DNA from: Pacificibacter maritimus
GTDB taxonomy: Bacteria > Pseudomonadota > Alphaproteobacteria > Rhodobacterales > Rhodobacteraceae
Assembly (NCBI RefSeq): GCF_003814915.1
Contig: NZ_RKQK01000002.1
Location: 435,184 to 499,183 of the forward strand
DNA length: 64,000 nucleotides
Direction: 5' to 3'
Shown: positions 1-64,000 of the stretch, piece after piece
How positions within the stretch are numbered: the first letter of the stretch is position 1
How the letters are laid out: every line of letters starts with the position of its first letter
The notes under the pieces: generated by a model
The model's database searches: none
Told to the model about the DNA's origin: nothing
The model's input: the letters and a program-made list of their open reading frames with translations, nothing else
Position numbers and translations under genes: made by a program

Positions 1-479
1 TGGTGACGTGACTTTGGCCAAGGATCGGGGTAGTTCAAAAACGCTTTTTCAAGACTTTCATCAGGCACCACGTCAAACAGATCGCGCACATCGCCTGGAT
101 GCACCCAAACATTCTGCGTGCCCAGTTTGCGAATTTTACCCAAGAGCATCGCGACACCGTTCATAAACGGTTCGCAACCGATAATTTCAACATCTGGGTA
201 GGTCTCACCCATATGCACCAAATGCTCTCCCCCGCCGAAGCCGATTTCAAGCCACACGGGTTTGTTCTTGAACTTCACGGCCATGTCTATGGGCGTGCGA
301 TCTGGGTTTACATCCCAGCCGACATCGCCAGGCGAGAGGGCATCCAGATCTTCTTCCAGATAGTCTTTTTGGGCTTGGTTCAGCGTTTTGCCATGCAAGC
401 GGCCATAGAAATTACGCCAAGGCGCACCGGATTGATGCGCGCCGGGGGGCTGTTTTTTGGGTGTGGTTTTATCGGTCAT
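1..479 (-). CDS. trmB: tRNA (guanine-N7)-methyltransferase TrmB, 3' part cut by window edge
   Basis: The minus-strand frame opens at ATG 479 (MTDKTTPKKQPPG...) and runs off the window start, so only about 159 residues are visible. They contain the SAM-binding motif LEIGFGGGEHLVHMG, the EPFMNG stretch and the family signature NYPDPWPKSRHH. TrmB makes m7G46 in the variable loop of tRNA, in the cytoplasm. The ORF is intact as far as seen. It is the last gene of the metK-side minus-strand block, separated from metK by accessory genes. Confidence 0.93.
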   Translation of the reverse strand, partial: MTDKTTPKKQPPGAHQSGAPWRNFYGRLHGKTLNQAQKDYLEEDLDALSPGDVGWDVNPDRTPIDMAVKFKNKPVWLEIGFGGGEHLVHMGETYPDVEIIGCEPFMNGVAMLLGKIRKLGTQNVWVHPGDVRDLFDVVPDESLEKAFLNYPDPWPKSRH

Positions 480-553
480 GGGCAGCGATTTATCAGGGCT
501 TTGGCGCGGCGGCAACATCTGCGTTGACCCACCTGAGAACTGATGTGACAGAA

Positions 554-1000
554 CTACGCCTGCTGGATAACGAATAACCCGCCAACCATCATCGCAATTC
601 CCGCCCCACGCATTGCCGTTATAGGGTTTTGCACCGCACCAAATAGGCCGAATTGGTCAATCACAGCTGCGGCCACCATTTGCCCCAAAAGTACGAAAAA
701 CACAGCATTCCCCACCCCAAAGCGCGGTGCGATTGTGGTGATTGATACAATATAAAAGGCAAACAAAACACCGCCAAGGAACAGGTGTTTGGGCTGTGCA
801 AAGACATTTGCGATACTGCTGCTGTGTTCAAAGAAAGACCAATAGATCAAAGCCGCAATACAGGCGGTGCAGGTCAAAATCGCCGCAGCGATAGCAGGCG
901 ACCCAAGGCGTGCGCCAAGTTGCGCATTGAGCGCCGCCAAAATGGGAATACCCACGCCTGCAAAAAACATTACGATGGGGTCACGCAAACTGTCAGTCAT
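554..1000 (-). CDS. YdcZ/DMT-superfamily small membrane protein
   Basis: This 148-residue protein has four to five hydrophobic segments: FFAGVGIPILAALNAQLGA, AAAILTCTACIAALIYW, HLFLGGVLFAFYIVSITTI, AVFFVLLGQMVAAAVI and GAGIAMMVGGLFVIQQ. The pattern and length match the DMT-type YdcZ (DUF606) family of inner-membrane proteins, whose substrates are mostly unknown. ATG 1000 (MTDSLRDP) is preferred over the upstream ATG at 1036 because it starts just before the first membrane segment and has GTGGA upstream. No neighbour suggests a substrate. Confidence 0.75.
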   Translation of the reverse strand: MTDSLRDPIVMFFAGVGIPILAALNAQLGARLGSPAIAAAILTCTACIAALIYWSFFEHSSSIANVFAQPKHLFLGGVLFAFYIVSITTIAPRFGVGNAVFFVLLGQMVAAAVIDQFGLFGAVQNPITAMRGAGIAMMVGGLFVIQQA

Positions 1001-1118
1001 CTGTTGTCCACTTAAAATGGCCCTAGCAAAGGGCATTCAGAATATTGGCCTCAGAGTGCAGCAAGGCTCGCCTCGTTTAAAGCATCATTCTTGCGCAGTT
1101 ACTTTGCAACAATGCATC

Positions 1119-1427
1119 TCAGCCTCGGCGATATATGCCGTAGGCGCGCGCAAAACTGTAACACTTCAGCGGCGCTTTGCAGCTTTTCGCAGGCGTCAAT
1201 TCGCGGTGCCTCTCATAGACCCAATCCATTTTGGCTTTGGATCGGGCATCCTGCGCTAATACCCAATCGAAATGAAAATTCGGATCAAAATAAAATTGGT
1301 CCCCAAGGATCACGGGCGGGCCCAACTTCGCACCCAGCTTGGTCACGAGCACCGTTTTGCCACTGCCTGATGCGCCCTCCAGTCCAGCAGGCTGCTTTAC
1401 GCTGTGATGATACGGATTGTCAGCGCC
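1119..1427 (-). pseudogene. P-loop kinase-like remnant without a start codon
   Basis: The minus frame is open from 1427 (just after TGA 1428-1430) to a stop at 1119. It encodes a Walker A motif LEGASGSGKT (about 1353-1382), followed by VLVTKLGAKLGPPVILGDQF and FDWVLAQDARSK, as in small kinase-like P-loop proteins. No ATG, GTG or TTG precedes the Walker A motif. Only CTG 1380-1382 could start there, and the first GTG (1352) falls after the motif. The frame overlaps the 3' end of the upstream gene. It looks like the trimmed remains of a small nucleoside or uridine kinase-like gene, but a rare CTG start cannot be excluded. Confidence 0.4.
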
Positions 1428-1726
1428 TCAGCCCCCGACACAATTTCAAACAAGCGATCAATGTTAGGGTGCGCGCCAGGACGGTTTTTTGCATCTTCGG
1501 TGTGTTCACCAAACACTGCAAGGCCATGCGTTGCCGCTGCGGCGTCGAGGGTGTCAAAATTTTGGCTAAGGTAATTGTAAACCACCAAAGATCCCTGTTT
1601 GCCTTGCACATTTTCAATCGTCGCAGTGATCTCATCTGCTGCGTTGACAAGGTCGATGCGAAGAATTCCGTCAACCGGAGGCATTTGAGACAGGTTGTCT
1701 TTGAAAGATGTAGTGGGTTGTATCAT
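1397..1726 (-). CDS. DUF2322-like conserved protein
   Basis: This is a 109-residue soluble protein. The core GKQGSLVVYNYLSQNF, then HGLAVFGEHTEDAKN and AHPNIDRLFEI, resembles the DUF2322 family as I remember it. The molecular function is unknown. The start ATG 1726 has the strong ribosome site AAAAGGATatccca. The gene lies between queF and trmB, where related genomes would often have fewer genes. No signal peptide or membrane segment is seen. Confidence 0.65.
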   Translation of the reverse strand: MIQPTTSFKDNLSQMPPVDGILRIDLVNAADEITATIENVQGKQGSLVVYNYLSQNFDTLDAAAATHGLAVFGEHTEDAKNRPGAHPNIDRLFEIVSGAEALTIRIITA

Positions 1727-1807
1727 TGGGATATCCTTTTTTTAAGCTGCACCATAGCGCCTAACTAAAGACGCTATCAGCGCAGAAAGTTCAAATAACT
1801 TTAGCCT

Positions 1808-2272
1808 TCACCCGCGCCCACGATAGGGTGGCACACCTTGATCAGGGATCCATAGATCTTTGGGTTCCGGCCCAGAGGCCCAAAACACATCAATCGGGAT
1901 GCCGCCACGCGGATACCAATAGGCACCAATACGCAACCACTCAGGGTCCAAAAGTTCAGTCAAGCGCTTGCCGATATAAACAGAACAATCCTCATGAAAC
2001 GCGCCATGATTGCGGAATGACCCAAGAAACAATTTCAGAGATTTACTTTCGACCAACCATTTGCGTGGCACATAATCGATCATCAAATGGCCGAAATCAG
2101 GCTGACCTGTCATGGGGCAGAGCGATGTGAATTCGGGCGCTGTAAAGCGCGCGACATAGCGTTCGCCTTCATGCGTATGAGGAACCCGTTCTAGTGTTGC
2201 CGCCTCAGGTGACGCGGGCAAATCCGATGCCCCACCAAGCTGCGTCAGCTTACTTGTATCTGTTTGTACCAT
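1808..2272 (-). CDS. queF: NADPH-dependent 7-cyano-7-deazaguanine reductase QueF (short type)
   Basis: At 154 residues this is the unimodular, YkvM-type QueF that reduces preQ0 to preQ1 in queuosine biosynthesis. Visible signatures are [14 protein letters not shown], which carries the cysteine that forms the thioimide with the nitrile, the [20 protein letters not shown] region used for NADPH and substrate binding, and the C-terminal [13 protein letters not shown] 2272 has AGGTG upstream. It follows metK on the same strand but is separated by a strong terminator at 2317-2344, so it probably has its own promoter. No preQ1 riboswitch was recognised upstream. Confidence 0.95.
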
Positions 2273-2316
2273 AATTCACCTCTGTCGTTTCGCGATACTT
2301 AGCGCGCTCTTGACCA

Positions 2317-2344
2317 AAGAAAAAGGGCGAGGTTTCCCCCGCCC
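2317..2344 (-). terminator. Intrinsic terminator of metK
   Basis: On the minus strand GGGCGGGG (2337-2344) pairs with CCTCGCCC (2325-2332) around a GAAA tetraloop, with one G-T wobble, and is followed by TTTTTCTTT. It lies 29 bases past the metK stop and before queF. Confidence 0.88.
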
Positions 2345-2372
2345 ACTTATATCAAAGCACGTCGCTTAGAAA

Positions 2373-3554
2373 TCAAAGTGCGCTTTGCAACGCATCCGCC
2401 AGATCAGTGCGCTCCCAAGAAAAGCCACCATCAGCCGCAGGTGCGCGACCAAAATGCCCGTAAGCTGCCGTGCGCGCATAAATTGGCTTGTTCAACTGCA
2501 AATGGGTGCGAATACCGCGCGGCGTCAAATCCATCACTTTCGGAATTGCGGCTTCGATCAAGGCTGGATCAATTTCGCCTGTGCCATGCAGATCAGCATA
2601 GATCGACAAAGGCGCAGAAACGCCAATCGCGTAAGACAACTGGATGGTACATTTTTCAGCCAAGCCCGCCGCCACAACGTTTTTCGCCAAATAGCGCGCA
2701 GCATAGGCCGCAGAGCGATCCACTTTGGTCGGATCTTTGCCAGAGAAAGCGCCACCACCATGCGGCGCGGCCCCGCCATATGTATCCACGATGATTTTGC
2801 GCCCAGTCAAACCAGCGTCACCGTCAGGTCCGCCGATGACGAATTTACCAGTTGGGTTGACGTGCCAGACGGTTTCAGGTGTGATCCACCCCTCAGGCAG
2901 AACGTCCAAAATATAGGGTGTTATCAACTCGCGGACGTCAGCAGAGGACATGCTTTCATCAAGGTGTTGAGTCGACAAAACCAATGACGAAATACCAACA
3001 GGCTTGCCGTCGCGGTATTGCACAGAAAGTTGCGATTTCGCATCTGGCCCAAGGCGTGGTTCTGTGCCGTCTTTACGCACTTCAGCCAAGCGGCGTAAAA
3101 CGGCGTGGGCATAGTGGACTGGTGCAGGCATCAAGGCTTCGGTTTCATTGGTCGCAAAACCGAACATGATACCCTGATCGCCAGCGCCTTCGTCTTTATT
3201 TTCTGCCGCATCGACACCCTGAGCGATATGCGCAGATTGTTCGTGCAGATAGTTCGAAACTTTCAAAGTCTTCCAATGGAACTTGTCTTGCTCGTAACCG
3301 ATGTCACGCACACAGTCGCGCACGATACCATCGATTTTGCCCATGTACTCTTTCAGCTTGGTTTGATCCGAAAGACCAACTTCGCCCCCGATAACAACAC
3401 GGTCTGTTGTGGCAAAAGTTTCAGCCGCAACGCGGGCTTCGGGTTCTTCGGTTAAAAACGCATCCAACACAGCATCTGAAATGCGATCACAGACTTTGTC
3501 TGGGTGTCCTTCAGATACAGATTCGGACGTAAAAATATAATCTTGTCGTGACAT
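2373..3554 (-). CDS. metK: S-adenosylmethionine synthetase MetK
   Basis: The 393 residues match the family length. MetK makes SAM from methionine and ATP. The N-terminal motif [10 protein letters not shown] (residues about 11-20), [30 protein letters not shown] and the phosphate-binding loop [16 protein letters not shown] are all present. ATG 3554 lies just after the GGAG that forms part of a SAM/SAH riboswitch, so translation is probably switched off when SAM is abundant. The gene is closed by its own terminator and sits downstream of lnt. Confidence 0.98.
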
Positions 3555-3560
3555 GGGTGG

Positions 3561-3608
3561 TGCTCCGTTATTTCATGTCGCTCACACGTCAGGAAGCCGT
3601 TGTGCGAG
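3561..3608 (-). promoter_or_regulatory. SAM/SAH riboswitch in the metK leader
   Basis: On the minus strand the arm CTCGCAC (3602-3608) can pair with GTGTGAG (3580-3586) around the loop AACGGCTTCCTGAC. The conserved CACAACGGCTTCCTGACGTG block and the downstream CGGAGCA (3561-3567) match my memory of the SAM/SAH riboswitch of Rhodobacterales metK leaders. GCTTCC in the loop can form a pseudoknot with GGAGC, which is also the metK ribosome-binding site seven bases from ATG 3554. SAM binding would therefore hide the ribosome site. Confidence 0.88.
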
Positions 3609-3647
3609 CCGATATGTTTAGTGCGATATAGCGCGTTTTTAGTGGGG

Positions 3648-5147
3648 TCAAACGGTTTCTGATAAATGCCGACGACGACCCGCGATGATCGCTGATAAAG
3701 CCGCAAAGCTTAATAAAATCAAAATAAAGCGATCTGTCAGGCGCAAATACCACGTGGGCGCGAGCGCTGTCGGCAAGGCTGAAATCAAACTTCCCGCCTC
3801 TCCCAACGGCAATTGTGCACGCAAGTTTCCGTAAGGGTCGATCACCGCAGAGATACCCGTATTCGCCGCTCGCACCATAGGCAGGCCTGTTTCGATCGCG
3901 CGAAATCGTGCCTGCGCCAGACTTTGTTGCGGGCCCGAACGCGTCCCAAACCAAGCGTCGTTTGTGATCTGCAGCATCCAATCGGGGCGTATTGCGCTAT
4001 GGGTATCACGCGGGAAGATTGCCTCATAGCAGATCAGCGGCAGTGCCGTTCCAAGTGGACCAAAGTCAAACAGGATCGCTTCTTCCCCCGCAGAAAAACC
4101 GAAACCTTGCTGGGCTGTAAATGTTCGCAAACCAACGGCAGACAGCAAACTTGGTAAAGGAAGATATTCCCCAAAAGGCACCAAATGGCGCTTGTCATAT
4201 ATCTGTTCGACCTGCCCCGATGCACCGATCACGGCGGCAGAATTATATCCTTTGTAACCCTCAACCCGCTGCAAACCCACCACGGCTGGTACACCTTGAG
4301 TTCGCTCAGAAATTTGATCCAAATAGGGCTGAGCTGCATATAAAGGCGCTGCCACAGATGTTTCAGGCCAGATGACAAGATCAACGCCCTCAGGGTCAGA
4401 CAACGCTAAGGCACGATCAAAGAACAGATCAATATAGGCAGGATCCCATTTCAGGTGCTGGGCCGCATTGGGCTGTACAAGGCGCAGATTATGCGTGCTA
4501 TCAGCTGGCAAAGGCTGGGCCAGACGCAACTCACCCAGACCAAACATCGCCGCCAGTGCCAAGGCAGGCCAAAGTGCAACGCGCAAAGATCTGTGAATGA
4601 AAATTCTGGCATATAAAGCGGCCACGCCAAATGTTACGGCGCTTAAACCGTAGGGGCCAACATAGGCCGCCAGCTGCGCCACTGGCGTGTCGAGCCAAAT
4701 ATAGGCAGGCAATGCCCAAGGAAATCCGGTAAACGCAAAGCCGCGCGCCAACTCTGCCAAAGCCCAAACAGCCGCCAGCCCGAAAATACCTGTGCGGAAT
4801 TTTTTGGCGACGTAAAAGGCGCAACTCCAAAATAAAGCGAGCCCTCCAGCCATCGCGCCTAGCGCAAAAGGGATCATCCAAGCATGGCGTTTCGCATCAA
4901 CCAAAAATGGGTCTGCCAGCCAAGTCATTGCACTTAGAAACGCGCCGAACCCTAACCACCATCCTATGGCCGCAGCCGCGCGCGGGGTTTTGGCCCAAGC
5001 CCAAAGGGTCACGCCAAACCCCATGCCAATCAGAGTAATCGGCCAAAGTTGCAAAGGCGCCTGCCCCGCACCACAGCACAGGCCTGCGACCAGCGCCCAA
5101 AAACGCGGCACTTGGACGCTGGCTTTGAACCGTTTTGCGTTGATCAC
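3648..5147 (-). CDS. lnt: Apolipoprotein N-acyltransferase Lnt
   Basis: This 499-residue inner-membrane enzyme adds the third acyl chain to lipoproteins. It has several hydrophobic segments in residues 15-215, then a nitrilase-like periplasmic domain with the catalytic triad Glu262 (WPETS), Lys319 (YDKRHLVPFGE) and Cys373 (LICYEAIFP), and a final membrane segment near 470. The start is GTG 5147 with AAGGGCG upstream. It begins one base after the corC stop, indicating coupled translation in the phoH-ybeY-corC-lnt operon. Confidence 0.95.
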   Translation of the reverse strand: MINAKRFKASVQVPRFWALVAGLCCGAGQAPLQLWPITLIGMGFGVTLWAWAKTPRAAAAIGWWLGFGAFLSAMTWLADPFLVDAKRHAWMIPFALGAMAGGLALFWSCAFYVAKKFRTGIFGLAAVWALAELARGFAFTGFPWALPAYIWLDTPVAQLAAYVGPYGLSAVTFGVAALYARIFIHRSLRVALWPALALAAMFGLGELRLAQPLPADSTHNLRLVQPNAAQHLKWDPAYIDLFFDRALALSDPEGVDLVIWPETSVAAPLYAAQPYLDQISERTQGVPAVVGLQRVEGYKGYNSAAVIGASGQVEQIYDKRHLVPFGEYLPLPSLLSAVGLRTFTAQQGFGFSAGEEAILFDFGPLGTALPLICYEAIFPRDTHSAIRPDWMLQITNDAWFGTRSGPQQSLAQARFRAIETGLPMVRAANTGISAVIDPYGNLRAQLPLGEAGSLISALPTALAPTWYLRLTDRFILILLSFAALSAIIAGRRRHLSETV

Positions 5148-5148
5148 G

Positions 5149-6153
5149 TTACGCCCTTATCGCATCAGCCATAGAGGTTGCACCTGAGGATGGCATTTGT
5201 GGCACAGCGCGTTTCGCCGCATTTGGCAGACGCACGCGAATGCGTTTAATGCGGCGCGGGTCAGCGTCAATGATCTCGAACTCTGTCCCAGTCGGATGCG
5301 GGATCACTTCGCCGCGCACAGGCACACGCCCCGTCAGCAAAAACACCAAACCGCCCAAAGTGTCGGTTTCTTCATCCTCATCCTCTGGCATCAGGCGCAG
5401 GTCTGCTTCGGCTTCGAAATCTTCCAAAGGCGTTTTTGCGAGGGCGATATAAATACCGTCTTCTTGCTGCGTCCAATACAGGTCTTCTTCGACATCGTGT
5501 TCGTCTTCGATTTCGCCAATCACCTGTTCGACCAAATCTTCAAGCGTCAAAAGCCCATCGACTCCACCGTATTCATCAATGACCAAAGCCATATGCATTC
5601 TGTCTGTCTGCATTTTGGTCAACAACACACCGATGGGCATAGAGGGCGGCGCATAGATCAAAGGGCGCAATAGTGTCGACAAATCAAAACGGGTATCTTT
5701 GCCATTAAACCCATGGGTCAGCGCGAAATCTTTAAGGTGAATCAATCCAACAGGCGTGTCCAGTGTGCCGTCGTAGACAGGCAAACGGGAATTTCCACTT
5801 TCGCGAAAGATCTTAACCAGTTCATCTTTTTCGATATCCACAGGCACAGCCGTGATTTCCACCTTGGGCACGGCAACATCATCAACCCGCATAGAGCGCA
5901 GGTTCATCATGCCAGGCCGTTCCACTGGGGCAGGTGCCTCAGCAGGGGGTGTCAAAGGAGTGACCTGATTTGATTTGGAAGAAAGTGACAAGGCAGAAAA
6001 CACACGTTCAAACCAGCCCCGCAGTGGTGCTGTTTTTGCAAAACCTGTGTTTGCGTCTTTGTCGTTCGGGGAGAGGCTCCTATCTGAGACTCTTTTGGGG
6101 TCTTGGTGCGCGCTTTGCGCCGCCGTAGAAGACCCAGGCTCGTTGTCGCCCAT
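5149..6153 (-). CDS. corC: CorC/HlyC-type CBS-domain protein (YbeX)
   Basis: The 334-residue protein has two CBS repeats (about residues 80-200: SRLPVYDGTLDTPVGLIHLKD and HMALVIDEYGGVDGLLTLED) followed by a CorC/HlyC C-terminal domain (TLGGLVFLLTGRVPVRGE). It lacks an N-terminal membrane domain, as in YbeX/CorC of the phoH-ybeY-corC-lnt cluster. The family is linked to Mg2+/Co2+ homeostasis and ribosome function, with no firmly defined reaction. ATG 6153 has AAAGGA seven bases upstream. Confidence 0.9.
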   Translation of the reverse strand: MGDNEPGSSTAAQSAHQDPKRVSDRSLSPNDKDANTGFAKTAPLRGWFERVFSALSLSSKSNQVTPLTPPAEAPAPVERPGMMNLRSMRVDDVAVPKVEITAVPVDIEKDELVKIFRESGNSRLPVYDGTLDTPVGLIHLKDFALTHGFNGKDTRFDLSTLLRPLIYAPPSMPIGVLLTKMQTDRMHMALVIDEYGGVDGLLTLEDLVEQVIGEIEDEHDVEEDLYWTQQEDGIYIALAKTPLEDFEAEADLRLMPEDEDEETDTLGGLVFLLTGRVPVRGEVIPHPTGTEFEIIDADPRRIKRIRVRLPNAAKRAVPQMPSSGATSMADAIRA

Positions 6154-6195
6154 GCGTCCTTTCCAAATTTTACAGCCAAAATGCGGCTTACTGAT

Positions 6196-6687
6196 TTAAT
6201 ATGGGTCAGGGATACCCATAGTTTCAAGTAGTTCTGTCTCAAGTTGTTCCATTATCGCCGCATCTGCATCATTTATGTGATCATAACCCAACAAATGTAA
6301 GATTCCGTGAATGACCAAATGGGTGACATGATGAATAATCGGCTTATTTGCTGCCTCGGCCTCGTTCACGCAGGTGTCGTAGGAAATGGCGATATCGCCC
6401 AACTCAACTTCACCGAACACGTCTGTGGCTGGCAGTTCAGGGACTTGGCCTAGATCTGCACTGCGGTCTTGAGCTGGCCAAGACAGCACATTGGTGGCTT
6501 TGTCTTTATCGCGAAAATCGCTATTGAGCTCTTTGATACGCGCATCATCGCAGCCTAAGATAGAGACTTCGCAAGCCTCAGGATCAATTCCAAGTCGGGC
6601 CAACACTGCGGTGAGCGCATCAGTGGAAATTTGCGCCAACCCAAGCGTTTCCCAGCGCGCATCCGTGATGTCTATGTCAATCTGCAT
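6196..6687 (-). CDS. ybeY: Endoribonuclease YbeY (rRNA maturation factor)
   Basis: The C-terminal metal-binding signature HLVIHGILHLLGYDH (H-x3-H-x5-H) is complete. YbeY is a zinc-dependent single-strand RNase needed for 16S rRNA 3'-end maturation and ribosome quality control. I chose ATG 6687 (MQIDIDITD) because TAGGG lies 8 bases upstream. A longer frame starting at TTG 6708 has no better signal. It lies just after phoH and before corC, which is the usual cluster order. Confidence 0.94.
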   Translation of the reverse strand: MQIDIDITDARWETLGLAQISTDALTAVLARLGIDPEACEVSILGCDDARIKELNSDFRDKDKATNVLSWPAQDRSADLGQVPELPATDVFGEVELGDIAISYDTCVNEAEAANKPIIHHVTHLVIHGILHLLGYDHINDADAAIMEQLETELLETMGIPDPY

Positions 6688-6713
6688 CGCATAAGCCCTA
6701 TCAAACAAAGCGC

Positions 6714-7760
6714 TTAATGCGCAGCTTCGTCCTTCTCATAAGCTTCAATAATCGCAGCCACAAGCGGATGACGCACAACATCTTGCGAGGTGAAATAATT
6801 GAATGCGACTTTATTCACACCCTTCAAAATGCGTTCTGCATCACGCAGGCCAGACGACACACCGCGTGGCAAATCGATTTGGGTGCGGTCGCCAGTGATG
6901 ACCATTCGAGATCCTTCGCCCAAACGCGTTAAAAACATTTTCATTTGCATGGTTGTGGCATTTTGCGCCTCATCCAAAACGACAAACGCGCGGCTAAGCG
7001 TGCGTCCGCGCATGAACGCCAAGGGCGCGATTTCGATAGTCTTTTCAGCCTTGAGTTTTTCCACCAGTTTTGCAGGCAAGAAGTCGTTCAAAGCATCATA
7101 GAGCGGCTGCATGTAGGGGTCGACCTTTTCCCCCATATCACCAGGTAAAAAGCCCAAACGTTCGCCCGCTTCCACTGCAGGGCGCGATAAGATAATTTTA
7201 TCAACATGGCCATTAATGAACATGTTCACGCCCACGGCGACAGCCAGATATGTTTTACCCGTCCCCGCAGGGCCGATGCCAAAGGCCAATTCATTCTTAT
7301 ACAGGCTATCAACATAGGCTTTTTGCGCCTCGGTGCGCGGCTCGATGGTTTTCTTTCGGGTCTTAATTTCCGACCCAGAGCCTTTGAACATCTCGATTTG
7401 ATCCGCAGGGAATGCGCCATCACTGCTGCGCGCTTCGGCCCTTGCCGCTTGCGATTTATGCCCTTTCCCCATGCGGATCGTGCCTGCGATTTCGCCCTCG
7501 TCTATATCGCGCCCAGCATCGAGTTTTAAATATAATTCGGTCAAAGTGGAGCAAGCCATTTCGCGAGGTTCTTCTTCGCCCATGATCGCAAGAATATTCC
7601 CGCGGCGCACGATTTGGACCGACAGATTTGATTCAATTTGCGCGAGATTTCGGTCATATTCACCGCAAAGATCTATAAGCGACCGATTGTCATCAAACTC
7701 CAAAAGAGTTTCATATCCGTTGTCTTGCATGAGCGGGGGGGTAAGCGCGCTGGTGGCCAA
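6714..7760 (-). CDS. phoH: PhoH-like ATPase (YbeZ)
   Basis: This is a 348-residue cytosolic ATPase. Walker A is GPAGTGKT at residues 163-170 and Walker B-like VVLDEAQN follows, with the PhoH core FITGDRTQIDLP-type region (VITGDRTQIDLPRG). The N-terminus is a KH-like region. PhoH/YbeZ is thought to act with YbeY in RNA processing. The start is TTG 7758-7760 with GGAG six bases upstream. ATG 7730 (MQDNGYET) is an alternative. It is the first gene of the phoH-ybeY-corC-lnt operon. Confidence 0.95.
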   Translation of the reverse strand: MATSALTPPLMQDNGYETLLEFDDNRSLIDLCGEYDRNLAQIESNLSVQIVRRGNILAIMGEEEPREMACSTLTELYLKLDAGRDIDEGEIAGTIRMGKGHKSQAARAEARSSDGAFPADQIEMFKGSGSEIKTRKKTIEPRTEAQKAYVDSLYKNELAFGIGPAGTGKTYLAVAVGVNMFINGHVDKIILSRPAVEAGERLGFLPGDMGEKVDPYMQPLYDALNDFLPAKLVEKLKAEKTIEIAPLAFMRGRTLSRAFVVLDEAQNATTMQMKMFLTRLGEGSRMVITGDRTQIDLPRGVSSGLRDAERILKGVNKVAFNYFTSQDVVRHPLVAAIIEAYEKDEAAH

Positions 7761-7899
7761 ATGTGTCTCCGACTCCTAAAGGTCCAATATGTTGATGGTG
7801 CCAAGGGATTGTGTCAGGTGCAAGACGTCATACAAAATATTCATGTGAATTGATGTAAACTGGCGCATTCTTGATCAGGCCAGCGGCATATCACAATGC

Positions 7900-7929
7900 A
7901 AAAAGCCGCCCCTTATGGAACGGCTTTTT
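7900..7929 (-). terminator. Bidirectional intrinsic terminator after the lipoprotein gene
   Basis: AAAAAGCCG (7900-7908) and CGGCTTTTT (7921-7929) form a perfect 9-bp stem with T-runs on both strands. On the minus strand it ends the OmpA/lipoprotein unit 22 bases past the stop. Confidence 0.88.
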
Positions 7930-7951
7930 GTAAAAACTACGATCAGTTGAT

Positions 7952-8284
7952 TTAGATCGGATCACCAAAAGTTGAGCCGCCTTTGAAATTACCAACGGCT
8001 GTGTTGGGTTCCGCCACACCAGAACAGACAGGTTTACCGTATTTATCAACGCGCGGAGACAGGTAGCCCTCAACACCGTCATCAATAATCCAATGGTCAC
8101 AACCGATTGGATCAATCCAAATACCGGCCTGCAATGCTGATAGGTGCTTGGAATCAAATCCACGGTCGACCGTTTTGTCGGCTTTACTCCCCAGCATAGC
8201 GCCAGCGCCTTCGGTGAAAGCAGTTTCACAGGCTGACAAAGAAACGGCAACACCCAGAATCGCGATTACTTTAATAGTTTTCAT
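7952..8284 (-). CDS. Small lipoprotein sharing a domain with its OmpA-family neighbour
   Basis: The 110-residue protein starts at ATG 8284 with GGAG seven bases upstream. Its signal peptide MKTIKVIAILGVAVSLSAC ends in a lipobox with Cys19. The mature part carries the block IWIDPIGCDHWIIDDGVEGY...VDKYGKPVC, which is nearly the same as a block in the upstream OmpA-family protein. The two genes are 11 bases apart and were probably copied from one another or co-evolved as envelope partners. The function is not known. Confidence 0.8.
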   Translation of the reverse strand: MKTIKVIAILGVAVSLSACETAFTEGAGAMLGSKADKTVDRGFDSKHLSALQAGIWIDPIGCDHWIIDDGVEGYLSPRVDKYGKPVCSGVAEPNTAVGNFKGGSTFGDPI

Positions 8285-8295
8285 GCGTCCGCTCC

Positions 8296-8868
8296 TTACT
8301 TGATACAAATGATTTCAACGCGGCGGTTCTTCTGCATACCTGCACTCGTCCCGTTGGACGCGATTGGCATACGCTCACCGTAACCGCGTACATCCGCGAT
8401 CCGCGCACCTGTTTGCGCTGCAATCTTTGCAACAGCATTGGCGCGGTTGTAGCTAAGCTTCATGTTGTATTCGTCAGAGGCACGGCTGTCCGTGTGACCG
8501 ATGATAGTGTATGCTGTGGCACCTGCTTGCGCGAAGAAGCTTTGCAAACGCTGGCGACCCGCCGCAGAGATTGAATAGCGGTCGGTAGCAAACAACTGGT
8601 CTGAATTCATCACAGCGCAGGCTTCGACGGGGTGACATGTTGGGTTACCCTGACGGTCAACTTTAAGGTCCATATACCCTTCAACGCCATCATCCATGAC
8701 CCAGTGTTCACAACCATCTGGGTCAATCCAAATGGTTGGCGCGTAGCGCTCACCATTTACCACGCCAGAAATCATTTGCGCATGTGCGGCCGTGCCTACA
8801 AAAGTCGTGGCGGCTATCAAAGAGCATGCGACCACTGCTCGTCCTTTAGAAAGAAGTTCGTTAAACAC
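8296..8868 (-). CDS. OmpA-family outer-membrane/peptidoglycan-associated protein
   Basis: GTG 8868 (AGGAG upstream) gives a 190-residue protein with signal peptide GRAVVACSLIAATTFVGTAAHAQ. The middle holds the block IWIDPDGCEHWVMDDGVEGY...NPTC. The C-terminus is an OmpA-like peptidoglycan-binding domain (YTIIGHTDSRASDEYNMKLS, then YGERMPIASN and NRRVEI). It probably anchors to cell-wall peptidoglycan. The frame extends upstream to an ATG at 8913, but the ribosome site favours GTG. It is followed by a lipoprotein with the same middle block. Confidence 0.88.
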   Translation of the reverse strand: MFNELLSKGRAVVACSLIAATTFVGTAAHAQMISGVVNGERYAPTIWIDPDGCEHWVMDDGVEGYMDLKVDRQGNPTCHPVEACAVMNSDQLFATDRYSISAAGRQRLQSFFAQAGATAYTIIGHTDSRASDEYNMKLSYNRANAVAKIAAQTGARIADVRGYGERMPIASNGTSAGMQKNRRVEIICIK

Positions 8869-9116
8869 GTCTTCAGTCTCCTTTGTTAACGCTTTCGGAC
8901 AGACACACTCCACGCTTCAACATGAACCACGCTGCAGCGCCCTACTCGCAAATATAGCGTCAGGATAGCAAACTTCGCGTGAATGTGAAGAAAATTCACA
9001 AGATATTGTGCCGAAACCCAAAACTATGACCCATTCTAACTACAACTGTTGCCGCAACGGCAACGTCATACGGCTTTTTTCCGCCGATGCGCCACAGACG
9101 TGTCACAAACTTCTGA

Positions 9117-10496
9117 TCAATCAATCAGCTTACCTTCGAGAGAATTGGTCTTGCTTTGGGTGATTCTTACCTTGCGGATATCCCCAACTTCAACACCTTC
9201 AACACTGGCATGCACCGCGTGAAGATATTCGGATTTGCCAATCATCTGCCCCTCTTGACGGCCTTTCTTTTCGAACAAAACAGACACATCGCGCCCGACC
9301 ATACTGTCTTGGAATGCGTATTGTTGTTCGGAAATCAGAGCCTGCAAACGGTGCAAACGGTCCATCGCCACATCGTGATCGACCATCTTGTCATCTTTCT
9401 CTGCGGCGGGCGTGCCTGGGCGCGGCGAATATTTAAAGGAATAGGCAGAGGCGTATTTTACTTCACGCACCAGTGCCATTGTATCCTCGAAATCCTGTTC
9501 CGTCTCACCTGGAAACCCAACAATAAAATCGCCAGACAATGCCATATCAGGGCGCGCTGCACGAAATCTTTCCATCAAGCGAATGTATTGTTCAGCCGTA
9601 TGTTTACGGTTCATAGCTTTCAGGATTTTATCCGATCCCGACTGCACAGGAAGGTGCAGATAGGGCATCAATTTCGCGCAATCACCGTGGGCGGCAATTA
9701 GATCGTCTTCCATATCATTGGGGTGTGACGTGGTGAAGCGAATGCGCTCCAAGCCATCGATTTCAGCCAATTTCCGGATCAGTTTCGCCAAGCCAAACGT
9801 GTCTTTTGCCCCGCCAGAGACCTGACCATGGTAGGCGTTAACATTCTGACCTAAAAGAGTAATTTCACGCACACCGCGTTCTACAAGATCCTGTGCCTCA
9901 CGCAAAACACGGTCCACAGGGCGCGAAACTTCTGCACCGCGCGTATAGGGCACCACACAGAAAGCGCAGAATTTATCGCAGCCTTCTTGTACCGTCAAAA
10001 ACGCAGCGGGCGCACGGCGCGCTTTGGGACGGTTAGGCATAGCTGTGAATTTATCGACCTCGGGAAAATCCGTATCAACGGCGGTCACACCATTGCCCAC
10101 TTTTGCCTCAAGTTCGGGCAAGCGGTGGTAGGCTTGCGACCCTACAACCAAATCCACCATCGGCTGACGGCGGATGATTTCTTCGCCTTCCGCCTGCGCC
10201 ACACAGCCTGCTACACCGACTTTTAGATTTGGGTTGGCAAGCTTGATATCTTTATAGCGGCCCAGATCTGAATAGACCTTTTCAGCCGCCTTTTCGCGGA
10301 TGTGACACGTGTTTAGCAAAATCATGTCAGCCTCTTCGGGGCTGCTGACTTCGGTATAGCCTGATCCGCCCAGCGCCTCGACCATGCGCTCGGAGTCATA
10401 GACATTCATCTGGCACCCGTAGGTTTTCACGAAGAGCTTTTTCAGATCAGCTTTTGTATCGGCTGGCGTGTCAGACATGTCGGCAGGTCCATGCAT
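9117..10496 (-). CDS. miaB: tRNA-2-methylthio-N6-dimethylallyladenosine synthase MiaB
   Basis: This is a 459-residue radical-SAM methylthiotransferase that converts i6A37 to ms2i6A37 in tRNA. The N-terminal UPF0004 domain begins [15 protein letters not shown], the radical-SAM cluster is CDKFCAFC (Cx3Cx2C), and a TRAM domain closes the protein. The start is ATG 10496 or the in-frame ATG 10478 (MSDTPAD). Neither has a strong ribosome site. It is upstream of the OmpA/lipoprotein pair and the phoH operon on the same strand. Confidence 0.96.
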
Positions 10497-10725
10497 TTGG
10501 AAAGAACAATTTGAAGCGCCTAGCTACACAAATACCAGCGATCTTGCAATCCACTGTAACGACGCGCTAAGCCACATAGCCTAGGGCAAAGCATTCTGTT
10601 GTTTTCACAGTATGGCTGCGGGGATGTTTGTTTCTGATATGCTTGCAATCCACGGGCGTTCATGGCTTTTTTACCGCAAGTAACAACACTGCCCCAGTAG
10701 GCACGCCCATCGGGCAGGAGAGATA

Positions 10726-11586
10726 ATGCGCTTTGATAGCTTGGAAACCTTTCTAAAGGACGGACAGGACGCTTGGGCCAAAGGCCCAATAGCGCTGATT
10801 TTTGCCGAAGACTTGACTGAAATTCCCTCAACGCTGCGGCATCATTTGTCACTTGGGTTTAAATCGGTGATCTTGTTTGGCCCCGAAAGTATGGAAATCC
10901 CCAAAGCGGTCGAGATGAAAATACACCGCGTTACCTATAACACACGCGCACCGGACATGCTGACCAATGCGGTGAACGCATTGATCAAAGCGGCCCCCAA
11001 CACTTGGATGTACTACTGTTTTAATGCTGAATATTTGTTCTACCCGTTTTGTGAAACGCGCAGCGTGCTTGATATGCTGACATTTCACACCGAAGAACGT
11101 CGCTTTGGCATGCTGACCTATGTTGTTGATTTATATGCAGGCGATCTAGAAGACTGCCCTTCTGCGGTCTCCCTAGAAGACGCGCATCTGGATCGTTCTG
11201 GGTATTACGCCTTGGGGCGTGCGGGCGTTGACGGGCCGAAAGAACGCCAGCTTGATTTTTTTGGCGGGCTACGCTGGCGCTTTGAAGAACACATGCCAGC
11301 CGCACGCCGTCGAATTGACCGCATCGCGATTTTCAAGTCGCAAAAAGGGTTAGAGCTGCGCGAAGATCACACGTTTAACATAGAAGAGTACAACACCTAT
11401 TCTTGCCCATGGCACCACAACATTACCGCAGCGATCGGCAGTTTTCGCACAGCTAAAGCGCTGAAAAGCAACTCAGGGTCCGCCTTTGATATTCACAGTT
11501 TTCGCTGGCATAACTCGATTGAATTTGAATGGCATTCCCAACAATTATTGGACTTGGGGCTGATGGAACCCGGCCAGTGGTTTTAA
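10726..11586 (+). CDS. Conserved alphaproteobacterial protein, possibly glycosyltransferase-like
   Basis: The 286-residue soluble protein starts at ATG 10726 with AGGAGAG upstream. It has no signal peptide or membrane segment. A strand-helix pattern (GPIALIFAEDL, GFKSVILFGPESM) opens the protein, and FNAEYLFYPFCETRSVLD and SCPWHHNITAAIGSFRTAKA look conserved. This fits a Rhodobacteraceae group sometimes annotated as glycosyltransferase-like, but I see no clear DxD motif, so the activity is uncertain. It stands alone between miaB (divergent) and slyD. Confidence 0.7.
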   Translation: MRFDSLETFLKDGQDAWAKGPIALIFAEDLTEIPSTLRHHLSLGFKSVILFGPESMEIPKAVEMKIHRVTYNTRAPDMLTNAVNALIKAAPNTWMYYCFNAEYLFYPFCETRSVLDMLTFHTEERRFGMLTYVVDLYAGDLEDCPSAVSLEDAHLDRSGYYALGRAGVDGPKERQLDFFGGLRWRFEEHMPAARRRIDRIAIFKSQKGLELREDHTFNIEEYNTYSCPWHHNITAAIGSFRTAKALKSNSGSAFDIHSFRWHNSIEFEWHSQQLLDLGLMEPGQWF

Positions 11587-11724
11587 AAAACGCGGTAAAT
11601 CGCGAGTATTTACTGTAAAAAGGTGATCGGGTTTACATCTGCGCCTACGTCCCTATCTTGCCCGCCAATCTCAATTGCGGTCGCAGCGAAAGCTATTGGC
11701 CCCCAAAGTAAGTAAGGACACATC

Positions 11725-12153
11725 ATGAGCGACGTAAAATCAGGCGACAAAGTTCGCATTCACTACAAAGGCACATTGGAAGACGGCACTGTATTTGACA
11801 GTTCTGAAGGTCGTGATCCATTGGAATTCACTGTTGGCTCAGGTCAAGTGATTGTTGGCATGGACAAAGAAATGATCGGCATGACTGTTGGCGAAAAGAA
11901 AACCATCACAGCTGTTGCCGCCGAAGCTTATGGTCCGCGCCAAGACGATGCGCAACAAGATGTACCGCGCGAAATGATCCCAGCTGAGATCCCGCTCGAA
12001 GTTGGCATGCAGTTGCAAATGCAATCTCCAGAAGGCCAAGTGATCCCTGTGTCCGTTGTGTCCATCGGCGAAGAAACTGTGACTTTGGATGCGAACCACA
12101 TGTTGGCTGGCAAAGACCTGACATTCGACATTGAGTTGGTTGAAATCGCATAA
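11725..12153 (+). CDS. FKBP-type peptidyl-prolyl isomerase, SlyD-like
   Basis: The 142-residue protein has the FKBP core (VRIHYKGTLEDGTVFDSS, GQVIVGMDKEMIGMTVGEKK) interrupted by an insert-in-flap domain (residues about 70-120), as in SlyD. The histidine-rich metal-binding tail of E. coli SlyD is absent. It should act as a cytosolic folding catalyst and chaperone. ATG 11725 has AAGGA upstream, and a clear terminator follows at 12230. Confidence 0.92.
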   Translation: MSDVKSGDKVRIHYKGTLEDGTVFDSSEGRDPLEFTVGSGQVIVGMDKEMIGMTVGEKKTITAVAAEAYGPRQDDAQQDVPREMIPAEIPLEVGMQLQMQSPEGQVIPVSVVSIGEETVTLDANHMLAGKDLTFDIELVEIA

Positions 12154-12229
12154 AGGTTAACGCCACTGACAGGCATTTAACCCATTGCAAAAAATGGATT
12201 TTATGGGGGTCATGTCAAAAAATAAAAGA

Positions 12230-12258
12230 GGCGGCCCAGTAAATGGGTCGCCTTTTTT
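12230..12258 (+). terminator. Intrinsic terminator after slyD-like gene
   Basis: GGCGGCCCA (12230-12238) pairs with TGGGTCGCC (12244-12252), with one mismatch and a 5-base loop, and is followed by TTTTTT. Confidence 0.88.
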
Positions 12259-12294
12259 CTTGCCTGCCAGCCCCAAGACTGTCACCCCTAAGCT

Positions 12295-12816
12295 ATGACT
12301 GACGCAGATGATTTCACCTCTGATTGCGCAAACTGCGCTGCGCTGTGTTGTTTGGCTTTGGCCTTTGATGCAGATGCCAGTTTTGCTCATGACAAACCCG
12401 CAGGCGTGGCTTGCCACAACCTTGCTGCGACAGAGGTGGGGTTAGGCTGTGCCATCCACAAAGATCTGACACAAAAAGGCTATTCGGGCTGCGTGGCCTA
12501 TCAATGTTTGGGCGCAGGCCAGCGCACCACCGCGCTGTTTGACACCACGTGGCGCGATGATCCGAAACTGACAGTGCCGATGATGGATGCCTTTCGTCAA
12601 ATGCGCAGCGTGCAAAAATGTCGCCAGCTTTTGTTGGCATCACAAGCCCTGTCACTTCCGCGGGATTTAGAAATGCAGCGCGACTCTTGGCTGGATCGCA
12701 TCACCCCAGATATATGGTCGCTGGCGGCCCTAGAGCAGTTTGAACTGGATAATACAGAGACCGAAGTCACGATGTGGCTGCGCGGTTTGGCAAACTACGT
12801 GCCCCAAACCACATAA
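12295..12816 (+). CDS. Cysteine-rich conserved protein
   Basis: This is a 173-residue protein whose first 75 residues hold many cysteines (DCANCAALCCLALAF, CHNLA, GCAIH, GCVAYQCLGAGQR). The pattern resembles the N-terminal block found ahead of pentapeptide repeats in some proteins, but no pentapeptide repeats follow here. It may bind a metal. There is no signal peptide. It is convergent with irr, and its function is unknown. Confidence 0.65.
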   Translation: MTDADDFTSDCANCAALCCLALAFDADASFAHDKPAGVACHNLAATEVGLGCAIHKDLTQKGYSGCVAYQCLGAGQRTTALFDTTWRDDPKLTVPMMDAFRQMRSVQKCRQLLLASQALSLPRDLEMQRDSWLDRITPDIWSLAALEQFELDNTETEVTMWLRGLANYVPQTT

Positions 12817-12832
12817 TGCAGAGCAAATATTG

Positions 12833-13273
12833 TTAGGTTTTACGCAAGCGTATGACGACATCTACAGCCGAAATTTCTGTACCCTCAGGCGCATCAGGCA
12901 GATTGATGATTTGCAATTGGTCCGCAGGCGCATCCGTCAACTCACCGCTGTTTTCCCAGTAAAAATGCGGATGATCACTCATATTCGTGTCAAAATAAGA
13001 ACGCGTGCCATCGACAGTGACTTCTTGCATCAGACCTGCATCACAAAAAGTGCGCAGCGTATTATAAACCGTCGCCAATGATACTTTTTCGCTCGTTTCG
13101 CTGACAGAAACAAACAGGCTTTCTGCTGTCACATGCCGATCTTGACCATCCCCCACAAGCTGCGCGGCCAAGCTTAAGCGTTGACGGGTCGGGCGCAAAT
13201 CGGCGCTGGCCAACCACGCTTTTCCACGGCGCATTTTATCCGCTTGTGCTATCTCGTTATTTGCATTGGTCAC
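12833..13273 (-). CDS. irr: Iron response regulator Irr (Fur family)
   Basis: This is a 146-residue Fur-family protein with a winged-helix domain (LRPTRQRLSLA, VSLATVYNTLRTFCDAGL) and a C-terminal dimer domain. The His region is SDHPHFY, that is H-P-H rather than the triple histidine of Bradyrhizobium Irr, and no Cys-Pro haem motif is seen at the N-terminus. Irr represses or activates iron and haem genes when iron is low. The frame opens at GTG 13273; ATG 13234 (MRRGKAW) with GGA upstream is an alternative start. It is divergent from fabA, a common alphaproteobacterial order. Confidence 0.9.
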   Translation of the reverse strand: MTNANNEIAQADKMRRGKAWLASADLRPTRQRLSLAAQLVGDGQDRHVTAESLFVSVSETSEKVSLATVYNTLRTFCDAGLMQEVTVDGTRSYFDTNMSDHPHFYWENSGELTDAPADQLQIINLPDAPEGTEISAVDVVIRLRKT

Positions 13274-13521
13274 TGTTTGGCTCGCTGTTTCATATGGCTG
13301 GCAGTGCGGTCACTGGCTTGGCAATCTTGTTGCGACACGGGCGATCCCAAGTGCACGTCATTCCCAACTTTTGAGACTATATACCGCCGTTACCTTATGT
13401 TTCAAACATTTTCCCTGCAACGTCTTGTGCGGACACAAGCCTGCAGACTTGCGCCTTTTGCCTGTCCAATGGTACAGACCTAAAAAACCTGACAAAAAAC
13501 CAACATAAGGCAATTGCATCC

Positions 13522-14031
13522 ATGGCCGATTTTCCGACTAGCTTTGATAAAGAAGACCTCTTGAAATGTGCACGCGGCGAGCTGTTCGGCCCAGGCAACG
13601 CGCAATTGCCAGCCCCGCCCATGTTGATGATGGACCGCATCACCGATATTTCGGGTGATGGTGGTGCAAATGGCAAAGGTCACGTGCGCGCAGAGTTCGA
13701 CATCACACCCGATCTTTGGTTCTTTGAATGCCATTTCCCAGGCAATCCAATTATGCCTGGCTGTCTAGGCCTTGATGGCCTGTGGCAGCTCACAGGGTTT
13801 AACCTTGGCTGGCGTGGCTGGACGGGCCGTGGTTATGCATTGGGCGTGGGCGAAATCAAACTGAAAGCCATGGTGCGCCCAGAGGCCAAGCTTTTGACCT
13901 ATGAGATCGATTTCACCAAAGCCATCCAAACTCGCCGCCTAACCATGGGTGTGGCCGACGGCATCGTGAAAATCGACGGCGAAGTGGCCTACGAAGTAAA
14001 AGACATGAAAGTGGCACTGTCTGAAAGCTAA
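13522..14031 (+). CDS. fabA: 3-hydroxydecanoyl-ACP dehydratase/isomerase FabA
   Basis: The 169-residue enzyme dehydrates 3-hydroxydecanoyl-ACP and isomerises the product to the cis-3 form, starting unsaturated fatty acid synthesis. The catalytic histidine is in [19 protein letters not shown] and the aspartate is in the same helix (LDGLWQL). ATG 13522 has AAGG ten bases upstream. It pairs with fabB downstream, but a terminator-like hairpin lies between them. Confidence 0.96.
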
Positions 14032-14085
14032 GCGCCCGAGCGAGAGACGCGAAAAAGACACGGCGTTTATGACTCTGGTACCTAT

Positions 14086-14116
14086 AAGCGGCGGCATAAA
14101 AATGCTGCCGCTTTTT
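14086..14116 (+). terminator. Intrinsic terminator between fabA and fabB
   Basis: AGCGGCGGCAT (14087-14097) pairs with ATGCTGCCGCT (14102-14112) with one mismatch, followed by TTTTT. It implies that fabB is also transcribed from a promoter in the 14,120-14,270 gap or by read-through. Confidence 0.82.
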
Positions 14117-14278
14117 CTATGATCTGCCTTGAGTGTCATAGCCTCTTGAGCCCACGACGGATCGACACGGTCTATTTTACTCAGACAGCACAACAGGGCA
14201 AAGCATAAATGGCCTAACCGCTTGCACCCCTGCCCCCGCCTGCCGTACAAAAGACCGAACATATAAAAGGAGCACGCT

Positions 14279-15523
14279 ATGCGCCGCGTCGTTATTACAG
14301 GTCTTGGGGTTGTCTCCTCAATCGGCAACAATGCCGAAGAAGTTCTTGCCTCCCTCAAAGCAGGCACCTCTGGCATCACTGCCAACGAGGACATGAAAGA
14401 ATACGGGTTTCGCAGTCAGATCGCAGGCAACGTCAAGCTTGATATCAAAGACCACGTAGATAAACGCGCATTGCGCTTTATGGGCCCTGGTGCGGCCTAT
14501 GCCTCTATCGCGATGTCTCAGGCGATTGCGGATTCAGGCTTGGAAGAAAGCGACGTGATCAACGTGCGCACAGGTCTGATTGCAGGCTCTGGTGGTCCGT
14601 CCACATCTGCGATGCTCACAGCACACCAAACTGTTTTGAAATCGGGTGCGACCAAACGTGTTGGTCCCTTCGCTGTGCCCAAATGTATGGGGTCAACGAT
14701 CTCTGCGAACCTCGCGACTGCGTTTCAGATCAAAGGCATCAACTATTCCATCACCTCAGCCTGCTCCACATCCTTGCACTGCATCGGGTCCGCGTCAGAG
14801 CAGATCATGATGGGCAAGCAAGACGTGATGTTTGCAGGCGGCGGCGAGGAGTTGGATTGGTCCCTGTCTTGTCTGTTTGACGCCATGGGCGCGATGTCTT
14901 CGAAATACAACGACACGCCGACGAAAGCCTCACGCGCCTTTGACGCCGATCGTGATGGTTTTGTCATCGGCGGCGGTGGTGCTATTTTGGTTTTGGAAGA
15001 ACTTGAGCACGCCAAAGCCCGCGGTGCTAAAATCTATGCAGAAGTCACAGGTTACGGCGCCACATCTGACGGCGCTGACATGGTTGCCCCATCAGGTGAA
15101 GGCGGCGAACGCGCTATGAATATCGCCCTGTCTACATTGGGCGCAGACCGCAAAGTCGGCTACATCAACGCGCATGGCACATCTACACCAGTGGGCGATG
15201 TGGGCGAAGTCGAAGCTGTACGCCGTGTTTTCAATCCACTCGAAGCGTATGACGGTAAAACACCTTTGATTTCATCAACGAAATCAATGACAGGCCACAG
15301 CCAAGGTGCGACTGGCGCACAAGAAGCTGTCTACTGTCTTTTGATGTTGCAAAACGATTTCATCGCACCGTCGATCAATGTCGAAACGCTTGATCCTGCG
15401 ATCAATGCTGGTGAGATCGCCACAACGCGCATCGACAACGCAGGCCTTGATACCGTGATGACCAATTCGTTTGGTTTTGGCGGCACCAACGGGTCAATGC
15501 TGATGTCAAAATACCGCGACTAA
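14279..15523 (+). CDS. fabB: Beta-ketoacyl-ACP synthase I FabB
   Basis: This 414-residue condensing enzyme extends saturated chains and the cis-3 product made by FabA. The nucleophile is in [11 protein letters not shown], the first histidine in [11 protein letters not shown] and the second in [18 protein letters not shown] 14279 has AGGAG seven bases upstream. A terminator follows at 15546. Confidence 0.95.
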
Positions 15524-15545
15524 AGCTTGCCGTTTCTAGCTTATG

Positions 15546-15578
15546 AGCGGCTGCACCCTTGAGGTGCGGCCGCTTTTG
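15546..15578 (+). terminator. Intrinsic terminator of fabB
   Basis: AGCGGCTGCACC (15546-15557) pairs with GGTGCGGCCGCT (15563-15574), with a CTTGA loop and one mismatch, followed by TTTT. Confidence 0.85.
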
Positions 15579-15788
15579 TATAGAAGACATCTTTGACTGT
15601 TGAGTAATTCGCAATACCTAGGATTGAAGTCCGAAACACTAGTGAAATTACGAACGAGCAATCGCAGTTTGAACACCACTGTCTCACGTGTCCGCATTGG
15701 TCGGCTTGTAGAGTTTGATCCGATACAAACATGGATGCGCAATATTTCAACGATCCCGATCTGGGTTTTGTCGATTTGTGACCTGTGA

Positions 15789-16388
15789 TTAGGCTTTGGC
15801 CACACCGCGCTTATTTGCAATGAGTGCCAATCCGCGTTCCCCCGCACCAATGACCGCGCTCAAGATGACAAGCAATAGCCCCAGTGCGATCAAGCCAAAC
15901 TTGATGACAGCAAAGGTTGAGTAAGGCAGCGCCAACCAATCGGCAAAGCTGGTCGGATTGGCCAGCATCACGAACGACACTAGGTTTTCAAAAGCGTCGC
16001 ACATCGCACCGCAGACGACCGACACTGCGGCAGCCACCCCAAATCGATACCTCCAACTGCCCTGCCCGCCCAAGCGCGCGACCAAGGTGCCAAACATGAT
16101 CCCCATCAGGGCCATCATGATGATAAACCCGAAATCTATGAACTGCGTCTGGAGATACACGCCCAAGGTGCCGAGGTGCTCCATATGCGCATAGTAGCCT
16201 TTGATCAGCACGGCATCGAAGCCTGTCTGCCCTGTCATGTAATCAACAGGATGGTTTGAGGCTTCATAAGACGCATTTAGGTGCGCCTGAACTTGCCCAA
16301 AGACCACAAAAGTTGCCGCGGCTCCAAGAGCGTGAATCCATACAGGGCGTTTTGCTGCGACGTTTAAAATGTTTGAGAGAACAGACAT
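15789..16388 (-). CDS. Four-helix inner-membrane protein of unknown function
   Basis: The 199-residue protein has hydrophobic segments near residues 18-34 (WIHALGAAATFVVFGQV), 85-105 (FGFIIMMALMGIMFGTLVARL), 117-135 (FGVAAAVSVVCGAMCDAF) and 160-182 (FAVIKFGLIALGLLLVILSAV). No known family was recognised. It is divergent from a marR-type gene, and the shared 58-base gap holds two 10-bp palindromes, so it is a likely target of that regulator. Confidence 0.7.
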   Translation of the reverse strand: MSVLSNILNVAAKRPVWIHALGAAATFVVFGQVQAHLNASYEASNHPVDYMTGQTGFDAVLIKGYYAHMEHLGTLGVYLQTQFIDFGFIIMMALMGIMFGTLVARLGGQGSWRYRFGVAAAVSVVCGAMCDAFENLVSFVMLANPTSFADWLALPYSTFAVIKFGLIALGLLLVILSAVIGAGERGLALIANKRGVAKA

Positions 16389-16419
16389 TTGAAATCTTTC
16401 CGAGTTAATTCAATTTGCA

Positions 16420-16452
16420 TTCCATGGAATATATAATATTCATTCCTTGGAA
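16420..16452. promoter_or_regulatory. Paired palindromic operator between the membrane protein gene and marR gene
   Basis: TTCCATGGAA (16420-16429) and TTCCTTGGAA (16443-16452) are two 10-bp inverted repeats, each preceded by CA, with centres 23 bp apart (about two helical turns). TATAAT (16432-16437) lies between them and could be a -10 box. This is the usual layout for an autoregulating MarR dimer pair. Confidence 0.65.
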
Positions 16453-16488
16453 CGTAAATCAACCCCCAATTTGAATTGGTCGCAATCT

Positions 16489-16950
16489 GTGAAGCATAGC
16501 CCTGAAAACATTATCAAATTTGCGACCCGCTTGGCGATTACGTCTGACCTGTATCGCGGCATTATAGAAAAACGACTCACCGCACATGACCTCACACCTG
16601 CGCAATTGGCCGCGCTGACGCATCTGGCGCGGCGCGCAATGCCGCTACGTGTCAGCGACATTGCGCGCGCCATCGACGTGGGTCAGCCTGCCGTAACAAA
16701 AATGCTAATCAAGTTTGAACGGGCCGGATGGGTCACTTTGAGCGGATCAAAACAAGACGGGCGCGTCAAAGAAGCGTCACTGACGCGCGACGGCGGTATG
16801 CATCTGCAAAAGGTACACCGCAGCCTGATGCCGGAATTGCCAAGCTTTTTGGACAATTGGTCTGAAGAGCAGCTGCACCACATGACAGACGAGCTAAAAT
16901 CGCTCTCAAACTTCCTTGAAACAGTGCAAAAACTTGACGTTAAGGCGTAA
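16489..16950 (+). CDS. MarR-family transcriptional regulator
   Basis: The winged-helix core is clear: LTPAQLAALTHLAR, then LRVSDIARAIDVGQPAVTKMLIKFERAGWV and the wing SKQDGRVKEASLT. The frame is open from TTG 16447, but that codon lies inside a palindrome and beside a TATAAT box, so GTG 16489 (VKHSPENI, 153 residues) is the better start, though without a strong ribosome site. MarR proteins are ligand-responsive dimeric repressors. fabI starts 42 bases downstream, so the regulator may also touch fatty-acid synthesis. Confidence 0.82.
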   Translation: MKHSPENIIKFATRLAITSDLYRGIIEKRLTAHDLTPAQLAALTHLARRAMPLRVSDIARAIDVGQPAVTKMLIKFERAGWVTLSGSKQDGRVKEASLTRDGGMHLQKVHRSLMPELPSFLDNWSEEQLHHMTDELKSLSNFLETVQKLDVKA

Positions 16951-16992
16951 AAAGGCGAAACACCTTCAAACCAACAAAGGTAGTGTGATTAC

Positions 16993-17781
16993 ATGGCAGA
17001 TCTTCTTAAAGGCAAACGCGGGCTTATCATGGGCGTCGCCAACGAGCGCTCTATCGCATGGGGCATCGCAGCAGCCTGTGCGGCAGAGGGTGCAGAACTG
17101 GCCTTTACATACCAAGGCGAAGCTTTTGGAAAACGCTTGGCCCCTTTGGCGGAACGTGTTGGATCAGACACAATGGTCGACGTTGATGTCACCAACCCCG
17201 AACAAATGGATGCAGCCTTTGCCGCTCTCAAAGATAAATGGGGCACATTGGATTTCGTGGTCCATGCCATCGCATATTCTGACAAAAATGAACTGACAGG
17301 GCGCATCCGCGACACAACTGCGGAGAACTTTAAAAACTCTTTGCACATCTCCTGCTATTCTTTCATCGATGTGGCCAAACGCGCCGCAGAATTAATGCCT
17401 GATGGCGGATCTTTGATCACATTGACCTACGGCGGCTCAAACCGCGTGACCCCGAATTACAATGTGATGGGTGTCGCGAAAGCCGCTTTGGAAAGCTCTG
17501 TGCGTTACTTAGCCAATGATCTTGGGTCAGAGAAAATTCGCGTCAATGCGATTTCTCCAGGTCCAATGAAAACCCTTGCAGGGGCAGCCATCGGCGGCGC
17601 GCGACGCACCTACAGACACACCGAAGAAAACGCGCCCTTGCGTTCGAACGCGACTTTGGAAGCCGTGGGCGCAACAGCCGTTTACCTGAACTCTGATGGC
17701 GGGGCTTACACGACAGGCGAAATCATCCGCGTTGATGGTGGGTATCACGTTGTGGGCATGCCGCAGATCGAAAATCTGTAA
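16993..17781 (+). CDS. fabI: Enoyl-ACP reductase FabI
   Basis: This is a 262-residue short-chain dehydrogenase. The NAD site is GVANERSIAWGIA, and the Tyr/Lys catalytic pair lies in the NYNVMGVAKAALESSVRYLA stretch. Other marks are SPGPMKTLAGAAI and VDGGYHVVGM. It reduces trans-2-enoyl-ACP in the last step of each fatty-acid elongation cycle. It is followed by a terminator. With fabA and fabB nearby the window holds much of the unsaturated fatty acid route. Confidence 0.95.
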   Translation: MADLLKGKRGLIMGVANERSIAWGIAAACAAEGAELAFTYQGEAFGKRLAPLAERVGSDTMVDVDVTNPEQMDAAFAALKDKWGTLDFVVHAIAYSDKNELTGRIRDTTAENFKNSLHISCYSFIDVAKRAAELMPDGGSLITLTYGGSNRVTPNYNVMGVAKAALESSVRYLANDLGSEKIRVNAISPGPMKTLAGAAIGGARRTYRHTEENAPLRSNATLEAVGATAVYLNSDGGAYTTGEIIRVDGGYHVVGMPQIENL

Positions 17782-17807
17782 CCGCCTTATTTATCGCGCT
17801 ACAATAG

Positions 17808-17837
17808 GCCTCGCTTGTCACAGGCGGGGCATTTTTT
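17808..17837 (+). terminator. Intrinsic terminator of fabI
   Basis: GCCTCGC (17808-17814) pairs with GCGGGGC (17824-17830) with one G-T pair, followed by ATTTTTT. Confidence 0.8.
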
Positions 17838-17994
17838 ATACTCGACGCAGAGCGGTTCAATTCCATTGTCCGCATTGTGGAAATAGACTGTTTCCTTCCC
17901 TTCTTACGCTGCAAACCAAGGCAAAAGACACATTGTTGCCATATTTGGGACGCATCAAGGTCGAAAATATATTTTCTGCGTGGACCTACTCTCT

Positions 17995-18774
17995 ATGATA
18001 TTTTTGTTGCTTTCTCTTGCCTTGAGCATTCTGGCTGCACCCTTGTTACGCCCAGCCGCCCAAGGACAAGGGCGCATTGCAACTTATGGATTTGACGGCA
18101 CAGGCGTGATTATGGGCTTTGCCTTGACCGCAGCCGTCGCCGCGCTGACATCACCTTTCATGGGGTTTGGCTTTGTTTTCGCCGTCATCCTACATGAATA
18201 TGGGGCTGCGAAGGCCTGTAATATAATAGGCCATGATGTGGCTCGCCTGCGCTTGGTCCCTCTACCTTTCGTCGCACCACCGCGCACCGATCATGCTTTT
18301 GACGATGCCTTAGAAGACAGTTTTGCTGCGCTCTACGCGCCAGGCTTGGCGGTATTGCCTATGGTGGTGTCTTTCGGGCTATTCCAAGCCAGTGCGCCAT
18401 TTTTCCCGACCTTCTCAGAATTTATGCGCGCGATCGGCATTATGACAGGCGCATTCAACTTCATCATGCTCTTGCCTTTTCTTCCCTTTGCAGGTGGGCG
18501 CGTCGTGCGCGCTATTTCAGATAGCTTTTGGCCAAAGATGTCATTCGTCGTGACGATTTTTATGGCCTCCGCGTTTCTATCGGCCGCGCTGCGCGATCAA
18601 TCTATCGCAATGGGGATACTGGCGGCCGCGGGGCTGCAAAGTCTATTTCACCGTAAAAGGCATAGTCAAACTCAACTGTCTCCAAACAACACGCTGCTGG
18701 TCATGGCGACCTATGCGTTTTGCCTCTGCGTTCATTTTACGGGCGGCTGGTGGTTGCTGAACAGCGTTTTATAA
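17995..18774 (+). CDS. Degenerate M50-type (site-2 protease-like) membrane protein
   Basis: This multi-spanning protein of about 259 residues has VFAVILHEYGAAKA where M50 proteases carry HExxH, and FNFIMLLPFLPFAGGRVVRA where they carry N-x2-P-x2-P-x-DGG. The second zinc histidine is Ala and the DGG aspartate is Ala, so zinc peptidase activity is unlikely although the topology is kept. The start is ATG 17995, or GTG 17980 five codons earlier; neither has a strong ribosome site. It may have become a binding or regulatory protein. Confidence 0.65.
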   Translation: MIFLLLSLALSILAAPLLRPAAQGQGRIATYGFDGTGVIMGFALTAAVAALTSPFMGFGFVFAVILHEYGAAKACNIIGHDVARLRLVPLPFVAPPRTDHAFDDALEDSFAALYAPGLAVLPMVVSFGLFQASAPFFPTFSEFMRAIGIMTGAFNFIMLLPFLPFAGGRVVRAISDSFWPKMSFVVTIFMASAFLSAALRDQSIAMGILAAAGLQSLFHRKRHSQTQLSPNNTLLVMATYAFCLCVHFTGGWWLLNSVL

Positions 18775-18840
18775 GACTTTATTCTTTGGCCTTACCCGTG
18801 CCACTGTGCCTCATAAAACCAGTGTAGAATGAGGCAGGAC

Positions 18841-19683
18841 ATGATCCAGACATTCACCACCCATGATGGACTCAACTTGGCATACGACATCACGGGGTCG
18901 GGCGTGCCTATCTTGTGCTTGGCGGGCTTGACTCGCAACATGGATGATTTTGATCCTGTGATCGCAGCATTTGCCAATCAAGCGCAGATTATTCGAATCG
19001 ACAGCCGCGGACGCGGGGCGTCAGATTACGATCTCAATCCGCAGAACTATACAATTCCGATTGAGGCCCATGATGCCTTGGCCTTGCTTGACCATTTGGG
19101 ACTTGAACGCGCGGCTATTCTTGGCACGTCGCGCGGCGGCTTGATCGCGATGGTGATCGCGGCAACTGCCAAAGATCGCCTTTTGGGCGTACTTCTTAAT
19201 GACATTGGCCCTGAGATTGATCACAAGGGCATGAGCACCATCATGACCTATCTCGGGCGTCCTTGCGCTTACGTATCCTATGATGACGCCGCGCAAAAAC
19301 TGCCCATTGCACTCTCTGGCTCCTTTAAAAATGTGACCGAAAAACAGTGGCAGGACTATGCGCGACGACTTTGGCATGAAAGTACCACGGGCATGGAATT
19401 GCGGTATGATCCCAAACTGCGTGAGGCGATAGAAGCCCAAGGGGCCACAGGTGAGACCCCCGACTTGTGGCCGCTTTTTGATGCGCTGACCGACCTGCCC
19501 CTTGCTGCGCTGCGCGGTGAAAACTCTGATATTCTCTGTGAAAAATGCTGGCAAAAAATGCAAAACTTACGCCCAGATATGATCGCACGCGAGGTCAAAG
19601 ACCGTGGGCATGTGCCTTTTTTGGACGAACCCGAAAGCATAGACGCCATCGCGCTATTCATCGCAGCCCTACCTCGACCATAG
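18841..19683 (+). CDS. Alpha/beta hydrolase
   Basis: This is a 280-residue hydrolase-fold protein. The oxyanion region is LCLAGLTRN, the nucleophile elbow is GTSRGG with Ser intact, and the catalytic His is in RGHVPFLDEP. ATG 18841 has GAGG six bases upstream and is preferred to ATG 18829. The substrate is unknown. It lies in a run of single genes on the plus strand. Confidence 0.85.
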   Translation: MIQTFTTHDGLNLAYDITGSGVPILCLAGLTRNMDDFDPVIAAFANQAQIIRIDSRGRGASDYDLNPQNYTIPIEAHDALALLDHLGLERAAILGTSRGGLIAMVIAATAKDRLLGVLLNDIGPEIDHKGMSTIMTYLGRPCAYVSYDDAAQKLPIALSGSFKNVTEKQWQDYARRLWHESTTGMELRYDPKLREAIEAQGATGETPDLWPLFDALTDLPLAALRGENSDILCEKCWQKMQNLRPDMIAREVKDRGHVPFLDEPESIDAIALFIAALPRP

Positions 19684-19802
19684 CCCAGTATACGTGCAAA
19701 AAATATCTATCACGCTTATGTGTGAGGCCACGATGAAATAGAGATATGCGGTTCATAAAGCCATGATATAAGGGGCCATCGTCAACAACAATAAGGGGCT
19801 TT

Positions 19803-20129
19803 ATGTTAGCCTATGCAGTACCGCAATCCGTATTATTAATTCTCGTCGGTTCAAGCTATGCGCTTGCCACAATGGGAATGAAGCTTGTCTCTGGCATCCA
19901 ATTCGCTTGGGGAGGGGCTGCTCTCATTCTCGCGGGGCTCGCGCTCGCCGCGACCGGCGAAATAGCACTGCTAAAAGACAACTCGATGAGCGAACTCTAC
20001 CTCATCCTAGTTGGTGTCGAAACGGCCCTTGTATTGATCGCAGCCTTGTTTATGGGGGAACGTATTACCCCGAAAATGATGATCGGCGGCGGTCTTATTA
20101 TTTCTGGCATGATTGCCGTTTCACACTAA
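19803..20129 (+). CDS. Small four-helix DMT/SMR-like membrane protein
   Basis: The 108 residues make about four membrane helices (VLLILVGSSYALATMGMK, FAWGGAALILAGLALAA, YLILVGVETALVLIAALFM, MMIGGGLIISGMIAV). A short GERITP turn before the last helix recalls SMR/EamA half-proteins. The glutamate expected in helix 1 of EmrE is not obvious, so drug export cannot be claimed. ATG 19803 has AAGGGG upstream. Confidence 0.65.
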   Translation: MLAYAVPQSVLLILVGSSYALATMGMKLVSGIQFAWGGAALILAGLALAATGEIALLKDNSMSELYLILVGVETALVLIAALFMGERITPKMMIGGGLIISGMIAVSH

Positions 20130-20305
20130 AAATGTCACAGCGCGCCGCCCCCAATTTGGGGCCCCCGTCAGGGGTATAGGGCAATAAGCATATTTGTAAC
20201 CGTCGGGCTTTGCCTAGACAGATCATGCTTTGACCCAAAGATGCGGCGCGTTTATAGCTTTCGGAAAGCAACGCCGCAATTACGGCGCGACCCCAAAGGC
20301 CATTG

Positions 20306-21106
20306 ATGCGCATTAAAATCTCACACCATACAATCAATATTTCTGACCAAGGCCCGCAAGACGGACCTGCGCTGGTTTTCGCACATTCGCTTGGCAGTGA
20401 CCTAAGTCAATGGGACGCGCTTTGTGCGAAGCTGCCCGACAGTTTGCGACTGGTGCGGTATGATGCGCGCGGGCATGGTGCCTCAGGCGCGCCTGATACT
20501 CCCTATTCTATGGGGCAATTGATCAAAGACGCCGAGCATGTATTGGATCACCTCAACGTTCGAGATTGCGTCTTTTTAGGTGCGGGTATGGGCGGGCTTA
20601 TCGCACAAGGGTTGGCCGTAAAACGCCTTGATCAAATCCGTGCGCTCGTCTTGTGCGGATCAGCTGCCAAATTGGGCACGCCGCAGACATGGGCGCGGCA
20701 AATCGAAATGGCACAGGCGCAAGGCATGGCGCAAATTGCTTATAACGCGATGCCCCTCACCTTTCCCCGCAAGACCCAAGACAGTACGCATGCACGACAC
20801 TGGCAGAGCCAATGCGCACAGATGGATGTCCAAGGTTACGTGGGCTGCTGCGCTGCCATATCAGGGACTGATTTCTACACCCCGACCGCTGCACTGCGTC
20901 TGCCCTGTCTTGGGCTGTGTGGCATTGATGACCGCGTCACACCACCTGATTTGATGCGTGAAACGGTCGGATTAATTGCGGGGTCACGCTTTCAACTGAT
21001 CCGACGTGCAGGCCATTTGCCGATGCTGGATGCCCCCACCGCCTGCGCAATACATCTCAATGCATTCTTGGGCGAACTTGGCTTGCCGCACCTGCAACCT
21101 GCCTAG
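20306..21106 (+). CDS. PcaD-like 3-oxoadipate enol-lactonase fold protein lacking the nucleophile serine
   Basis: At 266 residues it aligns by eye with PcaD: YDARGHGASGAPDTPYSM, LVLCGSAAKLGTPQTW and TPPDLMRETVGLIAGSRF. The Asp (GIDDRVTP) and His (RAGHLPMLD) are present, but the nucleophile elbow reads GAGMGG instead of G-x-S-x-G-G, so Ser is replaced by Gly. It is probably inactive as a lactonase or works differently. No other pca genes are near. ATG 20306 has AAAGG upstream, and TTG 20303 adds one codon. Confidence 0.75.
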   Translation: MRIKISHHTINISDQGPQDGPALVFAHSLGSDLSQWDALCAKLPDSLRLVRYDARGHGASGAPDTPYSMGQLIKDAEHVLDHLNVRDCVFLGAGMGGLIAQGLAVKRLDQIRALVLCGSAAKLGTPQTWARQIEMAQAQGMAQIAYNAMPLTFPRKTQDSTHARHWQSQCAQMDVQGYVGCCAAISGTDFYTPTAALRLPCLGLCGIDDRVTPPDLMRETVGLIAGSRFQLIRRAGHLPMLDAPTACAIHLNAFLGELGLPHLQPA

Positions 21107-21218
21107 CCCGACATGATTGCCCTTGAGCCAGATCGTCTTTTTTCCACACGCCAGATCCGAAAAACAATTGCGTCTTAGGGCTTGAAAATCCTATCGCAGT
21201 CGCGCAAAACACTTGCAC

Positions 21219-21295
<77 letters not shown>

Positions 21296-21299
21296 TCAT

Positions 21300-21703
21300 T
21301 TTGGTGTTTTTGTAGATGGGGCATAAGACTGCACAAATTCTCGGTTTGTTCAGCACACCTCATGCCTACCCGCAGTTCCCATACAATCTACAAATATTGT
21401 GGATAGACCTTTTTAGACCCTAAAATAATTGGAAAACGGAACAGTATCCTTGAGGATGCTGAGGCGAATTCGTCTAACTTGGCTGGGTTTCCGCAATAGG
21501 CAGGCCTGACCTTTAAAATTTCGGCGGATTGCGGACTTGCGCTGCCAGTGCAAATTAGCTGTTGAATAGCTTTTGCGGTGGGAATTTGGGAAGTGAAACA
21601 CTGCTTACACTAAGCCGCGACAAGGCCAATGGTTTAGACTATCTTTTATCTCATAGTTACATAATATTAAGTATATAATCCCTGTGTTTTTTGTGAGGTC
21701 GTA
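21300..21703. other. Intergenic region after tRNA-Arg, no gene seen
   Basis: About 400 bases of lower GC content. The short frames here lack ribosome sites and family resemblance. I looked for a duplicate of the tRNA 3' end as an integration scar and did not see one in the window. The last 60 bases are AT-rich and probably hold the promoter of the RTX gene. Confidence 0.5.
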
Positions 21704-22843
21704 ATGTTTGGTTTGATTTTCTTGAGTTTGTTCGGTGCCATTGGCATTGCGACCGTGGCCGATGTTTTTGATAAGAACTCTGACGAGAATACAACCTCAA
21801 CGGATGAAAGCGATGCCGAAGCGCTGGACGCATCGGACGGCACTCCTGACCTTCTGGACACTTATGACGAGGGTGACACTGAAGGTGACGTTGCAGATTT
21901 GACGGATGAGATCATTCAAGAACCTGACAATGTTCCCAATGACGACGACATTGAAGCGGATGATCGTATTACAGAAACCTCCGTAAATGGGCATTCCGAC
22001 TTTCGGCTGGAGCTTGATACACAAGCTACAGAGCCTGCGCCGATCATTACAGATTTCGAAACCGCAGAAGATTCCCTCAGTTTCGTGCGTATCTATGCGC
22101 ATGATGAAGATGTACTGGACCTGTCTTTTGAAGAGCGTGACGACGGCCTAGGTGCGAATCTTATGAATGGGGAAACAGTCTTGGCTGAGATCTACGGTGC
22201 TCAGTTAGAAGATTTCGAAAATTCGAGAATCTTGGTGCAAGTACTTGGGAATGGTACAGTTCATGATGGCGACGAGGCGAGCCGCATTCAAGCTGATTAT
22301 GATGATGCACAGGCAACAATCTACGGAAATGGTGGAGACGATGAACTCAGAGCGTACCATGGCGACACTCTTTATGGCGGCGAAGGCAACGACTTGTTGA
22401 CTGGGGCTGGGGCGTTTTTTGCTGAAAACACGGATGATATGAATGTGCTTGATGGCGGAGAAGGGAATGACATCATATTGTCCAGCAACGCCAATATCCT
22501 CACCGGCGGCGAAGGCGCGGATACATTTGGTCTCTCGGCGAGCCAATACAGTTACTCAGAGCAAGGCGGATCAAGTCATGACCTAGCGGCGTCCATCATA
22601 ACCGATTTCAACATTGACGAAGATATTATCTACATCGAAAACGGCTTTATTACGCAGGCGCAAGGCTCCAATTGGCATGGCGAAGAAGTGCTATCGGTCG
22701 TGCCTTGGGAAGACGGCACAGGGGCAGATCTCTACGCTGGTGATGACCTGATCGCAGAAATAACTGGCGGACAGGACTTGACCATTGCGGATATTAAAAT
22801 CGCGGAGCATGGCTTGGAGACTGAGCTTTTAGGATACCACTAA
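21704..22843 (+). CDS. RTX-type calcium-binding repeat protein
   Basis: This is a 379-residue acidic protein. It opens with one hydrophobic segment (MFGLIFLSLFGAIGIATVA) that may be a membrane anchor. An Asp/Glu-rich stretch follows to about residue 90, then GGxGxD nonapeptide-type repeats (YGGEGNDLLTG, LDGGEGNDIIL, LTGGEGADTF) and a final domain after residue 290. Such proteins bind Ca2+ and in roseobacters are often surface or secreted by type I systems. No secretion genes are near. ATG 21704 has GAGG upstream. Confidence 0.8.
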   Translation: MFGLIFLSLFGAIGIATVADVFDKNSDENTTSTDESDAEALDASDGTPDLLDTYDEGDTEGDVADLTDEIIQEPDNVPNDDDIEADDRITETSVNGHSDFRLELDTQATEPAPIITDFETAEDSLSFVRIYAHDEDVLDLSFEERDDGLGANLMNGETVLAEIYGAQLEDFENSRILVQVLGNGTVHDGDEASRIQADYDDAQATIYGNGGDDELRAYHGDTLYGGEGNDLLTGAGAFFAENTDDMNVLDGGEGNDIILSSNANILTGGEGADTFGLSASQYSYSEQGGSSHDLAASIITDFNIDEDIIYIENGFITQAQGSNWHGEEVLSVVPWEDGTGADLYAGDDLIAEITGGQDLTIADIKIAEHGLETELLGYH

Positions 22844-23194
22844 ACGCGCCTGCTAAGCACGCCCTACTGTGCATGTTTCGCATTGGGTTCAGCGAGGCAG
22901 TTGAGTGCTGATCCCAGCCTGCGTTCAGCTCTAAAATAGTGTCGAAATTACGCGCGCGGCGTGGCAGGCCAATATATACCACCTAAACAATCGGTCACGG
23001 AAAGCCTTGGGATTCTTGTCGCCTGCACGTAAGCTAGAACAACTGTCGCAATGGCAACCGATTAAATTGCGGCATCGCCGCATCAGTGCAAACCTCTAAG
23101 CTCGGCAATGGGCCGTTTGTGACCCTCGACAGGAAGTTCGATCAAGTGGCGTGATACCCCTGCATCTGGAAACGATTGATTTTTCCGCGAAGAT
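22844..23194. other. Intergenic region, no gene seen
   Basis: This stretch lies between the RTX gene and the structured leader of the SulP gene. Short frames on both strands lack start signals and resemble nothing. A promoter for the sulP unit is expected near its end, but I cannot place it. Confidence 0.4.
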
Positions 23195-23346
23195 AGGGTT
23201 TATGTGATCCCAATAGCGTAAGGACCCGGTGAGAGCCCGGGTGGCTCTTCCGGCCGCTGATCCGCCGGACAACCCTGATAACTCCCAATATATACCGTAG
23301 ACCGTCTCGTGAAAGACGGGCCTGCGCAGGGTAATGGACTGACTAT
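23195..23346 (+). promoter_or_regulatory. Structured 5' leader of the sulP-usp operon, candidate riboswitch
   Basis: Three hairpins are visible: ACCCGG/CCGGGT (about 23223-23242), TCCGGC/GCCGGA (23249-23269) and CCGTCT/AGACGG (23302-23319). AGGGTT (23195-23200) can pair with AACCCT (23271-23276) to enclose the first two hairpins. AACCCT could instead pair with AGGGT (23328-23332), close to the start codon 23347. That gives two exclusive folds, as in a regulatory leader. From memory, an alphaproteobacterial candidate RNA named sul1 lies before SulP genes; I could not compare it. Confidence 0.5.
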
Positions 23347-24843
23347 ATGATCTCAATTTCTGACTACCGACAGCAATGGTTCGGTAACATTCGTGGCGAT
23401 GTGCTTGCGGGTATCGTCGTCGCGTTGGCGCTGATCCCCGAAGCCATCGCATTCTCTATCATCGCAGGCGTGGGCCCCAAGGTGGGTCTGTACGCCTCCT
23501 TTTCCATTGCCGTGCTCATCGCCTTTACAGGCGGGCGGCCTGGAATGATTTCGGCGGCGACTGCCGCCACAGCTGTTCTGATGATTACGCTCGTGAAGGA
23601 TCACGGGCTTGAATATCTCTTGGCCGCGACCGTTCTTGCGGGTCTCTTGCAGATCGGGGCGGGGCTTTTGAAGCTCGGGCGCTTCATGCGCTATGTTTCA
23701 AAATCGGTGATGACCGGCTTCGTGAATGCGCTGGCGATCCTGATATTCATGGCCCAACTGCCCGAGTTGAACCTGAGCAACCCCGGTGTGACTTGGCTGA
23801 CCTATATCCTTGTGGCTGCGGGACTTGCGATCATCTATCTCTTCCCTCGGATTACCACGACCATTCCCTCGCCTCTGGTTACCATCATCGTGCTGACCGT
23901 TGTGGTTCTGGCGATGGGCTGGGACGTCAGAACGGTGGGCGATATGGGCGCACTGCCGGATACGCTGCCCTTCTTCCTGATTCCGGATGTGCCGCTGACC
24001 ATCGAGACGCTGCTGATCATCTTTCCGTATTCCGCCGCCGTTGCGGTGGTCGGCCTGCTGGAAAGCCTGATGACCCAGAACATCGTCGATGATCTGACTG
24101 ACACGAAATCCAGCCGCGATCAGGAATGTATCGGACAGGGCATCGCCAATACCTGTACGGGGTTTATTGGCGGCATGGCAGGGTGTGCGATGATCGGTCA
24201 GTCAATCATCAACGTGAAGTCTGGAGGGCGCGGCCGATTATCGGCGTTCACCGCCGGTGTTGTGCTCCTGATCCTTGTGGTAGGACTTGGCGATCTGGTC
24301 GCCCGAATTCCAATGCCCGCACTTGTCGCGATAATGATTATGGTGTCGATCGGCACCTTTTCGTGGTCCTCGATCAAGGCGCTCAGAGTGCATCCGCGTT
24401 CATCCTCAATCGTGATGATCGCAACTGTCGTCACCGTGGTCTACACACACAACCTCGCCATTGGCGTTCTGGTGGGGGTGCTGCTGTCTGGCATCTTCTT
24501 TGCAGGCAAGATTGCGCAACTTTTCCGTATCACCTCGACCCTATCAGCTGATGGACGCGAGCGGACTTACGTGCTCGAAGGCCAGCTTTTCTATGGGTCA
24601 GCCGAGGATTTCGCAGATGCTTTCGATTTCCGCGAGGCGCTTGATCGGGTCACCATCGACGTGAGCGAGGCCCATATTTGGGATATCAGCTCCGTCCAAG
24701 CGCTGGACATGGCCATTTTGAAATTCCGCCGAGAAGGTTCGGAGGTCGAGGTTGTCGGAATGAACGCCGCAACAGAAACGCTCGTCGATAAGCTTGCTCT
24801 ACATGACAAGCCCGACGCGATGGATAAGTTGATGGGACATTGA
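23347..24843 (+). CDS. SulP-family anion transporter with STAS domain
   Basis: The 498-residue protein has about ten to twelve membrane helices. The SulP signature region starts [20 protein letters not shown], followed by GLYASF and [20 protein letters not shown]-terminal STAS domain (about residues 400-495, [35 protein letters not shown]) completes it. SulP proteins carry sulfate, bicarbonate or dicarboxylates. The substrate is not clear from sequence. Codon use is richer in G and C than in neighbouring genes, which hints at transfer together with the downstream usp gene. Confidence 0.93.
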
Positions 24844-24855
24844 GGGAGGATCGTT

Positions 24856-25707
24856 ATGGATAAGATACTGACACTACTGGACGGATCGGACTATTCCGAA
24901 AGCGTCTGCCACCATACTGCTTGGATCGCGCAAAAGCTCAACGCCAGCGTGATAGCCATGCATGTGTTGGGCCGTCGCGAAGGGGCTGCCTCAACCGACC
25001 TTTCGGGGGCGCTAAGCCTAGGAGCGAGGACTGCACTTCTAGAAGAGCTTTCTGCCATGGACGCGCAACGCGCTAAACTTGCCCAAGCGAAGGGTCATGC
25101 CATTCTGGAAGATGCGAAAGCGATCCTTGAACAAGACAGAATCCCAAAGGTGGATGTGCGTTTGCGAAAGGGTGATCTTTTGGAGGCGGTTCGCGAACTT
25201 GAAAGCGATATTCGCGCAATAACCATCGGTAAGCGGGGTGAAGGGGCGGATTTCGCCTCTGGTCATTTGGGATCGAACTTGGAGCGGATCGTGCGCAGCG
25301 CGAAGGTGCCAGTCTTTGTGGCCTCACGCGAGTTCCGCCCGATTTCTAAGGTTCTTGTGGCCTATGACGGCAGCGCAACGGCCAAGACCGCTATCGAACG
25401 TATGTCGATCAGCCCTGCTTTTGCTGATCTCGATGTCTGTGTGCTTTGTGTGGCGCAAGATATTACCCATGCCCAAAAAGTTGCTGATGAAGCCGTTACT
25501 AAGCTTCAGACAGCTAACATCACGGCATTACCGCGTATCGCAACTGGAGAACCCGAAGAGGTTCTCAATAAGTTGGTTTCTGAGGAGGATTTCGATCTTC
25601 TGGTGATGGGGGCTTATGGGCATAGCCGGATCAGAAACCTCATCATCGGATCCACGACCACTGCAATGATCCAGTCCGTGAAAATTCCAGTTCTGCTGTA
25701 TAGGTAA
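24856..25707 (+). CDS. Tandem universal stress protein (two UspA domains)
   Basis: The 283-residue protein has two Usp domains. The first begins ILTLLDGSDYSESV and ends VPVFVAS, the second begins VLVAYDGSATAKTAI and ends VLLYR. The second carries MGAYGHSRIRNLIIGSTT, the G-x2-G-x9-G-S/T ATP-binding type motif, and the first has KRGEGADFASGHLGSNLERI. It starts 13 bases after sulP with GGAGG upstream, so both are one operon. The Usp domain may regulate the transporter in response to energy state, as seen for other transporter-Usp pairs. Confidence 0.92.
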   Translation: MDKILTLLDGSDYSESVCHHTAWIAQKLNASVIAMHVLGRREGAASTDLSGALSLGARTALLEELSAMDAQRAKLAQAKGHAILEDAKAILEQDRIPKVDVRLRKGDLLEAVRELESDIRAITIGKRGEGADFASGHLGSNLERIVRSAKVPVFVASREFRPISKVLVAYDGSATAKTAIERMSISPAFADLDVCVLCVAQDITHAQKVADEAVTKLQTANITALPRIATGEPEEVLNKLVSEEDFDLLVMGAYGHSRIRNLIIGSTTTAMIQSVKIPVLLYR

Positions 25708-26021
25708 GAGTGAGACGCGGTCTTTTGCAGGCCGCGTTGCAAACGCCAGACTTACAGAACCGCAACGCGTCACCGCCCTTCCTAAGCAGCTTTTTCCGCG
25801 CAGCAGCGCTTCTACATCTGGCCAATGGCCGGCATGGGACCGTTTACGTTGCTCTAACCCAAACATTTGCTGTGCCAAACTTAGAGGTCGGCAGTGCGGA
25901 CTTTGCGGGCGTTCAGGCGCCCTATTTCAATACCCATTCTCAGCCGACGGACATTCAATTGTCTCCACCCGTTGGGTTGTGATCGCCCCACTTTTTCTTT
26001 TTGCGACCTCTTTGCTGGTCT
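25708..26021. other. Intergenic region with a weak hairpin
   Basis: ACGCGG (25715-25720) and CCGCGT (25732-25737) form a hairpin just after the usp stop, without a T-run, possibly marking the operon end. I see no gene in the remainder. Confidence 0.4.
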
Positions 26022-26573
26022 TTAGCGAAAAGAAGGGCCGTGCGACCATACCGTTAGTGAATGCCGTATCCCATGCGTAATGGGCGTGACTTGGTGCAAG
26101 GAAAAGCTTGGAAAGATACTGACGCAACCTTGTTCGCGATTGGCGGTTAGAATATTTGCACTTGGCATCACCTGCAAATCACCGCCCTCATAGGATTTCG
26201 AATTGCTCAACTGCAAAACCAGTGTCAGTTTGCGCTGTCGTGCGAGCCGCCCATCGCCAATGTCTGAGTGCCATGCGAAATGACCACCAGAGGCAGCATC
26301 ATATGTCGCGACTTGTGGGCTTTCCGCAAAATCTCGCAGGTCAAAGTCGAACCGTTCTCGGTTCGATATGCGCACAAAGTCAATCAAACGCTCCATAACC
26401 CAACCCATGCCGTCGACTTGGTCGATCCATACCAACTCTGCGCGGCGCTGATTATGATCACGGGTCTGACCTACAAGAAGCGCTTCGTCTTTCGGTGCAA
26501 GCGCCGTACTGGCAATGATCCGTTCGCACTCGACAACACTGAAGGCGTTGGGCATCGCGTGAAGCGGCGTCAC
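26022..26573 (-). CDS. 2-oxoglutarate/Fe(II)-dependent oxygenase (prolyl hydroxylase-like)
   Basis: The iron ligands are visible as HSD in GHFAWHSDIGDG and His in FPSFSLHQVTPI, with Arg in GIRHSLTVWS binding 2-oxoglutarate. The double-stranded beta-helix continues through LTLVLQLSNSKSYEGGDLQV. I prefer GTG 26573, which has AAGGGG upstream, giving 183 residues; the frame opens at ATG 26624 and a further ATG lies at 26555. The target is unknown. It is followed on the same strand, upstream in transcription order, by a cytidylyltransferase gene. Confidence 0.82.
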   Translation of the reverse strand: MTPLHAMPNAFSVVECERIIASTALAPKDEALLVGQTRDHNQRRAELVWIDQVDGMGWVMERLIDFVRISNRERFDFDLRDFAESPQVATYDAASGGHFAWHSDIGDGRLARQRKLTLVLQLSNSKSYEGGDLQVMPSANILTANREQGCVSIFPSFSLHQVTPITHGIRHSLTVWSHGPSFR

Positions 26574-26649
26574 CGCACCGCCCCTTTCCAGACATTGAGG
26601 CAGTGGAAGTGTTGGGGGGCGCATCGGGTTTTGGCGACTGCACCCTGTG

Positions 26650-27066
26650 TCACGCGGCCGATTGCGTCATGACCATCTGCTTAATCCGCGTTGACGAAGT
26701 GCGAGGATTATACGTCACCTGAGCAATCTGTTTGCCTAAATCGTGAAGGTAGTCGTTCACATCAAGATTGTGAGGTTTGCTGCCCCAATCTTCGCCAACA
26801 ACAAAGATATCGACGCCCACGGCTTTACAGCCCGAAACGTATTCCAGTTCATAATAGGGGCGAACAATGTCGACACAGCTTAGCGCCTCTAGCATTTCGA
26901 CCCGTTGGTCCAATGGCACGACAGGGACGTTGGGTTTATACATATTCACAACCTCGTCGGACGCAACGCCAACGGCGAGGACATCCCCCAAGCTCTTGCA
27001 ATGGTTCAACAATGCAAGGTGACCGACATGAAGAAGGTCAAACGTGCCGACGGTGTAAACGATCAT
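26650..27066 (-). CDS. Glycerol-3-phosphate cytidylyltransferase-like nucleotidyltransferase
   Basis: At 138 residues it has the TagD-type motifs: GTFDLLHVGH with HxGH near the N-terminus and RTSSTRIK near residue 125. TagD makes CDP-glycerol from CTP and glycerol-3-phosphate. ATG 27066 has AGGA eleven bases upstream. A CDP-alcohol phosphatidyltransferase is divergently encoded 240 bases away and could use a CDP-alcohol made here. The natural substrate may be glycerol phosphate or a related polyol or ethanolamine phosphate. Confidence 0.85.
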   Translation of the reverse strand: MIVYTVGTFDLLHVGHLALLNHCKSLGDVLAVGVASDEVVNMYKPNVPVVPLDQRVEMLEALSCVDIVRPYYELEYVSGCKAVGVDIFVVGEDWGSKPHNLDVNDYLHDLGKQIAQVTYNPRTSSTRIKQMVMTQSAA

Positions 27067-27308
27067 GGTTCATTTTATCCTGTTGCATACCCATAAACGG
27101 TGTTAGCGCACAGGAACTGAAATCCTCGAACGCACGACATTTATCAGTAGTTTCATACAATTAATCCGTGAACGCTCCAGATCATAACAGACTGGGGCGG
27201 GTAGGTGTTTTGAAAGCTACATGTTTCAAATGCACGCAGAACGGAAAGTGAGAGAGTGCCGGTCGAACATCGACGCAGCATCAGATCACCTAACGCAAAG
27301 GACTTGCC

Positions 27309-27959
27309 ATGACAACCGAGAACGTAACCGACACGCCGACAAGGCCAATCCTGTCCTATATCAAAGACCTGCCGAATTTGTGTTCTCTCGCGGGGCTCGC
27401 ATGCACTCTTTTGGCGATCTATTTCCTGATCACCGGCGTCTATGGCGCGGCTATGATCGGCATGATCTGGGCCGTTGGGTTTGATTGGGCCGATGGTTTG
27501 ATTGCGCGCAAAATGAAGGGACGCACTGGAGACGACAGGCAATTTGGTGGGCAGCTTGATTTGCTCATCGATATTGTCAGCTACGGTGTGACCCCAGCGC
27601 TTTTGGTTCTGAGCTATGGTAATTTCCATCCCGCATTCTTGCCGGTCGCATTTATCATGCTGGTTTTCGGCGCCATCCGTCTGAGTTATTTCAGTACATT
27701 TGGCTTGTCAGGTGATGCGAAATACACTGGGTTAGCCATTGATAACAATAGCATCCTTTTAGTGTTTCTATTCATGTTTGCCGATTATTTCAGCCAACCG
27801 ACCTTTGCTATCGTGCTTGCCGTCGCAGGCCTATGCCTTGCGGCCTTGAACGTCTCGCAAATCAAAACCCCAAAACTATCGGGAAATCCTGTGAACGTTG
27901 TCTTGCTCGCGACGTACACGCTTGCAGTTACGGCAATCTATGGTTGGAAGCTGCTATAG
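27309..27959 (+). CDS. CDP-alcohol phosphatidyltransferase family membrane protein
   Basis: This is a 216-residue protein with about six membrane helices. The family motif D-x2-DG-x2-AR-x-G-x3-D-x3-D is complete (DWADGLIARKMKGR, then GGQLDLLID). Such enzymes join a CDP-activated lipid and an alcohol, or the reverse. ATG 27309 has AAAGGA six bases upstream. It faces the TagD-like gene. The organism should have its main pssA and pgsA elsewhere, so this pair may make a special lipid or surface polymer. Confidence 0.85.
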   Translation: MTTENVTDTPTRPILSYIKDLPNLCSLAGLACTLLAIYFLITGVYGAAMIGMIWAVGFDWADGLIARKMKGRTGDDRQFGGQLDLLIDIVSYGVTPALLVLSYGNFHPAFLPVAFIMLVFGAIRLSYFSTFGLSGDAKYTGLAIDNNSILLVFLFMFADYFSQPTFAIVLAVAGLCLAALNVSQIKTPKLSGNPVNVVLLATYTLAVTAIYGWKLL

Positions 27960-28258
27960 GTTTTTGGGCAGACAGGCGGGTAAAGCTGTGCAAAGCAGGC
28001 ACGCAGACAATTAGGTAAACTGGGCTCGAGGCTGCCGTGAAATCGGGGCAGCATATTCGCAAGTTGAATTCTACTTTCCCAGAAAGCACGGTCCTAACCG
28101 ACCTTTGAGACGGGCTCAGTTGTTATCTTTCTTTTCCAAGCTCATCCTTTGGGTGGCAATGTTTCACCGCTGTCGCGTGACATGAGATAAGTCCAGATCC
28201 TTTTCTTGGCGCTTTGGCATGTTTCTTTGATGCGATGCGCGGCGGTAATTGGACGGCG

Positions 28259-29251
28259 TCATCCCAACATCAAAGCGCCAATCAAAACAAACCCCGCCAA
28301 AAATAAACTTTGCGCCACCAACAGACCAATCGCCGGCCCACCAACCTGCAAAATACGCGGGATCGACGTTTTCATTCCGACAGCCGCAATCGCCGTGAGC
28401 AGCGCCCAACGCGACACGACGGCGGCCAAGTCGCGCAAAACCTCGGGTAAAAGGTGAAATGAATTCAACGTCGCGATGATCAAAAAGGCCAACACAAATC
28501 CAGGCACCAATGGCGGTCGCGCTTCGCCAGGCTCAGCGTATTTGCGCAAGAATACAGACGAGATCAAAACAACAGGCGCAAGCATCGTCACACGGATCAG
28601 CTTGACCACTGTGGCCAAGTCGCCTGTCTCATCCGAAATCGAATAGCCCGCGCCGACCACTTGGGCAACGTCATGAATCGTGCCGCCCAGAAACACCCCT
28701 GATTGGCGCAGATCAAGCCCGATGCGATCCGATAAAATCGGGTAAAAGATCATGGCAACGGTCGACAAAACGGTGACGATGACAACAGTAAACACCAGAT
28801 CACGCTCGCGGGTTTTCCCTTTGGGTAAAATCGAAGCAATCGCCATCGCAGCAGAGGCCCCGCAAATCGCAACAGAACCAGCTGTTAAAAATGAAAACAA
28901 AGTGTCGCGCCCAAACAAACGCCCGATGAGCGTGCCTAACAGGATCGTTAAGATCACCCCAGCGACAATCAAACCTACCAAAACTGGACCTAGGTCTTGC
29001 AGCATCTCCACACTAATCCGCGCACCCAAAAGGGCGACACCAAAGCGCAATAGATCCTTTGCAGCGAATGAAACGCCAGGTTCTGTGCGCGTTTCTTCCG
29101 ATAAAAACTGCAACGAAATGCCCAACAAGATCGCCATCAGCATTGCAGGCGCGCCGTAATGTTCCGACAAAAATTGCGCCGTGACAGCCACAAGACCAGC
29201 GATAATTAAGCCGGGGAAAAGGCGTTCAGCGGTACGTTTCAAAGGCTTCAT
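28259..29251 (-). CDS. YeiH/UPF0324-type putative sulfate exporter
   Basis: The 330-residue protein has about ten membrane helices. Family stretches include LLRFGVALLGARIS, GSVAICGASAAMAIAS, FLGGTIHDVAQVVGAGY and AAVGMKTSI. YeiH-like proteins are annotated as sulfate/sulfite exporters with limited evidence. ATG 29251 has AGGA upstream and lies nine bases after a peroxidase-derived gene on the same strand. Confidence 0.9.
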   Translation of the reverse strand: MKPLKRTAERLFPGLIIAGLVAVTAQFLSEHYGAPAMLMAILLGISLQFLSEETRTEPGVSFAAKDLLRFGVALLGARISVEMLQDLGPVLVGLIVAGVILTILLGTLIGRLFGRDTLFSFLTAGSVAICGASAAMAIASILPKGKTRERDLVFTVVIVTVLSTVAMIFYPILSDRIGLDLRQSGVFLGGTIHDVAQVVGAGYSISDETGDLATVVKLIRVTMLAPVVLISSVFLRKYAEPGEARPPLVPGFVLAFLIIATLNSFHLLPEVLRDLAAVVSRWALLTAIAAVGMKTSIPRILQVGGPAIGLLVAQSLFLAGFVLIGALMLG

Positions 29252-29260
29252 ATTTTGTTC

Positions 29261-30025
29261 CTAGTCTAATGGCAGCCCGCTGGGGACTTCTGTCGGCACA
29301 CCAAATGGAGGCCGTGTTACAGAGGTGCCCGTCAACGCATTCAGAAAATGCACCAAAGCGGTAATATCGTCCTGTGTCAAAGCGATAGGGGTTGTATCGC
29401 GAACGCGCGCGTGTCGCTGGCGTTCAAAACGATCATCTTGTGCTGCGAAATCGACGGCAGCCAACCATTCAGCTTGGGGCAATTGCGCCATATCGCGCGT
29501 CCAGATTGGTGCGGCGTCAATATGATGTCGTACGATACCCTCAAGCGTCGGATATGCAGCATCGATACGGTCGTGCACGGCGCCTGCGATTTCATTTTCA
29601 CGCGGATTGCCCGCCATCTCGAATTGCGCGACCAGCGGAAAGATAGCTTGCACAGCGAGCAGTGAGTTGAACCCTTGCGGCAACCATTCTTCTGCGGGAC
29701 TGTCAAAACCATTTTCATAGCGCTCACTCGCCATCAATCGACCGTCGTGAAATAACGTGTGAATTTCGCGTGCCCCAAGATTCCAAAGTGCAGGTGCATT
29801 GCGTGGAATACGCTTGCGAATTCTGTCACTCCCCTCACCTGTCGTACGGCTTGGCCCTAAGCTCAGACCACCTTCACCGATCCCAAAGGCTGCTTGATCT
29901 TTGTCAAATGCGATAAGATCATCAAGGCGCAATCGGGTGGGGGCCATAAGTCCAACCGCGACGGCACCAATACCCCGTGCGACTCGTAAAACGTGATGGT
30001 TCACAAAACCAAGTGGTGCAAGCAC
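29261..30025 (-). pseudogene. Heme-less remnant of a di-heme cytochrome c peroxidase (MauG/CcpA) gene
   Basis: The 254-residue frame keeps RNAPALWNLGAREIHTLFHD and FPLVAQFEMAGNPRENE of the MauG/CCP family, then jumps to TLEGIVRHHIDAAPIW, a segment normally near the C-terminus, and ends LVHFLNALTG. The protein has no cysteine, so both CxxCH heme sites are gone. The N-terminus (GTG 30025, no signal peptide) replaces the first heme region. Two in-frame deletions explain this best. It is still open and lies just upstream of the yeiH-like gene, so it may persist as untranslated or translated debris. Confidence 0.72.
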
Positions 30026-30135
30026 CAGTAGTCGTTCTCCTACAGACTATTTCCTCCCTTGATGACCCGTTTTAGGTCTTATTCTTTTACAGTCCTCGCA
30101 AAGCTCGCTTTTTTCTTGTTTTCGTTGGGCTTTAT

Positions 30136-30630
30136 TTACGCGGCTTGAAACACACCAAATTGACCAGCAAAAAAGCCTAGAGGGGTGCCTTGATTAATCT
30201 CGGCGCGAGTCACCTGCCCCACCACGATCACATGATCGCCTCCTGGGTGGGTCGCAACATGACGACATTCAAGACGCGTCAAACAGTTGTTAATCAAGGG
30301 CACGCCCTGCGCATTGATCGTCATATCCAAGTTATCAAAGGCATGCATATTGCGGGCAAAGCCTTCGCAGATTTCAGCCTGATCCGCCGCAAGAATATGG
30401 ATCGCAAAATCAGGGGCAGCTTCGAAATATTTGAACCGCCGCGTGCCTTTAGCGGGCGACCACAAGACCAAAGCAGGGTCCAAAGACAAAGACGAAAAGC
30501 TATTTGCTGTGATGCCAACAGGCCCGTCTGAAGATGCCGTTGTTATCACAGTCACGCCCGTTGCAAAGCGCCCGAAAGCATCGCGCAACAGACGGGTATT
30601 ATCGGCATTGGGTTCAAAACACTCTGGCAT
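30136..30630 (-). CDS. Flavin reductase family protein (FMN-binding)
   Basis: This is a 164-residue protein of the HpaC/flavin reductase-like family: FGRFATGVTVITT, VGITANSFSSLSLDPALVLW and HVIVVGQV. Such proteins supply FMNH2 or FADH2 to two-component monooxygenases. ATG 30630 has AAAGGA upstream. It is 20 bases after an aldo/keto reductase gene and a truncated SsuD-like luciferase-family monooxygenase, its possible former partner. Confidence 0.88.
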   Translation of the reverse strand: MPECFEPNADNTRLLRDAFGRFATGVTVITTASSDGPVGITANSFSSLSLDPALVLWSPAKGTRRFKYFEAAPDFAIHILAADQAEICEGFARNMHAFDNLDMTINAQGVPLINNCLTRLECRHVATHPGGDHVIVVGQVTRAEINQGTPLGFFAGQFGVFQAA

Positions 30631-30649
30631 TCATAGCTTCCTTTGCCTT

Positions 30650-31540
30650 TTATGCGACTTCGCGACCTAAAGCCGCTGTATAAAGTCTGTACCACGTCTG
30701 GCGGTCCATTTTGACTTTGAAGGCTTCTGAGATTTTTGCAATACGTGCCAAATTATTCGTGCCCATTACGGGCAAAATTTTGGCAGGATGTGCCAATACC
30801 CAAGCCACGGCCACCGCCGAACGATCCACTCCATATTCATGCGCAACGATGTCCAATATGCCTCCGATTTCGTCGTTTTGGGTCATCAAAGCACCGCCTC
30901 CCAAGGGTGACCACGCCATGATGGGCTGAGCATTCTTTTGATGGAAAGCGATATCGCCGTTTACCAAACCTTCATGTGCCGCCAGCGACACTTCAAGCTG
31001 GTTGGTCACCAACTTGTTTGTCATACCAGATTGCAGCAAGTCCCAATCCCAAGGTTTGAAATTCGACACTCCGATATTGCCAACCTTGCCCGAGGCGACC
31101 AAGGCATCTAGCGCTGCACCTGTTTCGTGATGATCCATGAACGGATCAGGGCGATGGATCAGCAATAGATCGATATGGTCGATGGCCATGTTGCTTAAAG
31201 AGGCATCGACCGAGGCATTAAGATGCGCCGCTGATGTGTCATAATATTTGACAGGCGCGTCGCTGTAGTTGCCGCATGGTGCCACAATATCGCATTTGGT
31301 GATGATTTGCATTTGGTCACGCAAAGAAGATGCCCCGCGTAGGGCGGTCCCCAAAACAGCTTCCGCCGTGTATTCCCCGTAGATATCCGCCTGATCAAAG
31401 GATGTGATCCCTTGTTCAAGACAGGCGTTGATCTTGGCTGTGACATGCGCAGCGCTTGTATCCGTGTCGTCGGCAACACGCCACATTCCGTAAACAATGC
31501 GGCTTAGGTCTAGGGTGTCGGAAAAACGAATGCGTTCCAT
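30650..31540 (-). CDS. Aldo/keto reductase
   Basis: This 296-residue TIM-barrel oxidoreductase keeps the catalytic tetrad: Asp and Tyr in SFDQADIYGEY, Lys in IITKCDI, and His in LLLIHRPDPF. NADPH binding is seen in PVMGTNNLARI. It is closest in look to the YdhF-type group. The start ATG 31540 overlaps the stop of the upstream luciferase-like remnant (TAATG), so the genes were co-translated. Confidence 0.92.
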   Translation of the reverse strand: MERIRFSDTLDLSRIVYGMWRVADDTDTSAAHVTAKINACLEQGITSFDQADIYGEYTAEAVLGTALRGASSLRDQMQIITKCDIVAPCGNYSDAPVKYYDTSAAHLNASVDASLSNMAIDHIDLLLIHRPDPFMDHHETGAALDALVASGKVGNIGVSNFKPWDWDLLQSGMTNKLVTNQLEVSLAAHEGLVNGDIAFHQKNAQPIMAWSPLGGGALMTQNDEIGGILDIVAHEYGVDRSAVAVAWVLAHPAKILPVMGTNNLARIAKISEAFKVKMDRQTWYRLYTAALGREVA

Positions 31541-31765
31541 TAACGGCGGACTCCTGCGGCCAAGGGGGTGTTTGGGGTGCTGTTCGGCACGCGACCATAG
31601 GCCTGCGGCATTGAACAGGTTTTTAGATGCGGTAAAACAAGACGACCGAAATATTTGGCCTCATCGATGTGAGGATTACCTGAAAATATAAAGGCGCGCA
31701 TTCCCATTTTTTGATAGGCTTCGATTTTTGACAAAACCTGATCAGCGGATCCGACCAAAGCTGAT
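31540..31765 (-). pseudogene. C-terminal fragment of an LLM-class (SsuD-like) flavin monooxygenase
   Basis: From about 31765 the minus frame reads ALVGSADQVLSKIEAYQKMG, then FIFSGNPHIDEAKYFGRLVLPHL, which is the C-terminal end of alkanesulfonate monooxygenase-type enzymes. The rest of the enzyme (about 300 residues) is missing. Upstream, the same frame is only antisense to a GntR fragment. The junction lies near 31760. The stop is coupled to the aldo/keto reductase start. Confidence 0.75.
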
Positions 31766-32068
31766 GTTATATCCGTTGAGGCCATGCAGAAGCCTGCCGA
31801 CCTGCCACGGTTTGGCACATCGACAGACGCCACCCGAATCCGCCGCCTGCGGTATCTTAACGACACCATAATTGGGATCGAAGAAATCTGGTTGGACGCT
31901 CACGCGGGCCAAGTGCCAGACGGAGCACTGTCAGATTAGCTATATCAGTTCTACCAAGAGCAGCTTGGATTTTGGATCACTCGGGCAGAAGACCGTGTGG
32001 GCATCGGTGCCGTGCCAGACTGGGCGCCGCATGATTTCTCCAAACTGTCAGGAACACCTGCGCAACAT
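31764..32068 (+). pseudogene. GntR-family regulator UTRA-domain fragment with an in-frame stop
   Basis: The plus frame reads DVISVEAMQKPADLPRFGTS, TRIRRLRYLNDTIIGIEEIW and GALSD, then TAG (31937-31939), then LYQFYQEQLGFWITRAEDRV and GIGAVPDWAPHDFSKL. This is the effector domain of a GntR/UTRA regulator. The DNA-binding half is absent, the TAG interrupts it, and the 3' end is cut near 32050. It cannot make a working regulator. Confidence 0.72.
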
Positions 32069-32315
32069 CGCCTTACTGCCTGACACGCAAGTCACAGCAA
32101 TTTTTGAACCTGACCCTGAGATGGCAAAGGTTGCGGCCGAATTTGCGCCCAAAGCACAGCTGTGCGACGGTATAGATGCGCTTTTGGCGTTCGAAGATTT
32201 GAACTGCCTTGTCATTGTTAGCCCGATTTTTTGTCACATGGATCAGCTGGAACAGATTGCCAAAACACGCGCCCTGACAGGTCAAGCTGTGACATTTGAG
32301 GCAGTCACTTCATAA
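32050..32315 (+). pseudogene. Gfo/Idh/MocA oxidoreductase N-terminal fragment
   Basis: The frame reads HLRNIALLPDTQVTAIFEPD, AEFAPKAQLCDGIDALLAF and LVIVSPIFCHMDQLEQIAKT, typical of the Rossmann half of Gfo/Idh/MocA enzymes. The glycine-rich N-terminal loop and everything after RAL are lost; the tail TGQAVTFEAVTS is unrelated. It abuts the GntR fragment. Confidence 0.7.
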
Positions 32316-32384
32316 AATACGCCAAAACAAACCGCCTGTTCAAATCAACGCATGTGCTTTTGCCAAAGCACATATGGGTAGGGT

Positions 32385-32666
32385 TTATGCCGTCGCGGCA
32401 TCCAACTTGGCAGCGCAGATAAAATCATCTGGCGACAAGCGGCCTAATTCATGCGAGGTAAAGGTCACGGTGCAATAGCCCCAGCCAAAGGCTACATCGG
32501 CGTGATGGCCTTGTTGGTCACTTATGAAAGCGGCCAGATTTGCGGTATAGACCGCTTTTGCATAGGCTTTGAACGTGAAGGTCCGCGTTAATTTTTGCGC
32601 TTGTGCATCAAGTATCCAATCTGGGTTAAGGTCATTTTTCAACGCTGCAATATCTGTGTCGGTCAT
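32385..32666 (-). CDS. phhB: Pterin-4a-carbinolamine dehydratase
   Basis: This 93-residue protein recycles the pterin cofactor of phenylalanine hydroxylase. The active-site stretch QGHHADVAFGWGYCTVTF carries the two His residues, and TSHELGRLSPDD matches the family end. ATG 32666 has AGGA upstream and lies 9 bases after phhA, so the two form an operon. Confidence 0.94.
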   Translation of the reverse strand: MTDTDIAALKNDLNPDWILDAQAQKLTRTFTFKAYAKAVYTANLAAFISDQQGHHADVAFGWGYCTVTFTSHELGRLSPDDFICAAKLDAATA

Positions 32667-32675
32667 CTGTGTTCC

Positions 32676-33467
32676 TCATGTCTGCTTGGCAGGATAGGTC
32701 GGGGCGTGCAGCCCAAGGTCTCGAGCTTTGCGAATATCACCCAGCAGATCACGGTTTTGGATTTCTGTCAGCTGCGCAACATCTTCCAACACAAAGTAAA
32801 TCGGTTGGTTGATATCAATCCTGTAGGGCGTACGCAGAATGTCCATCACATCAAAAGGCTTTCGCTCGACACTTGGGGCGTGAATCGCATGTTCCAGTTC
32901 CTCAGGTGAGGACGCCAAACCAGACCCAAGCGCCTTGATCGCGCCGTCTTCGCGGATCAAACCAAATTCGACCGTAAACCAGTAAAGCCGTATCAGCCAC
33001 GCATAGTCGGATTTATCACAGTTGAGACCCGTTTCACCAATCACTTGCGAGAAACGGGCAAAGCGAGCGTCCGCCAAAAGCGGAGTGTGCCCATAGATTT
33101 CATGAAAGATGTCGGGTTCTTCGATATAGTCAAAATCTTCGCGGCTACGGATAAACGACGCTGCGGGAAAGGTTTGTTCCGACAGCATTCGAAAGAACTG
33201 TTTGAATCCGATCAGCGCGGGAACTGGGGCGACTTTCCACCCCGTGAGCCCCTGCAATTTTTGCGACACCTCAACGCATTGAGGTACACGGTCTTTGGGC
33301 AGATCAAGCTGCTTTTGGCCCTCTAGAAAAACCGCTGCTGCCAGTCGTTCTACGCTGGGTTGTTGTCGCGCCACTAAGTCGCGCCACACTGCATCTTCTT
33401 GTGGGTCGTAGTCGATAAAGCCGTTTTCGTCTGGCTCTTTCGCCCTGTATTTCGTGTTTTTTGGCAT
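32676..33467 (-). CDS. phhA: Phenylalanine-4-hydroxylase
   Basis: The 263 residues match the bacterial monomeric enzyme. The iron-binding HEIYGHTPLL (two His) and the third ligand Glu in YWFTVEFGLI are present, as are PDIFHE and the pterin-contact region QTFPAASFIRSREDFDYIEE. It converts phenylalanine to tyrosine. ATG 33467 has GAGGGAGG upstream. An Lrp-type gene is divergent and probably controls it. Confidence 0.96.
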   Translation of the reverse strand: MPKNTKYRAKEPDENGFIDYDPQEDAVWRDLVARQQPSVERLAAAVFLEGQKQLDLPKDRVPQCVEVSQKLQGLTGWKVAPVPALIGFKQFFRMLSEQTFPAASFIRSREDFDYIEEPDIFHEIYGHTPLLADARFARFSQVIGETGLNCDKSDYAWLIRLYWFTVEFGLIREDGAIKALGSGLASSPEELEHAIHAPSVERKPFDVMDILRTPYRIDINQPIYFVLEDVAQLTEIQNRDLLGDIRKARDLGLHAPTYPAKQT

Positions 33468-33588
33468 CCAGCACCCTCCCTCTTCTTAAAGTAAGGTTAG
33501 ACTACGCCAAGGATATTTTTGTTCCCTTTTCGATGAGTATGAGCTTAAATCAGGCAAATTTTACCTCAAAACTGAGCAATTGAGAAAT

Positions 33589-34050
33589 ATGATTGATGAG
33601 TTCGAAAAGCGCATCCTAAAGATGCTTCAGCAAAATGGCCGCGCAAGCACGCAAGAGCTGTCAAACGCAGTGGGATTGTCATCATCACCATGTTGGCGGC
33701 GGGTGAAACGACTGGAAGACGATGGGTTCATCACGCGCTATGCAGCCATTTTGGACGGCAAAAAATTGGGATTACACGCCTTTGCACATGTCCAAATCTC
33801 ACTGATTGATCATAGTGAGGCATCGCTAAACACCTTTCACAACTTCGTAGAAAACAGCGAACAAGTGCTGGAATGTGCCTCGATCACAGGTGATTTTGAT
33901 TTCATGTTGAAAATCGCGGCCGCCAATCCTGAGGCGCTTGAACATTTCATCATGCAAAAGATCTTGCGGCTGGGCGTGGTGCGAACGATGACAACCAACT
34001 TTATCCTAAGACAAATCAAAGTCGCAGGCGCACTGCCGATTGAAATTTAG
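33589..34050 (+). CDS. Lrp/AsnC-family transcriptional regulator
   Basis: This is a 153-residue regulator. The helix-turn-helix is RASTQELSNAVGLSSSPCWRRVKRL in two parts, and the RAM effector domain follows (FAHVQISLI, CASITGDFDFMLKI). ATG 33589 follows GAGA; the frame also allows TTG 33580. It is divergent from phhA-phhB and probably senses an aromatic amino acid. A bidirectional terminator follows at 34162. Confidence 0.88.
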   Translation: MIDEFEKRILKMLQQNGRASTQELSNAVGLSSSPCWRRVKRLEDDGFITRYAAILDGKKLGLHAFAHVQISLIDHSEASLNTFHNFVENSEQVLECASITGDFDFMLKIAAANPEALEHFIMQKILRLGVVRTMTTNFILRQIKVAGALPIEI

Positions 34051-34161
34051 CCCGCGCAGGCCTGCAATTTCGCGCTGCGCTGGCACAAACGTTCAACTGG
34101 CTGGGTCATTGAAATTTTTTTGGTAAATATCGCCACAGATCAGTGATACAGAAATGGAAAA

Positions 34162-34185
34162 GCGGCCCGCATTCAGGACCGCCTT
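34162..34185. terminator. Bidirectional terminator, formerly shared by lrp and the NDUFS4-like gene
   Basis: GCGGCCC (34162-34168) pairs with GGACCGC (34176-34182) with one mismatch, with TTT on the plus side and TTTT on the minus side. It ends the lrp-type gene. Removing the transposon would place it 26 bases past the target repeat, just after the NDUFS4-like stop codon. Confidence 0.7.
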
Positions 34186-34211
34186 TAACTCATGTCATGG
34201 AAATTGTCTCG

Positions 34212-34216
34212 CGACG
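34212..34216. repeat. Target-site duplication CGACG, left copy
   Basis: CGACG directly precedes the transposon's left end TGTAAATC. The identical CGACG directly follows the right end at 51419-51423. Confidence 0.9.
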
Positions 34217-34247
34217 TGTAAATCCGGCCAAAGTTGTCTCGAAGCCG
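34217..34247 (+). repeat. Left terminal inverted repeat of the Tn7-like element
   Basis: Starts TGTAAATC and contains AAAGTTGTCTCG at positions 14-25. Inverted partner at 51388-51418. Confidence 0.9.
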
Positions 34248-34262
34248 CAAGATTTAACGTGC

Positions 34263-34298
34263 AATTACAATGGCTTATTTTGAGTGAAATTACAATGG
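34263..34298 (+). repeat. Direct repeat AATTACAATGG (two copies) inside the left end
   Basis: AATTACAATGG occurs at 34263-34273 and 34288-34298, with starts 25 bp apart, inside the non-coding left end. Spaced short repeats of this kind are often TnsB binding sites in Tn7-like ends, though the motif differs from the terminal repeat and I do not see it at the right end. Confidence 0.5.
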
Positions 34299-34403
34299 GG
34301 CCAAGGATCCCACGATAATCGGGGCAAGATCACGCGAAACCCTCTAAAAGACGCAAAAAAAGCCCGCCGAAGCGGGCTGTCGATTTGGCGATTTATGATG
34401 GTT

Positions 34404-35876
34404 TTAAGCTGACTTCTTGAGCTTCGAAAGCGAACTGACGTCTACGTAAGCAGCACCAATGCCGACCTTGTCAGGATGACGGTATCCAGGGATCCTGCCA
34501 GCCTGGATATCGACGAAGACATCTTCGAACAGCCCGGCACCACGCTGACAAGCATAGGTGACAGGGTGGAAATCGCCTTCAATGTCATCCGTAAGAAGCG
34601 GCAATTCCTGCAAACCCTGCAAAAAATCATCAAGATTCCGCCGCGAAAAGACGACGTTTCGAACTGAACCACGGCCCGTCCGCGGAACCAGCGGCTTCAC
34701 AATTTCCATCCGATACAGCGCCTCGAATTGACCTTTGGTTGCACCGAGATAATCAGGAACGTCCTGCAACCGAACTGCAGACTTGAATGCCTCGATCATT
34801 GGCACGGTTTTCTTTGCCTCAAAGACCGCGTTGCCGCAGTCAACTTCCGTCGCATCCTCCGGCACTTGACCAAGTTTTTTCAAAACCCGTGATAACCGCA
34901 CCCGCGGTATATCGACCTCAGCGGATAAGCTTTGCAGGGTATGATATTTTCGCTCTGTGATCTCAACACCAAGAACCTTAGTGCCTGGCTCGACAGCAGA
35001 ATTCTTAACAATGTGGTCCCGCAAAAGGTCGCGGATCGGCCCAGGGTCAATCGTGTTGCTGCGGCGATGCAGCCAATCATAGAGCTTGCCATAATGGGCC
35101 AGTGGCCCAGCTTGCACGGCTAGGGCTGGCGATGTCGTCCGGATCGTATCCAGTGCCTCAATGACCGCCTCTTGCCCCTCTCTGTATATGGAGAAACCGA
35201 TATCGGTGGCCTCTTCAGTCTGCTCCGGGGATAGCTTCATGACAGCAACACGGTGGCCATGCTCCAATATTGCGCCCAGCATTTCAGATGCAGCAAGAAC
35301 CTGTTCTAGGGTCTGGTCATCAAGCCAGGGATTACCGGTGGGAGATTGACCATGGAGGCGTGTCCTTAGCCACGACAGATAGTCTGGCGTCTCTCTGGAA
35401 GTAGTCTGAGTTTCTTCGAGAATTTTAGTGCCGATGGCCAGACGTAAGTTAGTCTCGTTCTTGCAAGGGGTATCAATGAGCCACGACGAATGATGATCAC
35501 ATCGGACCACATGACGGAAACCCCAAATGAGACGGAACCTACGATGGTTCATGTGACCGTCTTCAGCGAGACAAGACGGACAATAGCGAGCAGCACGCGG
35601 GCTCAAGAAGGTTTTGGAGATGTCTTCGCCGCGAAACGACGCTGCTCGCTGAGATACGCGGATGGCCCCTTTCTCAGCATCTTCCGACGGCAATCCGACC
35701 GCTGCTGCGAAAGCCGAGACTGCCTCTTTGCGGCCAGATGTAAAATGCTCGACGTTTATACCGATGTCCCTGATGAGCCGCTCCATCCCGCGACCGGTAT
35801 GCAACATAGACAGCCGGTCCGCATGTCCGAGCAAAGTTTCTTCTGGGTCATAGGTAAGGCTTGGCCACAAGGTCAT
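34404..35876 (-). CDS. tniQ: TniQ/TnsD-family target-selection protein
   Basis: The 490-residue protein is close to TnsD in length. The N-terminal TniQ domain starts TLWPSLTYDPEETLLGHADR and holds a zinc site: Cys99, Cys102, Cys126 and His129 (YCPSC, RCDHH). The C-terminal half has helix-rich regions (VDIPRVRLSRVLKKLG, LQDVPDYLGATKGQFEALY) that look like DNA-binding helices. In Tn7, TnsD binds a fixed chromosomal site and recruits TnsC. Its ATG overlaps the tniB stop (ATGA). It is the last gene, nearest the left end. Confidence 0.9.
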   Translation of the reverse strand: MTLWPSLTYDPEETLLGHADRLSMLHTGRGMERLIRDIGINVEHFTSGRKEAVSAFAAAVGLPSEDAEKGAIRVSQRAASFRGEDISKTFLSPRAARYCPSCLAEDGHMNHRRFRLIWGFRHVVRCDHHSSWLIDTPCKNETNLRLAIGTKILEETQTTSRETPDYLSWLRTRLHGQSPTGNPWLDDQTLEQVLAASEMLGAILEHGHRVAVMKLSPEQTEEATDIGFSIYREGQEAVIEALDTIRTTSPALAVQAGPLAHYGKLYDWLHRRSNTIDPGPIRDLLRDHIVKNSAVEPGTKVLGVEITERKYHTLQSLSAEVDIPRVRLSRVLKKLGQVPEDATEVDCGNAVFEAKKTVPMIEAFKSAVRLQDVPDYLGATKGQFEALYRMEIVKPLVPRTGRGSVRNVVFSRRNLDDFLQGLQELPLLTDDIEGDFHPVTYACQRGAGLFEDVFVDIQAGRIPGYRHPDKVGIGAAYVDVSSLSKLKKSA

Positions 35877-36850
35877 GACTGCCCCCAGCCAATTGCAACC
35901 AATTCAGCCTTCACAACACTCCAATCCGCCCTGTTGAAAGGTGTCATGTCCAAGCCTGAGTTCGATTTACGGTAGACCCGCTCGGCAGCTTCGAGGGTGA
36001 CCGTTTCTTGCTTCCTCACAATTACAGAGCGCAAGATGTCCTTGCCCAAAGCTACACTTTTGCCGATCTGCCCATGTTCTGCGAAAAGAATACGATGAGG
36101 CAACGCATCCCCTTCGGCGATATTAATCCCCAAAATCTGGGCGCACTTCATGAAGTTTTTGTCAAAGGTATTTGCGCCACGGGAACCTGGACGGATCCTG
36201 CCTAAAGAAAACTCGTTAAAGCGGCGCATCGTCTCACCAGTGACCTCGCTTTGGATCGCTGACTTCAAGTTCGGAACGCCAGCAATGATTAGGGCGACGC
36301 GATCCTGAGACTGCATGATGTGTTTCAAGGCCTGAATGGCAGCAGGGATGTCCCGTCCGGCACCAGGACGAAAAATGTGATGGCACTCGTCGATGATCAA
36401 GGTTTTGATCCCAACGAGGCCAAAACGATGCCTCGCTATTTCCCAGGCGTCTGCGGCCCGCAATTTTTTATCGACCTTTTCATAGCCCGTTGCTGCCAGA
36501 ATGATCTCCGCAAGCTTCTTGATCGTCGCCTCTGGAGGGACCGTGATGAAAAGAGTGTTGCCGCCCTGATTAATCTTGAATTGCGTCAGAACAGGATCGA
36601 CGCGGAGAGCCCTTTTCAACAATGCCGTCTTTCCGTTTCCAGATTGGCCAAGGACCATCAAGCCTTTGGTTTCACCAGTCAGCGGATCAAAGCGCGGCTC
36701 AGTTGTCCTCTGACCATCGTCATCCATTTGAAAGATGTCGATCAGATGGTCTTCAAGATCGCGTTCCGTTCCGAATTTCCAATACCTTTCGTCGAGCCAA
36801 GTAAGCTTTTCGGTTAGAGAGCCGGGGGTAGTATTAGTCATCTCGTTCAT
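35873..36850 (-). CDS. tniB: TnsC/TniB-type AAA+ ATPase of the transposon
   Basis: This is a 325-residue ATPase. Walker A is GQSGNGKT (residues 68-75) and Walker B is LIIDE (151-155) followed by CHH. It should form filaments on target DNA and link TniQ to the transposase. ATG 36850 lies two bases after the tnsB stop, and its own stop overlaps the tniQ start. Confidence 0.93.
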   Translation of the reverse strand: MNEMTNTTPGSLTEKLTWLDERYWKFGTERDLEDHLIDIFQMDDDGQRTTEPRFDPLTGETKGLMVLGQSGNGKTALLKRALRVDPVLTQFKINQGGNTLFITVPPEATIKKLAEIILAATGYEKVDKKLRAADAWEIARHRFGLVGIKTLIIDECHHIFRPGAGRDIPAAIQALKHIMQSQDRVALIIAGVPNLKSAIQSEVTGETMRRFNEFSLGRIRPGSRGANTFDKNFMKCAQILGINIAEGDALPHRILFAEHGQIGKSVALGKDILRSVIVRKQETVTLEAAERVYRKSNSGLDMTPFNRADWSVVKAELVAIGWGQS

Positions 36851-36852
36851 TC

Positions 36853-39048
36853 TTACTCCATTGAATCGTCGTCAAAATCTGTTCCGCCATCGCACACCGG
36901 CTCATGTGCGGCCTCGGCCACGTAATTAAGGTTTTCAGGATGATTGCGCGTGCCGTCATCAGCGTCGTCAAGCAGCCCACGATAAGGCCCTGCTTTGTGA
37001 CGGCGCTCTGCCGTGTCCGCATGACGTACGAAGCGTTCGACGTCTTTGCGAAGTTCTGCGGGTGTTTTCGGAAGAGAAATTAGCCCCTTCAACTGCTTCA
37101 GTCGAAATGACTCCCGGTTGGCATTATTGATAAGATCACGGCGCGCGCGGAATTCGTCGGGGTCTTCATCTTGCTGTTGCTGAAGCCATTCGCGCAGATC
37201 GATATCGTTCTTGCCGATCCACCGCTCGTCTTTTGCAGGCACCGTGTACCACGGCCCGTCATCGCAACGAGCGCTGATTGTGCCGATATCCCCATCCCAC
37301 CTTAGAAATTCAAAATACTCCGCATTTGAATCGACGAACTGCTGCATGAGGGAATCTGATTGATAGTCGATTTGACACACGCGAAGTCCCATCTGACTTA
37401 GCTTGCGCCGCCCCGGCACACCGAAGACTTCACGCATTTCGTCACTGCTGAGTGAGCGCGGCGTGCATTCCTTGATCGCCTCTTCCCATGCCTGATTTGG
37501 CGACATGCCAAGAGCGGTATGCTTTTTTGTGTGATAGGCATCGACGGTCCAACGCACCAACCACACCAGAAACGCCTCCAAAGTAAGGGTCGCTCGGCCT
37601 GCAGCGTCATTTTCTTCGCGCTCGAGGACATTGCTAAACGCACGCCCTGAAAAACGCTGCAAAAGATCGCTGTGGATCGTCCGGAATACGCGTTCGATAA
37701 ATGGTTTCAGCCAAGGCTTGCCAGCCGGCGCACCAAGGTTGGTAATGCCGAGGCTTGCGAGAACGTCGTAAGCATCATCCGTGACGTACCCTGCCCCACG
37801 ATCAAGCACGATGGTTTCAGGCGCCCCCGCCATCGGCCAGCCGAACTTTGCACCTGCTGCGTCTGCGATGGAATTTTTATCGGTATAGATCATTTCCACA
37901 GTTTGTTTCAGGGGGCTTTCGATGCCCTCGGGCACAATCTGAAGCGCTAGGAAGCAGCGCGTGTGGACGTCGATCGCTGCAGACAACGTGACACGCCGCG
38001 CGAAACCATCCAGCCCCAAAATGTCTTTGATAGATTGCGGCATGTGATCAAACAAACCTGTGCTTTGCATGAGCACGAACAGATCAACCGTGTATTCATC
38101 AATCTCGACACGCTGCAAAGCACGGGAGGTTTCAATCCCCATCCCAAGGGTGTGGAGATCCTTATAGGCCTTGTCCCAACCGTGTTTTCGAATTTTGTGA
38201 TCAAGCGGGGCATTCTCTTTGATCAGGCGTAGGATGTAATCATAGCCAGCCTTCTTCAGCTTGGCTGCGGGAACCGGAAGACGTTCCCGCCGTTCATTTT
38301 CGGCATCAAGAGCCATTTGAACGCTTTCAACCAGTGACTTAATCGTTACACGTTCTTGGTCCCATAGGGTGCCAAGAATACCCTCAATGAAATTGTCGGT
38401 CGCGTCATCGTACCGTTGGTATTTCCCACAGTTCCGATACTTGTCGAAGAGACCGTCATCGCCATCAGTGCGCCACTGCCAGTACCACTTCCACATAGTC
38501 TGACCGCATTTGAACCCTTGATGAAATTCAACAGACTTCTTGATTTCCTTCTTTGATTTTGTGGTTCGCGCACCCCCCCGCTTGTTCTCCCGAATTGCAA
38601 GTGCTGCCAAATATTCATCGTACCGGTTTTTGCCCCTAGCGACGATTCTGACGATATTGTCACAGAAATCATCACGGATCGGTTGAAGCTCGCCAGCATC
38701 AAGCATGTCTTGGATCGCCAGCACATATTGCTTTTTGAAACGCTGTCGTGCCACCTCAGTTGGCAAACGCTCAATTCGACGGATTGCTTCTCGATCAAAG
38801 TGTTTTGCCAGGGGGCGCCGAAGAACCTTTAGGTTGCCGTAATTGTTCTCAGTGACGATGGCGCCATAGGACATGACACCAGCCGTGCTCTCATGGCACT
38901 CGCCGGTTTCAGGGTTAGTCCATTCTTCCCAAAAAATCAGGTAACCTTCGGGTCGCAACTCAAGGACGCGTCCATTGCGAGTGCCGATTGCAAACTCGCA
39001 ATCCTTCTCAAGGAGAACCCTGGTCTTTTTCTTGAACGGAGCGGCCAT
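36853..39048 (-). CDS. tnsB: TnsB/TniA-type DDE transposase
   Basis: The 731-residue protein has N-terminal DNA-binding helices, an rve-type catalytic core and a Mu-type C-terminal domain. The probable catalytic triad is Asp317 (RVEIDEYTVD), Asp416 (IVLDRGAGY) and Glu452 (LKPFIERVFRTIH), with the D-35-E spacing of this family. It cuts the 3' ends and joins them to the target with a 5-bp stagger. The start ATG overlaps the tnsA stop as TAATG. Confidence 0.95.
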   Translation of the reverse strand: MAAPFKKKTRVLLEKDCEFAIGTRNGRVLELRPEGYLIFWEEWTNPETGECHESTAGVMSYGAIVTENNYGNLKVLRRPLAKHFDREAIRRIERLPTEVARQRFKKQYVLAIQDMLDAGELQPIRDDFCDNIVRIVARGKNRYDEYLAALAIRENKRGGARTTKSKKEIKKSVEFHQGFKCGQTMWKWYWQWRTDGDDGLFDKYRNCGKYQRYDDATDNFIEGILGTLWDQERVTIKSLVESVQMALDAENERRERLPVPAAKLKKAGYDYILRLIKENAPLDHKIRKHGWDKAYKDLHTLGMGIETSRALQRVEIDEYTVDLFVLMQSTGLFDHMPQSIKDILGLDGFARRVTLSAAIDVHTRCFLALQIVPEGIESPLKQTVEMIYTDKNSIADAAGAKFGWPMAGAPETIVLDRGAGYVTDDAYDVLASLGITNLGAPAGKPWLKPFIERVFRTIHSDLLQRFSGRAFSNVLEREENDAAGRATLTLEAFLVWLVRWTVDAYHTKKHTALGMSPNQAWEEAIKECTPRSLSSDEMREVFGVPGRRKLSQMGLRVCQIDYQSDSLMQQFVDSNAEYFEFLRWDGDIGTISARCDDGPWYTVPAKDERWIGKNDIDLREWLQQQQDEDPDEFRARRDLINNANRESFRLKQLKGLISLPKTPAELRKDVERFVRHADTAERRHKAGPYRGLLDDADDGTRNHPENLNYVAEAAHEPVCDGGTDFDDDSME

Positions 39049-39731
39049 TATTCAGCCACTCCGCGTTCAATTAAGGTCTTTCCCCGGATTTTTTCAGGTG
39101 TGAAAAGGCGCGCATGCCCTGAACGAATGGCGCGCGCGACACTGAAGAACCCTCGCCCTGAAAGGCCGATGCTCTCAAGAAATTCATTGACTGAAACCGT
39201 AGTTTCAAGCTGAGCCAGTCCGTCAACAACAATGGCATCGATCTCAGGCTCCGGCTTTCTCGCCGCGTGATAAAGTTCAGCGTTATGCAGTTCAATCGGG
39301 CTGATATTACGCTCAGTCACCGTTGCAACAGCATCGCAAATATTGCCAATCGCAGCATTCTTCACAGCGCCGATCATTGCCTGATAGGCATAAGTCGTGG
39401 CAATCCGTTCCGGCTTAACGGAGATGCAGATCCTTTGCCCACCCTTCGTCGTGAACCTAAAATCGAAGAAATGTTGGCTTGTTGCGCCCTTTGGGTGATT
39501 GAAGGGCAGCGATGCCAACTGCTCTTCGATATCAGCAAAATCTTCACGATAGATCAGGCAAATTGCCGCCTTGAATTCCGTATAACTGGCAAACCCGAGG
39601 CGCTGTGGCTTCCCCTTGATATTGTCATAGACAAACTCACCGACAAAATGGCCCTTTGAAGATTTTGGGATCGGACGGACAGCGCGGCTCTTCGCTGGCG
39701 GCGGCATCAGGTGTTTTCTTGCAGTGCTCAT
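39048..39731 (-). CDS. tnsA: TnsA-like 5'-end endonuclease
   Basis: This is a 227-residue protein with a restriction-endonuclease-type fold. Likely catalytic residues are Glu52 (SYTEFKAA), Asp90 (QHFFDFRF) and Lys106 (ISVKPE), spaced as in Tn7 TnsA. A C-terminal helical part (SVNEFLESIGLSGRGFFSVA) would contact TnsB or TnsC. TnsA cuts the 5' strands so that the element leaves the donor cleanly. It heads the four-gene coupled set and may itself be coupled to a small upstream frame. Confidence 0.88.
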   Translation of the reverse strand: MSTARKHLMPPPAKSRAVRPIPKSSKGHFVGEFVYDNIKGKPQRLGFASYTEFKAAICLIYREDFADIEEQLASLPFNHPKGATSQHFFDFRFTTKGGQRICISVKPERIATTYAYQAMIGAVKNAAIGNICDAVATVTERNISPIELHNAELYHAARKPEPEIDAIVVDGLAQLETTVSVNEFLESIGLSGRGFFSVARAIRSGHARLFTPEKIRGKTLIERGVAE

Positions 39732-40036
39732 CGGCCCTTACCTTCAGCTTCGTGGAAGCCGTCGATCGAAACTCCATCGCAGCGTTTTGACATGGCCGCG
39801 AAGCGCTGGCAGCCAAAACGACAAACAGCACACTTGGCTTCTGAGCCAGGCACGCCGGTTGCACCCCGGTTCCCAACTGCGGACAACAGGATCGCCGCTT
39901 GATATTTTGTCTCGCCTCCCATCGGGCACGTCTCCACTGGTCCGCGCCAGCTAGATTCTGGGCGGTGAAAAATATCTATGAAGTGATCAAAAGCGCCTGG
40001 TTGCTGAGGCCTTCGCGGACCTCTGTCGTTTAGCAA
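39728..40036 (-). CDS. Possible small cysteine-rich protein coupled to tnsA
   Basis: This 102-residue frame ends in a TGA that overlaps the tnsA ATG (ATGA), as in coupled genes. It has a C-terminal cysteine cluster (KCAVCRFGCQRFAAMSKRC) and a start TTG 40036 without a clear ribosome site. No family was recognised. Coupling argues that it is real; the weak start argues against. Confidence 0.4.
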   Translation of the reverse strand: MLNDRGPRRPQQPGAFDHFIDIFHRPESSWRGPVETCPMGGETKYQAAILLSAVGNRGATGVPGSEAKCAVCRFGCQRFAAMSKRCDGVSIDGFHEAEGKGR

Positions 40037-40408
40037 TCAACTTCTGGGCACGGGGGCCCTCACTCCGGCACGCCGCATAGACGGTGCGCTATTATTTACG
40101 CCTCCTTTTATCGGAGATCTGGTCTTGGGCCTGTACCGGCCATTCATTTCAAGACAGAGCCAAAGTGCATTTTCACAGCACTGAGTCGAGTCATTTTTCA
40201 TATTTAATTCATGAGCTTAGCGAAAATTCCAACTACCATTAAAATCTCAGACACATTGGTGCTCTCGGCTTTCAAAGCTTGGTTTGTTTTCGCATTCGCA
40301 TCGGACATGAACATCACTTGACCGATACTTAAGCTGACATTTCAAATCTGGGAATAGAAAGACAGAAATTAGATGTGGATAGACTGTCTACTTTGTTCAA
40401 ATGCCTGA
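40037..40408. other. Non-coding gap inside the transposon
   Basis: About 370 bases between the small tnsA-coupled frame and the zinc-ribbon gene. No gene or clear repeat was found. The promoter of the tns operon probably lies here. Confidence 0.4.
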
Positions 40409-40969
40409 CTATCGGATGCCCCTTGCCTGCAGTGCTTCAAACAGCCAGTGGAAATGATCATGTCCGCCCAACTCAATATCTGGTGGTACGTTGATTTCCT
40501 TTGCGCAGATGCAGCGGCCAATGAGACCACCATCTTCAAGCAGAAGTTCTTCCGTCAACAATTTGAGAAGACGCCGCGCGGTCATATACGCCAGTCCATG
40601 TTGATCTTTGAACTCGTGTCCAGTGATGCTTTCGAAGCTACTCATCCTTGCTTTTTGCTTGATGATGTCCTCGGCAGCCAAGAAATATGTGAGCAAATTT
40701 CTATTGGCGCCATGCGCAAAAGTTCCTGCCGTTGCGGAAAAATGGTAGGCACATTTTCGGCAGCGGTAGGTTTTTCGCGAACTTTTCGGTGCGATGTCCC
40801 TCGCTTTGCACCGGGGACAGTATAGCCCAAACTGCCACCGCACAGTTTCAAAATGACCGACACAAGAATCACTATCTTGAAACTTAGCCATCACCCCACC
40901 TTCGGGAAGGCGAAGAGCCAGCGTCATCCAATGGATGCGTTCAATATCATGTGCGGACAAACCAGATTG
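40409..40969 (-). CDS. IS1595-like zinc-ribbon protein lacking a DDE catalytic domain
   Basis: The core has HFETVRWQFGLYCPRCKARD, then YRCRKCAYHFSATAGTF and LLTYFLAAEDI, which matches the zinc ribbon and following helices of IS1595/ISXO2 transposases. The downstream DDE domain is absent: the protein ends within about 110 residues of the ribbon. ATG 40969 (MQSGLSAHD, 186 residues) is a reasonable start; the frame runs up to ATG 41095, and ATG 40888 (MAKFQDSD) is also possible. It may be a transposase remnant or a co-opted DNA-binding protein. Confidence 0.65.
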   Translation of the reverse strand, partial: QSGLSAHDIERIHWMTLALRLPEGGVMAKFQDSDSCVGHFETVRWQFGLYCPRCKARDIAPKSSRKTYRCRKCAYHFSATAGTFAHGANRNLLTYFLAAEDIIKQKARMSSFESITGHEFKDQHGLAYMTARRLLKLLTEELLLEDGGLIGRCICAKEINVPPDIELGGHDHFHWLFEALQARGIR

Positions 40970-41237
40970 CATGATCACTCCAATACGAGAGTTTTTCACT
41001 CTCCAAAAGAGTAGCAACGCCATGCCGTAAAGCAGCCTTTCATGCAACTTGCGGCGAAAGTCCGCTTCGAGCCCATTTTGGACGATGCTGCGCATTCGAT
41101 GAACGGCAGCAATGGAAACAGAACGCCCGCTAAACCTACTAGGCGCATATAGACGCCAGAGTAGCCTTGGCGCGAAACTCGGTATTGTCTAACATTTTGA
41201 AAAGTCGGTACGGTACAAAAATAAAGGTCGCTTCTCA

Positions 41238-42524
41238 GTGAGAAAAGGTTCAACTACTCCCCCTTGGAAACTAGATCCTAATATATTCATGCCAACAAAG
41301 ATTCCACATTGCCTGAGCGTTGTGAGAAAGCACGGACCACTACTCTCGGATCAGGTTGTCTTTCCGCTTGCGCACATTTGGGATGAAGTTGTTCACAGGA
41401 TAACTCTGGAACTGATGGGGTTAGCGACCTCTGCTGAATTCGAGCCCCACATCAATATGCGCGGTGAAATGACGTTGGAACTTGCACGCCTCCAAATTTG
41501 GCTAGGAGAAGGCGTTGTGGAACGGCGCATTAACAACAGGCCTCTAAACACCATTAATCCTGATGTAGAGCGAGAAGCCTGTCTCGGTCCGAACGGAGTT
41601 GAAATCATTTCAGGGACAGCTCGCATGGCCTATGATCATATATGGAAAAAGATCACGGACGAACGCTGGAAACCGAAGTCGGCAAAAGCTCTTGAACGAG
41701 AAAAGACCCCTAGAAAAACAAAGCTTGCCGTTAAACCAGTCGGGAAAAATCATTTTATCCCCAAATCGTTTTTGAAAACGAACTGGGCTACCAACGACAA
41801 AATTCTGCGATGGAGGCCCACAGACAAGGGTTGGACATCGTTCTCACGCAACTTTGGACAATGGGGATATCGCAAAGGCCTCTATAGCGATGAACTTGAG
41901 GCATACTTCAGCTTGCTAGAAGGGGATGCCACGCAGCCAATCCAAATGCTTCTTGATATGCGTCCTCTAAACGATCCGCAAAGAAGCTCATTCGTTGGCT
42001 TTCTGATTATCCAGATGCTGCGAAACCCGGACTTCATTGAAGGAAGCCAAAAAGCCCTCGCTCCCGTAATCGCTGAAAGCGGTCACGGAGACGATCCGAC
42101 AATGGCACGCCGCGCATACGAAACGCTGTTTCAAAACAATGAGCTTTACGACCGATTTGCTCGGCCAATCATGTGGAGTCGCTGGGCAATCGTGAAGTCG
42201 GAGAAGCCCGTCTTCGTTCTACCGGACCGATTCAGTGTTAACAGGGATCTTGGAGATGGTTTGCGGGTGATCGTTCCGCTTACGCCTAGGGCTTGCTTTG
42301 TAACACTGTTAGATCGGGAGGAAGAAAAGGATATCATTCCGCACCATCTTCCCGCTGATCAGTCGCTGGCCAGACGCATTTCCGCAACCTTAATCGAGGG
42401 GGCTGGCTCAGAGTTCGTGTCGCATCTTGATTTTGTACCGGATCAAACGAAAGCGGTTGAACTTGAAGATCTGTTGAATGACATCGCTGACGCGATCACG
42501 GTTAGAGTGCGCGAGCGCGGCTAG
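41238..42524 (+). CDS. DUF4238-like cargo protein
   Basis: This is a 428-residue protein. From about residue 165, NHFIPKSFLKTNW is followed by ILRWRPTDKGW and FVGFLIIQMLRNPDF, a pattern like the DUF4238 family (typically H-[YF]-[VI]-P near the start). The first 160 residues are a separate region of unknown type. DUF4238 proteins are often in mobile or defence contexts and their function is unknown. The start is GTG 41238 with AAGG ten bases upstream; ATG 41289 is an alternative. Confidence 0.7.
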   Translation: MRKGSTTPPWKLDPNIFMPTKIPHCLSVVRKHGPLLSDQVVFPLAHIWDEVVHRITLELMGLATSAEFEPHINMRGEMTLELARLQIWLGEGVVERRINNRPLNTINPDVEREACLGPNGVEIISGTARMAYDHIWKKITDERWKPKSAKALEREKTPRKTKLAVKPVGKNHFIPKSFLKTNWATNDKILRWRPTDKGWTSFSRNFGQWGYRKGLYSDELEAYFSLLEGDATQPIQMLLDMRPLNDPQRSSFVGFLIIQMLRNPDFIEGSQKALAPVIAESGHGDDPTMARRAYETLFQNNELYDRFARPIMWSRWAIVKSEKPVFVLPDRFSVNRDLGDGLRVIVPLTPRACFVTLLDREEEKDIIPHHLPADQSLARRISATLIEGAGSEFVSHLDFVPDQTKAVELEDLLNDIADAITVRVRERG

Positions 42525-42693
42525 GCTTGGTGAGCGCGTATCCATCCGGTAGCGCAATATGGCGGCGCTGGTTTTGACTGTGCATCTCGAGCCAGAAGCG
42601 ATTATTGCCTTGGTCTATTTGAATGACGGCAAAGTCCGCGTTACAGTCATCAATGTACTGCGCAGCGAATGTCCTGTTCGTGAGTGCGCACAA
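42502..42693 (-). CDS. Possible small protein, weak support
   Basis: This 63-residue frame reads plausibly as protein (TFAAQYIDDCNADFAVIQID, then RHIALPDGYAL) and ends 23 bases inside the convergent DUF4238-like gene. It has no known family and no strong start signal. Confidence 0.25.
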   Translation of the reverse strand: MCALTNRTFAAQYIDDCNADFAVIQIDQGNNRFWLEMHSQNQRRHIALPDGYALTKPSRARAL

Positions 42694-43230
42694 TCTCTAT
42701 AAGTCTGTGCGCACAACCAAATGAGACTGGGGGGCTCAATCCTATGGAAGAATATAAATGGCAATCTACAGCTGTGGTTCCTCAGAGAAAGTACGAACGG
42801 GGTAGCCTTCGGGATGTCGTATAGGCCGCCTCGGACGCCGCTTTTCCCAGACCGACCGATGAGTATTTTGAGGGTAATTTTCGCAGTTGGCGGGTGCCGG
42901 CCGTATTCCACTATTTGTGACGGCCATTTCTGCAAAATTTCTGTCAAATACTTCCGGGCATTCTTTTAGGTTTTCCCCAACGCGAGTTCGCGATGCAACA
43001 CGAATGGGAGGCGCGGCCCATGCGAAAAAACCATTTTTGAAAGGGCTCGACTTCCATTTCGACCAATGTAGAAGTGCGCCCCCACAGGAACTGGCATTTT
43101 CGAAAAATTCCGCAGTTTTACTTTTCGCAAATCAATCGTTCAGAGCTGCGCGTTTTTTGCTGGAGATGGCGCCGTTTCGACCGTTACCCCTAAAGGCACC
43201 TGTCTGGAAAATCACCAGACAAACACCGCC
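42694..43230. other. Non-coding cargo spacer
   Basis: More than 500 bases with only overlapping short frames on both strands and no credible start. It ends just before the metallophosphoesterase gene and should contain its promoter. Confidence 0.4.
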
Positions 43231-44103
43231 ATGAAGGAGCTTAATGCCGTGCCCGATCAAACCATCCCATTCAACTCTGGCCGGATCGCGGTGTTGGGCG
43301 ATCTACATCTCGACCACTGGCAACGGATTGGTCGAAACCCGTTGAAGGACTTCCAACTTGAGGCGCTCTTGCGTACCGATTTTGATGCGCTGATCGTCGC
43401 TGGCGATTTAATCAACGGACCTTGGTCGAACTGGCCCCAGGCTATCGAATTCCTTGCCCAATACATCCCGCCTGAGCGGATTTACGCGCTCCCCGGCAAC
43501 CATGATTATTATCGCGGCAGCTTGATGGACGACCCTGATCTCGCCAAAGTAACGCAAAGCTGCAGTGCCAATTTTGTGCAAGAGACTGTGCTCTACCACG
43601 GTAAAACTCGCATCCTGTGCTGCACCCTTTGGACTGATTTTGCCCTGCTCGGCACCCCGAAGGACTCCATGCGGTTTGCCGCAAAGGCAATGAATGATTA
43701 TCGCTGGATAGCCCTGAACAACAATGGTCATGAAGCGATTGTACCGAAAGACGTACTCGATATGCATATCAAACAACGCGCTTGGCTGGAAAGGCACCTC
43801 GCATCGCCACACCCCGCTGGACCAGATGGCAAAACCATCGTGGTCACCCACCACGGGCCCCATCCGATGACGGCAGGCAACATCGACAAGCTGACGCCCG
43901 CGTTTCATTCTGATCTTTCCGACATCCTCACCAAACACCCTATTGACGCCTGGTTCTTCGGCCACAGCCATCGTCATTTCAGAGAGACCGTTGCGGGCTG
44001 CGATATTCGCAATGTCTCGATTGGCTATCCCGAAGATCGCCAAAACCAGCTTGGCCATTTGGAAACCGCAAGCATCTGGGAGAGCAACCATGGACCCCAA
44101 TGA
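43231..44103 (+). CDS. Calcineurin-like metallophosphoesterase
   Basis: The 290-residue protein has every metal motif: GDLHLDH, VAGDLING, LPGNHDYY, VTHHGPHP and FGHSHRHF. It should hydrolyse a phosphoester (nucleotide, RNA or DNA); the substrate is unknown. ATG 43231 (MKELNAV) may be replaced by a later start near the first beta strand. The following gene overlaps it by 14 bases, so the two proteins are made together and may form a functional pair. Confidence 0.9.
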   Translation: MKELNAVPDQTIPFNSGRIAVLGDLHLDHWQRIGRNPLKDFQLEALLRTDFDALIVAGDLINGPWSNWPQAIEFLAQYIPPERIYALPGNHDYYRGSLMDDPDLAKVTQSCSANFVQETVLYHGKTRILCCTLWTDFALLGTPKDSMRFAAKAMNDYRWIALNNNGHEAIVPKDVLDMHIKQRAWLERHLASPHPAGPDGKTIVVTHHGPHPMTAGNIDKLTPAFHSDLSDILTKHPIDAWFFGHSHRHFRETVAGCDIRNVSIGYPEDRQNQLGHLETASIWESNHGPQ

Positions 44104-44707
44104 TGACGACATCGCGTTGCTGCAACGCCTCGCCGAAGTCGCCGACACCGACAGTCATTCATGGCGTAACTTCGGCGAAGTGGCGAAGGATGATATCAGC
44201 GAAGCGCTGATGGCAGAGCTTGTTGGGTTGGCGCCCTTCATGAAGCTTCAACCGGACAGTGATGGCCGTTTCTGCATGTCTGCGGCGGAATGGATGAAGG
44301 TCTATCATGCAGCGAAGACCGCAATTTTTGAACGCATGCGGCATCGATCCTTCGAGCTCGCGCTGTCCGGACCTGGCGATTTATCAAACGCGCCGACCCT
44401 AAAATTGTGGCTCCCGGTTCGCAGCTCGGTGGGACACGGCGTTGCTCTAGTAGGGCTGGTAAGTGGGCATCCCTTTGTCGGCGATGGCTGGATCCGTACA
44501 TCGCCATTATGTGGGCTGGATGGAAACGGAGATTGGGCCCGCAGTACATCGCGCTGGTATGGGCTGATGGAACCATCAACCCCTGAGGTATTACGCAAGG
44601 CGACAGGTCTCAAACCAGACGCCATTGCTCGCGCCGCCTTGTCCCTACCAGAAGCGCTCGCAAGGCTGGCTGAAGCACAGAACGAAGAGGGTTTTTTGGC
44701 AACCTAA
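44090..44707 (+). CDS. DUF6634-like partner of the metallophosphoesterase
   Basis: This is a 205-residue protein starting at ATG 44090 with GGGAG seven bases upstream, inside the metallophosphoesterase gene. The middle (VALVGLVSGHPFVGDGWIRT, then WARSTSRWYGLMEP) resembles what I recall as DUF6634, in which a G-H-P and an R-W-Y element are conserved. The function is unknown. The tight overlap with an intact phosphoesterase suggests a two-gene unit carried as cargo. Confidence 0.72.
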   Translation: MDPNDDDIALLQRLAEVADTDSHSWRNFGEVAKDDISEALMAELVGLAPFMKLQPDSDGRFCMSAAEWMKVYHAAKTAIFERMRHRSFELALSGPGDLSNAPTLKLWLPVRSSVGHGVALVGLVSGHPFVGDGWIRTSPLCGLDGNGDWARSTSRWYGLMEPSTPEVLRKATGLKPDAIARAALSLPEALARLAEAQNEEGFLAT

Positions 44708-45059
44708 CTCGAAGCTTTTCTTCACCACGCCTTGCGACTTAATTTTTAAGCAGGGGACATATGGCTCAACCTGGAGAAACCAAGTTTGGCCGAGCGGCCA
44801 AAACTATCGGACAGCTCACGGCCCTAAGCTGCCATTGGCCAACCGGTCAAGATGCTGCAGTCGCAGCCCGCAAAGTGGGCCTTGGTCGAGATCGCAGCAT
44901 TCGGGAATGCTCTAATGACTGCATCGCGGGACCTTTCTGCCGTTCGCAGCATCAGCGACGCATAGGGCGCAGAGCGGACGCCGCCCGAAGCCTGTTTACT
45001 TGATCTGCAGCCATGATTGATCAATGCTGTATCTGACCCTCTAAAGAAAGGATTATCGC
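44708..45059. other. Non-coding cargo spacer
   Basis: About 350 bases without a credible gene. It includes GC-rich words such as CCCGCAAAGTGGGC and a GCAGC-rich stretch that recur in looser form in other spacers of this element. The end contains AAAGGA, the ribosome site of the next gene. Confidence 0.4.
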
Positions 45060-45851
45060 GTGCCATTCAACGCCATGGTGTCCGCAAAGCTTGCAGCTTA
45101 CGTCTATGCCCTCGCCGACCCTCGCGAAAAAGGAGCGCTCAAGGACCGGATCTTCTACATCGGGAAAGGGAACGGGAATCGCTGTTTTAGCCACGCCCAG
45201 ATTGAGACGGATGGCGCGCCCCTCAATGAAGGCGAGCATAAACTCGCTAAGATTCGGGAAATTCGTAGCGCGGGAAATGACGTCGAAGTCCTCATCGTCA
45301 GCCATGGGTTGACGGACACGCAAGCTTTCTCCCTCGAAACAGCATTGATCCCACTGTTAGGCGACACCAACAAGGTCGCCGGCCACGGTGACCGAGAGTT
45401 CTGGTTGATTGAAAATCATGTCAAGGAACTCTACGACAGGCCTATCGAACGGGGCGATATAGACCTGCTCCGGGGAAATGTGCTTTTTGTGAGCTTGAAC
45501 AAGCAGGACGCCACTAAGCTCTTAAAAGGCGTTGACGACGAGGTCGCCCATGCCACGCTGGGAAACTGGAACCTCAACGTTCGGGACTCCCGTCGTGTGG
45601 ATTGCGTTATTGGCGTTAAGAACAGCCTGATCCTATCGATCTTTGAGACCGAGAAGACCTCGGACAACATCACGCGGTTCGATCGGCTTTCGGCCCCGAT
45701 AAAAGGAGCGCATGGTCGTTCTCGGTTTTTCGGGACAAGACGTGGTGACCTCGAGGAACGGCTGAGGGGCCGGACAGTTCGCCAAGACGGGCAAGTGCTC
45801 TCGAAGATTAGACCTGGCGCAGGCTGCCAGTTTTTTCCCGCGATGGCTTAA
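45060..45851 (+). CDS. GIY-YIG nuclease-domain protein (LEM-3-like type)
   Basis: The 263-residue protein starts at GTG 45060 with AAAGGA seven bases upstream. The N-terminus is AAYVYALADP...RIFYIGKGNGNRCFSHA, which is the GIY-YIG core in its VYAL...FYIGKG form; the following Glu in SLETALIPLLG fits the catalytic glutamate. The C-terminal half (about 140-263) has no recognised family. It probably nicks or cuts DNA. Such proteins occur on many mobile elements, some as defence nucleases. Confidence 0.82.
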   Translation: MPFNAMVSAKLAAYVYALADPREKGALKDRIFYIGKGNGNRCFSHAQIETDGAPLNEGEHKLAKIREIRSAGNDVEVLIVSHGLTDTQAFSLETALIPLLGDTNKVAGHGDREFWLIENHVKELYDRPIERGDIDLLRGNVLFVSLNKQDATKLLKGVDDEVAHATLGNWNLNVRDSRRVDCVIGVKNSLILSIFETEKTSDNITRFDRLSAPIKGAHGRSRFFGTRRGDLEERLRGRTVRQDGQVLSKIRPGAGCQFFPAMA

Positions 45852-46202
45852 CCACGCGCGCTGGCTCCGATGGCCGAGAAGGCCTTCCATGCTGCAGCAT
45901 GCCTGAATGTCACTTTGGGCTCTCAACTGCCGTCGGGTGCGCTTGCACGCGAATTCAACATCAAACCGTAGGGCGAGTGGCCGCCATGCGGGACGAATTG
46001 TAGAATTACATTGACTATTTAGTACAACAAAGAAAAATGGCACCGGCATGAAGCGGATTCACGAACACGAGATTGACTAGCTTTTCATTGATACACTTCG
46101 CGGCAATCCTGCGGTAGGATCTATTCTTCTAACAATCCTAGGTCTTCCCCCAACGATGGCAAAGCAGAATCGGGTTATATGAGCTTATATTTGGGGGGGG
46201 AA
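45852..46202. other. Non-coding cargo spacer
   Basis: About 350 bases with no credible gene. The last 60 bases are AT-rich, followed by a run of G before ATG 46203 that serves as ribosome site. Confidence 0.4.
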
Positions 46203-46898
46203 ATGAATAGCTTTAAAAAAGTGGCTTTATGCTTGGTTTTGACACCACTCCCGGCATTTGCTGATGAATTCATGCAATGCGAGTTTGAGGTTTTACCCGT
46301 TAGTCCTCAACCTGCATGGGTCGAAAACTTCGACCTGTGTAACGATGATATCCGCAGGTTTGTCGAAGCGCGTGCCTTGGGGTTTGAGTTTTATGCGCCA
46401 GCGCTCGAACAGTTTTCAAACTTGACCGCTTCTGACCAGCTATTGGTTATGGAAGTGACCCAAGCAGTCGTACCAACGGATAACGGGCTAGAGCAGGACT
46501 TGCGTATCCCGATGCCGCTCATAGATGCTATACTTGAAGAAGCATTGGAAAATGGAGCAGATGACTTTTTTGAAATCCCGGGCTTCGAGGAAACCCTCAT
46601 GGAGTTGCGAGAAAGCGGTGATATTGGGGCCAGAAGCTTAGGCTTTGTTGCGGCCAAAGCACCGCTTGGCATTGCAAAAATATACTTTTTGTCAGAGAGC
46701 TCGGAAATAAGACGTTCGGTAAGGGCTTTGAATGCCGCGCAGAGTGACCTTGAGACTTCCGAACAACGGCTTGAGACTTCCAGACAACGGCTTGAGGACG
46801 TAGAAGAGCAAGCGCGACTGGCTAGAGAGCTTGAGGATGGGGCTGCAAGAGTAGGCGAAACCGCACAAGGTTTACGCGGCATTCTTGAAGGCAACTAG
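46203..46898 (+). CDS. Secreted protein with C-terminal coiled coil
   Basis: The 231-residue protein starts at ATG 46203 after GGGGGG. The signal peptide MNSFKKVALCLVLTPLPAFA is cut before DE. The middle is mostly helical and acidic. The end (about residues 180-225) is a coiled coil with the repeat LETSEQRLETSRQRLED, encoded by a 21-bp tandem repeat near 46751-46792. No family was recognised. A periplasmic or surface role is inferred from the signal peptide only. Confidence 0.65.
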   Translation: MNSFKKVALCLVLTPLPAFADEFMQCEFEVLPVSPQPAWVENFDLCNDDIRRFVEARALGFEFYAPALEQFSNLTASDQLLVMEVTQAVVPTDNGLEQDLRIPMPLIDAILEEALENGADDFFEIPGFEETLMELRESGDIGARSLGFVAAKAPLGIAKIYFLSESSEIRRSVRALNAAQSDLETSEQRLETSRQRLEDVEEQARLARELEDGAARVGETAQGLRGILEGN

Positions 46899-47306
46899 GC
46901 GCTTTCCCAAGAACTGACATTAGCTGCATTGCAGAATTTTGGTAAGTAGGGCTCGTTGCCGCCATTCGCTGCGCTTGAAAGTGCAACGCACTGTCGAACG
47001 TCTGCTTTCTCAAATCATCGGCCTATCCTTCGTAACTGCAGCGAAAGTCTGCAATCCGCCCTTGATGTTGATGGTCACGAACGGCCCAAAGCCGACCTCC
47101 GCGACTGTGCTGGACGTTGCAGTGCAGCTTCCTGAAAGCGGACGTTGATCTTTTGCGCAGCATTTTGATTGATCGGACGGCCGGATTGCGGGACTGAGCG
47201 GTCCATCGTCCTGATGAGACGAAAGTCTGCTTTGACCTATAGCGACACCGTCCGTCACCTAGCTGGACTGGACCCGAAACTGTTCCGTGTACAGCCCCTC
47301 AGCTTC
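46899..47306. other. Non-coding cargo spacer
   Basis: About 400 bases with no credible gene. It contains GCAGCGAAAGTCTGC and AAAGCCGACCTC, words echoed at 41,055-41,070 and 48,780. Confidence 0.35.
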
Positions 47307-48599
47307 CTATTGTACGAGCAAAAGATCGCGCTCCAATATGCCAATTCTCTTATCGGTGTTACGCGTTTTTTCCTTCGAATACTCGGCGAGAAGGCGGCGG
47401 ACACCGCCGACCCTGAGACACGGGCGAGCGGGTGGCCCGTTCAAGGCTGCTTTGCATCGCGAGCCAGCCCCGAAGACTTTGATCAGATCAATGCGCTCAG
47501 CGTCTGTCATGTTCTTGACAACCATTGGACCCACGAGAAGCGTCTCCGTCAAGCAGGCGTTGGCGGAGACAACCTCGTGTCGCTCACAGGCGAAGTGGAT
47601 CCACGTGATGGATTTCTTGCCCTGCATCTGGCGAATGCCGGGCAGAGATACCAGTGATTTTGCAGGGGCCAGGCTTTCCGTCTTGAATTGAGCCTCCAAC
47701 TGTCCGCCGCCGCCGACCAATACCCGGTGCTGCGGCGACACGATCAAATCAGTAGTCGGCTTGCCCGCGCCCAAGGCCCCTGCTTTGATTATGACCGGCA
47801 TGTCATTCACCCGTGTCGCTTCCAGCGGATGATCGCTACTGCGTACCCAACAGATGGGCTGCGGGCCGTGATCCAGAGTGTGCACCAGGTCACCAGGTAG
47901 CAGCGTTTGCACGGCACGCGGACCTGTCGGGGTATCTATCAAGGTGTCAGGAGCGTAACACGCCACCGTGACGGCTGTATATTCGTAGCTGCCGGTTGTG
48001 GAATTGTACTGGTACGACGCCCCAGCATTCTGGTCTTCCACTCCACTGTCCAATGCGGCGTTGGCCTCTCCCATCAACAAGGTTCCTGGAAAGCCGGAAA
48101 GGCTCGGAACACTGCTCGCTTCAGTGGCAGAAAAATTTAGGACTATGTATTCGCCCGTTAACGGGTTGACCAAAGCCACGCTCTCAGGCTGGGAACTGCT
48201 GTCGGCGCCTTCCGACAGAAAGTTTGTGTTGGCTCCACCTGCGCCGGATTCGACCCCACCTTCGCTGGCTTCCTGCATGTTGTAAGCCGGAGTGCCAGTG
48301 ATCTCATTTACAACATAGACCGTCTGGCCCGGGTTGAGCACGGTCCCAGGTGGGAATGTATGATAGAGGCCATCTTGCGGCCCATCCGGTGCTCCGGCGC
48401 CCGTCATATCCGACCAGATTTGCCAGCCAGATAAATCGACGGGGGCGCCCGACGTGTTCGTGAAAGAAACGAACTCATCCTCTTGCGTGGCGATGCCGTC
48501 ACCATCCGTGTCGAATTCCGCACCGCCGGAATTGTCTCCGTAGAATTGATCAAAGATGATGCCGTCCAGACTTGCAGTCATGAAGCAGATCCCGTTCAT
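47307..48599 (-). CDS. Lamin-tail plus Hint-domain protein
   Basis: This is a 430-residue protein. Residues about 8-130 resemble a lamin-tail domain (EDEFVSFTNTSGAPVDLSGW, ending in YVVNEITG). From about 215 a Hint domain follows: ACYAPDTLIDTPTGPRAVQT, GDLVHTLDHGPQPICWV and VSPQHRVLV, with Cys at the splice-junction position. Such Hint proteins are numerous in Rhodobacteraceae and are thought to be secreted or self-cleaving; the role is unclear. The start is ATG 48599 or 48581 (MTASLDG). The gene is intact. Confidence 0.82.
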   Translation of the reverse strand: MNGICFMTASLDGIIFDQFYGDNSGGAEFDTDGDGIATQEDEFVSFTNTSGAPVDLSGWQIWSDMTGAGAPDGPQDGLYHTFPPGTVLNPGQTVYVVNEITGTPAYNMQEASEGGVESGAGGANTNFLSEGADSSSQPESVALVNPLTGEYIVLNFSATEASSVPSLSGFPGTLLMGEANAALDSGVEDQNAGASYQYNSTTGSYEYTAVTVACYAPDTLIDTPTGPRAVQTLLPGDLVHTLDHGPQPICWVRSSDHPLEATRVNDMPVIIKAGALGAGKPTTDLIVSPQHRVLVGGGGQLEAQFKTESLAPAKSLVSLPGIRQMQGKKSITWIHFACERHEVVSANACLTETLLVGPMVVKNMTDAERIDLIKVFGAGSRCKAALNGPPARPCLRVGGVRRLLAEYSKEKTRNTDKRIGILERDLLLVQ

Positions 48600-48877
48600 T
48601 GCTTCCGAAACCCTTAAAATCGTTCGTAAGGATTAAAATTGGCTAAAGATTTAGACTCTTTACGCCGCCAAAATCTGGACAATTTGACCAGATGGATGGG
48701 CATTTCAGTATTGCTTCCTAGCTTTCCAAGCGACAAAGCAGCCATTGGCTGTACCGCGAAATCTTGGCAAGTTGGGCTCAAAGCCGACCTCGGATGCGGC
48801 GCGGCATTTTGTGATATGGTACGGCGTCAACGTGGGGTTGTCGATGTGGGAGGGCGTGGCGGACAGGAGAAACTGTC

Positions 48878-49510
48878 ATGCAAACACCAAACTTACCGGC
48901 CATTCGCGCGCTTCGCCCTGCTTGGAATAAGGGGCGCATCGTGGGGCAAAAGCGGCCACTGAAGCCCAAACATGTCTGGGCGATCCGTGTCAGGCTGGAA
49001 CTTGCCGAGAACCTTCGCGACTTAGCTTTGTTTAATATGGCGATCGATAGCAAGCTACGCGGATGTGATCTTGTGCGAATGAAAGTCGTCGATGTTATGG
49101 CGTCTGGACAGATTAAAGAACGTGCATCGGTGTTGCAAAGCAAAACCCAAAAACCTGTGCGGTTCGAGATTTCCGAAGGCACCCGCGCCTCGGTGGCAAA
49201 GTGGCTGGAAGATCCGTTGATGGTCGGATCCGAATATCTCTGGCCGGGTCGTTTCCACGAGCGGCTCCACATCTCAACACGCCAGTATGCCCGTATTGTG
49301 CGGGATTGGGTTTCGTCCATCGGGTTGGAAGTGACCGCATATGGCACCCATTCGATGCGACGCACGAAGGTCACCCAGATTTACAAAAAGACGGGCAACC
49401 TGCGTGCGGTTCAGCTGCTATTGGGACATACCAAGATGGACAGTACAGTTCGCTATCTGGGCGTTGAACTCGAAGATGCGTTGGCAATAGCAGAGGCTAT
49501 TGAAATCTAA
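48878..49510 (+). CDS. Tyrosine recombinase/integrase, catalytic domain only
   Basis: At 210 residues it carries the catalytic residues Arg (SKLRGCDL), His-x2-Arg (THSMRRTK), His (LLGHTKMD) and Tyr (TVRYLG). The usual N-terminal arm- and core-binding domains are nearly absent, as in a small, frequent proteobacterial group. ATG 48878 has GGAG seven bases upstream. It may move a smaller unit within the transposon or act as a resolvase; no att-like repeats were found beside it. Confidence 0.88.
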   Translation: MQTPNLPAIRALRPAWNKGRIVGQKRPLKPKHVWAIRVRLELAENLRDLALFNMAIDSKLRGCDLVRMKVVDVMASGQIKERASVLQSKTQKPVRFEISEGTRASVAKWLEDPLMVGSEYLWPGRFHERLHISTRQYARIVRDWVSSIGLEVTAYGTHSMRRTKVTQIYKKTGNLRAVQLLLGHTKMDSTVRYLGVELEDALAIAEAIEI

Positions 49511-49654
49511 GCGTTTGGGCCGTTCGACATGGACGGCCCATTCCTGCCTCCAATCTGTCACGTCGATGTCGCAGCGCAGCTTCACCAGACCGGCCATTCG
49601 CGCATTGTGCAGCATTTTAGGAGGGTGAAGGGCAGGCAAACCCCTATGCCAAGA

Positions 49655-50764
49655 TCACGGCTGGAATGATCTCGATGCGATCGGTAGCTGAAAATCGATT
49701 TCCAGGCGGACAGGCAAGGATGGAGCGCTACCCATGATATCCAGGCCGTCGGTCACCAAGCGGCTCAAGTGCTCTTTCTGCTTGTCGCCTAAGCCTTGGT
49801 ACCAACTCGGATTGAAGAAGATGTTTTCTACGTGCTTCGTCACAATTTGAAATAAAGCGGAGGCTTGTTGATCAGCGGGAAGCGCCTTGATCTGTTCTGC
49901 GATGACTTTCCCGGGCGCACCGTCAATATCCCGCCAAGAAATACAAACCAGCGCACGATTATCTCCTGCAAATGAAGAGACAAATATCTGCTGAAGAAGC
50001 TCGTCCGAATACCCGTTCTGGAGTTTTTTGCCGTAGAAGTCAGTATAGGGCGACCAAGCACCAGCAAACATGAACGGCAAGGGCGCATCAAATTCAAAGA
50101 CATATGAACCAATGGTGTCTGGCTGATTGTCGACCAATGCGGAGGTCAGCACGTCATGTGTAACCTTCGCCTCACGCCGAGCAGCCTCATTTCCTGTGTT
50201 TATGTTGTCCAGCGTCTTCTGGACGATAAACTGTTCAAAAGGTAGCATTCCTTTGTCGGCTCCGCGCAACGTCTCGCGAAGATGGGCTAACGCGTCCTTC
50301 CCATAGAGTTCCCTGCTCATCGTGCGGTAGGCCACTGCAAGGCATTGGTCTGGGCGGCCTGTAAACGGCTCATTTTCGATGCAAGAGAAGAGCTCGCGAT
50401 CATGCTTGCCGCAAAAACCATAGAAGACCGACGCGTCTTTGATACCGACCTTTTTGACTGATAGTTTGCCGCCAATCTTGTTCAATTTCTGAACGTCCGC
50501 AGCATACTTAAGCACGTGACCATTCTCGGCGATCTTAGACAAATTGGGTCCGCGTGAAACTGTGTGGGCTTTGATCACACCACCTTCGCAAGGGCCCAAA
50601 CCTACGTCGTTCGCGCAGCACTTCTTCTTGCCAAACGACTTCCGATTAGCGTCCACGGCGGACCAGGGATTATCCTTCGGCTGATCCGCTCGGTTCAGGT
50701 GGCATTTCTTGTATTTCTTGCCTGAGCCACACCAGCAGGGAGCATTTCGATCTCTTCCCTTCAT
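49655..50764 (-). CDS. SEC-C zinc-motif protein of unknown function
   Basis: ATG 50764 puts the SEC-C motif RNAPCWCGSGKKYKKCH at the very start; the frame opens at GTG 50821. A second cysteine/histidine region (KKCCANDVGLGPCEGGVIKA, then HTVSRG) could be another zinc or HNH-like site. The remaining 270 residues are unrecognised, with conserved-looking FNPSWYQGLGDKQKEHLSRL. SEC-C proteins of this build are often found on mobile elements and some are suspected in phage defence. It is the last gene before the right end. Confidence 0.72.
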   Translation of the reverse strand: MKGRDRNAPCWCGSGKKYKKCHLNRADQPKDNPWSAVDANRKSFGKKKCCANDVGLGPCEGGVIKAHTVSRGPNLSKIAENGHVLKYAADVQKLNKIGGKLSVKKVGIKDASVFYGFCGKHDRELFSCIENEPFTGRPDQCLAVAYRTMSRELYGKDALAHLRETLRGADKGMLPFEQFIVQKTLDNINTGNEAARREAKVTHDVLTSALVDNQPDTIGSYVFEFDAPLPFMFAGAWSPYTDFYGKKLQNGYSDELLQQIFVSSFAGDNRALVCISWRDIDGAPGKVIAEQIKALPADQQASALFQIVTKHVENIFFNPSWYQGLGDKQKEHLSRLVTDGLDIMGSAPSLPVRLEIDFQLPIASRSFQP

Positions 50765-51387
50765 CGTTCGAAATTCATCAGATTTTCCTGCCCAATTTCT
50801 CAATGATTGTCTTTGCCCCACATCGTGACTGGAGATTGTCGGTCAAAGGCGGCCTTCCGCTTGGGAAAGGACGATTATTGGTTTCGCAACCAGTGACTTC
50901 GCCGCTCGAAATATCATTATGAACTACATTGTTTCCTGTAACGACTGATCTGTACTGAGAGCGACCGTAAATGCAAGGCGCAGCATCCGTCAAATTGGGC
51001 ACTTAGCCTGAAATCGACGCGTTCAGAACGAATGGCCGCTTTCATGTGTTTGACAGTGTGTCGTCGCGGGTGCAGCGAAATCACACTTTCCGCCCCGACT
51101 GACGATTGCCACAAGCCGCCGTAGTTAACTACCTCATCAACCTGGCCCGCGCGCCAATTTTAATGCCGCATCACCTGAGAGAAGGTCATAGATGAAATCC
51201 GATCTTCTGAATGGTCAGGTCTTTAGGAGAGCGTCAAAAGAACGCTCCAATATGCCCAACATTGTTAGCAAGCTCTCTTATGGTGCCCTGAGGAATGAGA
51301 GCGTCCCGCGCTGGTTCAGTATGTAGAGGCGTTCGAAACTTCCGCACAACATATAGCAAAACCGTCCGCGTCGCGGGATCTTTAACC
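50765..51387. other. Non-coding right-end region of the transposon
   Basis: About 620 bases between the SEC-C gene and the right inverted repeat. No credible gene. GTTGTGCGG near 51342-51350 (minus strand) loosely resembles GTTGTCTCGG of the terminal repeat and could be an internal TnsB site. Confidence 0.4.
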
Positions 51388-51418
51388 CGATTCCGAGACA
51401 ACTTTACCCCGATTTACA
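51388..51418 (-). repeat. Right terminal inverted repeat of the Tn7-like element
   Basis: Read on the minus strand from 51418, it starts TGTAAATC and contains AAAGTTGTCTCG. It matches the left end at 25 of 31 positions. Confidence 0.9.
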
Positions 51419-51423
51419 CGACG
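51419..51423. repeat. Target-site duplication CGACG, right copy
   Basis: CGACG directly follows the right end and is identical to 34212-34216. One base separates it from the stop codon of the NDUFS4-like gene. Confidence 0.9.
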
Positions 51424-51424
51424 C

Positions 51425-51736
51425 TTAATGCGTCCATACTGTACGACGGTTGGTTGCGAAGTTTTCGCCGTAGCCGCCAGGGCGCACTTTATGTGCGCGT
51501 TTTTGTGGCTCTGATACTGTGTAAGCCATGCCTTTTTCTTCCGCATAAGCAATCGCGGCATCCAAGCTGTCGAATTTCAAACGCACTTGCGCTTGGGTGT
51601 CTGAACTGGATGTCCATCCCATCAAAGGATCAATGCCACGTGCGGATGCAGGGGCAAAATCCAAAACCCAGTCTTTGGTCTTCGCTTGACCTGACTGCAT
51701 TGCATTGCGGGCTGGTTGATAAATACGGGCGCGCAT
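51425..51736 (-). CDS. NDUFS4-like complex I accessory subunit (ETC complex I subunit family)
   Basis: The 103-residue protein starts at ATG 51736 with AAGGAG upstream. Typical stretches are [42 protein letters not shown] and [14 protein letters not shown]. It is the bacterial form of the 18-kDa NDUFS4 subunit found in alphaproteobacterial NADH dehydrogenase. The coding region is complete. The Tn7-like element sits one base plus the 5-bp duplication past its stop, so transcripts now run into the transposon. Confidence 0.9.
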
Positions 51737-51837
51737 TGGGGACTCCTTGGTTGCTGTCTGCCTTATCTAAGGTTCTGCGCAAGAATTCAAGTTAAACCGC
51801 ACCATAGATGGATACAAAAGGATCAGACTCGCAAAGC

Positions 51838-51955
51838 ATCTTTCCCAACCAGCGCGGTTAGGAAAGATTTCTTCATGGTCTGGGAGGAGGTGACTGCCCA
51901 ATCTTGGATGACAAGCGAGGGGTGAGGTGAGTTAAACATCCAAGGTTGGGCAGTC
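51838..51955 (+). ncRNA. Two-hairpin structured region upstream of uvrB, candidate RNA or leader
   Basis: Hairpin 1 is ATCTTTCC (51838-51845) with GGAAAGAT (51861-51868), extended by AACC/GGTT. Hairpin 2 is a 19-bp stem, 51892-51910 with 51937-51955, fully paired on the plus strand through one U-G. Between them ATG 51875 opens a 16-codon frame with two Trp codons, whose ribosome site GGAAAG lies in hairpin 1. TATAAT at 51972 follows. It could be a leader with peptide-dependent folding, or part of the divergent NDUFS4-like gene's upstream region. Confidence 0.4.
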
Positions 51956-52217
51956 GTTCTACTTCTTGCACTATAATCCTAGGACAGGTTGCTGGACTGC
52001 GCAAGAATAAATACCGTATAGGTTGTGTTTTGAGCACACAATGCACCCATAAGAAATTCAGCCACTATAGACTTACAGCCCCCCTGAGGATCGCTTTAGC
52101 TGGGGCTAATTTGGAATATATGGTCACATTCGCGATCTCCTGTCAGTAAGTGACAGCAAGCACCTTGAACCTTTGTCCAAGCGCCGCAAGTATATGTTAA
52201 CCCAAAGGACAATCGCC

Positions 52218-54431
52218 ATGCCCTACGCTCATAATGACAAAAGCACCTTGGATGAGACCGCGCTTCTCTCCAACCCTGCGCCTGATATCGCGGCACGCCC
52301 CAAACTTGAGGGCGGCAAACGCTTCGTGATGCATTCAAACTTTGAACCCGCGGGCGATCAGCCTATGGCGATCAAAGAATTGTCAGCAGGCATCAACGCT
52401 GGTGAACATGATCAGGTACTTTTGGGCGCGACGGGTACGGGTAAGACCTTTACCATGGCCAAAGTTATCGAAGAAACCCAACGACCTGCGATAATTCTGG
52501 CCCCCAACAAAACGCTGGCGGCGCAGCTCTACGGCGAATTCAAAGGTTTTTTCCCCGATAACGCTGTGGAATATTTCGTATCTTACTACGATTATTATCA
52601 ACCCGAAGCCTATGTCGCGCGCTCTGATACGTTCATCGAAAAAGAAAGCCAAATCAACGAACAGATAGACCGCATGCGCCACTCGGCCACGCGGGCCTTA
52701 TTGGAACGAGATGATGTGATTATCGTTGCCTCTGTGTCATGTATTTACGGCATCGGCTCAGCTGAAACTTACGGCGCGATGACCCAAGATCTAAGCGTAG
52801 GCGGCGAATACGATCAACGCCAAGTCATCGCAGATTTGATCACCCAGCAATACAAACGAAATGATCACGGGTTCCAGCGCGGTACATTTCGTGTACGTGG
52901 CGATAGCTTAGAAATCTGGCCCGCTCACTTGGATGATCGCGCTTGGAAACTGTCGTTTTTTGGGGAAGAACTGGAAAGCATCACAGAATTTGACCCACTC
53001 ACGGGTGAAAAGACCGATACGTTTAAACAGGTGCGCGTTTATGCCAACTCGCATTATGTGACGCCGCAAAAAACCATAAAACAAGCCATCGTCAGCATCA
53101 AAAAAGAGCTAAAGATGCAACTTGATCATTTCAACAACGAAGGCAAATTGCTGGAAGCGCAACGCCTTGAACAGCGGACCAATTTTGACATCGAGATGCT
53201 TGAGGCCACGGGCGTTTGCAACGGTATCGAAAACTATTCGCGCTATCTCACAGGACGCGGCCCTGGCGAGCCGCCCCCCACCCTATTCGAATTTATTCCA
53301 GATCGCGCGATTGTTTTTGCAGATGAAAGCCACGTGTCCGTGCCGCAGATCGGCGGAATGTACAAGGGTGACTTTAGGCGTAAAACCACATTGGCCGAAC
53401 ACGGGTTCCGACTGCCGTCATGCAAAGACAACAGGCCGCTGAAGTTTGAAGAATGGGATGCCATGCGCCCGCAATCTGTCTTTGTATCGGCCACACCAAA
53501 AGACTGGGAACTGGGTCTCACAGGCGGCGTATTCACGGAACAAATCATTCGCCCAACGGGTCTGCTTGATCCCGTGATCGAAGTGCGCCCTGTGGACACG
53601 CAGGTCGATGACCTGCTGGATGAAATCCGCAAACAGACCGCCAAAGACAGCCGCGTTTTGGTGACCACTTTAACCAAGCGTATGTCCGAAGACCTGACAG
53701 AGTATTTGCACGAACAAGGCATTCGTGTGCGCTATATGCATTCGGAAATCGACACCATTGAACGCATCGAAATCCTTCGCGATCTGCGCTTGGGCGCTTT
53801 TGATGTGTTGATCGGGATCAACCTCTTGCGCGAAGGCTTGGACATTCCAGAATGTGGGCTGGTGGCGATTTTGGATGCGGACAAAGAAGGTTTTCTGCGC
53901 TCTGAAACCTCATTAATTCAAACCATCGGCCGTGCAGCGCGCAACGCCGAAGGCCGCGTGATCCTATACGCCGATAAGATCACCGGCTCGATGGAACGCG
54001 CCATGGGTGAAACCGAACGCCGCCGCGCCAAACAGATTGCCTATAACGAAGAACACGGCATCACGCCGCAGACGGTGAAAAAGAACGTCGAGGATATTTT
54101 GGCGGGGCTGTACAAAGGCGACGTTGACATGAACCGCGTCACCGCCACCATAGATACACCCCTTGCAGGTGGAAATTTGGCCACAGTTCTGGAAGGCCTG
54201 CGCGCCGATATGCGCAAAGCCGCCGAGAACCTAGAGTTCGAAGAAGCCGCGCGTCTACGCGACGAAGTAAAACGCTTAGAAGCAGTGGAATTGGCCGTAG
54301 CCGACGATCCTTTAGCCAAACAAGCAGATGTGGAAAAGGCGGTGGTCGGCGCGAAAGCTGCGGGTGGTCGCAGCACTGCTGGACGTGGCGGCATGCGTGG
54401 CGGCAATACAGGTCGACGCGGGCGAAAATAA
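52218..54431 (+). CDS. uvrB: Excinuclease ABC subunit B UvrB
   Basis: This is a 737-residue helicase-like DNA repair protein. Walker A is GATGTGKT, the damage-binding hairpin is [20 protein letters not shown], motif VI is [13 protein letters not shown], and a C-terminal UVR motif ([20 protein letters not shown]) binds UvrC. I use ATG 52218 (MPYAHNDK), which has AAAGGA eight bases upstream; the frame opens at TTG 52173. The tail is Gly/Arg-rich ([16 protein letters not shown]). A clear terminator follows. Confidence 0.97.
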
Positions 54432-54466
54432 GCGCGCCACCTGCACCATGCACCGCGATATTCATA

Positions 54467-54507
54467 GGACGCACCGCAGACCAGTAGCGATGCGTCCTTT
54501 ATTTTTT
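54467..54507 (+). terminator. Intrinsic terminator of uvrB
   Basis: GGACGCA (54467-54473) pairs with TGCGTCC (54491-54497), followed by TTTATTTTTTT. Confidence 0.87.
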
Positions 54508-54528
54508 TAGACCTGAAAAGAATAAGTT

Positions 54529-56820
54529 TTAAATGGGTTTATCCATCCGAACGCTCATATTCACAGTGCCTTTTGTCGCCTGCGGAAAGGTCAAAAGGAT
54601 CTTGTTCGACCCTGTCCCGTAGTTATGCGTGACATAGGGAATGGTTCCCACAGCCGCGTTCGATCCATCTCGCAATGGCCCTTCGAACACCAGCGATTCC
54701 ACCGTACGCGCCCAGCCGCCGAACGGCAGATATGCGCTCGGATCCAAGGTCCAATTCGAAGCTGCGGACGATTGGGTAAATTCCAAATTCACAGGGTTAA
54801 ACGTGGCCTGCGAAACCGAATTAAATGTATTGCCATCAAACACGATATTGCGCATCCGCGAGTAATCAAGATCGGCAAAGCTCGTGTCCACCGTATCGAT
54901 GCGATCCACAGACCCATTGAGGGATTTAAACACGTTGCCTTGCACCGACAGACCTTGAATGAAATGGCCAGACCCGTAGGGTTTAACAACGATCCAGCTA
55001 AACCAATCAGCACTGTCATTCACGGTGAAGATATTGCCAGTAATGGTTAAGCCACCAAAGGAAAATTCGCTGTTAAAATCAGGTGTCGCATCATGTTCAT
55101 TGGTCATCTCGATAAATGAGTTGTCACAATAGTTGCCTGTGATGATCGACTTCATATTGGGATAGGTAAACACCAAACCCGCCATGCGCGGACTGTCTGT
55201 ATCGCTGTCACCTTGGAACCAGTGATTGCCCGTGAAAATATGGCCGTTGCCAAAAATAACGCCAGTATGCCCAAAACGTTGGAACCGATTATCACGGATC
55301 TTTGCATCATTGGCATTGATGTTAAACGCCACAGAAATACGATTTTCGGCGCGCACTTGCTGTTCGTTCGACACGAACAAACACCGGTCGATCAAAAGAT
55401 CCTGACAGCCCGTTCCTGTTGACGTGATCCCACGGTGACTTGGCGATTTAAAATGGCAATCACGGACCTGAAACGTCGCCCCTGTCAGCGCCAAATTGAT
55501 GCCTGATCCGAGACCGTTACATAAGAATTCCACATCATCGATTACAATTTGCGAAAGTTTGGAAAATCCACTGAAATCCAACGCATATTTGAAACGCGTG
55601 AATGTGTAGTTTTGTGTCGCATTCGGCCCATAAAGCGGCTGGCTTAGATAAACCAATTGCGACCCAACATTGACCGAAGTTACATAGACTTCGCGTCCGA
55701 CCCCTGTGCCTGTCACAAGACTACCCGGTTTAATATTTGCCACGTTACTCACGTTACTCAAACGCCCCTTATTGGCGGATGAATAATTAGCAGATGAGGT
55801 CGCGACATCTACGTCCCAAGCCGATGAGGCCTGATAGTTAAACTGGCCATTTCGAATTACTCGACGCACTTCAAAGGTGGATTTATTGCCGACAATCGCC
55901 TGCATATCCAAAGGTTCTGTCAATTCGATACGGCGCCCGCATAGATCAAGACTGTCATGATCGGTAAAGTTCAAAAGGGCTTGGAACGCCTTTTTGAACG
56001 CCAAGACTTCATCCCCGAACGCATCAATATATGAGTTCAAATGAAACTCTCGACGCAAAGCCAGACGTACGTGATCCGCCATAGTCATTGTGCCTTCAAA
56101 GATGGCTTCATGCACCAAAGTCAGATTGTTGTTGAGTAGGTATGTACCCGCAGGCACCAGAATTTTGCGCCCATTTGCCGCTGCATCGGCCGCTTCAAAC
56201 GCACCAGAACAGTCTGTCACACCATCGCCAATCGCGCCATAATCACGCACATCAATGATGCCGATACTGTCGGCAAGGAAATAGGATGACACGTCCTCGA
56301 TTACGATGTCATCAACACGTACAACGCCGCCATTGGCACCAGTAAAATCCAAACCGAAGTGCCCGTAAACGGCATCCAATCCCCACGCCATATCGACACC
56401 GCCGCGCGTTCCTGCGCCGACAATCGCTTTGACTTCAACAACCTCACCGTATGAAGTAAGGGCTACTTCTGGGCCTGTTTCATTCACACCACCCACGTGA
56501 TTTAGCGCAGCATCGCCCGCCCATCCCGCGATCCGCACCGATGGCAAATTGCCAGAGACGGCTTTGACTTTTGCGGTGATCTGCAAATACATGCCAGGGC
56601 GCAAAGGTGTTTCGCCCATGTAGCGCAGCTTTGTTGTGGTGTTTTGTTTGACGATCTCAAGCGCACCGCCAAAATCCGCATCAGCTGCGACAAAAGCCGC
56701 ATTGCCTGCGCTTGCGTAGGTTGCCGAGCCCGGCGTCCCGTTTTCGCTGGAATATACACCCAAACCGTTTGCGAATGCTGGTGGCATCAGCACCAGCCCT
56801 TCAGTAATGGCCTTGTTCAT
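54529..56820 (-). CDS. Right-handed beta-helix protein (pectate lyase/GH28-related)
   Basis: The 763-residue protein has an N-terminal carbohydrate-binding-like part (residues about 30-180), then IIDVRDYGAIGDGVTDCSGAFEAA at about 190, the start of the pectate-lyase superfamily domain, and many N-rich helix rungs (RDNRFQRFGHTGVIFGNGHI, TGNYCDN, GNVFKSL, DGNTFNSV). Catalytic Asp residues cannot be assigned. It has no Sec signal. It may bind or cut a surface polysaccharide, or act like a tail-spike. ATG 56820 has AAGGGG upstream and is preferred to 56835. Confidence 0.82.
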   Translation of the reverse strand: MNKAITEGLVLMPPAFANGLGVYSSENGTPGSATYASAGNAAFVAADADFGGALEIVKQNTTTKLRYMGETPLRPGMYLQITAKVKAVSGNLPSVRIAGWAGDAALNHVGGVNETGPEVALTSYGEVVEVKAIVGAGTRGGVDMAWGLDAVYGHFGLDFTGANGGVVRVDDIVIEDVSSYFLADSIGIIDVRDYGAIGDGVTDCSGAFEAADAAANGRKILVPAGTYLLNNNLTLVHEAIFEGTMTMADHVRLALRREFHLNSYIDAFGDEVLAFKKAFQALLNFTDHDSLDLCGRRIELTEPLDMQAIVGNKSTFEVRRVIRNGQFNYQASSAWDVDVATSSANYSSANKGRLSNVSNVANIKPGSLVTGTGVGREVYVTSVNVGSQLVYLSQPLYGPNATQNYTFTRFKYALDFSGFSKLSQIVIDDVEFLCNGLGSGINLALTGATFQVRDCHFKSPSHRGITSTGTGCQDLLIDRCLFVSNEQQVRAENRISVAFNINANDAKIRDNRFQRFGHTGVIFGNGHIFTGNHWFQGDSDTDSPRMAGLVFTYPNMKSIITGNYCDNSFIEMTNEHDATPDFNSEFSFGGLTITGNIFTVNDSADWFSWIVVKPYGSGHFIQGLSVQGNVFKSLNGSVDRIDTVDTSFADLDYSRMRNIVFDGNTFNSVSQATFNPVNLEFTQSSAASNWTLDPSAYLPFGGWARTVESLVFEGPLRDGSNAAVGTIPYVTHNYGTGSNKILLTFPQATKGTVNMSVRMDKPI

Positions 56821-57022
56821 CCGAACCCCTTTCACACATCCATTAGGTCACATGCGCAACTGGTCCGACAAAGAATTCGCCGTCCCTTTGGGGTCTTTCA
56901 TTTTGAAAGCCGTCGCAACGCATGCCCAGACAGCATGGTTCTACCGCGTGGGTCTGACGGGACGCTTAAAGCAGCGTGCGCAAGGGTAGACGCAAACGCA
57001 ACATGGATGGATAGGATCGAAT

Positions 57023-57421
57023 TTATACGGCCAATTCATTCAGCGGCACAGGGCGCACGCCGTTGATTTTCCAAGCGCCGTTTAGCTGCACCATATCATA
57101 TTCGAACGCCGCGCGTCCGCCATTTTCACCTTGCACAACAACGATTTGGAATACGTGCGGTCCTTTTTCAACACGTTCGGAAAAGGTGTAGCGATTGCTA
57201 GAGAAAATGATCGGATAGCCCTGCTCAACCATTTGGGCAAAGTTGTCAGGCGTAATGAATATATCTTTGATCATCGGGCTGGCATGCGACCAAGCGCGCT
57301 CCATATCGCGCTGTAAAAAGGCATCAAGCTGGTTCTCGATGACATCGGTCACCGGATCAGCCATCGCAGCAATGGGTGTCGCCATTATGAGCGCTGCACT
57401 TAGAAAAAAATGTTTGAACAT
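57023..57421 (-). CDS. DUF4864 secreted protein
   Basis: This is a 132-residue protein with signal peptide FFLSAALIMATPIAAMA. The body (VIENQLDAFLQRDMERAWSH, FAQMVEQGYPIIF, VQLNGAWKINGVRPV) fits the DUF4864 family, which has an NTF2-like shape. The function is unknown. ATG 57421 is preceded by GGAGG and six T, and GGAGG is part of the 3' arm of a terminator hairpin, so translation may be held down in full-length lysS read-through transcripts. Confidence 0.85.
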   Translation of the reverse strand: MFKHFFLSAALIMATPIAAMADPVTDVIENQLDAFLQRDMERAWSHASPMIKDIFITPDNFAQMVEQGYPIIFSSNRYTFSERVEKGPHVFQIVVVQGENGGRAAFEYDMVQLNGAWKINGVRPVPLNELAV

Positions 57422-57463
57422 AAAAAACCTCCAGTGGTGCTCATAAAGCTAGCGCACTGGAGG
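57422..57463 (-). terminator. Hairpin that both ends lysS transcription and covers the DUF4864 ribosome site
   Basis: CCTCCAGTG (57455-57463 read on minus) pairs with CACTGGAGG (57428-57436 on minus) in a 9-bp stem, followed by TTTTTT and then ATG 57421. The plus strand also ends in CTTTT, so it may work both ways. Confidence 0.72.
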
Positions 57464-57488
57464 CTCTTTTCAATTTTAGCGCCTGCGT

Positions 57489-59138
57489 TTAGGCGGACAA
57501 GAGATCGCCGTTCAAGCCTTGTTCGATCAACGTGATGCTTTCGTCCACGCCATAAAGCGCGACAAATCCACCAAAGCGTGGGCCTTGTGACGCGCCCAAT
57601 AGCACTTCGTAAAGCGCTTTAAACCAGTCGCGCAAATTATCAAACCCGTGGTTTTTGCCAACAGCAAACACGATAGATTGCAAGAAATCACCATCGGTCA
57701 TGTCTGCCTCTGGCAGCGGCTCGTCTTTGCCCATCATCGCGTTTTTCTTAGCGATTTGGTCAAGCGCCGCCTCAGGCGAAGCCAAGGCCGCTTTCAAATC
57801 AACCAAAGCTGCGCGCTCGACGTCGGTTGGGGCGCGGAAGGTTTTTTCTGGTTTCACAAAATCGTTGTAATAAGCCACCGCATAGCCAACGGCCGCATCC
57901 AAACCTGGATGGGTTTCAGGCGACGCATCTGGGGCGTAGCGCTGCATAAAGCCCCACATTTGTCCCTTTTCTTCAGCATTCGCCACAGAGGCCAGATTGA
58001 GCAACATTGTAAAGGGCACAACCATGTCAGAGCTTGGCACATCGTGACCGTGAATGTGAAATACAGGGTTCGCAGCCTGCTGATCTGGCGTTTGGGTTGG
58101 GTATGCACGCAATTGCTGGTGGTACTCATCCATCGCACGCGGGATCACATCGAAATGCATCCGCTTGGCTGTCTTTGGCTTTTGGAACATGAAGTAGGAC
58201 AGGGATTCAGTCGACGCATAGGTGAGCCATTCATCAATCGTCAGACCGTTGCCTTTGGATTTTGAAATCTTTTCACCATTGGCGTCCAAGAACAATTCAT
58301 AGCTGAAATTCTCAGGGCGCTTGCCACCAAGAATATCACAGATGCGGCCATAAATCGGCGCGTTGGTTGAGTGGTCTTTTCCGAACATTTCAAAGTCCAC
58401 GCCCAAGGCTGCCCAGCGCGCGCCAAAGTCAGGCTTCCACTGCAATTTCACGTTGCCGCCAGTGACTGGAATCGTCCACTCCTTGCCCTCTTCGTCGTCA
58501 AACGTGATGGTGTAATCATCTATGTTCACCGACTTCATCGGCACGTATAAAACGCGACCTGTTTCAGGGTGGATCGGCAAGAAAATCGAATAGCTCGCTG
58601 CGCGTTCTTCGCGCAACGATTTCAGCATAACCTTCATCACGTCGTCATATTTATCAACCGCACGCTTCAAGATCTCATCAAACTGACCTGATTTATACTG
58701 CTCTGTCGCTGAATAAAATTCATAATCAAATCCGAAGGTGTCCAAGAAACGGCGCAGCATGGCGTTGTTGTGATCGCCAAAACTGTCATGTGTACCGAAA
58801 GGATCAGGAACATCCGTCAAAGGCAGTTGCTCTGCAGCTTTCATCATCTCTTGGTTAGGCACATTCGAAGGCACTTTGCGCATGCCATCCATATCGTCTG
58901 AAAAACAAATCAAACGGGTGGGAATGTCAGAAATCACTTCGAAAGCACGGCGGATCATCGTGGTGCGCAACACTTCGCCAAAGGTCCCAAGATGCGGCAA
59001 GCCAGACGGGCCATAGCCCGTTTCAAACAGCACATAGCCCTTCTTGTCCTTGGATTGCTCATACCGTTTAAGAACTTTGCGGGCCTCCTCAAAAGGCCAA
59101 GCTTTAGAGTTCATGCCAGCTGTGCGCAGGTCAGTCAT
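57489..59138 (-). CDS. lysS: Class I lysyl-tRNA synthetase
   Basis: This 549-residue class I enzyme (LysRS1) differs from the common class II LysRS and is usual in many alphaproteobacteria. The HIGH-type motif is GPSGLPHLGTFGE and the KMSKS-type motif is KISKSKGNGLT. It charges tRNA-Lys. ATG 59138 has AAGGA eight bases upstream. Confidence 0.95.
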   Translation of the reverse strand: MTDLRTAGMNSKAWPFEEARKVLKRYEQSKDKKGYVLFETGYGPSGLPHLGTFGEVLRTTMIRRAFEVISDIPTRLICFSDDMDGMRKVPSNVPNQEMMKAAEQLPLTDVPDPFGTHDSFGDHNNAMLRRFLDTFGFDYEFYSATEQYKSGQFDEILKRAVDKYDDVMKVMLKSLREERAASYSIFLPIHPETGRVLYVPMKSVNIDDYTITFDDEEGKEWTIPVTGGNVKLQWKPDFGARWAALGVDFEMFGKDHSTNAPIYGRICDILGGKRPENFSYELFLDANGEKISKSKGNGLTIDEWLTYASTESLSYFMFQKPKTAKRMHFDVIPRAMDEYHQQLRAYPTQTPDQQAANPVFHIHGHDVPSSDMVVPFTMLLNLASVANAEEKGQMWGFMQRYAPDASPETHPGLDAAVGYAVAYYNDFVKPEKTFRAPTDVERAALVDLKAALASPEAALDQIAKKNAMMGKDEPLPEADMTDGDFLQSIVFAVGKNHGFDNLRDWFKALYEVLLGASQGPRFGGFVALYGVDESITLIEQGLNGDLLSA

Positions 59139-59323
59139 GAGTGCAATCCTTGAAATCAGAAACGCGACCCCCTTGGCCGCAAGTGCTCCATGTATTGCGC
59201 AAGCAGGCTTTGGTCAACAGATCTGGCGTAAAACTGCGGCAAAATCACCAACAAGGACTGAGAATGCTTGAATGACGTGCCACCGGTCCATATCTTAAAG
59301 ACATACAGTCAGAAGGATAGAAA

Positions 59324-59761
59324 ATGACCGACACAGCCCATTCGATGACAGAACAAGATTGCCTTGTAGCGATCATGATTGCTGTGTCCATGTCCGATGA
59401 AAACGTGCGCACTTCGGAACTTTTAACAATCGAAACCATCGTCAACCATTTGCCTGTCTTCGCAAATTACGATGCCGACCGCATTTCGATGGTTTCATCG
59501 ACTGTCTTTGATTTGTTTTCAGAAGAAGACGGACTAGACGCGCTGTTTGGTTTGATCCGTGAAAACCTGCCAGCGCGCTTGTTTGAAACCGCATATGCCC
59601 TTGCCTGTGACGTGGCCGCAGCAGATGGTGCTATCCGTAATGCAGAACTGCGCCTGCTCGAAGAAATCCGCTATGAGTTCGCCTTAGATCGCCTTCATGC
59701 AGCAGCCATCGAACGCGGCGCACGCGCGCGCTACATCTCACTAACGCCGCCAACCGCTTAG
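59324..59761 (+). CDS. TerB-like protein
   Basis: The 145-residue helical protein carries TerB-type stretches: CLVAIMIAVSMSDENVRTSE, YALACDVAAADGAIRNAELR and LLEEIRYEF. The acidic D-G/E clusters could bind metal. TerB is linked to tellurite and stress response, but single copies like this one have unknown roles. ATG 59324 has AAGGA upstream. It is convergent with dacB, overlapping it by four bases. Confidence 0.82.
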   Translation: MTDTAHSMTEQDCLVAIMIAVSMSDENVRTSELLTIETIVNHLPVFANYDADRISMVSSTVFDLFSEEDGLDALFGLIRENLPARLFETAYALACDVAAADGAIRNAELRLLEEIRYEFALDRLHAAAIERGARARYISLTPPTA

Positions 59762-61302
59762 GCAGAATTGGCATAGGTTGCGACCCAACGCCCGATCAAC
59801 ATCTGATGCAAACGTTTGGCACGGGTGTTGAAAGTCTTGGCCCCGCGCGGCACTTCCGCGCCACTGGCTTTGGCCGCAACGCGCGCAGGTACATCGGCCG
59901 CAAAGCTGGCAAAGGCCAATGTTCGCCCATCGGCCCCCGTTACATAGCCCGCCAATGTCGAAACAAAATCCAAGGTGCCCGTTTTGGCGTCTATACTGAA
60001 ATCTGGTGATTTTATAACGTTGTAATCCCCATCACGCGGCGCAATGGGTTTCAGCAAAGGCGCGAGCTGTGCGGCCACACCAGACGCCGTCAAAACCCTG
60101 ACCATATCCGTGGTGGTCACAAGTGACGCCCCCCCCAGTCCAGAATGGTCGACAAAATCCAAATGACGCGAGTTCAGATTGTGCTCAGCCCAGTCTGACA
60201 TCGCTTTTGCCGAACCGCGCAAATCTTGCGGTGCAAGCCCCTGCGCACGACTGGCAGTTAATCCCAAAACTTCAGCCGTTAAATTGGTTGAATATTTTAA
60301 CATATCCTTGACCAGTACAGTTAGTTTGGGGCTCTGGTGCGTGGTCAATAAAAACTGCGCTTCGCCAACCTTTCCAACCCGCGCCCCAATAGCTTTCGCT
60401 TTGGGCAAGGATAATCCTTGTGCTTTCGCGACCGCCGCAAAGACTTCGCCCGCGTATAGCGTCGGCAGGCGCACGGGCAACCAGCGCGCACCACCATTGC
60501 CCAACGCCGATTGTGCCACAGTCCAATCATCGCGCTCTTGTCCCGCGACATGATCAAACACAGGCAAACCGCGATCGACCACGCGCATAGAGGCAATTTT
60601 TACAGGCGGCGCAAATGTTTTAGCCCGTGCATCCATTTTCAAATCAAAGCCGTTGCTTTGCTTTTTCCATTCGAAATGCACGCGATTATAATTCACGTTC
60701 AGCCCTGTAATCGTTGGGTTATAGCCAGCGTATTCGGTTTGCTCAGTGTCGATCAATTCAATCCGCGGCAAGGCTGTGCCATCCACGTAGAAATCGCCTG
60801 TGATCCCTATAATCCCCTGCGCCACCAAAGTGCCCGCAAGAGTACCCAACATGTCGCTGTCCAAGGTCGGATCACCACTGCCTTTTAAAATCAAATCCCC
60901 TTGAATTTTTCCGTCAACAAGAGGGCCTGTGGCAATGATTTCGGTCGAGAATACGAAGTCCGGTCCCAGATGCTCCAAGGCGTAAAGCGCCGTGATAACT
61001 TTCGCGACCGAAGCAGGCGGCAGGGGATTAATTGGATCATGCGTTTCAAGCACCGTGCCGTTCATATCTGCCACAGCAAAGCTGGGACGCCCCGAGACAC
61101 GCGACTGTTCTATCAGCTTTTGCGCTGTCGGAATGCCACGTTTATAAAAGTCATTCGGCTTCGCCCGCGGGAAAGGCGAGGTGGTCAAGTCGCCCCCTGC
61201 GCTTTGCGCCATGGCGGTGCCTGCCGCCCCCGCAAGCAAAAGCCCAAGAACTGCGCGGCGGTTAAATGACTGAGAGATATGAGGCGGAATCGTTTTTTTC
61301 AT
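59758..61302 (-). CDS. dacB: D-alanyl-D-alanine carboxypeptidase/endopeptidase (PBP4, DacB family)
   Basis: This is a 514-residue periplasmic peptidoglycan hydrolase. The penicillin-binding motifs are SxxK (PASVAKVITAL), SxN (KYSTNLTAEVLG) and KTG (DAKTGTLDFVS), with the long insert between SxxK and SxN typical of class C PBPs. ATG 61302 begins MKKTIPPHISQSFNRRAVLG, a twin-arginine-like export signal with AGTAMAQS as cleavage area. The frame extends to GTG 61335. Confidence 0.94.
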   Translation of the reverse strand: MKKTIPPHISQSFNRRAVLGLLLAGAAGTAMAQSAGGDLTTSPFPRAKPNDFYKRGIPTAQKLIEQSRVSGRPSFAVADMNGTVLETHDPINPLPPASVAKVITALYALEHLGPDFVFSTEIIATGPLVDGKIQGDLILKGSGDPTLDSDMLGTLAGTLVAQGIIGITGDFYVDGTALPRIELIDTEQTEYAGYNPTITGLNVNYNRVHFEWKKQSNGFDLKMDARAKTFAPPVKIASMRVVDRGLPVFDHVAGQERDDWTVAQSALGNGGARWLPVRLPTLYAGEVFAAVAKAQGLSLPKAKAIGARVGKVGEAQFLLTTHQSPKLTVLVKDMLKYSTNLTAEVLGLTASRAQGLAPQDLRGSAKAMSDWAEHNLNSRHLDFVDHSGLGGASLVTTTDMVRVLTASGVAAQLAPLLKPIAPRDGDYNVIKSPDFSIDAKTGTLDFVSTLAGYVTGADGRTLAFASFAADVPARVAAKASGAEVPRGAKTFNTRAKRLHQMLIGRWVATYANSA

Positions 61303-61398
61303 GTGCAAAGTTAACCGCGAACAGGCGGCGCTCACAAGTCACAGGCAAGGCAAAATTGTGCACATCTTCGTGGAACTTTCGCAAAGTGGGCGACGTTT

Positions 61399-62004
61399 TT
61401 ATTCGCGCGTCCAATCACCTGAATTGCGAATTTCTGTCGATGATGCGTCATTCATCGGCACATTGACAAAACACCAAGCAGGGGTGCCGACACGACCCAA
61501 GGCTTGCGAGGCCCGCGCGGGGACGCGCGCACGCTCAAAGATGCTGGCCGCCACTGAAGTCCGCGCTGCGATCCGCTGACCGGGCCGAGCTATGACACCA
61601 ATCGGTGTGGTCGCCAAAATGCCTTGCCAATTTTGCCAACGATGGAACTGCGCAAGATTATCAGCTCCCATCAGCCATACAAACGTTACACCAGGATAGA
61701 TTTGATGCAGACGATCCAGCATCTCAGCGGTGTAACGCGTACCCAATTGGCTTTCCAAATCCGTGACATCAACCTGCGGGTGCTGCATGACTTTTTGCGC
61801 GTGTTTCAAGCGCTTTTGCAACGGCGCAGGACCGTTGGTTTTTAAAGGGTTCGCAGGGCTCACAAGCCACCAGACTCGATCCAAACCAAACCGCTTTAAC
61901 GCTGCTTTTGTAATATGCACGTGCCCTTCATGGGCAGGGTCAAATGACCCCCCCAATAAACCAATAACTTGGCCAGATCGCGCATATGGAAGCTTGTATC
62001 GCAT
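61399..62004 (-). CDS. nadD: Nicotinate-nucleotide adenylyltransferase NadD
   Basis: At 201 residues it carries the nucleotidyltransferase motifs [15 protein letters not shown] and SSTEIRNSG (ISSTxIR type). It makes deamido-NAD from nicotinate mononucleotide and ATP. ATG 62004 has no clear ribosome site. It is followed by dacB on the same strand. Confidence 0.94.
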
Positions 62005-62063
62005 GAAGCGGATGAATGGCGAATGCGGTCACTTAAGTCAATGCACCACGGCGACCGCCACGC

Positions 62064-63152
62064 TTAACGCGCGCGCCAAGTGAACAAGGATGACGCCAAA
62101 AAGTTCCACATCGCCCCAGCCACGGCCCCTGCCAAGCTGGCCAGCGCCCAATTGTTGACGGTCTTATAGACAAGCTCTGCAAAGCCCACATTCATCAACG
62201 CACCAAAGGCACAGACGAGATAAAAACTAAACAGGCCGCGCAACAGGGCTTTCCCCTTCAGCGCGCGATCGCGGTAAGTTACAAGGTTGTTGAGGAAAAA
62301 GTTGGTGTTGATCGCCACAAACACCCCTGCCGCCTGCGCGAGCAAAAACGCATCAGGCATAAAGGCCAGCATCAAACGCACCACAGCCAACTGCACAAAG
62401 ACGCCCGAAAACCCAACTGCGGCAAACATGATGAATCGCATTGACACAAGACCGCCGGTCATACGCACCAGTAACAGCGATAAGAATTCCAAGGTCACAG
62501 CCGCATCCATTTTGGATTCACCCGCGTGGCGCGTGCGAAATGTATAAGGCACTTCGGCTGTTTTCCATGTGCCTTTCGAGGCCGCAAGAACATCGGATAG
62601 AATTTTAAACCCTTCGGTCTGCAGCCCTGTGACCACCTGATTGAATGACAAACGGCGCAACATGAAAAAGCCGCTCATCGGATCGCTGGCGGTAATTTTC
62701 AAAACCCGCCGCGTCAATGATGTCGCTTGATCACTTCCCCATTTGCGCAGTTTAGACAAACCATCGCCAGAAGATCCGCCTTCAACGTTGCGACTGCCGA
62801 TCACGACATCCAAATCAGGATCGCTTTGCAATTTATCTAACATCACAGGCAGGCGTGTCTCATCATGCTGCAAATCTGCATCAATCACCGCGCAAAAAGG
62901 CGCTGTAGATGATAGGATGCCTTCAATACAGGCCCCTGCCAATCCACGCCGACCAATGCGCTGAATGACACGCACATTCGCATGATCAAAGGCCAAAGCG
63001 CGCACCTCATCGGCTGTACCATCAGGGCTGTCATCATCCACATAGACCGCTTCCCAGTCACGCCCAGACAGCGCCTTTTGCAAAAGCTCAAACAAAGGAC
63101 GCACGTTGTCGCGTTCATTAAATGTCGGAATGACAATGGTCACATCATACAT
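62064..63152 (-). CDS. Glycosyltransferase family 2 fused to a GtrA-like membrane domain
   Basis: Residues 1-235 are a GT-A fold enzyme (VTIVIPTFNERDNV, VYVDDDSPDGT, VIDADLQHDETRL) of the dolichyl-phosphate mannose synthase type. Residues about 240-360 form a four-helix GtrA-like domain (FIMFAAVGFSGVFVQLAVVR, INTNFFLNNLVTYRDR). The protein probably loads a sugar on undecaprenyl phosphate and helps flip it. The divergent GT39-type gene is the likely user of that lipid-linked sugar. Confidence 0.92.
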   Translation of the reverse strand: MYDVTIVIPTFNERDNVRPLFELLQKALSGRDWEAVYVDDDSPDGTADEVRALAFDHANVRVIQRIGRRGLAGACIEGILSSTAPFCAVIDADLQHDETRLPVMLDKLQSDPDLDVVIGSRNVEGGSSGDGLSKLRKWGSDQATSLTRRVLKITASDPMSGFFMLRRLSFNQVVTGLQTEGFKILSDVLAASKGTWKTAEVPYTFRTRHAGESKMDAAVTLEFLSLLLVRMTGGLVSMRFIMFAAVGFSGVFVQLAVVRLMLAFMPDAFLLAQAAGVFVAINTNFFLNNLVTYRDRALKGKALLRGLFSFYLVCAFGALMNVGFAELVYKTVNNWALASLAGAVAGAMWNFLASSLFTWRAR

Positions 63153-63252
63153 GGGGCAGGCTCACAGGTTTTGCCCGTCTTGGGGCGCTTGTCTTTTTGG
63201 TAGCCGCCTTTTACTCTGATCCGCGTTCAAATTGAAAGCCCGAGGATATCAC

Positions 63253-64000
63253 ATGTTGTTTTCTACGCGTTATATCGCTCTTGGTTTTCTTATTTTACAC
63301 CTTAGTCTTGCCGCAGCCCTACCCTTGATCGACGACGAGGCCTATTACACGCTTTGGGCGCGTTGGCCTGCGGCTGGATATTACGACCACCCGCCTATGA
63401 TCGCTTATTTCATTCACTTGGGCGCGCAGATCTTTGGCGAAAACAGTTTTGGCATTCGCATTATTGGCCTCTTGGGCATAGCTTGCTCCAGTCTTTTGGT
63501 GGGCGACACGGCGCAGCGTTTAGGCCTAGGTCAGCGTCATGCCGCGCTTGCAGTAATGTTGTTCAATATCGGATTTTTACCGCTGGCCATCGGAAGCTTC
63601 GCGACACCTGATAGCCCCTCAACTCTATTTTGGATTGCAGGACTTTGGGCCGCGATTGCGGCAGTGCAAAGTCAAGCGGCTCCAGCGAAAACCTGCCTCA
63701 CTTGGTGGCTTGCGGCAGGGCTTTTGATCGGGCTGGGCGGCGCGTCGAAATTCACCAATGTGTTTTTGGGTTTCGGCCTGTTAGGGTGGCTCGTATCGAC
63801 CCGCGAAGGTCGTGCGTGGCTGCGACGCCCCTACCCCTATTTCGCTGTATGCGCCGCGATCTTGCCACTGATTCCTTATGTTAACTGGAACATCCAAAAC
63901 GACTGGTTAGGATTTGAACGCCAAGGGTCACGCCTGAACGCGGGCGGGTTCGACTTTGGCGATTTTACAGGCTACATCGCTGCTTTGTTGATCCTGCCAA
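63253..64000 (+). CDS. GT39/ArnT-like membrane glycosyltransferase, 5' part
   Basis: The frame starts at ATG 63253 with GAGG upstream and runs off the window. The visible 249 residues have the GT39/ArnT N-terminal motif LPLIDDEAYYTLWARWPAAGYYDHPPM, with an acidic pair in the first periplasmic loop, then several membrane helices. It should transfer a sugar from a polyprenyl-phosphate donor to an envelope acceptor. It is divergent from the GT2/GtrA gene, and the two probably work together. Confidence 0.9.
   Translation, partial: MLFSTRYIALGFLILHLSLAAALPLIDDEAYYTLWARWPAAGYYDHPPMIAYFIHLGAQIFGENSFGIRIIGLLGIACSSLLVGDTAQRLGLGQRHAALAVMLFNIGFLPLAIGSFATPDSPSTLFWIAGLWAAIAAVQSQAAPAKTCLTWWLAAGLLIGLGGASKFTNVFLGFGLLGWLVSTREGRAWLRRPYPYFAVCAAILPLIPYVNWNIQNDWLGFERQGSRLNAGGFDFGDFTGYIAALLILP

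Follow-up and report, generated by a model that had tools for sequence, protein, structure and literature searches.

Why does a 17-kb mobile element of Pacificibacter maritimus lie directly behind an intact respiratory gene, and what brought it there? We addressed this question in a window of 64,000 nucleotides, i.e., the whole stretch of DNA that was analysed, in which the element occupies positions 34217-51418 (17,202 bp, as read from the sequence). We propose that it is, very probably, a complete Tn7-like transposon that attaches at the 3' end of this gene, NDUS4, and is directed there by TniQ, for which we infer both the role and the accompanying chemistry.

Ends and transposition genes of the element

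The left end, TGTAAATCCGGCCAAAGTTGTCTCG, begins at 34217 and the right end, TGTAAATCGGGGTAAAGTTGTCTCG, begins at 51418 when read on the minus strand; both agree at 8 of 8, 22 of 25 and 25 of 31 positions. The five bases CGACG at 34212-34216 recur at 51419-51423, giving the left and right copy of a target duplication. Among 83 inverted pairs in 34100-51500, the pair 34211-34241/51394-51424 is listed first (87% over 31 nt, with the duplication counted in), while a longer pair of 33 nt reaches but 73%. A perfect AAAGTTGTCTCG is present only twice in the window, at both ends of the element; with up to two mismatches it occurs nine times against 4.86 expected. The left end (34217-34340, plus strand) consists of a terminal TGT, a repeat at 34221-34241 and an inner repeat at 34294-34314, about 50 bp inward of the terminal one, followed by a third repeat at approximately 34317-34336 that was recognized by eye and is unscored. 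In the right end (51372-51418, minus strand) the terminal TGT is accompanied by two contiguous repeats with a 22-bp spacing (51394-51414 and 51372-51392). The element is therewith bounded by TGT...ACA ends carrying several TnsB-type repeats that are arranged unequally on the left and the right. According to the convention given in PMC11406308, the right end is the one upstream of the tns genes; this end adjoins the target gene, as in Tn7, and the cargo is placed between it and tnsA.

The transposition genes form an operon on the minus strand in the order tnsA (39048-39731, 227 aa), tnsB (36853-39048, 731 aa), tniB (35873-36850, 325 aa) and tniQ (34404-35876, 490 aa). Each is a single open frame, overlapping its neighbor by one to four bases or lying two bases apart. 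TniQ, the TnsD-type target selector, matches PF06527 above the cut-off (E 1.5e-14), and TniB, a TnsC-like AAA+ ATPase, matches PF05621 (E 2.5e-17), its profile also matching VchTnsC (E 1.8e-5). TnsB has no significant match in Pfam; compared with solved chains, a profile of six relatives matches PseTnsAB (E 7.8e-28) and the TnsB of Tn6677 (E 1.3e-24). Its residues D317, D416 and E452 are invariant in six aligned rows and may be read as the DDE triad of the transposase. The putative TnsA-like endonuclease stays below the cut-off of PF08722 (E 0.0064; 17.5 bits against 26.5) and matched no relevant chain among solved structures, whereas its position before tnsB and the pattern of E52, D90 and K106, invariant in eight aligned rows, fit TnsA. 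TniQ was aligned with six relatives. Its predicted model is poor (mean pLDDT 64.3) and a fold search with this model returned weak matches, none at E<=0.001, with a hint of C-terminal winged-helix-like domains. Upstream of tnsA lies the gene of a zinc-ribbon protein of the IS1595 type that lacks a DDE domain (40409-41095, minus strand; PF12760, E 2.9e-6), which was ruled out as a fixed component since it occurs in only 5 of 13 elements.

The original prediction of a complete Tn7-like transposon is thus well supported. The ends with their 25 matches over 31 positions, the flanking CGACG, the length of 17,202 bp and the intact tnsA-tnsB-tniB-tniQ set were all the same upon re-reading, and the class assignment agrees with the Pfam matches of TniQ and TniB, the profile matches of TnsB and TnsC, and the relatives that carry the same genes and ends at the same site. 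A recent, possibly still active element, as had been suggested, would be compatible with the intact genes and the exact duplication. The genome carries a single TniQ and no second copy of the element: a 17.7-kb query matched itself and one stretch of 55 bp.

The 3' end of NDUS4 as probable attachment site

The gene beside the right end, overlooked as a target in the original prediction, is NDUS4 (51425-51736, minus strand; PF04800, E 2e-37), which encodes a small subunit of respiratory complex I and appears as 'ETC complex I subunit' where records are annotated. It is intact, and the right end lies 6 bp beyond its stop codon. We surveyed 394 family genomes with the end pattern, allowing up to three mismatches and using the reversed pattern as a control. 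With the pattern, 23 matches turned up in 19 genomes, and with the control none. Seventeen matches are right ends directly after NDUS4, three are left ends on the tniQ side (the window, G006 and G320) and two form a tandem junction in G215, where they face each other. The remaining one (G358) is located away from NDUS4, and nothing in the 39.4 kb examined there matches the proteins of the window. As NDUS4 is present in 375 of the 394 genomes, the occupation detectable with this pattern amounts to a few percent. In a sample of 41 related genomes (36 with NDUS4), an end follows the NDUS4 stop in 6 of the 30 loci that were read (the window counted; one shortened, one of another end type).

Many of the occupied sites are probably remnants, since, of the 17 genomes in which an end adjoins NDUS4, only 3 yielded a TnsB of at least 38% identity (G000, G006 and G076, the latter a fragment), and a full operon was seen in one (L118) of 20 regions fetched at up to 20 kb each, some ended by a contig edge; pieces of tniQ are left in three others (L102, L112 and L116). 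Close relatives were obtained by searching genome contigs with the TnsB of the window, which yielded seven loci at 67-89% identity. All seven have the order tnsA-tnsB-tniB-tniQ and an end about 200 bp past tniQ, and in all seven genomes NDUS4 is followed by an end within a few bases. The other copies of the ends around the same four genes, for which the original prediction had proposed to search, are thus found in relatives at the same site. NDUS4 and the operon share a contig in four of the seven, where the right end is followed by the cargo, the operon and then the left end; in the remaining three the ends are on separate contigs and their pairing is assumed. One of the seven (L068) has an internal stop in TniQ. 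Among the other 336 of 337 genomes of the class, a few of which belong to the same family, the search gave none with a TnsB at E<=1e-80.

The geometry of insertion is strict with respect to the gene and free with respect to the duplicated bases. The end lies 2-7 bp from the NDUS4 stop at each of 28 distinct occupied sites, and the right end points toward the gene throughout. Exact 5-bp duplications were read in 9 of the 12 elements with both ends set, three of them from ends on different contigs, and all nine differ in sequence; the duplication is inexact in G397 (1/5), G320 (4/5) and G013 (0/5). The gene end is hence the constant part of the site, as would fit a TniQ that reads this gene end by a TnsD-type recognition. 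In many genomes these elements are inserted at one spot and in one orientation next to a conserved gene, as Tn7-like transposons are, and the 3' end of NDUS4 looks like a programmed insertion site. Related elements in many related bacteria appear to share this spot, with the gene end as their landing pad.

Four end types occur at NDUS4: that of the window, that of G135/G205, that of G321/G215/G002 and that of Thioclava/G358. TnsB sequences were placed in a tree of 28 rows; 14 of the more distant loci, which number 23 (L010-L032), were included, and the rest and the G076 fragment were omitted. The 13 rows from genomes with an end at NDUS4 form one branch together with G211 (100/100); in five of these 13 (G205, G321, G430, G431 and G434) TnsB and NDUS4 are on different contigs. 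The NDUS4-site label requires two changes on this tree, and none of 500 shuffles was as low. G211 (TnsB 36-38%) is a long branch inside this clade with an empty NDUS4 site of its own.

Target recognition and known systems

According to the mechanism that we propose, TniQ would bind, as a TnsD-type protein, the conserved last codons of NDUS4, upon which TniB/TnsC would be recruited. TnsA and TnsB would excise the element at its TGT...ACA ends by cut-and-paste chemistry, and joining would take place 2-7 bp past the NDUS4 stop, which would bring the right end beside NDUS4, duplicate 5 bp and leave the gene intact. Counted against this reading were the three inexact duplications among 12, the end of G358 away from the gene, the empty site of G211, the many sites that are probably remnants and the possible loss by recombination in the Thioclava pair, as well as the window's own empty site, which was not found, the sub-cut-off match of TnsA and the poor TniQ model.

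The recognition itself could be the task of another protein. In the same transposon with the same site, the zinc-ribbon protein or a TnsF-like partner would then read NDUS4, with TniQ as an adaptor. Such a division of labor is described for Tn6022 (PMC10293859), and in 5 of 13 elements the zinc-ribbon gene keeps its strand and its place upstream of tnsA. By the search used, however, it is missing from the other eight, several of which are located at NDUS4. A TniQ of 490 aa moreover falls within the size range (>400 aa) that the same source links to direct target binding. We consider recognition by such a partner improbable.

A further alternative, which we regard as very improbable, is that NDUS4 is not recognized at all and that the ends mark untargeted insertions surviving in a safe spot, or one old, inherited insertion. 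Some occupied sites may indeed be inherited remnants, and the G358 end is located elsewhere. Yet gaps of 2-7 bp at 28 sites, a single orientation, nine different duplications and four end sequences need repeated, aimed insertion, and the end is also present where NDUS4 sits on a plasmid. Least credible is an RNA-guided element with an internal guide to the NDUS4 end: guides lead some Tn7-like elements to a chromosomal site (PMC11406308), but no Cas family was found in a Pfam scan of 16 proteins from the flanks and the element or in the ten of them also run through PADLOC, and a guide to NDUS4 was rejected because the matches are at shuffle level in four elements (for the window element, the best ungapped match to the final 140 nt of NDUS4 was 11, a level that 31 of 40 shuffles attained; levels reached by 15, 9 and 15 of 40 shuffles in three others).

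Insertion at the NDUS4 end directed by TniQ is retained as the preferred reading, and the element can be set beside known systems. Its TnsA/TnsB/TnsC/TniQ-type gene set is that of Tn7, which also duplicates 5 bp of its target but inserts further downstream of its gene. The target of Tn7 is glmS instead of NDUS4. In addition, the element differs from Tn7 by its cargo between right end and tnsA, with the operon running out to the left end, by one TniQ and no TnsE among the proteins scanned, and by its stacking beside older ends. With the Tn5053/Tn402 (TniABQ) family it shares proteins of the TniB and TniQ families. That family has a TniA-TniB-TniQ-TniR set without TnsA and targets res sites, whereas here a TnsA-like gene precedes tnsB, the target is NDUS4 and the ends differ. 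The TGT...ACA ends are a further likeness to Tn7, and so are the 22-bp TnsB-type repeats, spaced differently per end, and the position immediately behind a conserved gene, toward which the right end points (PMC11406308 for repeats and orientation). Tn6022 is likewise Tn7-like with a conserved chromosomal gene as target (PMC10293859), but it is inserted in comM and needs TnsF, whereas here NDUS4 is left intact and no TnsF-like gene was recognized in the operon. CRISPR-associated transposons (CAST) have related TnsB, TnsC and TniQ proteins and several of them also home to conserved genes (PMC11406308); the present element differs by the lack of Cas among the scanned proteins and of a guide-like match to the site.

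While Tn7-like elements as a kind are known, the attachment site of this clade was not found in the literature searched, in which no Tn7-like element is tied to NDUS4; a listing in a supplementary table is possible, and 'NADH' occurs zero times in the main texts of PMC10293859, PMC11406308 and PMC8649781. If the proposal is true, these bacteria have a counterpart of attTn7 that is predictable and apparently harmless, behind a respiratory gene. It would offer a candidate means of inserting DNA at a single site in Rhodobacteraceae and would tell where to seek islands with defence and other cargo in this family. The variation among hosts and the four end types make target recognition by TniQ and target immunity directly testable.

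Stacking, possible transfer and empty sites

For five of the 12 left ends (G431, G432, G433, G434 and Thioclava), an older right end lies only 4-7 bp away, and the G215 junction is built likewise. In Maritalea (G432) the older and the new end are identical over 25 bp, while the older end in G433 is degraded. To judge from these juxtapositions, stacking even beside an identical end argues against strong target immunity. It is a serious though still tentative possibility that NDUS4 serves as a general landing pad ('attNDUS4') to a whole Tn7-like clade with at least four end sequences in Rhodobacteraceae-type bacteria, whose elements stack within 4-7 bp; such stacking would imply that target immunity is weak or absent and that large islands are built stepwise.

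The element of Aliiroseovarius shares 91% (TnsA), 89% (TnsB), 86% (TniB) and 81% (TniQ) identity with that of the window, against 66% for NDUS4 and 81% for UvrB of the hosts, while the congener G402 has an NDUS4 of 89% identity that is not followed by an end. These values fit a movement of the element between hosts, which may thus have taken place.

An uninserted copy of the window junction, for which the original prediction had also proposed to search, did not turn up, as the left flank was not found beside NDUS4 in the relatives examined. This flank (32300-34216) matched one of six congeners, on a contig other than that of its NDUS4, and none of 37 NDUS4 loci with 1.5-kb flanks. When the open reading frames of the window (>=100 aa) were compared with five empty-site regions, only the block at 12.8-21.1 kb matched, in G408 alone, where it lies 12-19 kb away and inverted. 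Because the left flank is not found beside NDUS4 in the loci of relatives, the left side of the insertion seems to have been rearranged in this genome.

The NDUS4 gene of Thioclava GXIMD4215 and GXIMD4216 is carried on a megaplasmid, where a sigma-54 regulator is its neighbor and uvrB is absent from the stretch; the same right end follows NDUS4 and the operons look broken. A present/absent pair was found for a Thioclava relative only. In Thioclava 'Guangxiensis', a 61,131-bp insert with GAGGG on both sides separates NDUS4 from downstream sequence that directly follows NDUS4 in GXIMD2076, where the insert is absent; the matching stretches are 98.0% (2,957 bp) and 99.1% (12,002 bp) identical. 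The inserted element is a more distant relative (TnsB 45%, TniQ 43%), and in the shorter form an older right end, of the same type, is already in place. The simpler reading is that the insert was gained. Since the initial 1.5 kb of the insert is similar to sequence beyond it, later loss by recombination between these repeats could also explain the pair.

The cargo of the window element (41238-50821) encodes a DUF4238 protein, a metallophosphoesterase, a DUF6634 protein, a GIY-YIG protein, a Hint/LTD protein, an integrase-domain ORF and a SEC-C protein. The metallophosphoesterase is also present in other elements, and the GIY-YIG protein matches PD-T4-3 in PADLOC (E 5e-25).

Genes carried by the transposon

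Upstream of tnsA, and on the same strand, lies a gene (40409-41095) for an IS1595-type zinc-ribbon protein that is devoid of a DDE domain. A zinc-ribbon gene occupies this position and strand in 5 of the 13 elements compared, and the identity between its products is sometimes only about 30% for elements whose TnsB proteins are more than 80% identical. The protein is possibly a dead transposase co-opted for regulation or targeting.

Within the cargo, a metallophosphoesterase gene adjoins a gene for a DUF6634 protein (43231-44707). The same two kinds of gene are also adjacent in the elements of genomes G428 and G135, and other elements carry the metallophosphoesterase without a DUF6634 partner. 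We propose this pair as a candidate for an unrecognised defence module. A GIY-YIG protein encoded at 45060-45851 matches the anti-phage model PD-T4-3 (E-value 5e-25).

The region left of the element

In genome G408, tRNA-Arg(TCT) immediately follows NDUS4, the complex I subunit gene that is the probable attachment gene, whereas in the window this tRNA gene is located at 21219-21295 on the opposite strand; moreover, the block at 12.8-21.1 kb matches G408 in inverted order. The stretch left of the element (21219-34216) therefore looks rearranged.

Immediately outside the left duplication, GAAATTGTCTCG (34200-34211) matches the core of the element ends at 10 of 12 positions, in the orientation of the left end. 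It may be a coincidence or a vestige of an earlier event. Stacking, in which a new element inserts its left end beside an older right end, would predict such a right end here, and this sequence is not one.

Right ends and neighbouring genes in other genomes

A well-preserved right-end sequence in genome G358 (G358:C8:38061; loci L095/L114) lies away from NDUS4, and no match to the window proteins was found within the 39.4 kb searched around it. The NDUS4 gene of this genome carries a different end type. On a plasmid of Thioclava GXIMD4215 (locus L132), a type I-E CRISPR-Cas set comprising cas3, casA-E, cas1 and cas2 (23968-32362 of the locus) is situated beyond a broken tniQ that lies near NDUS4.
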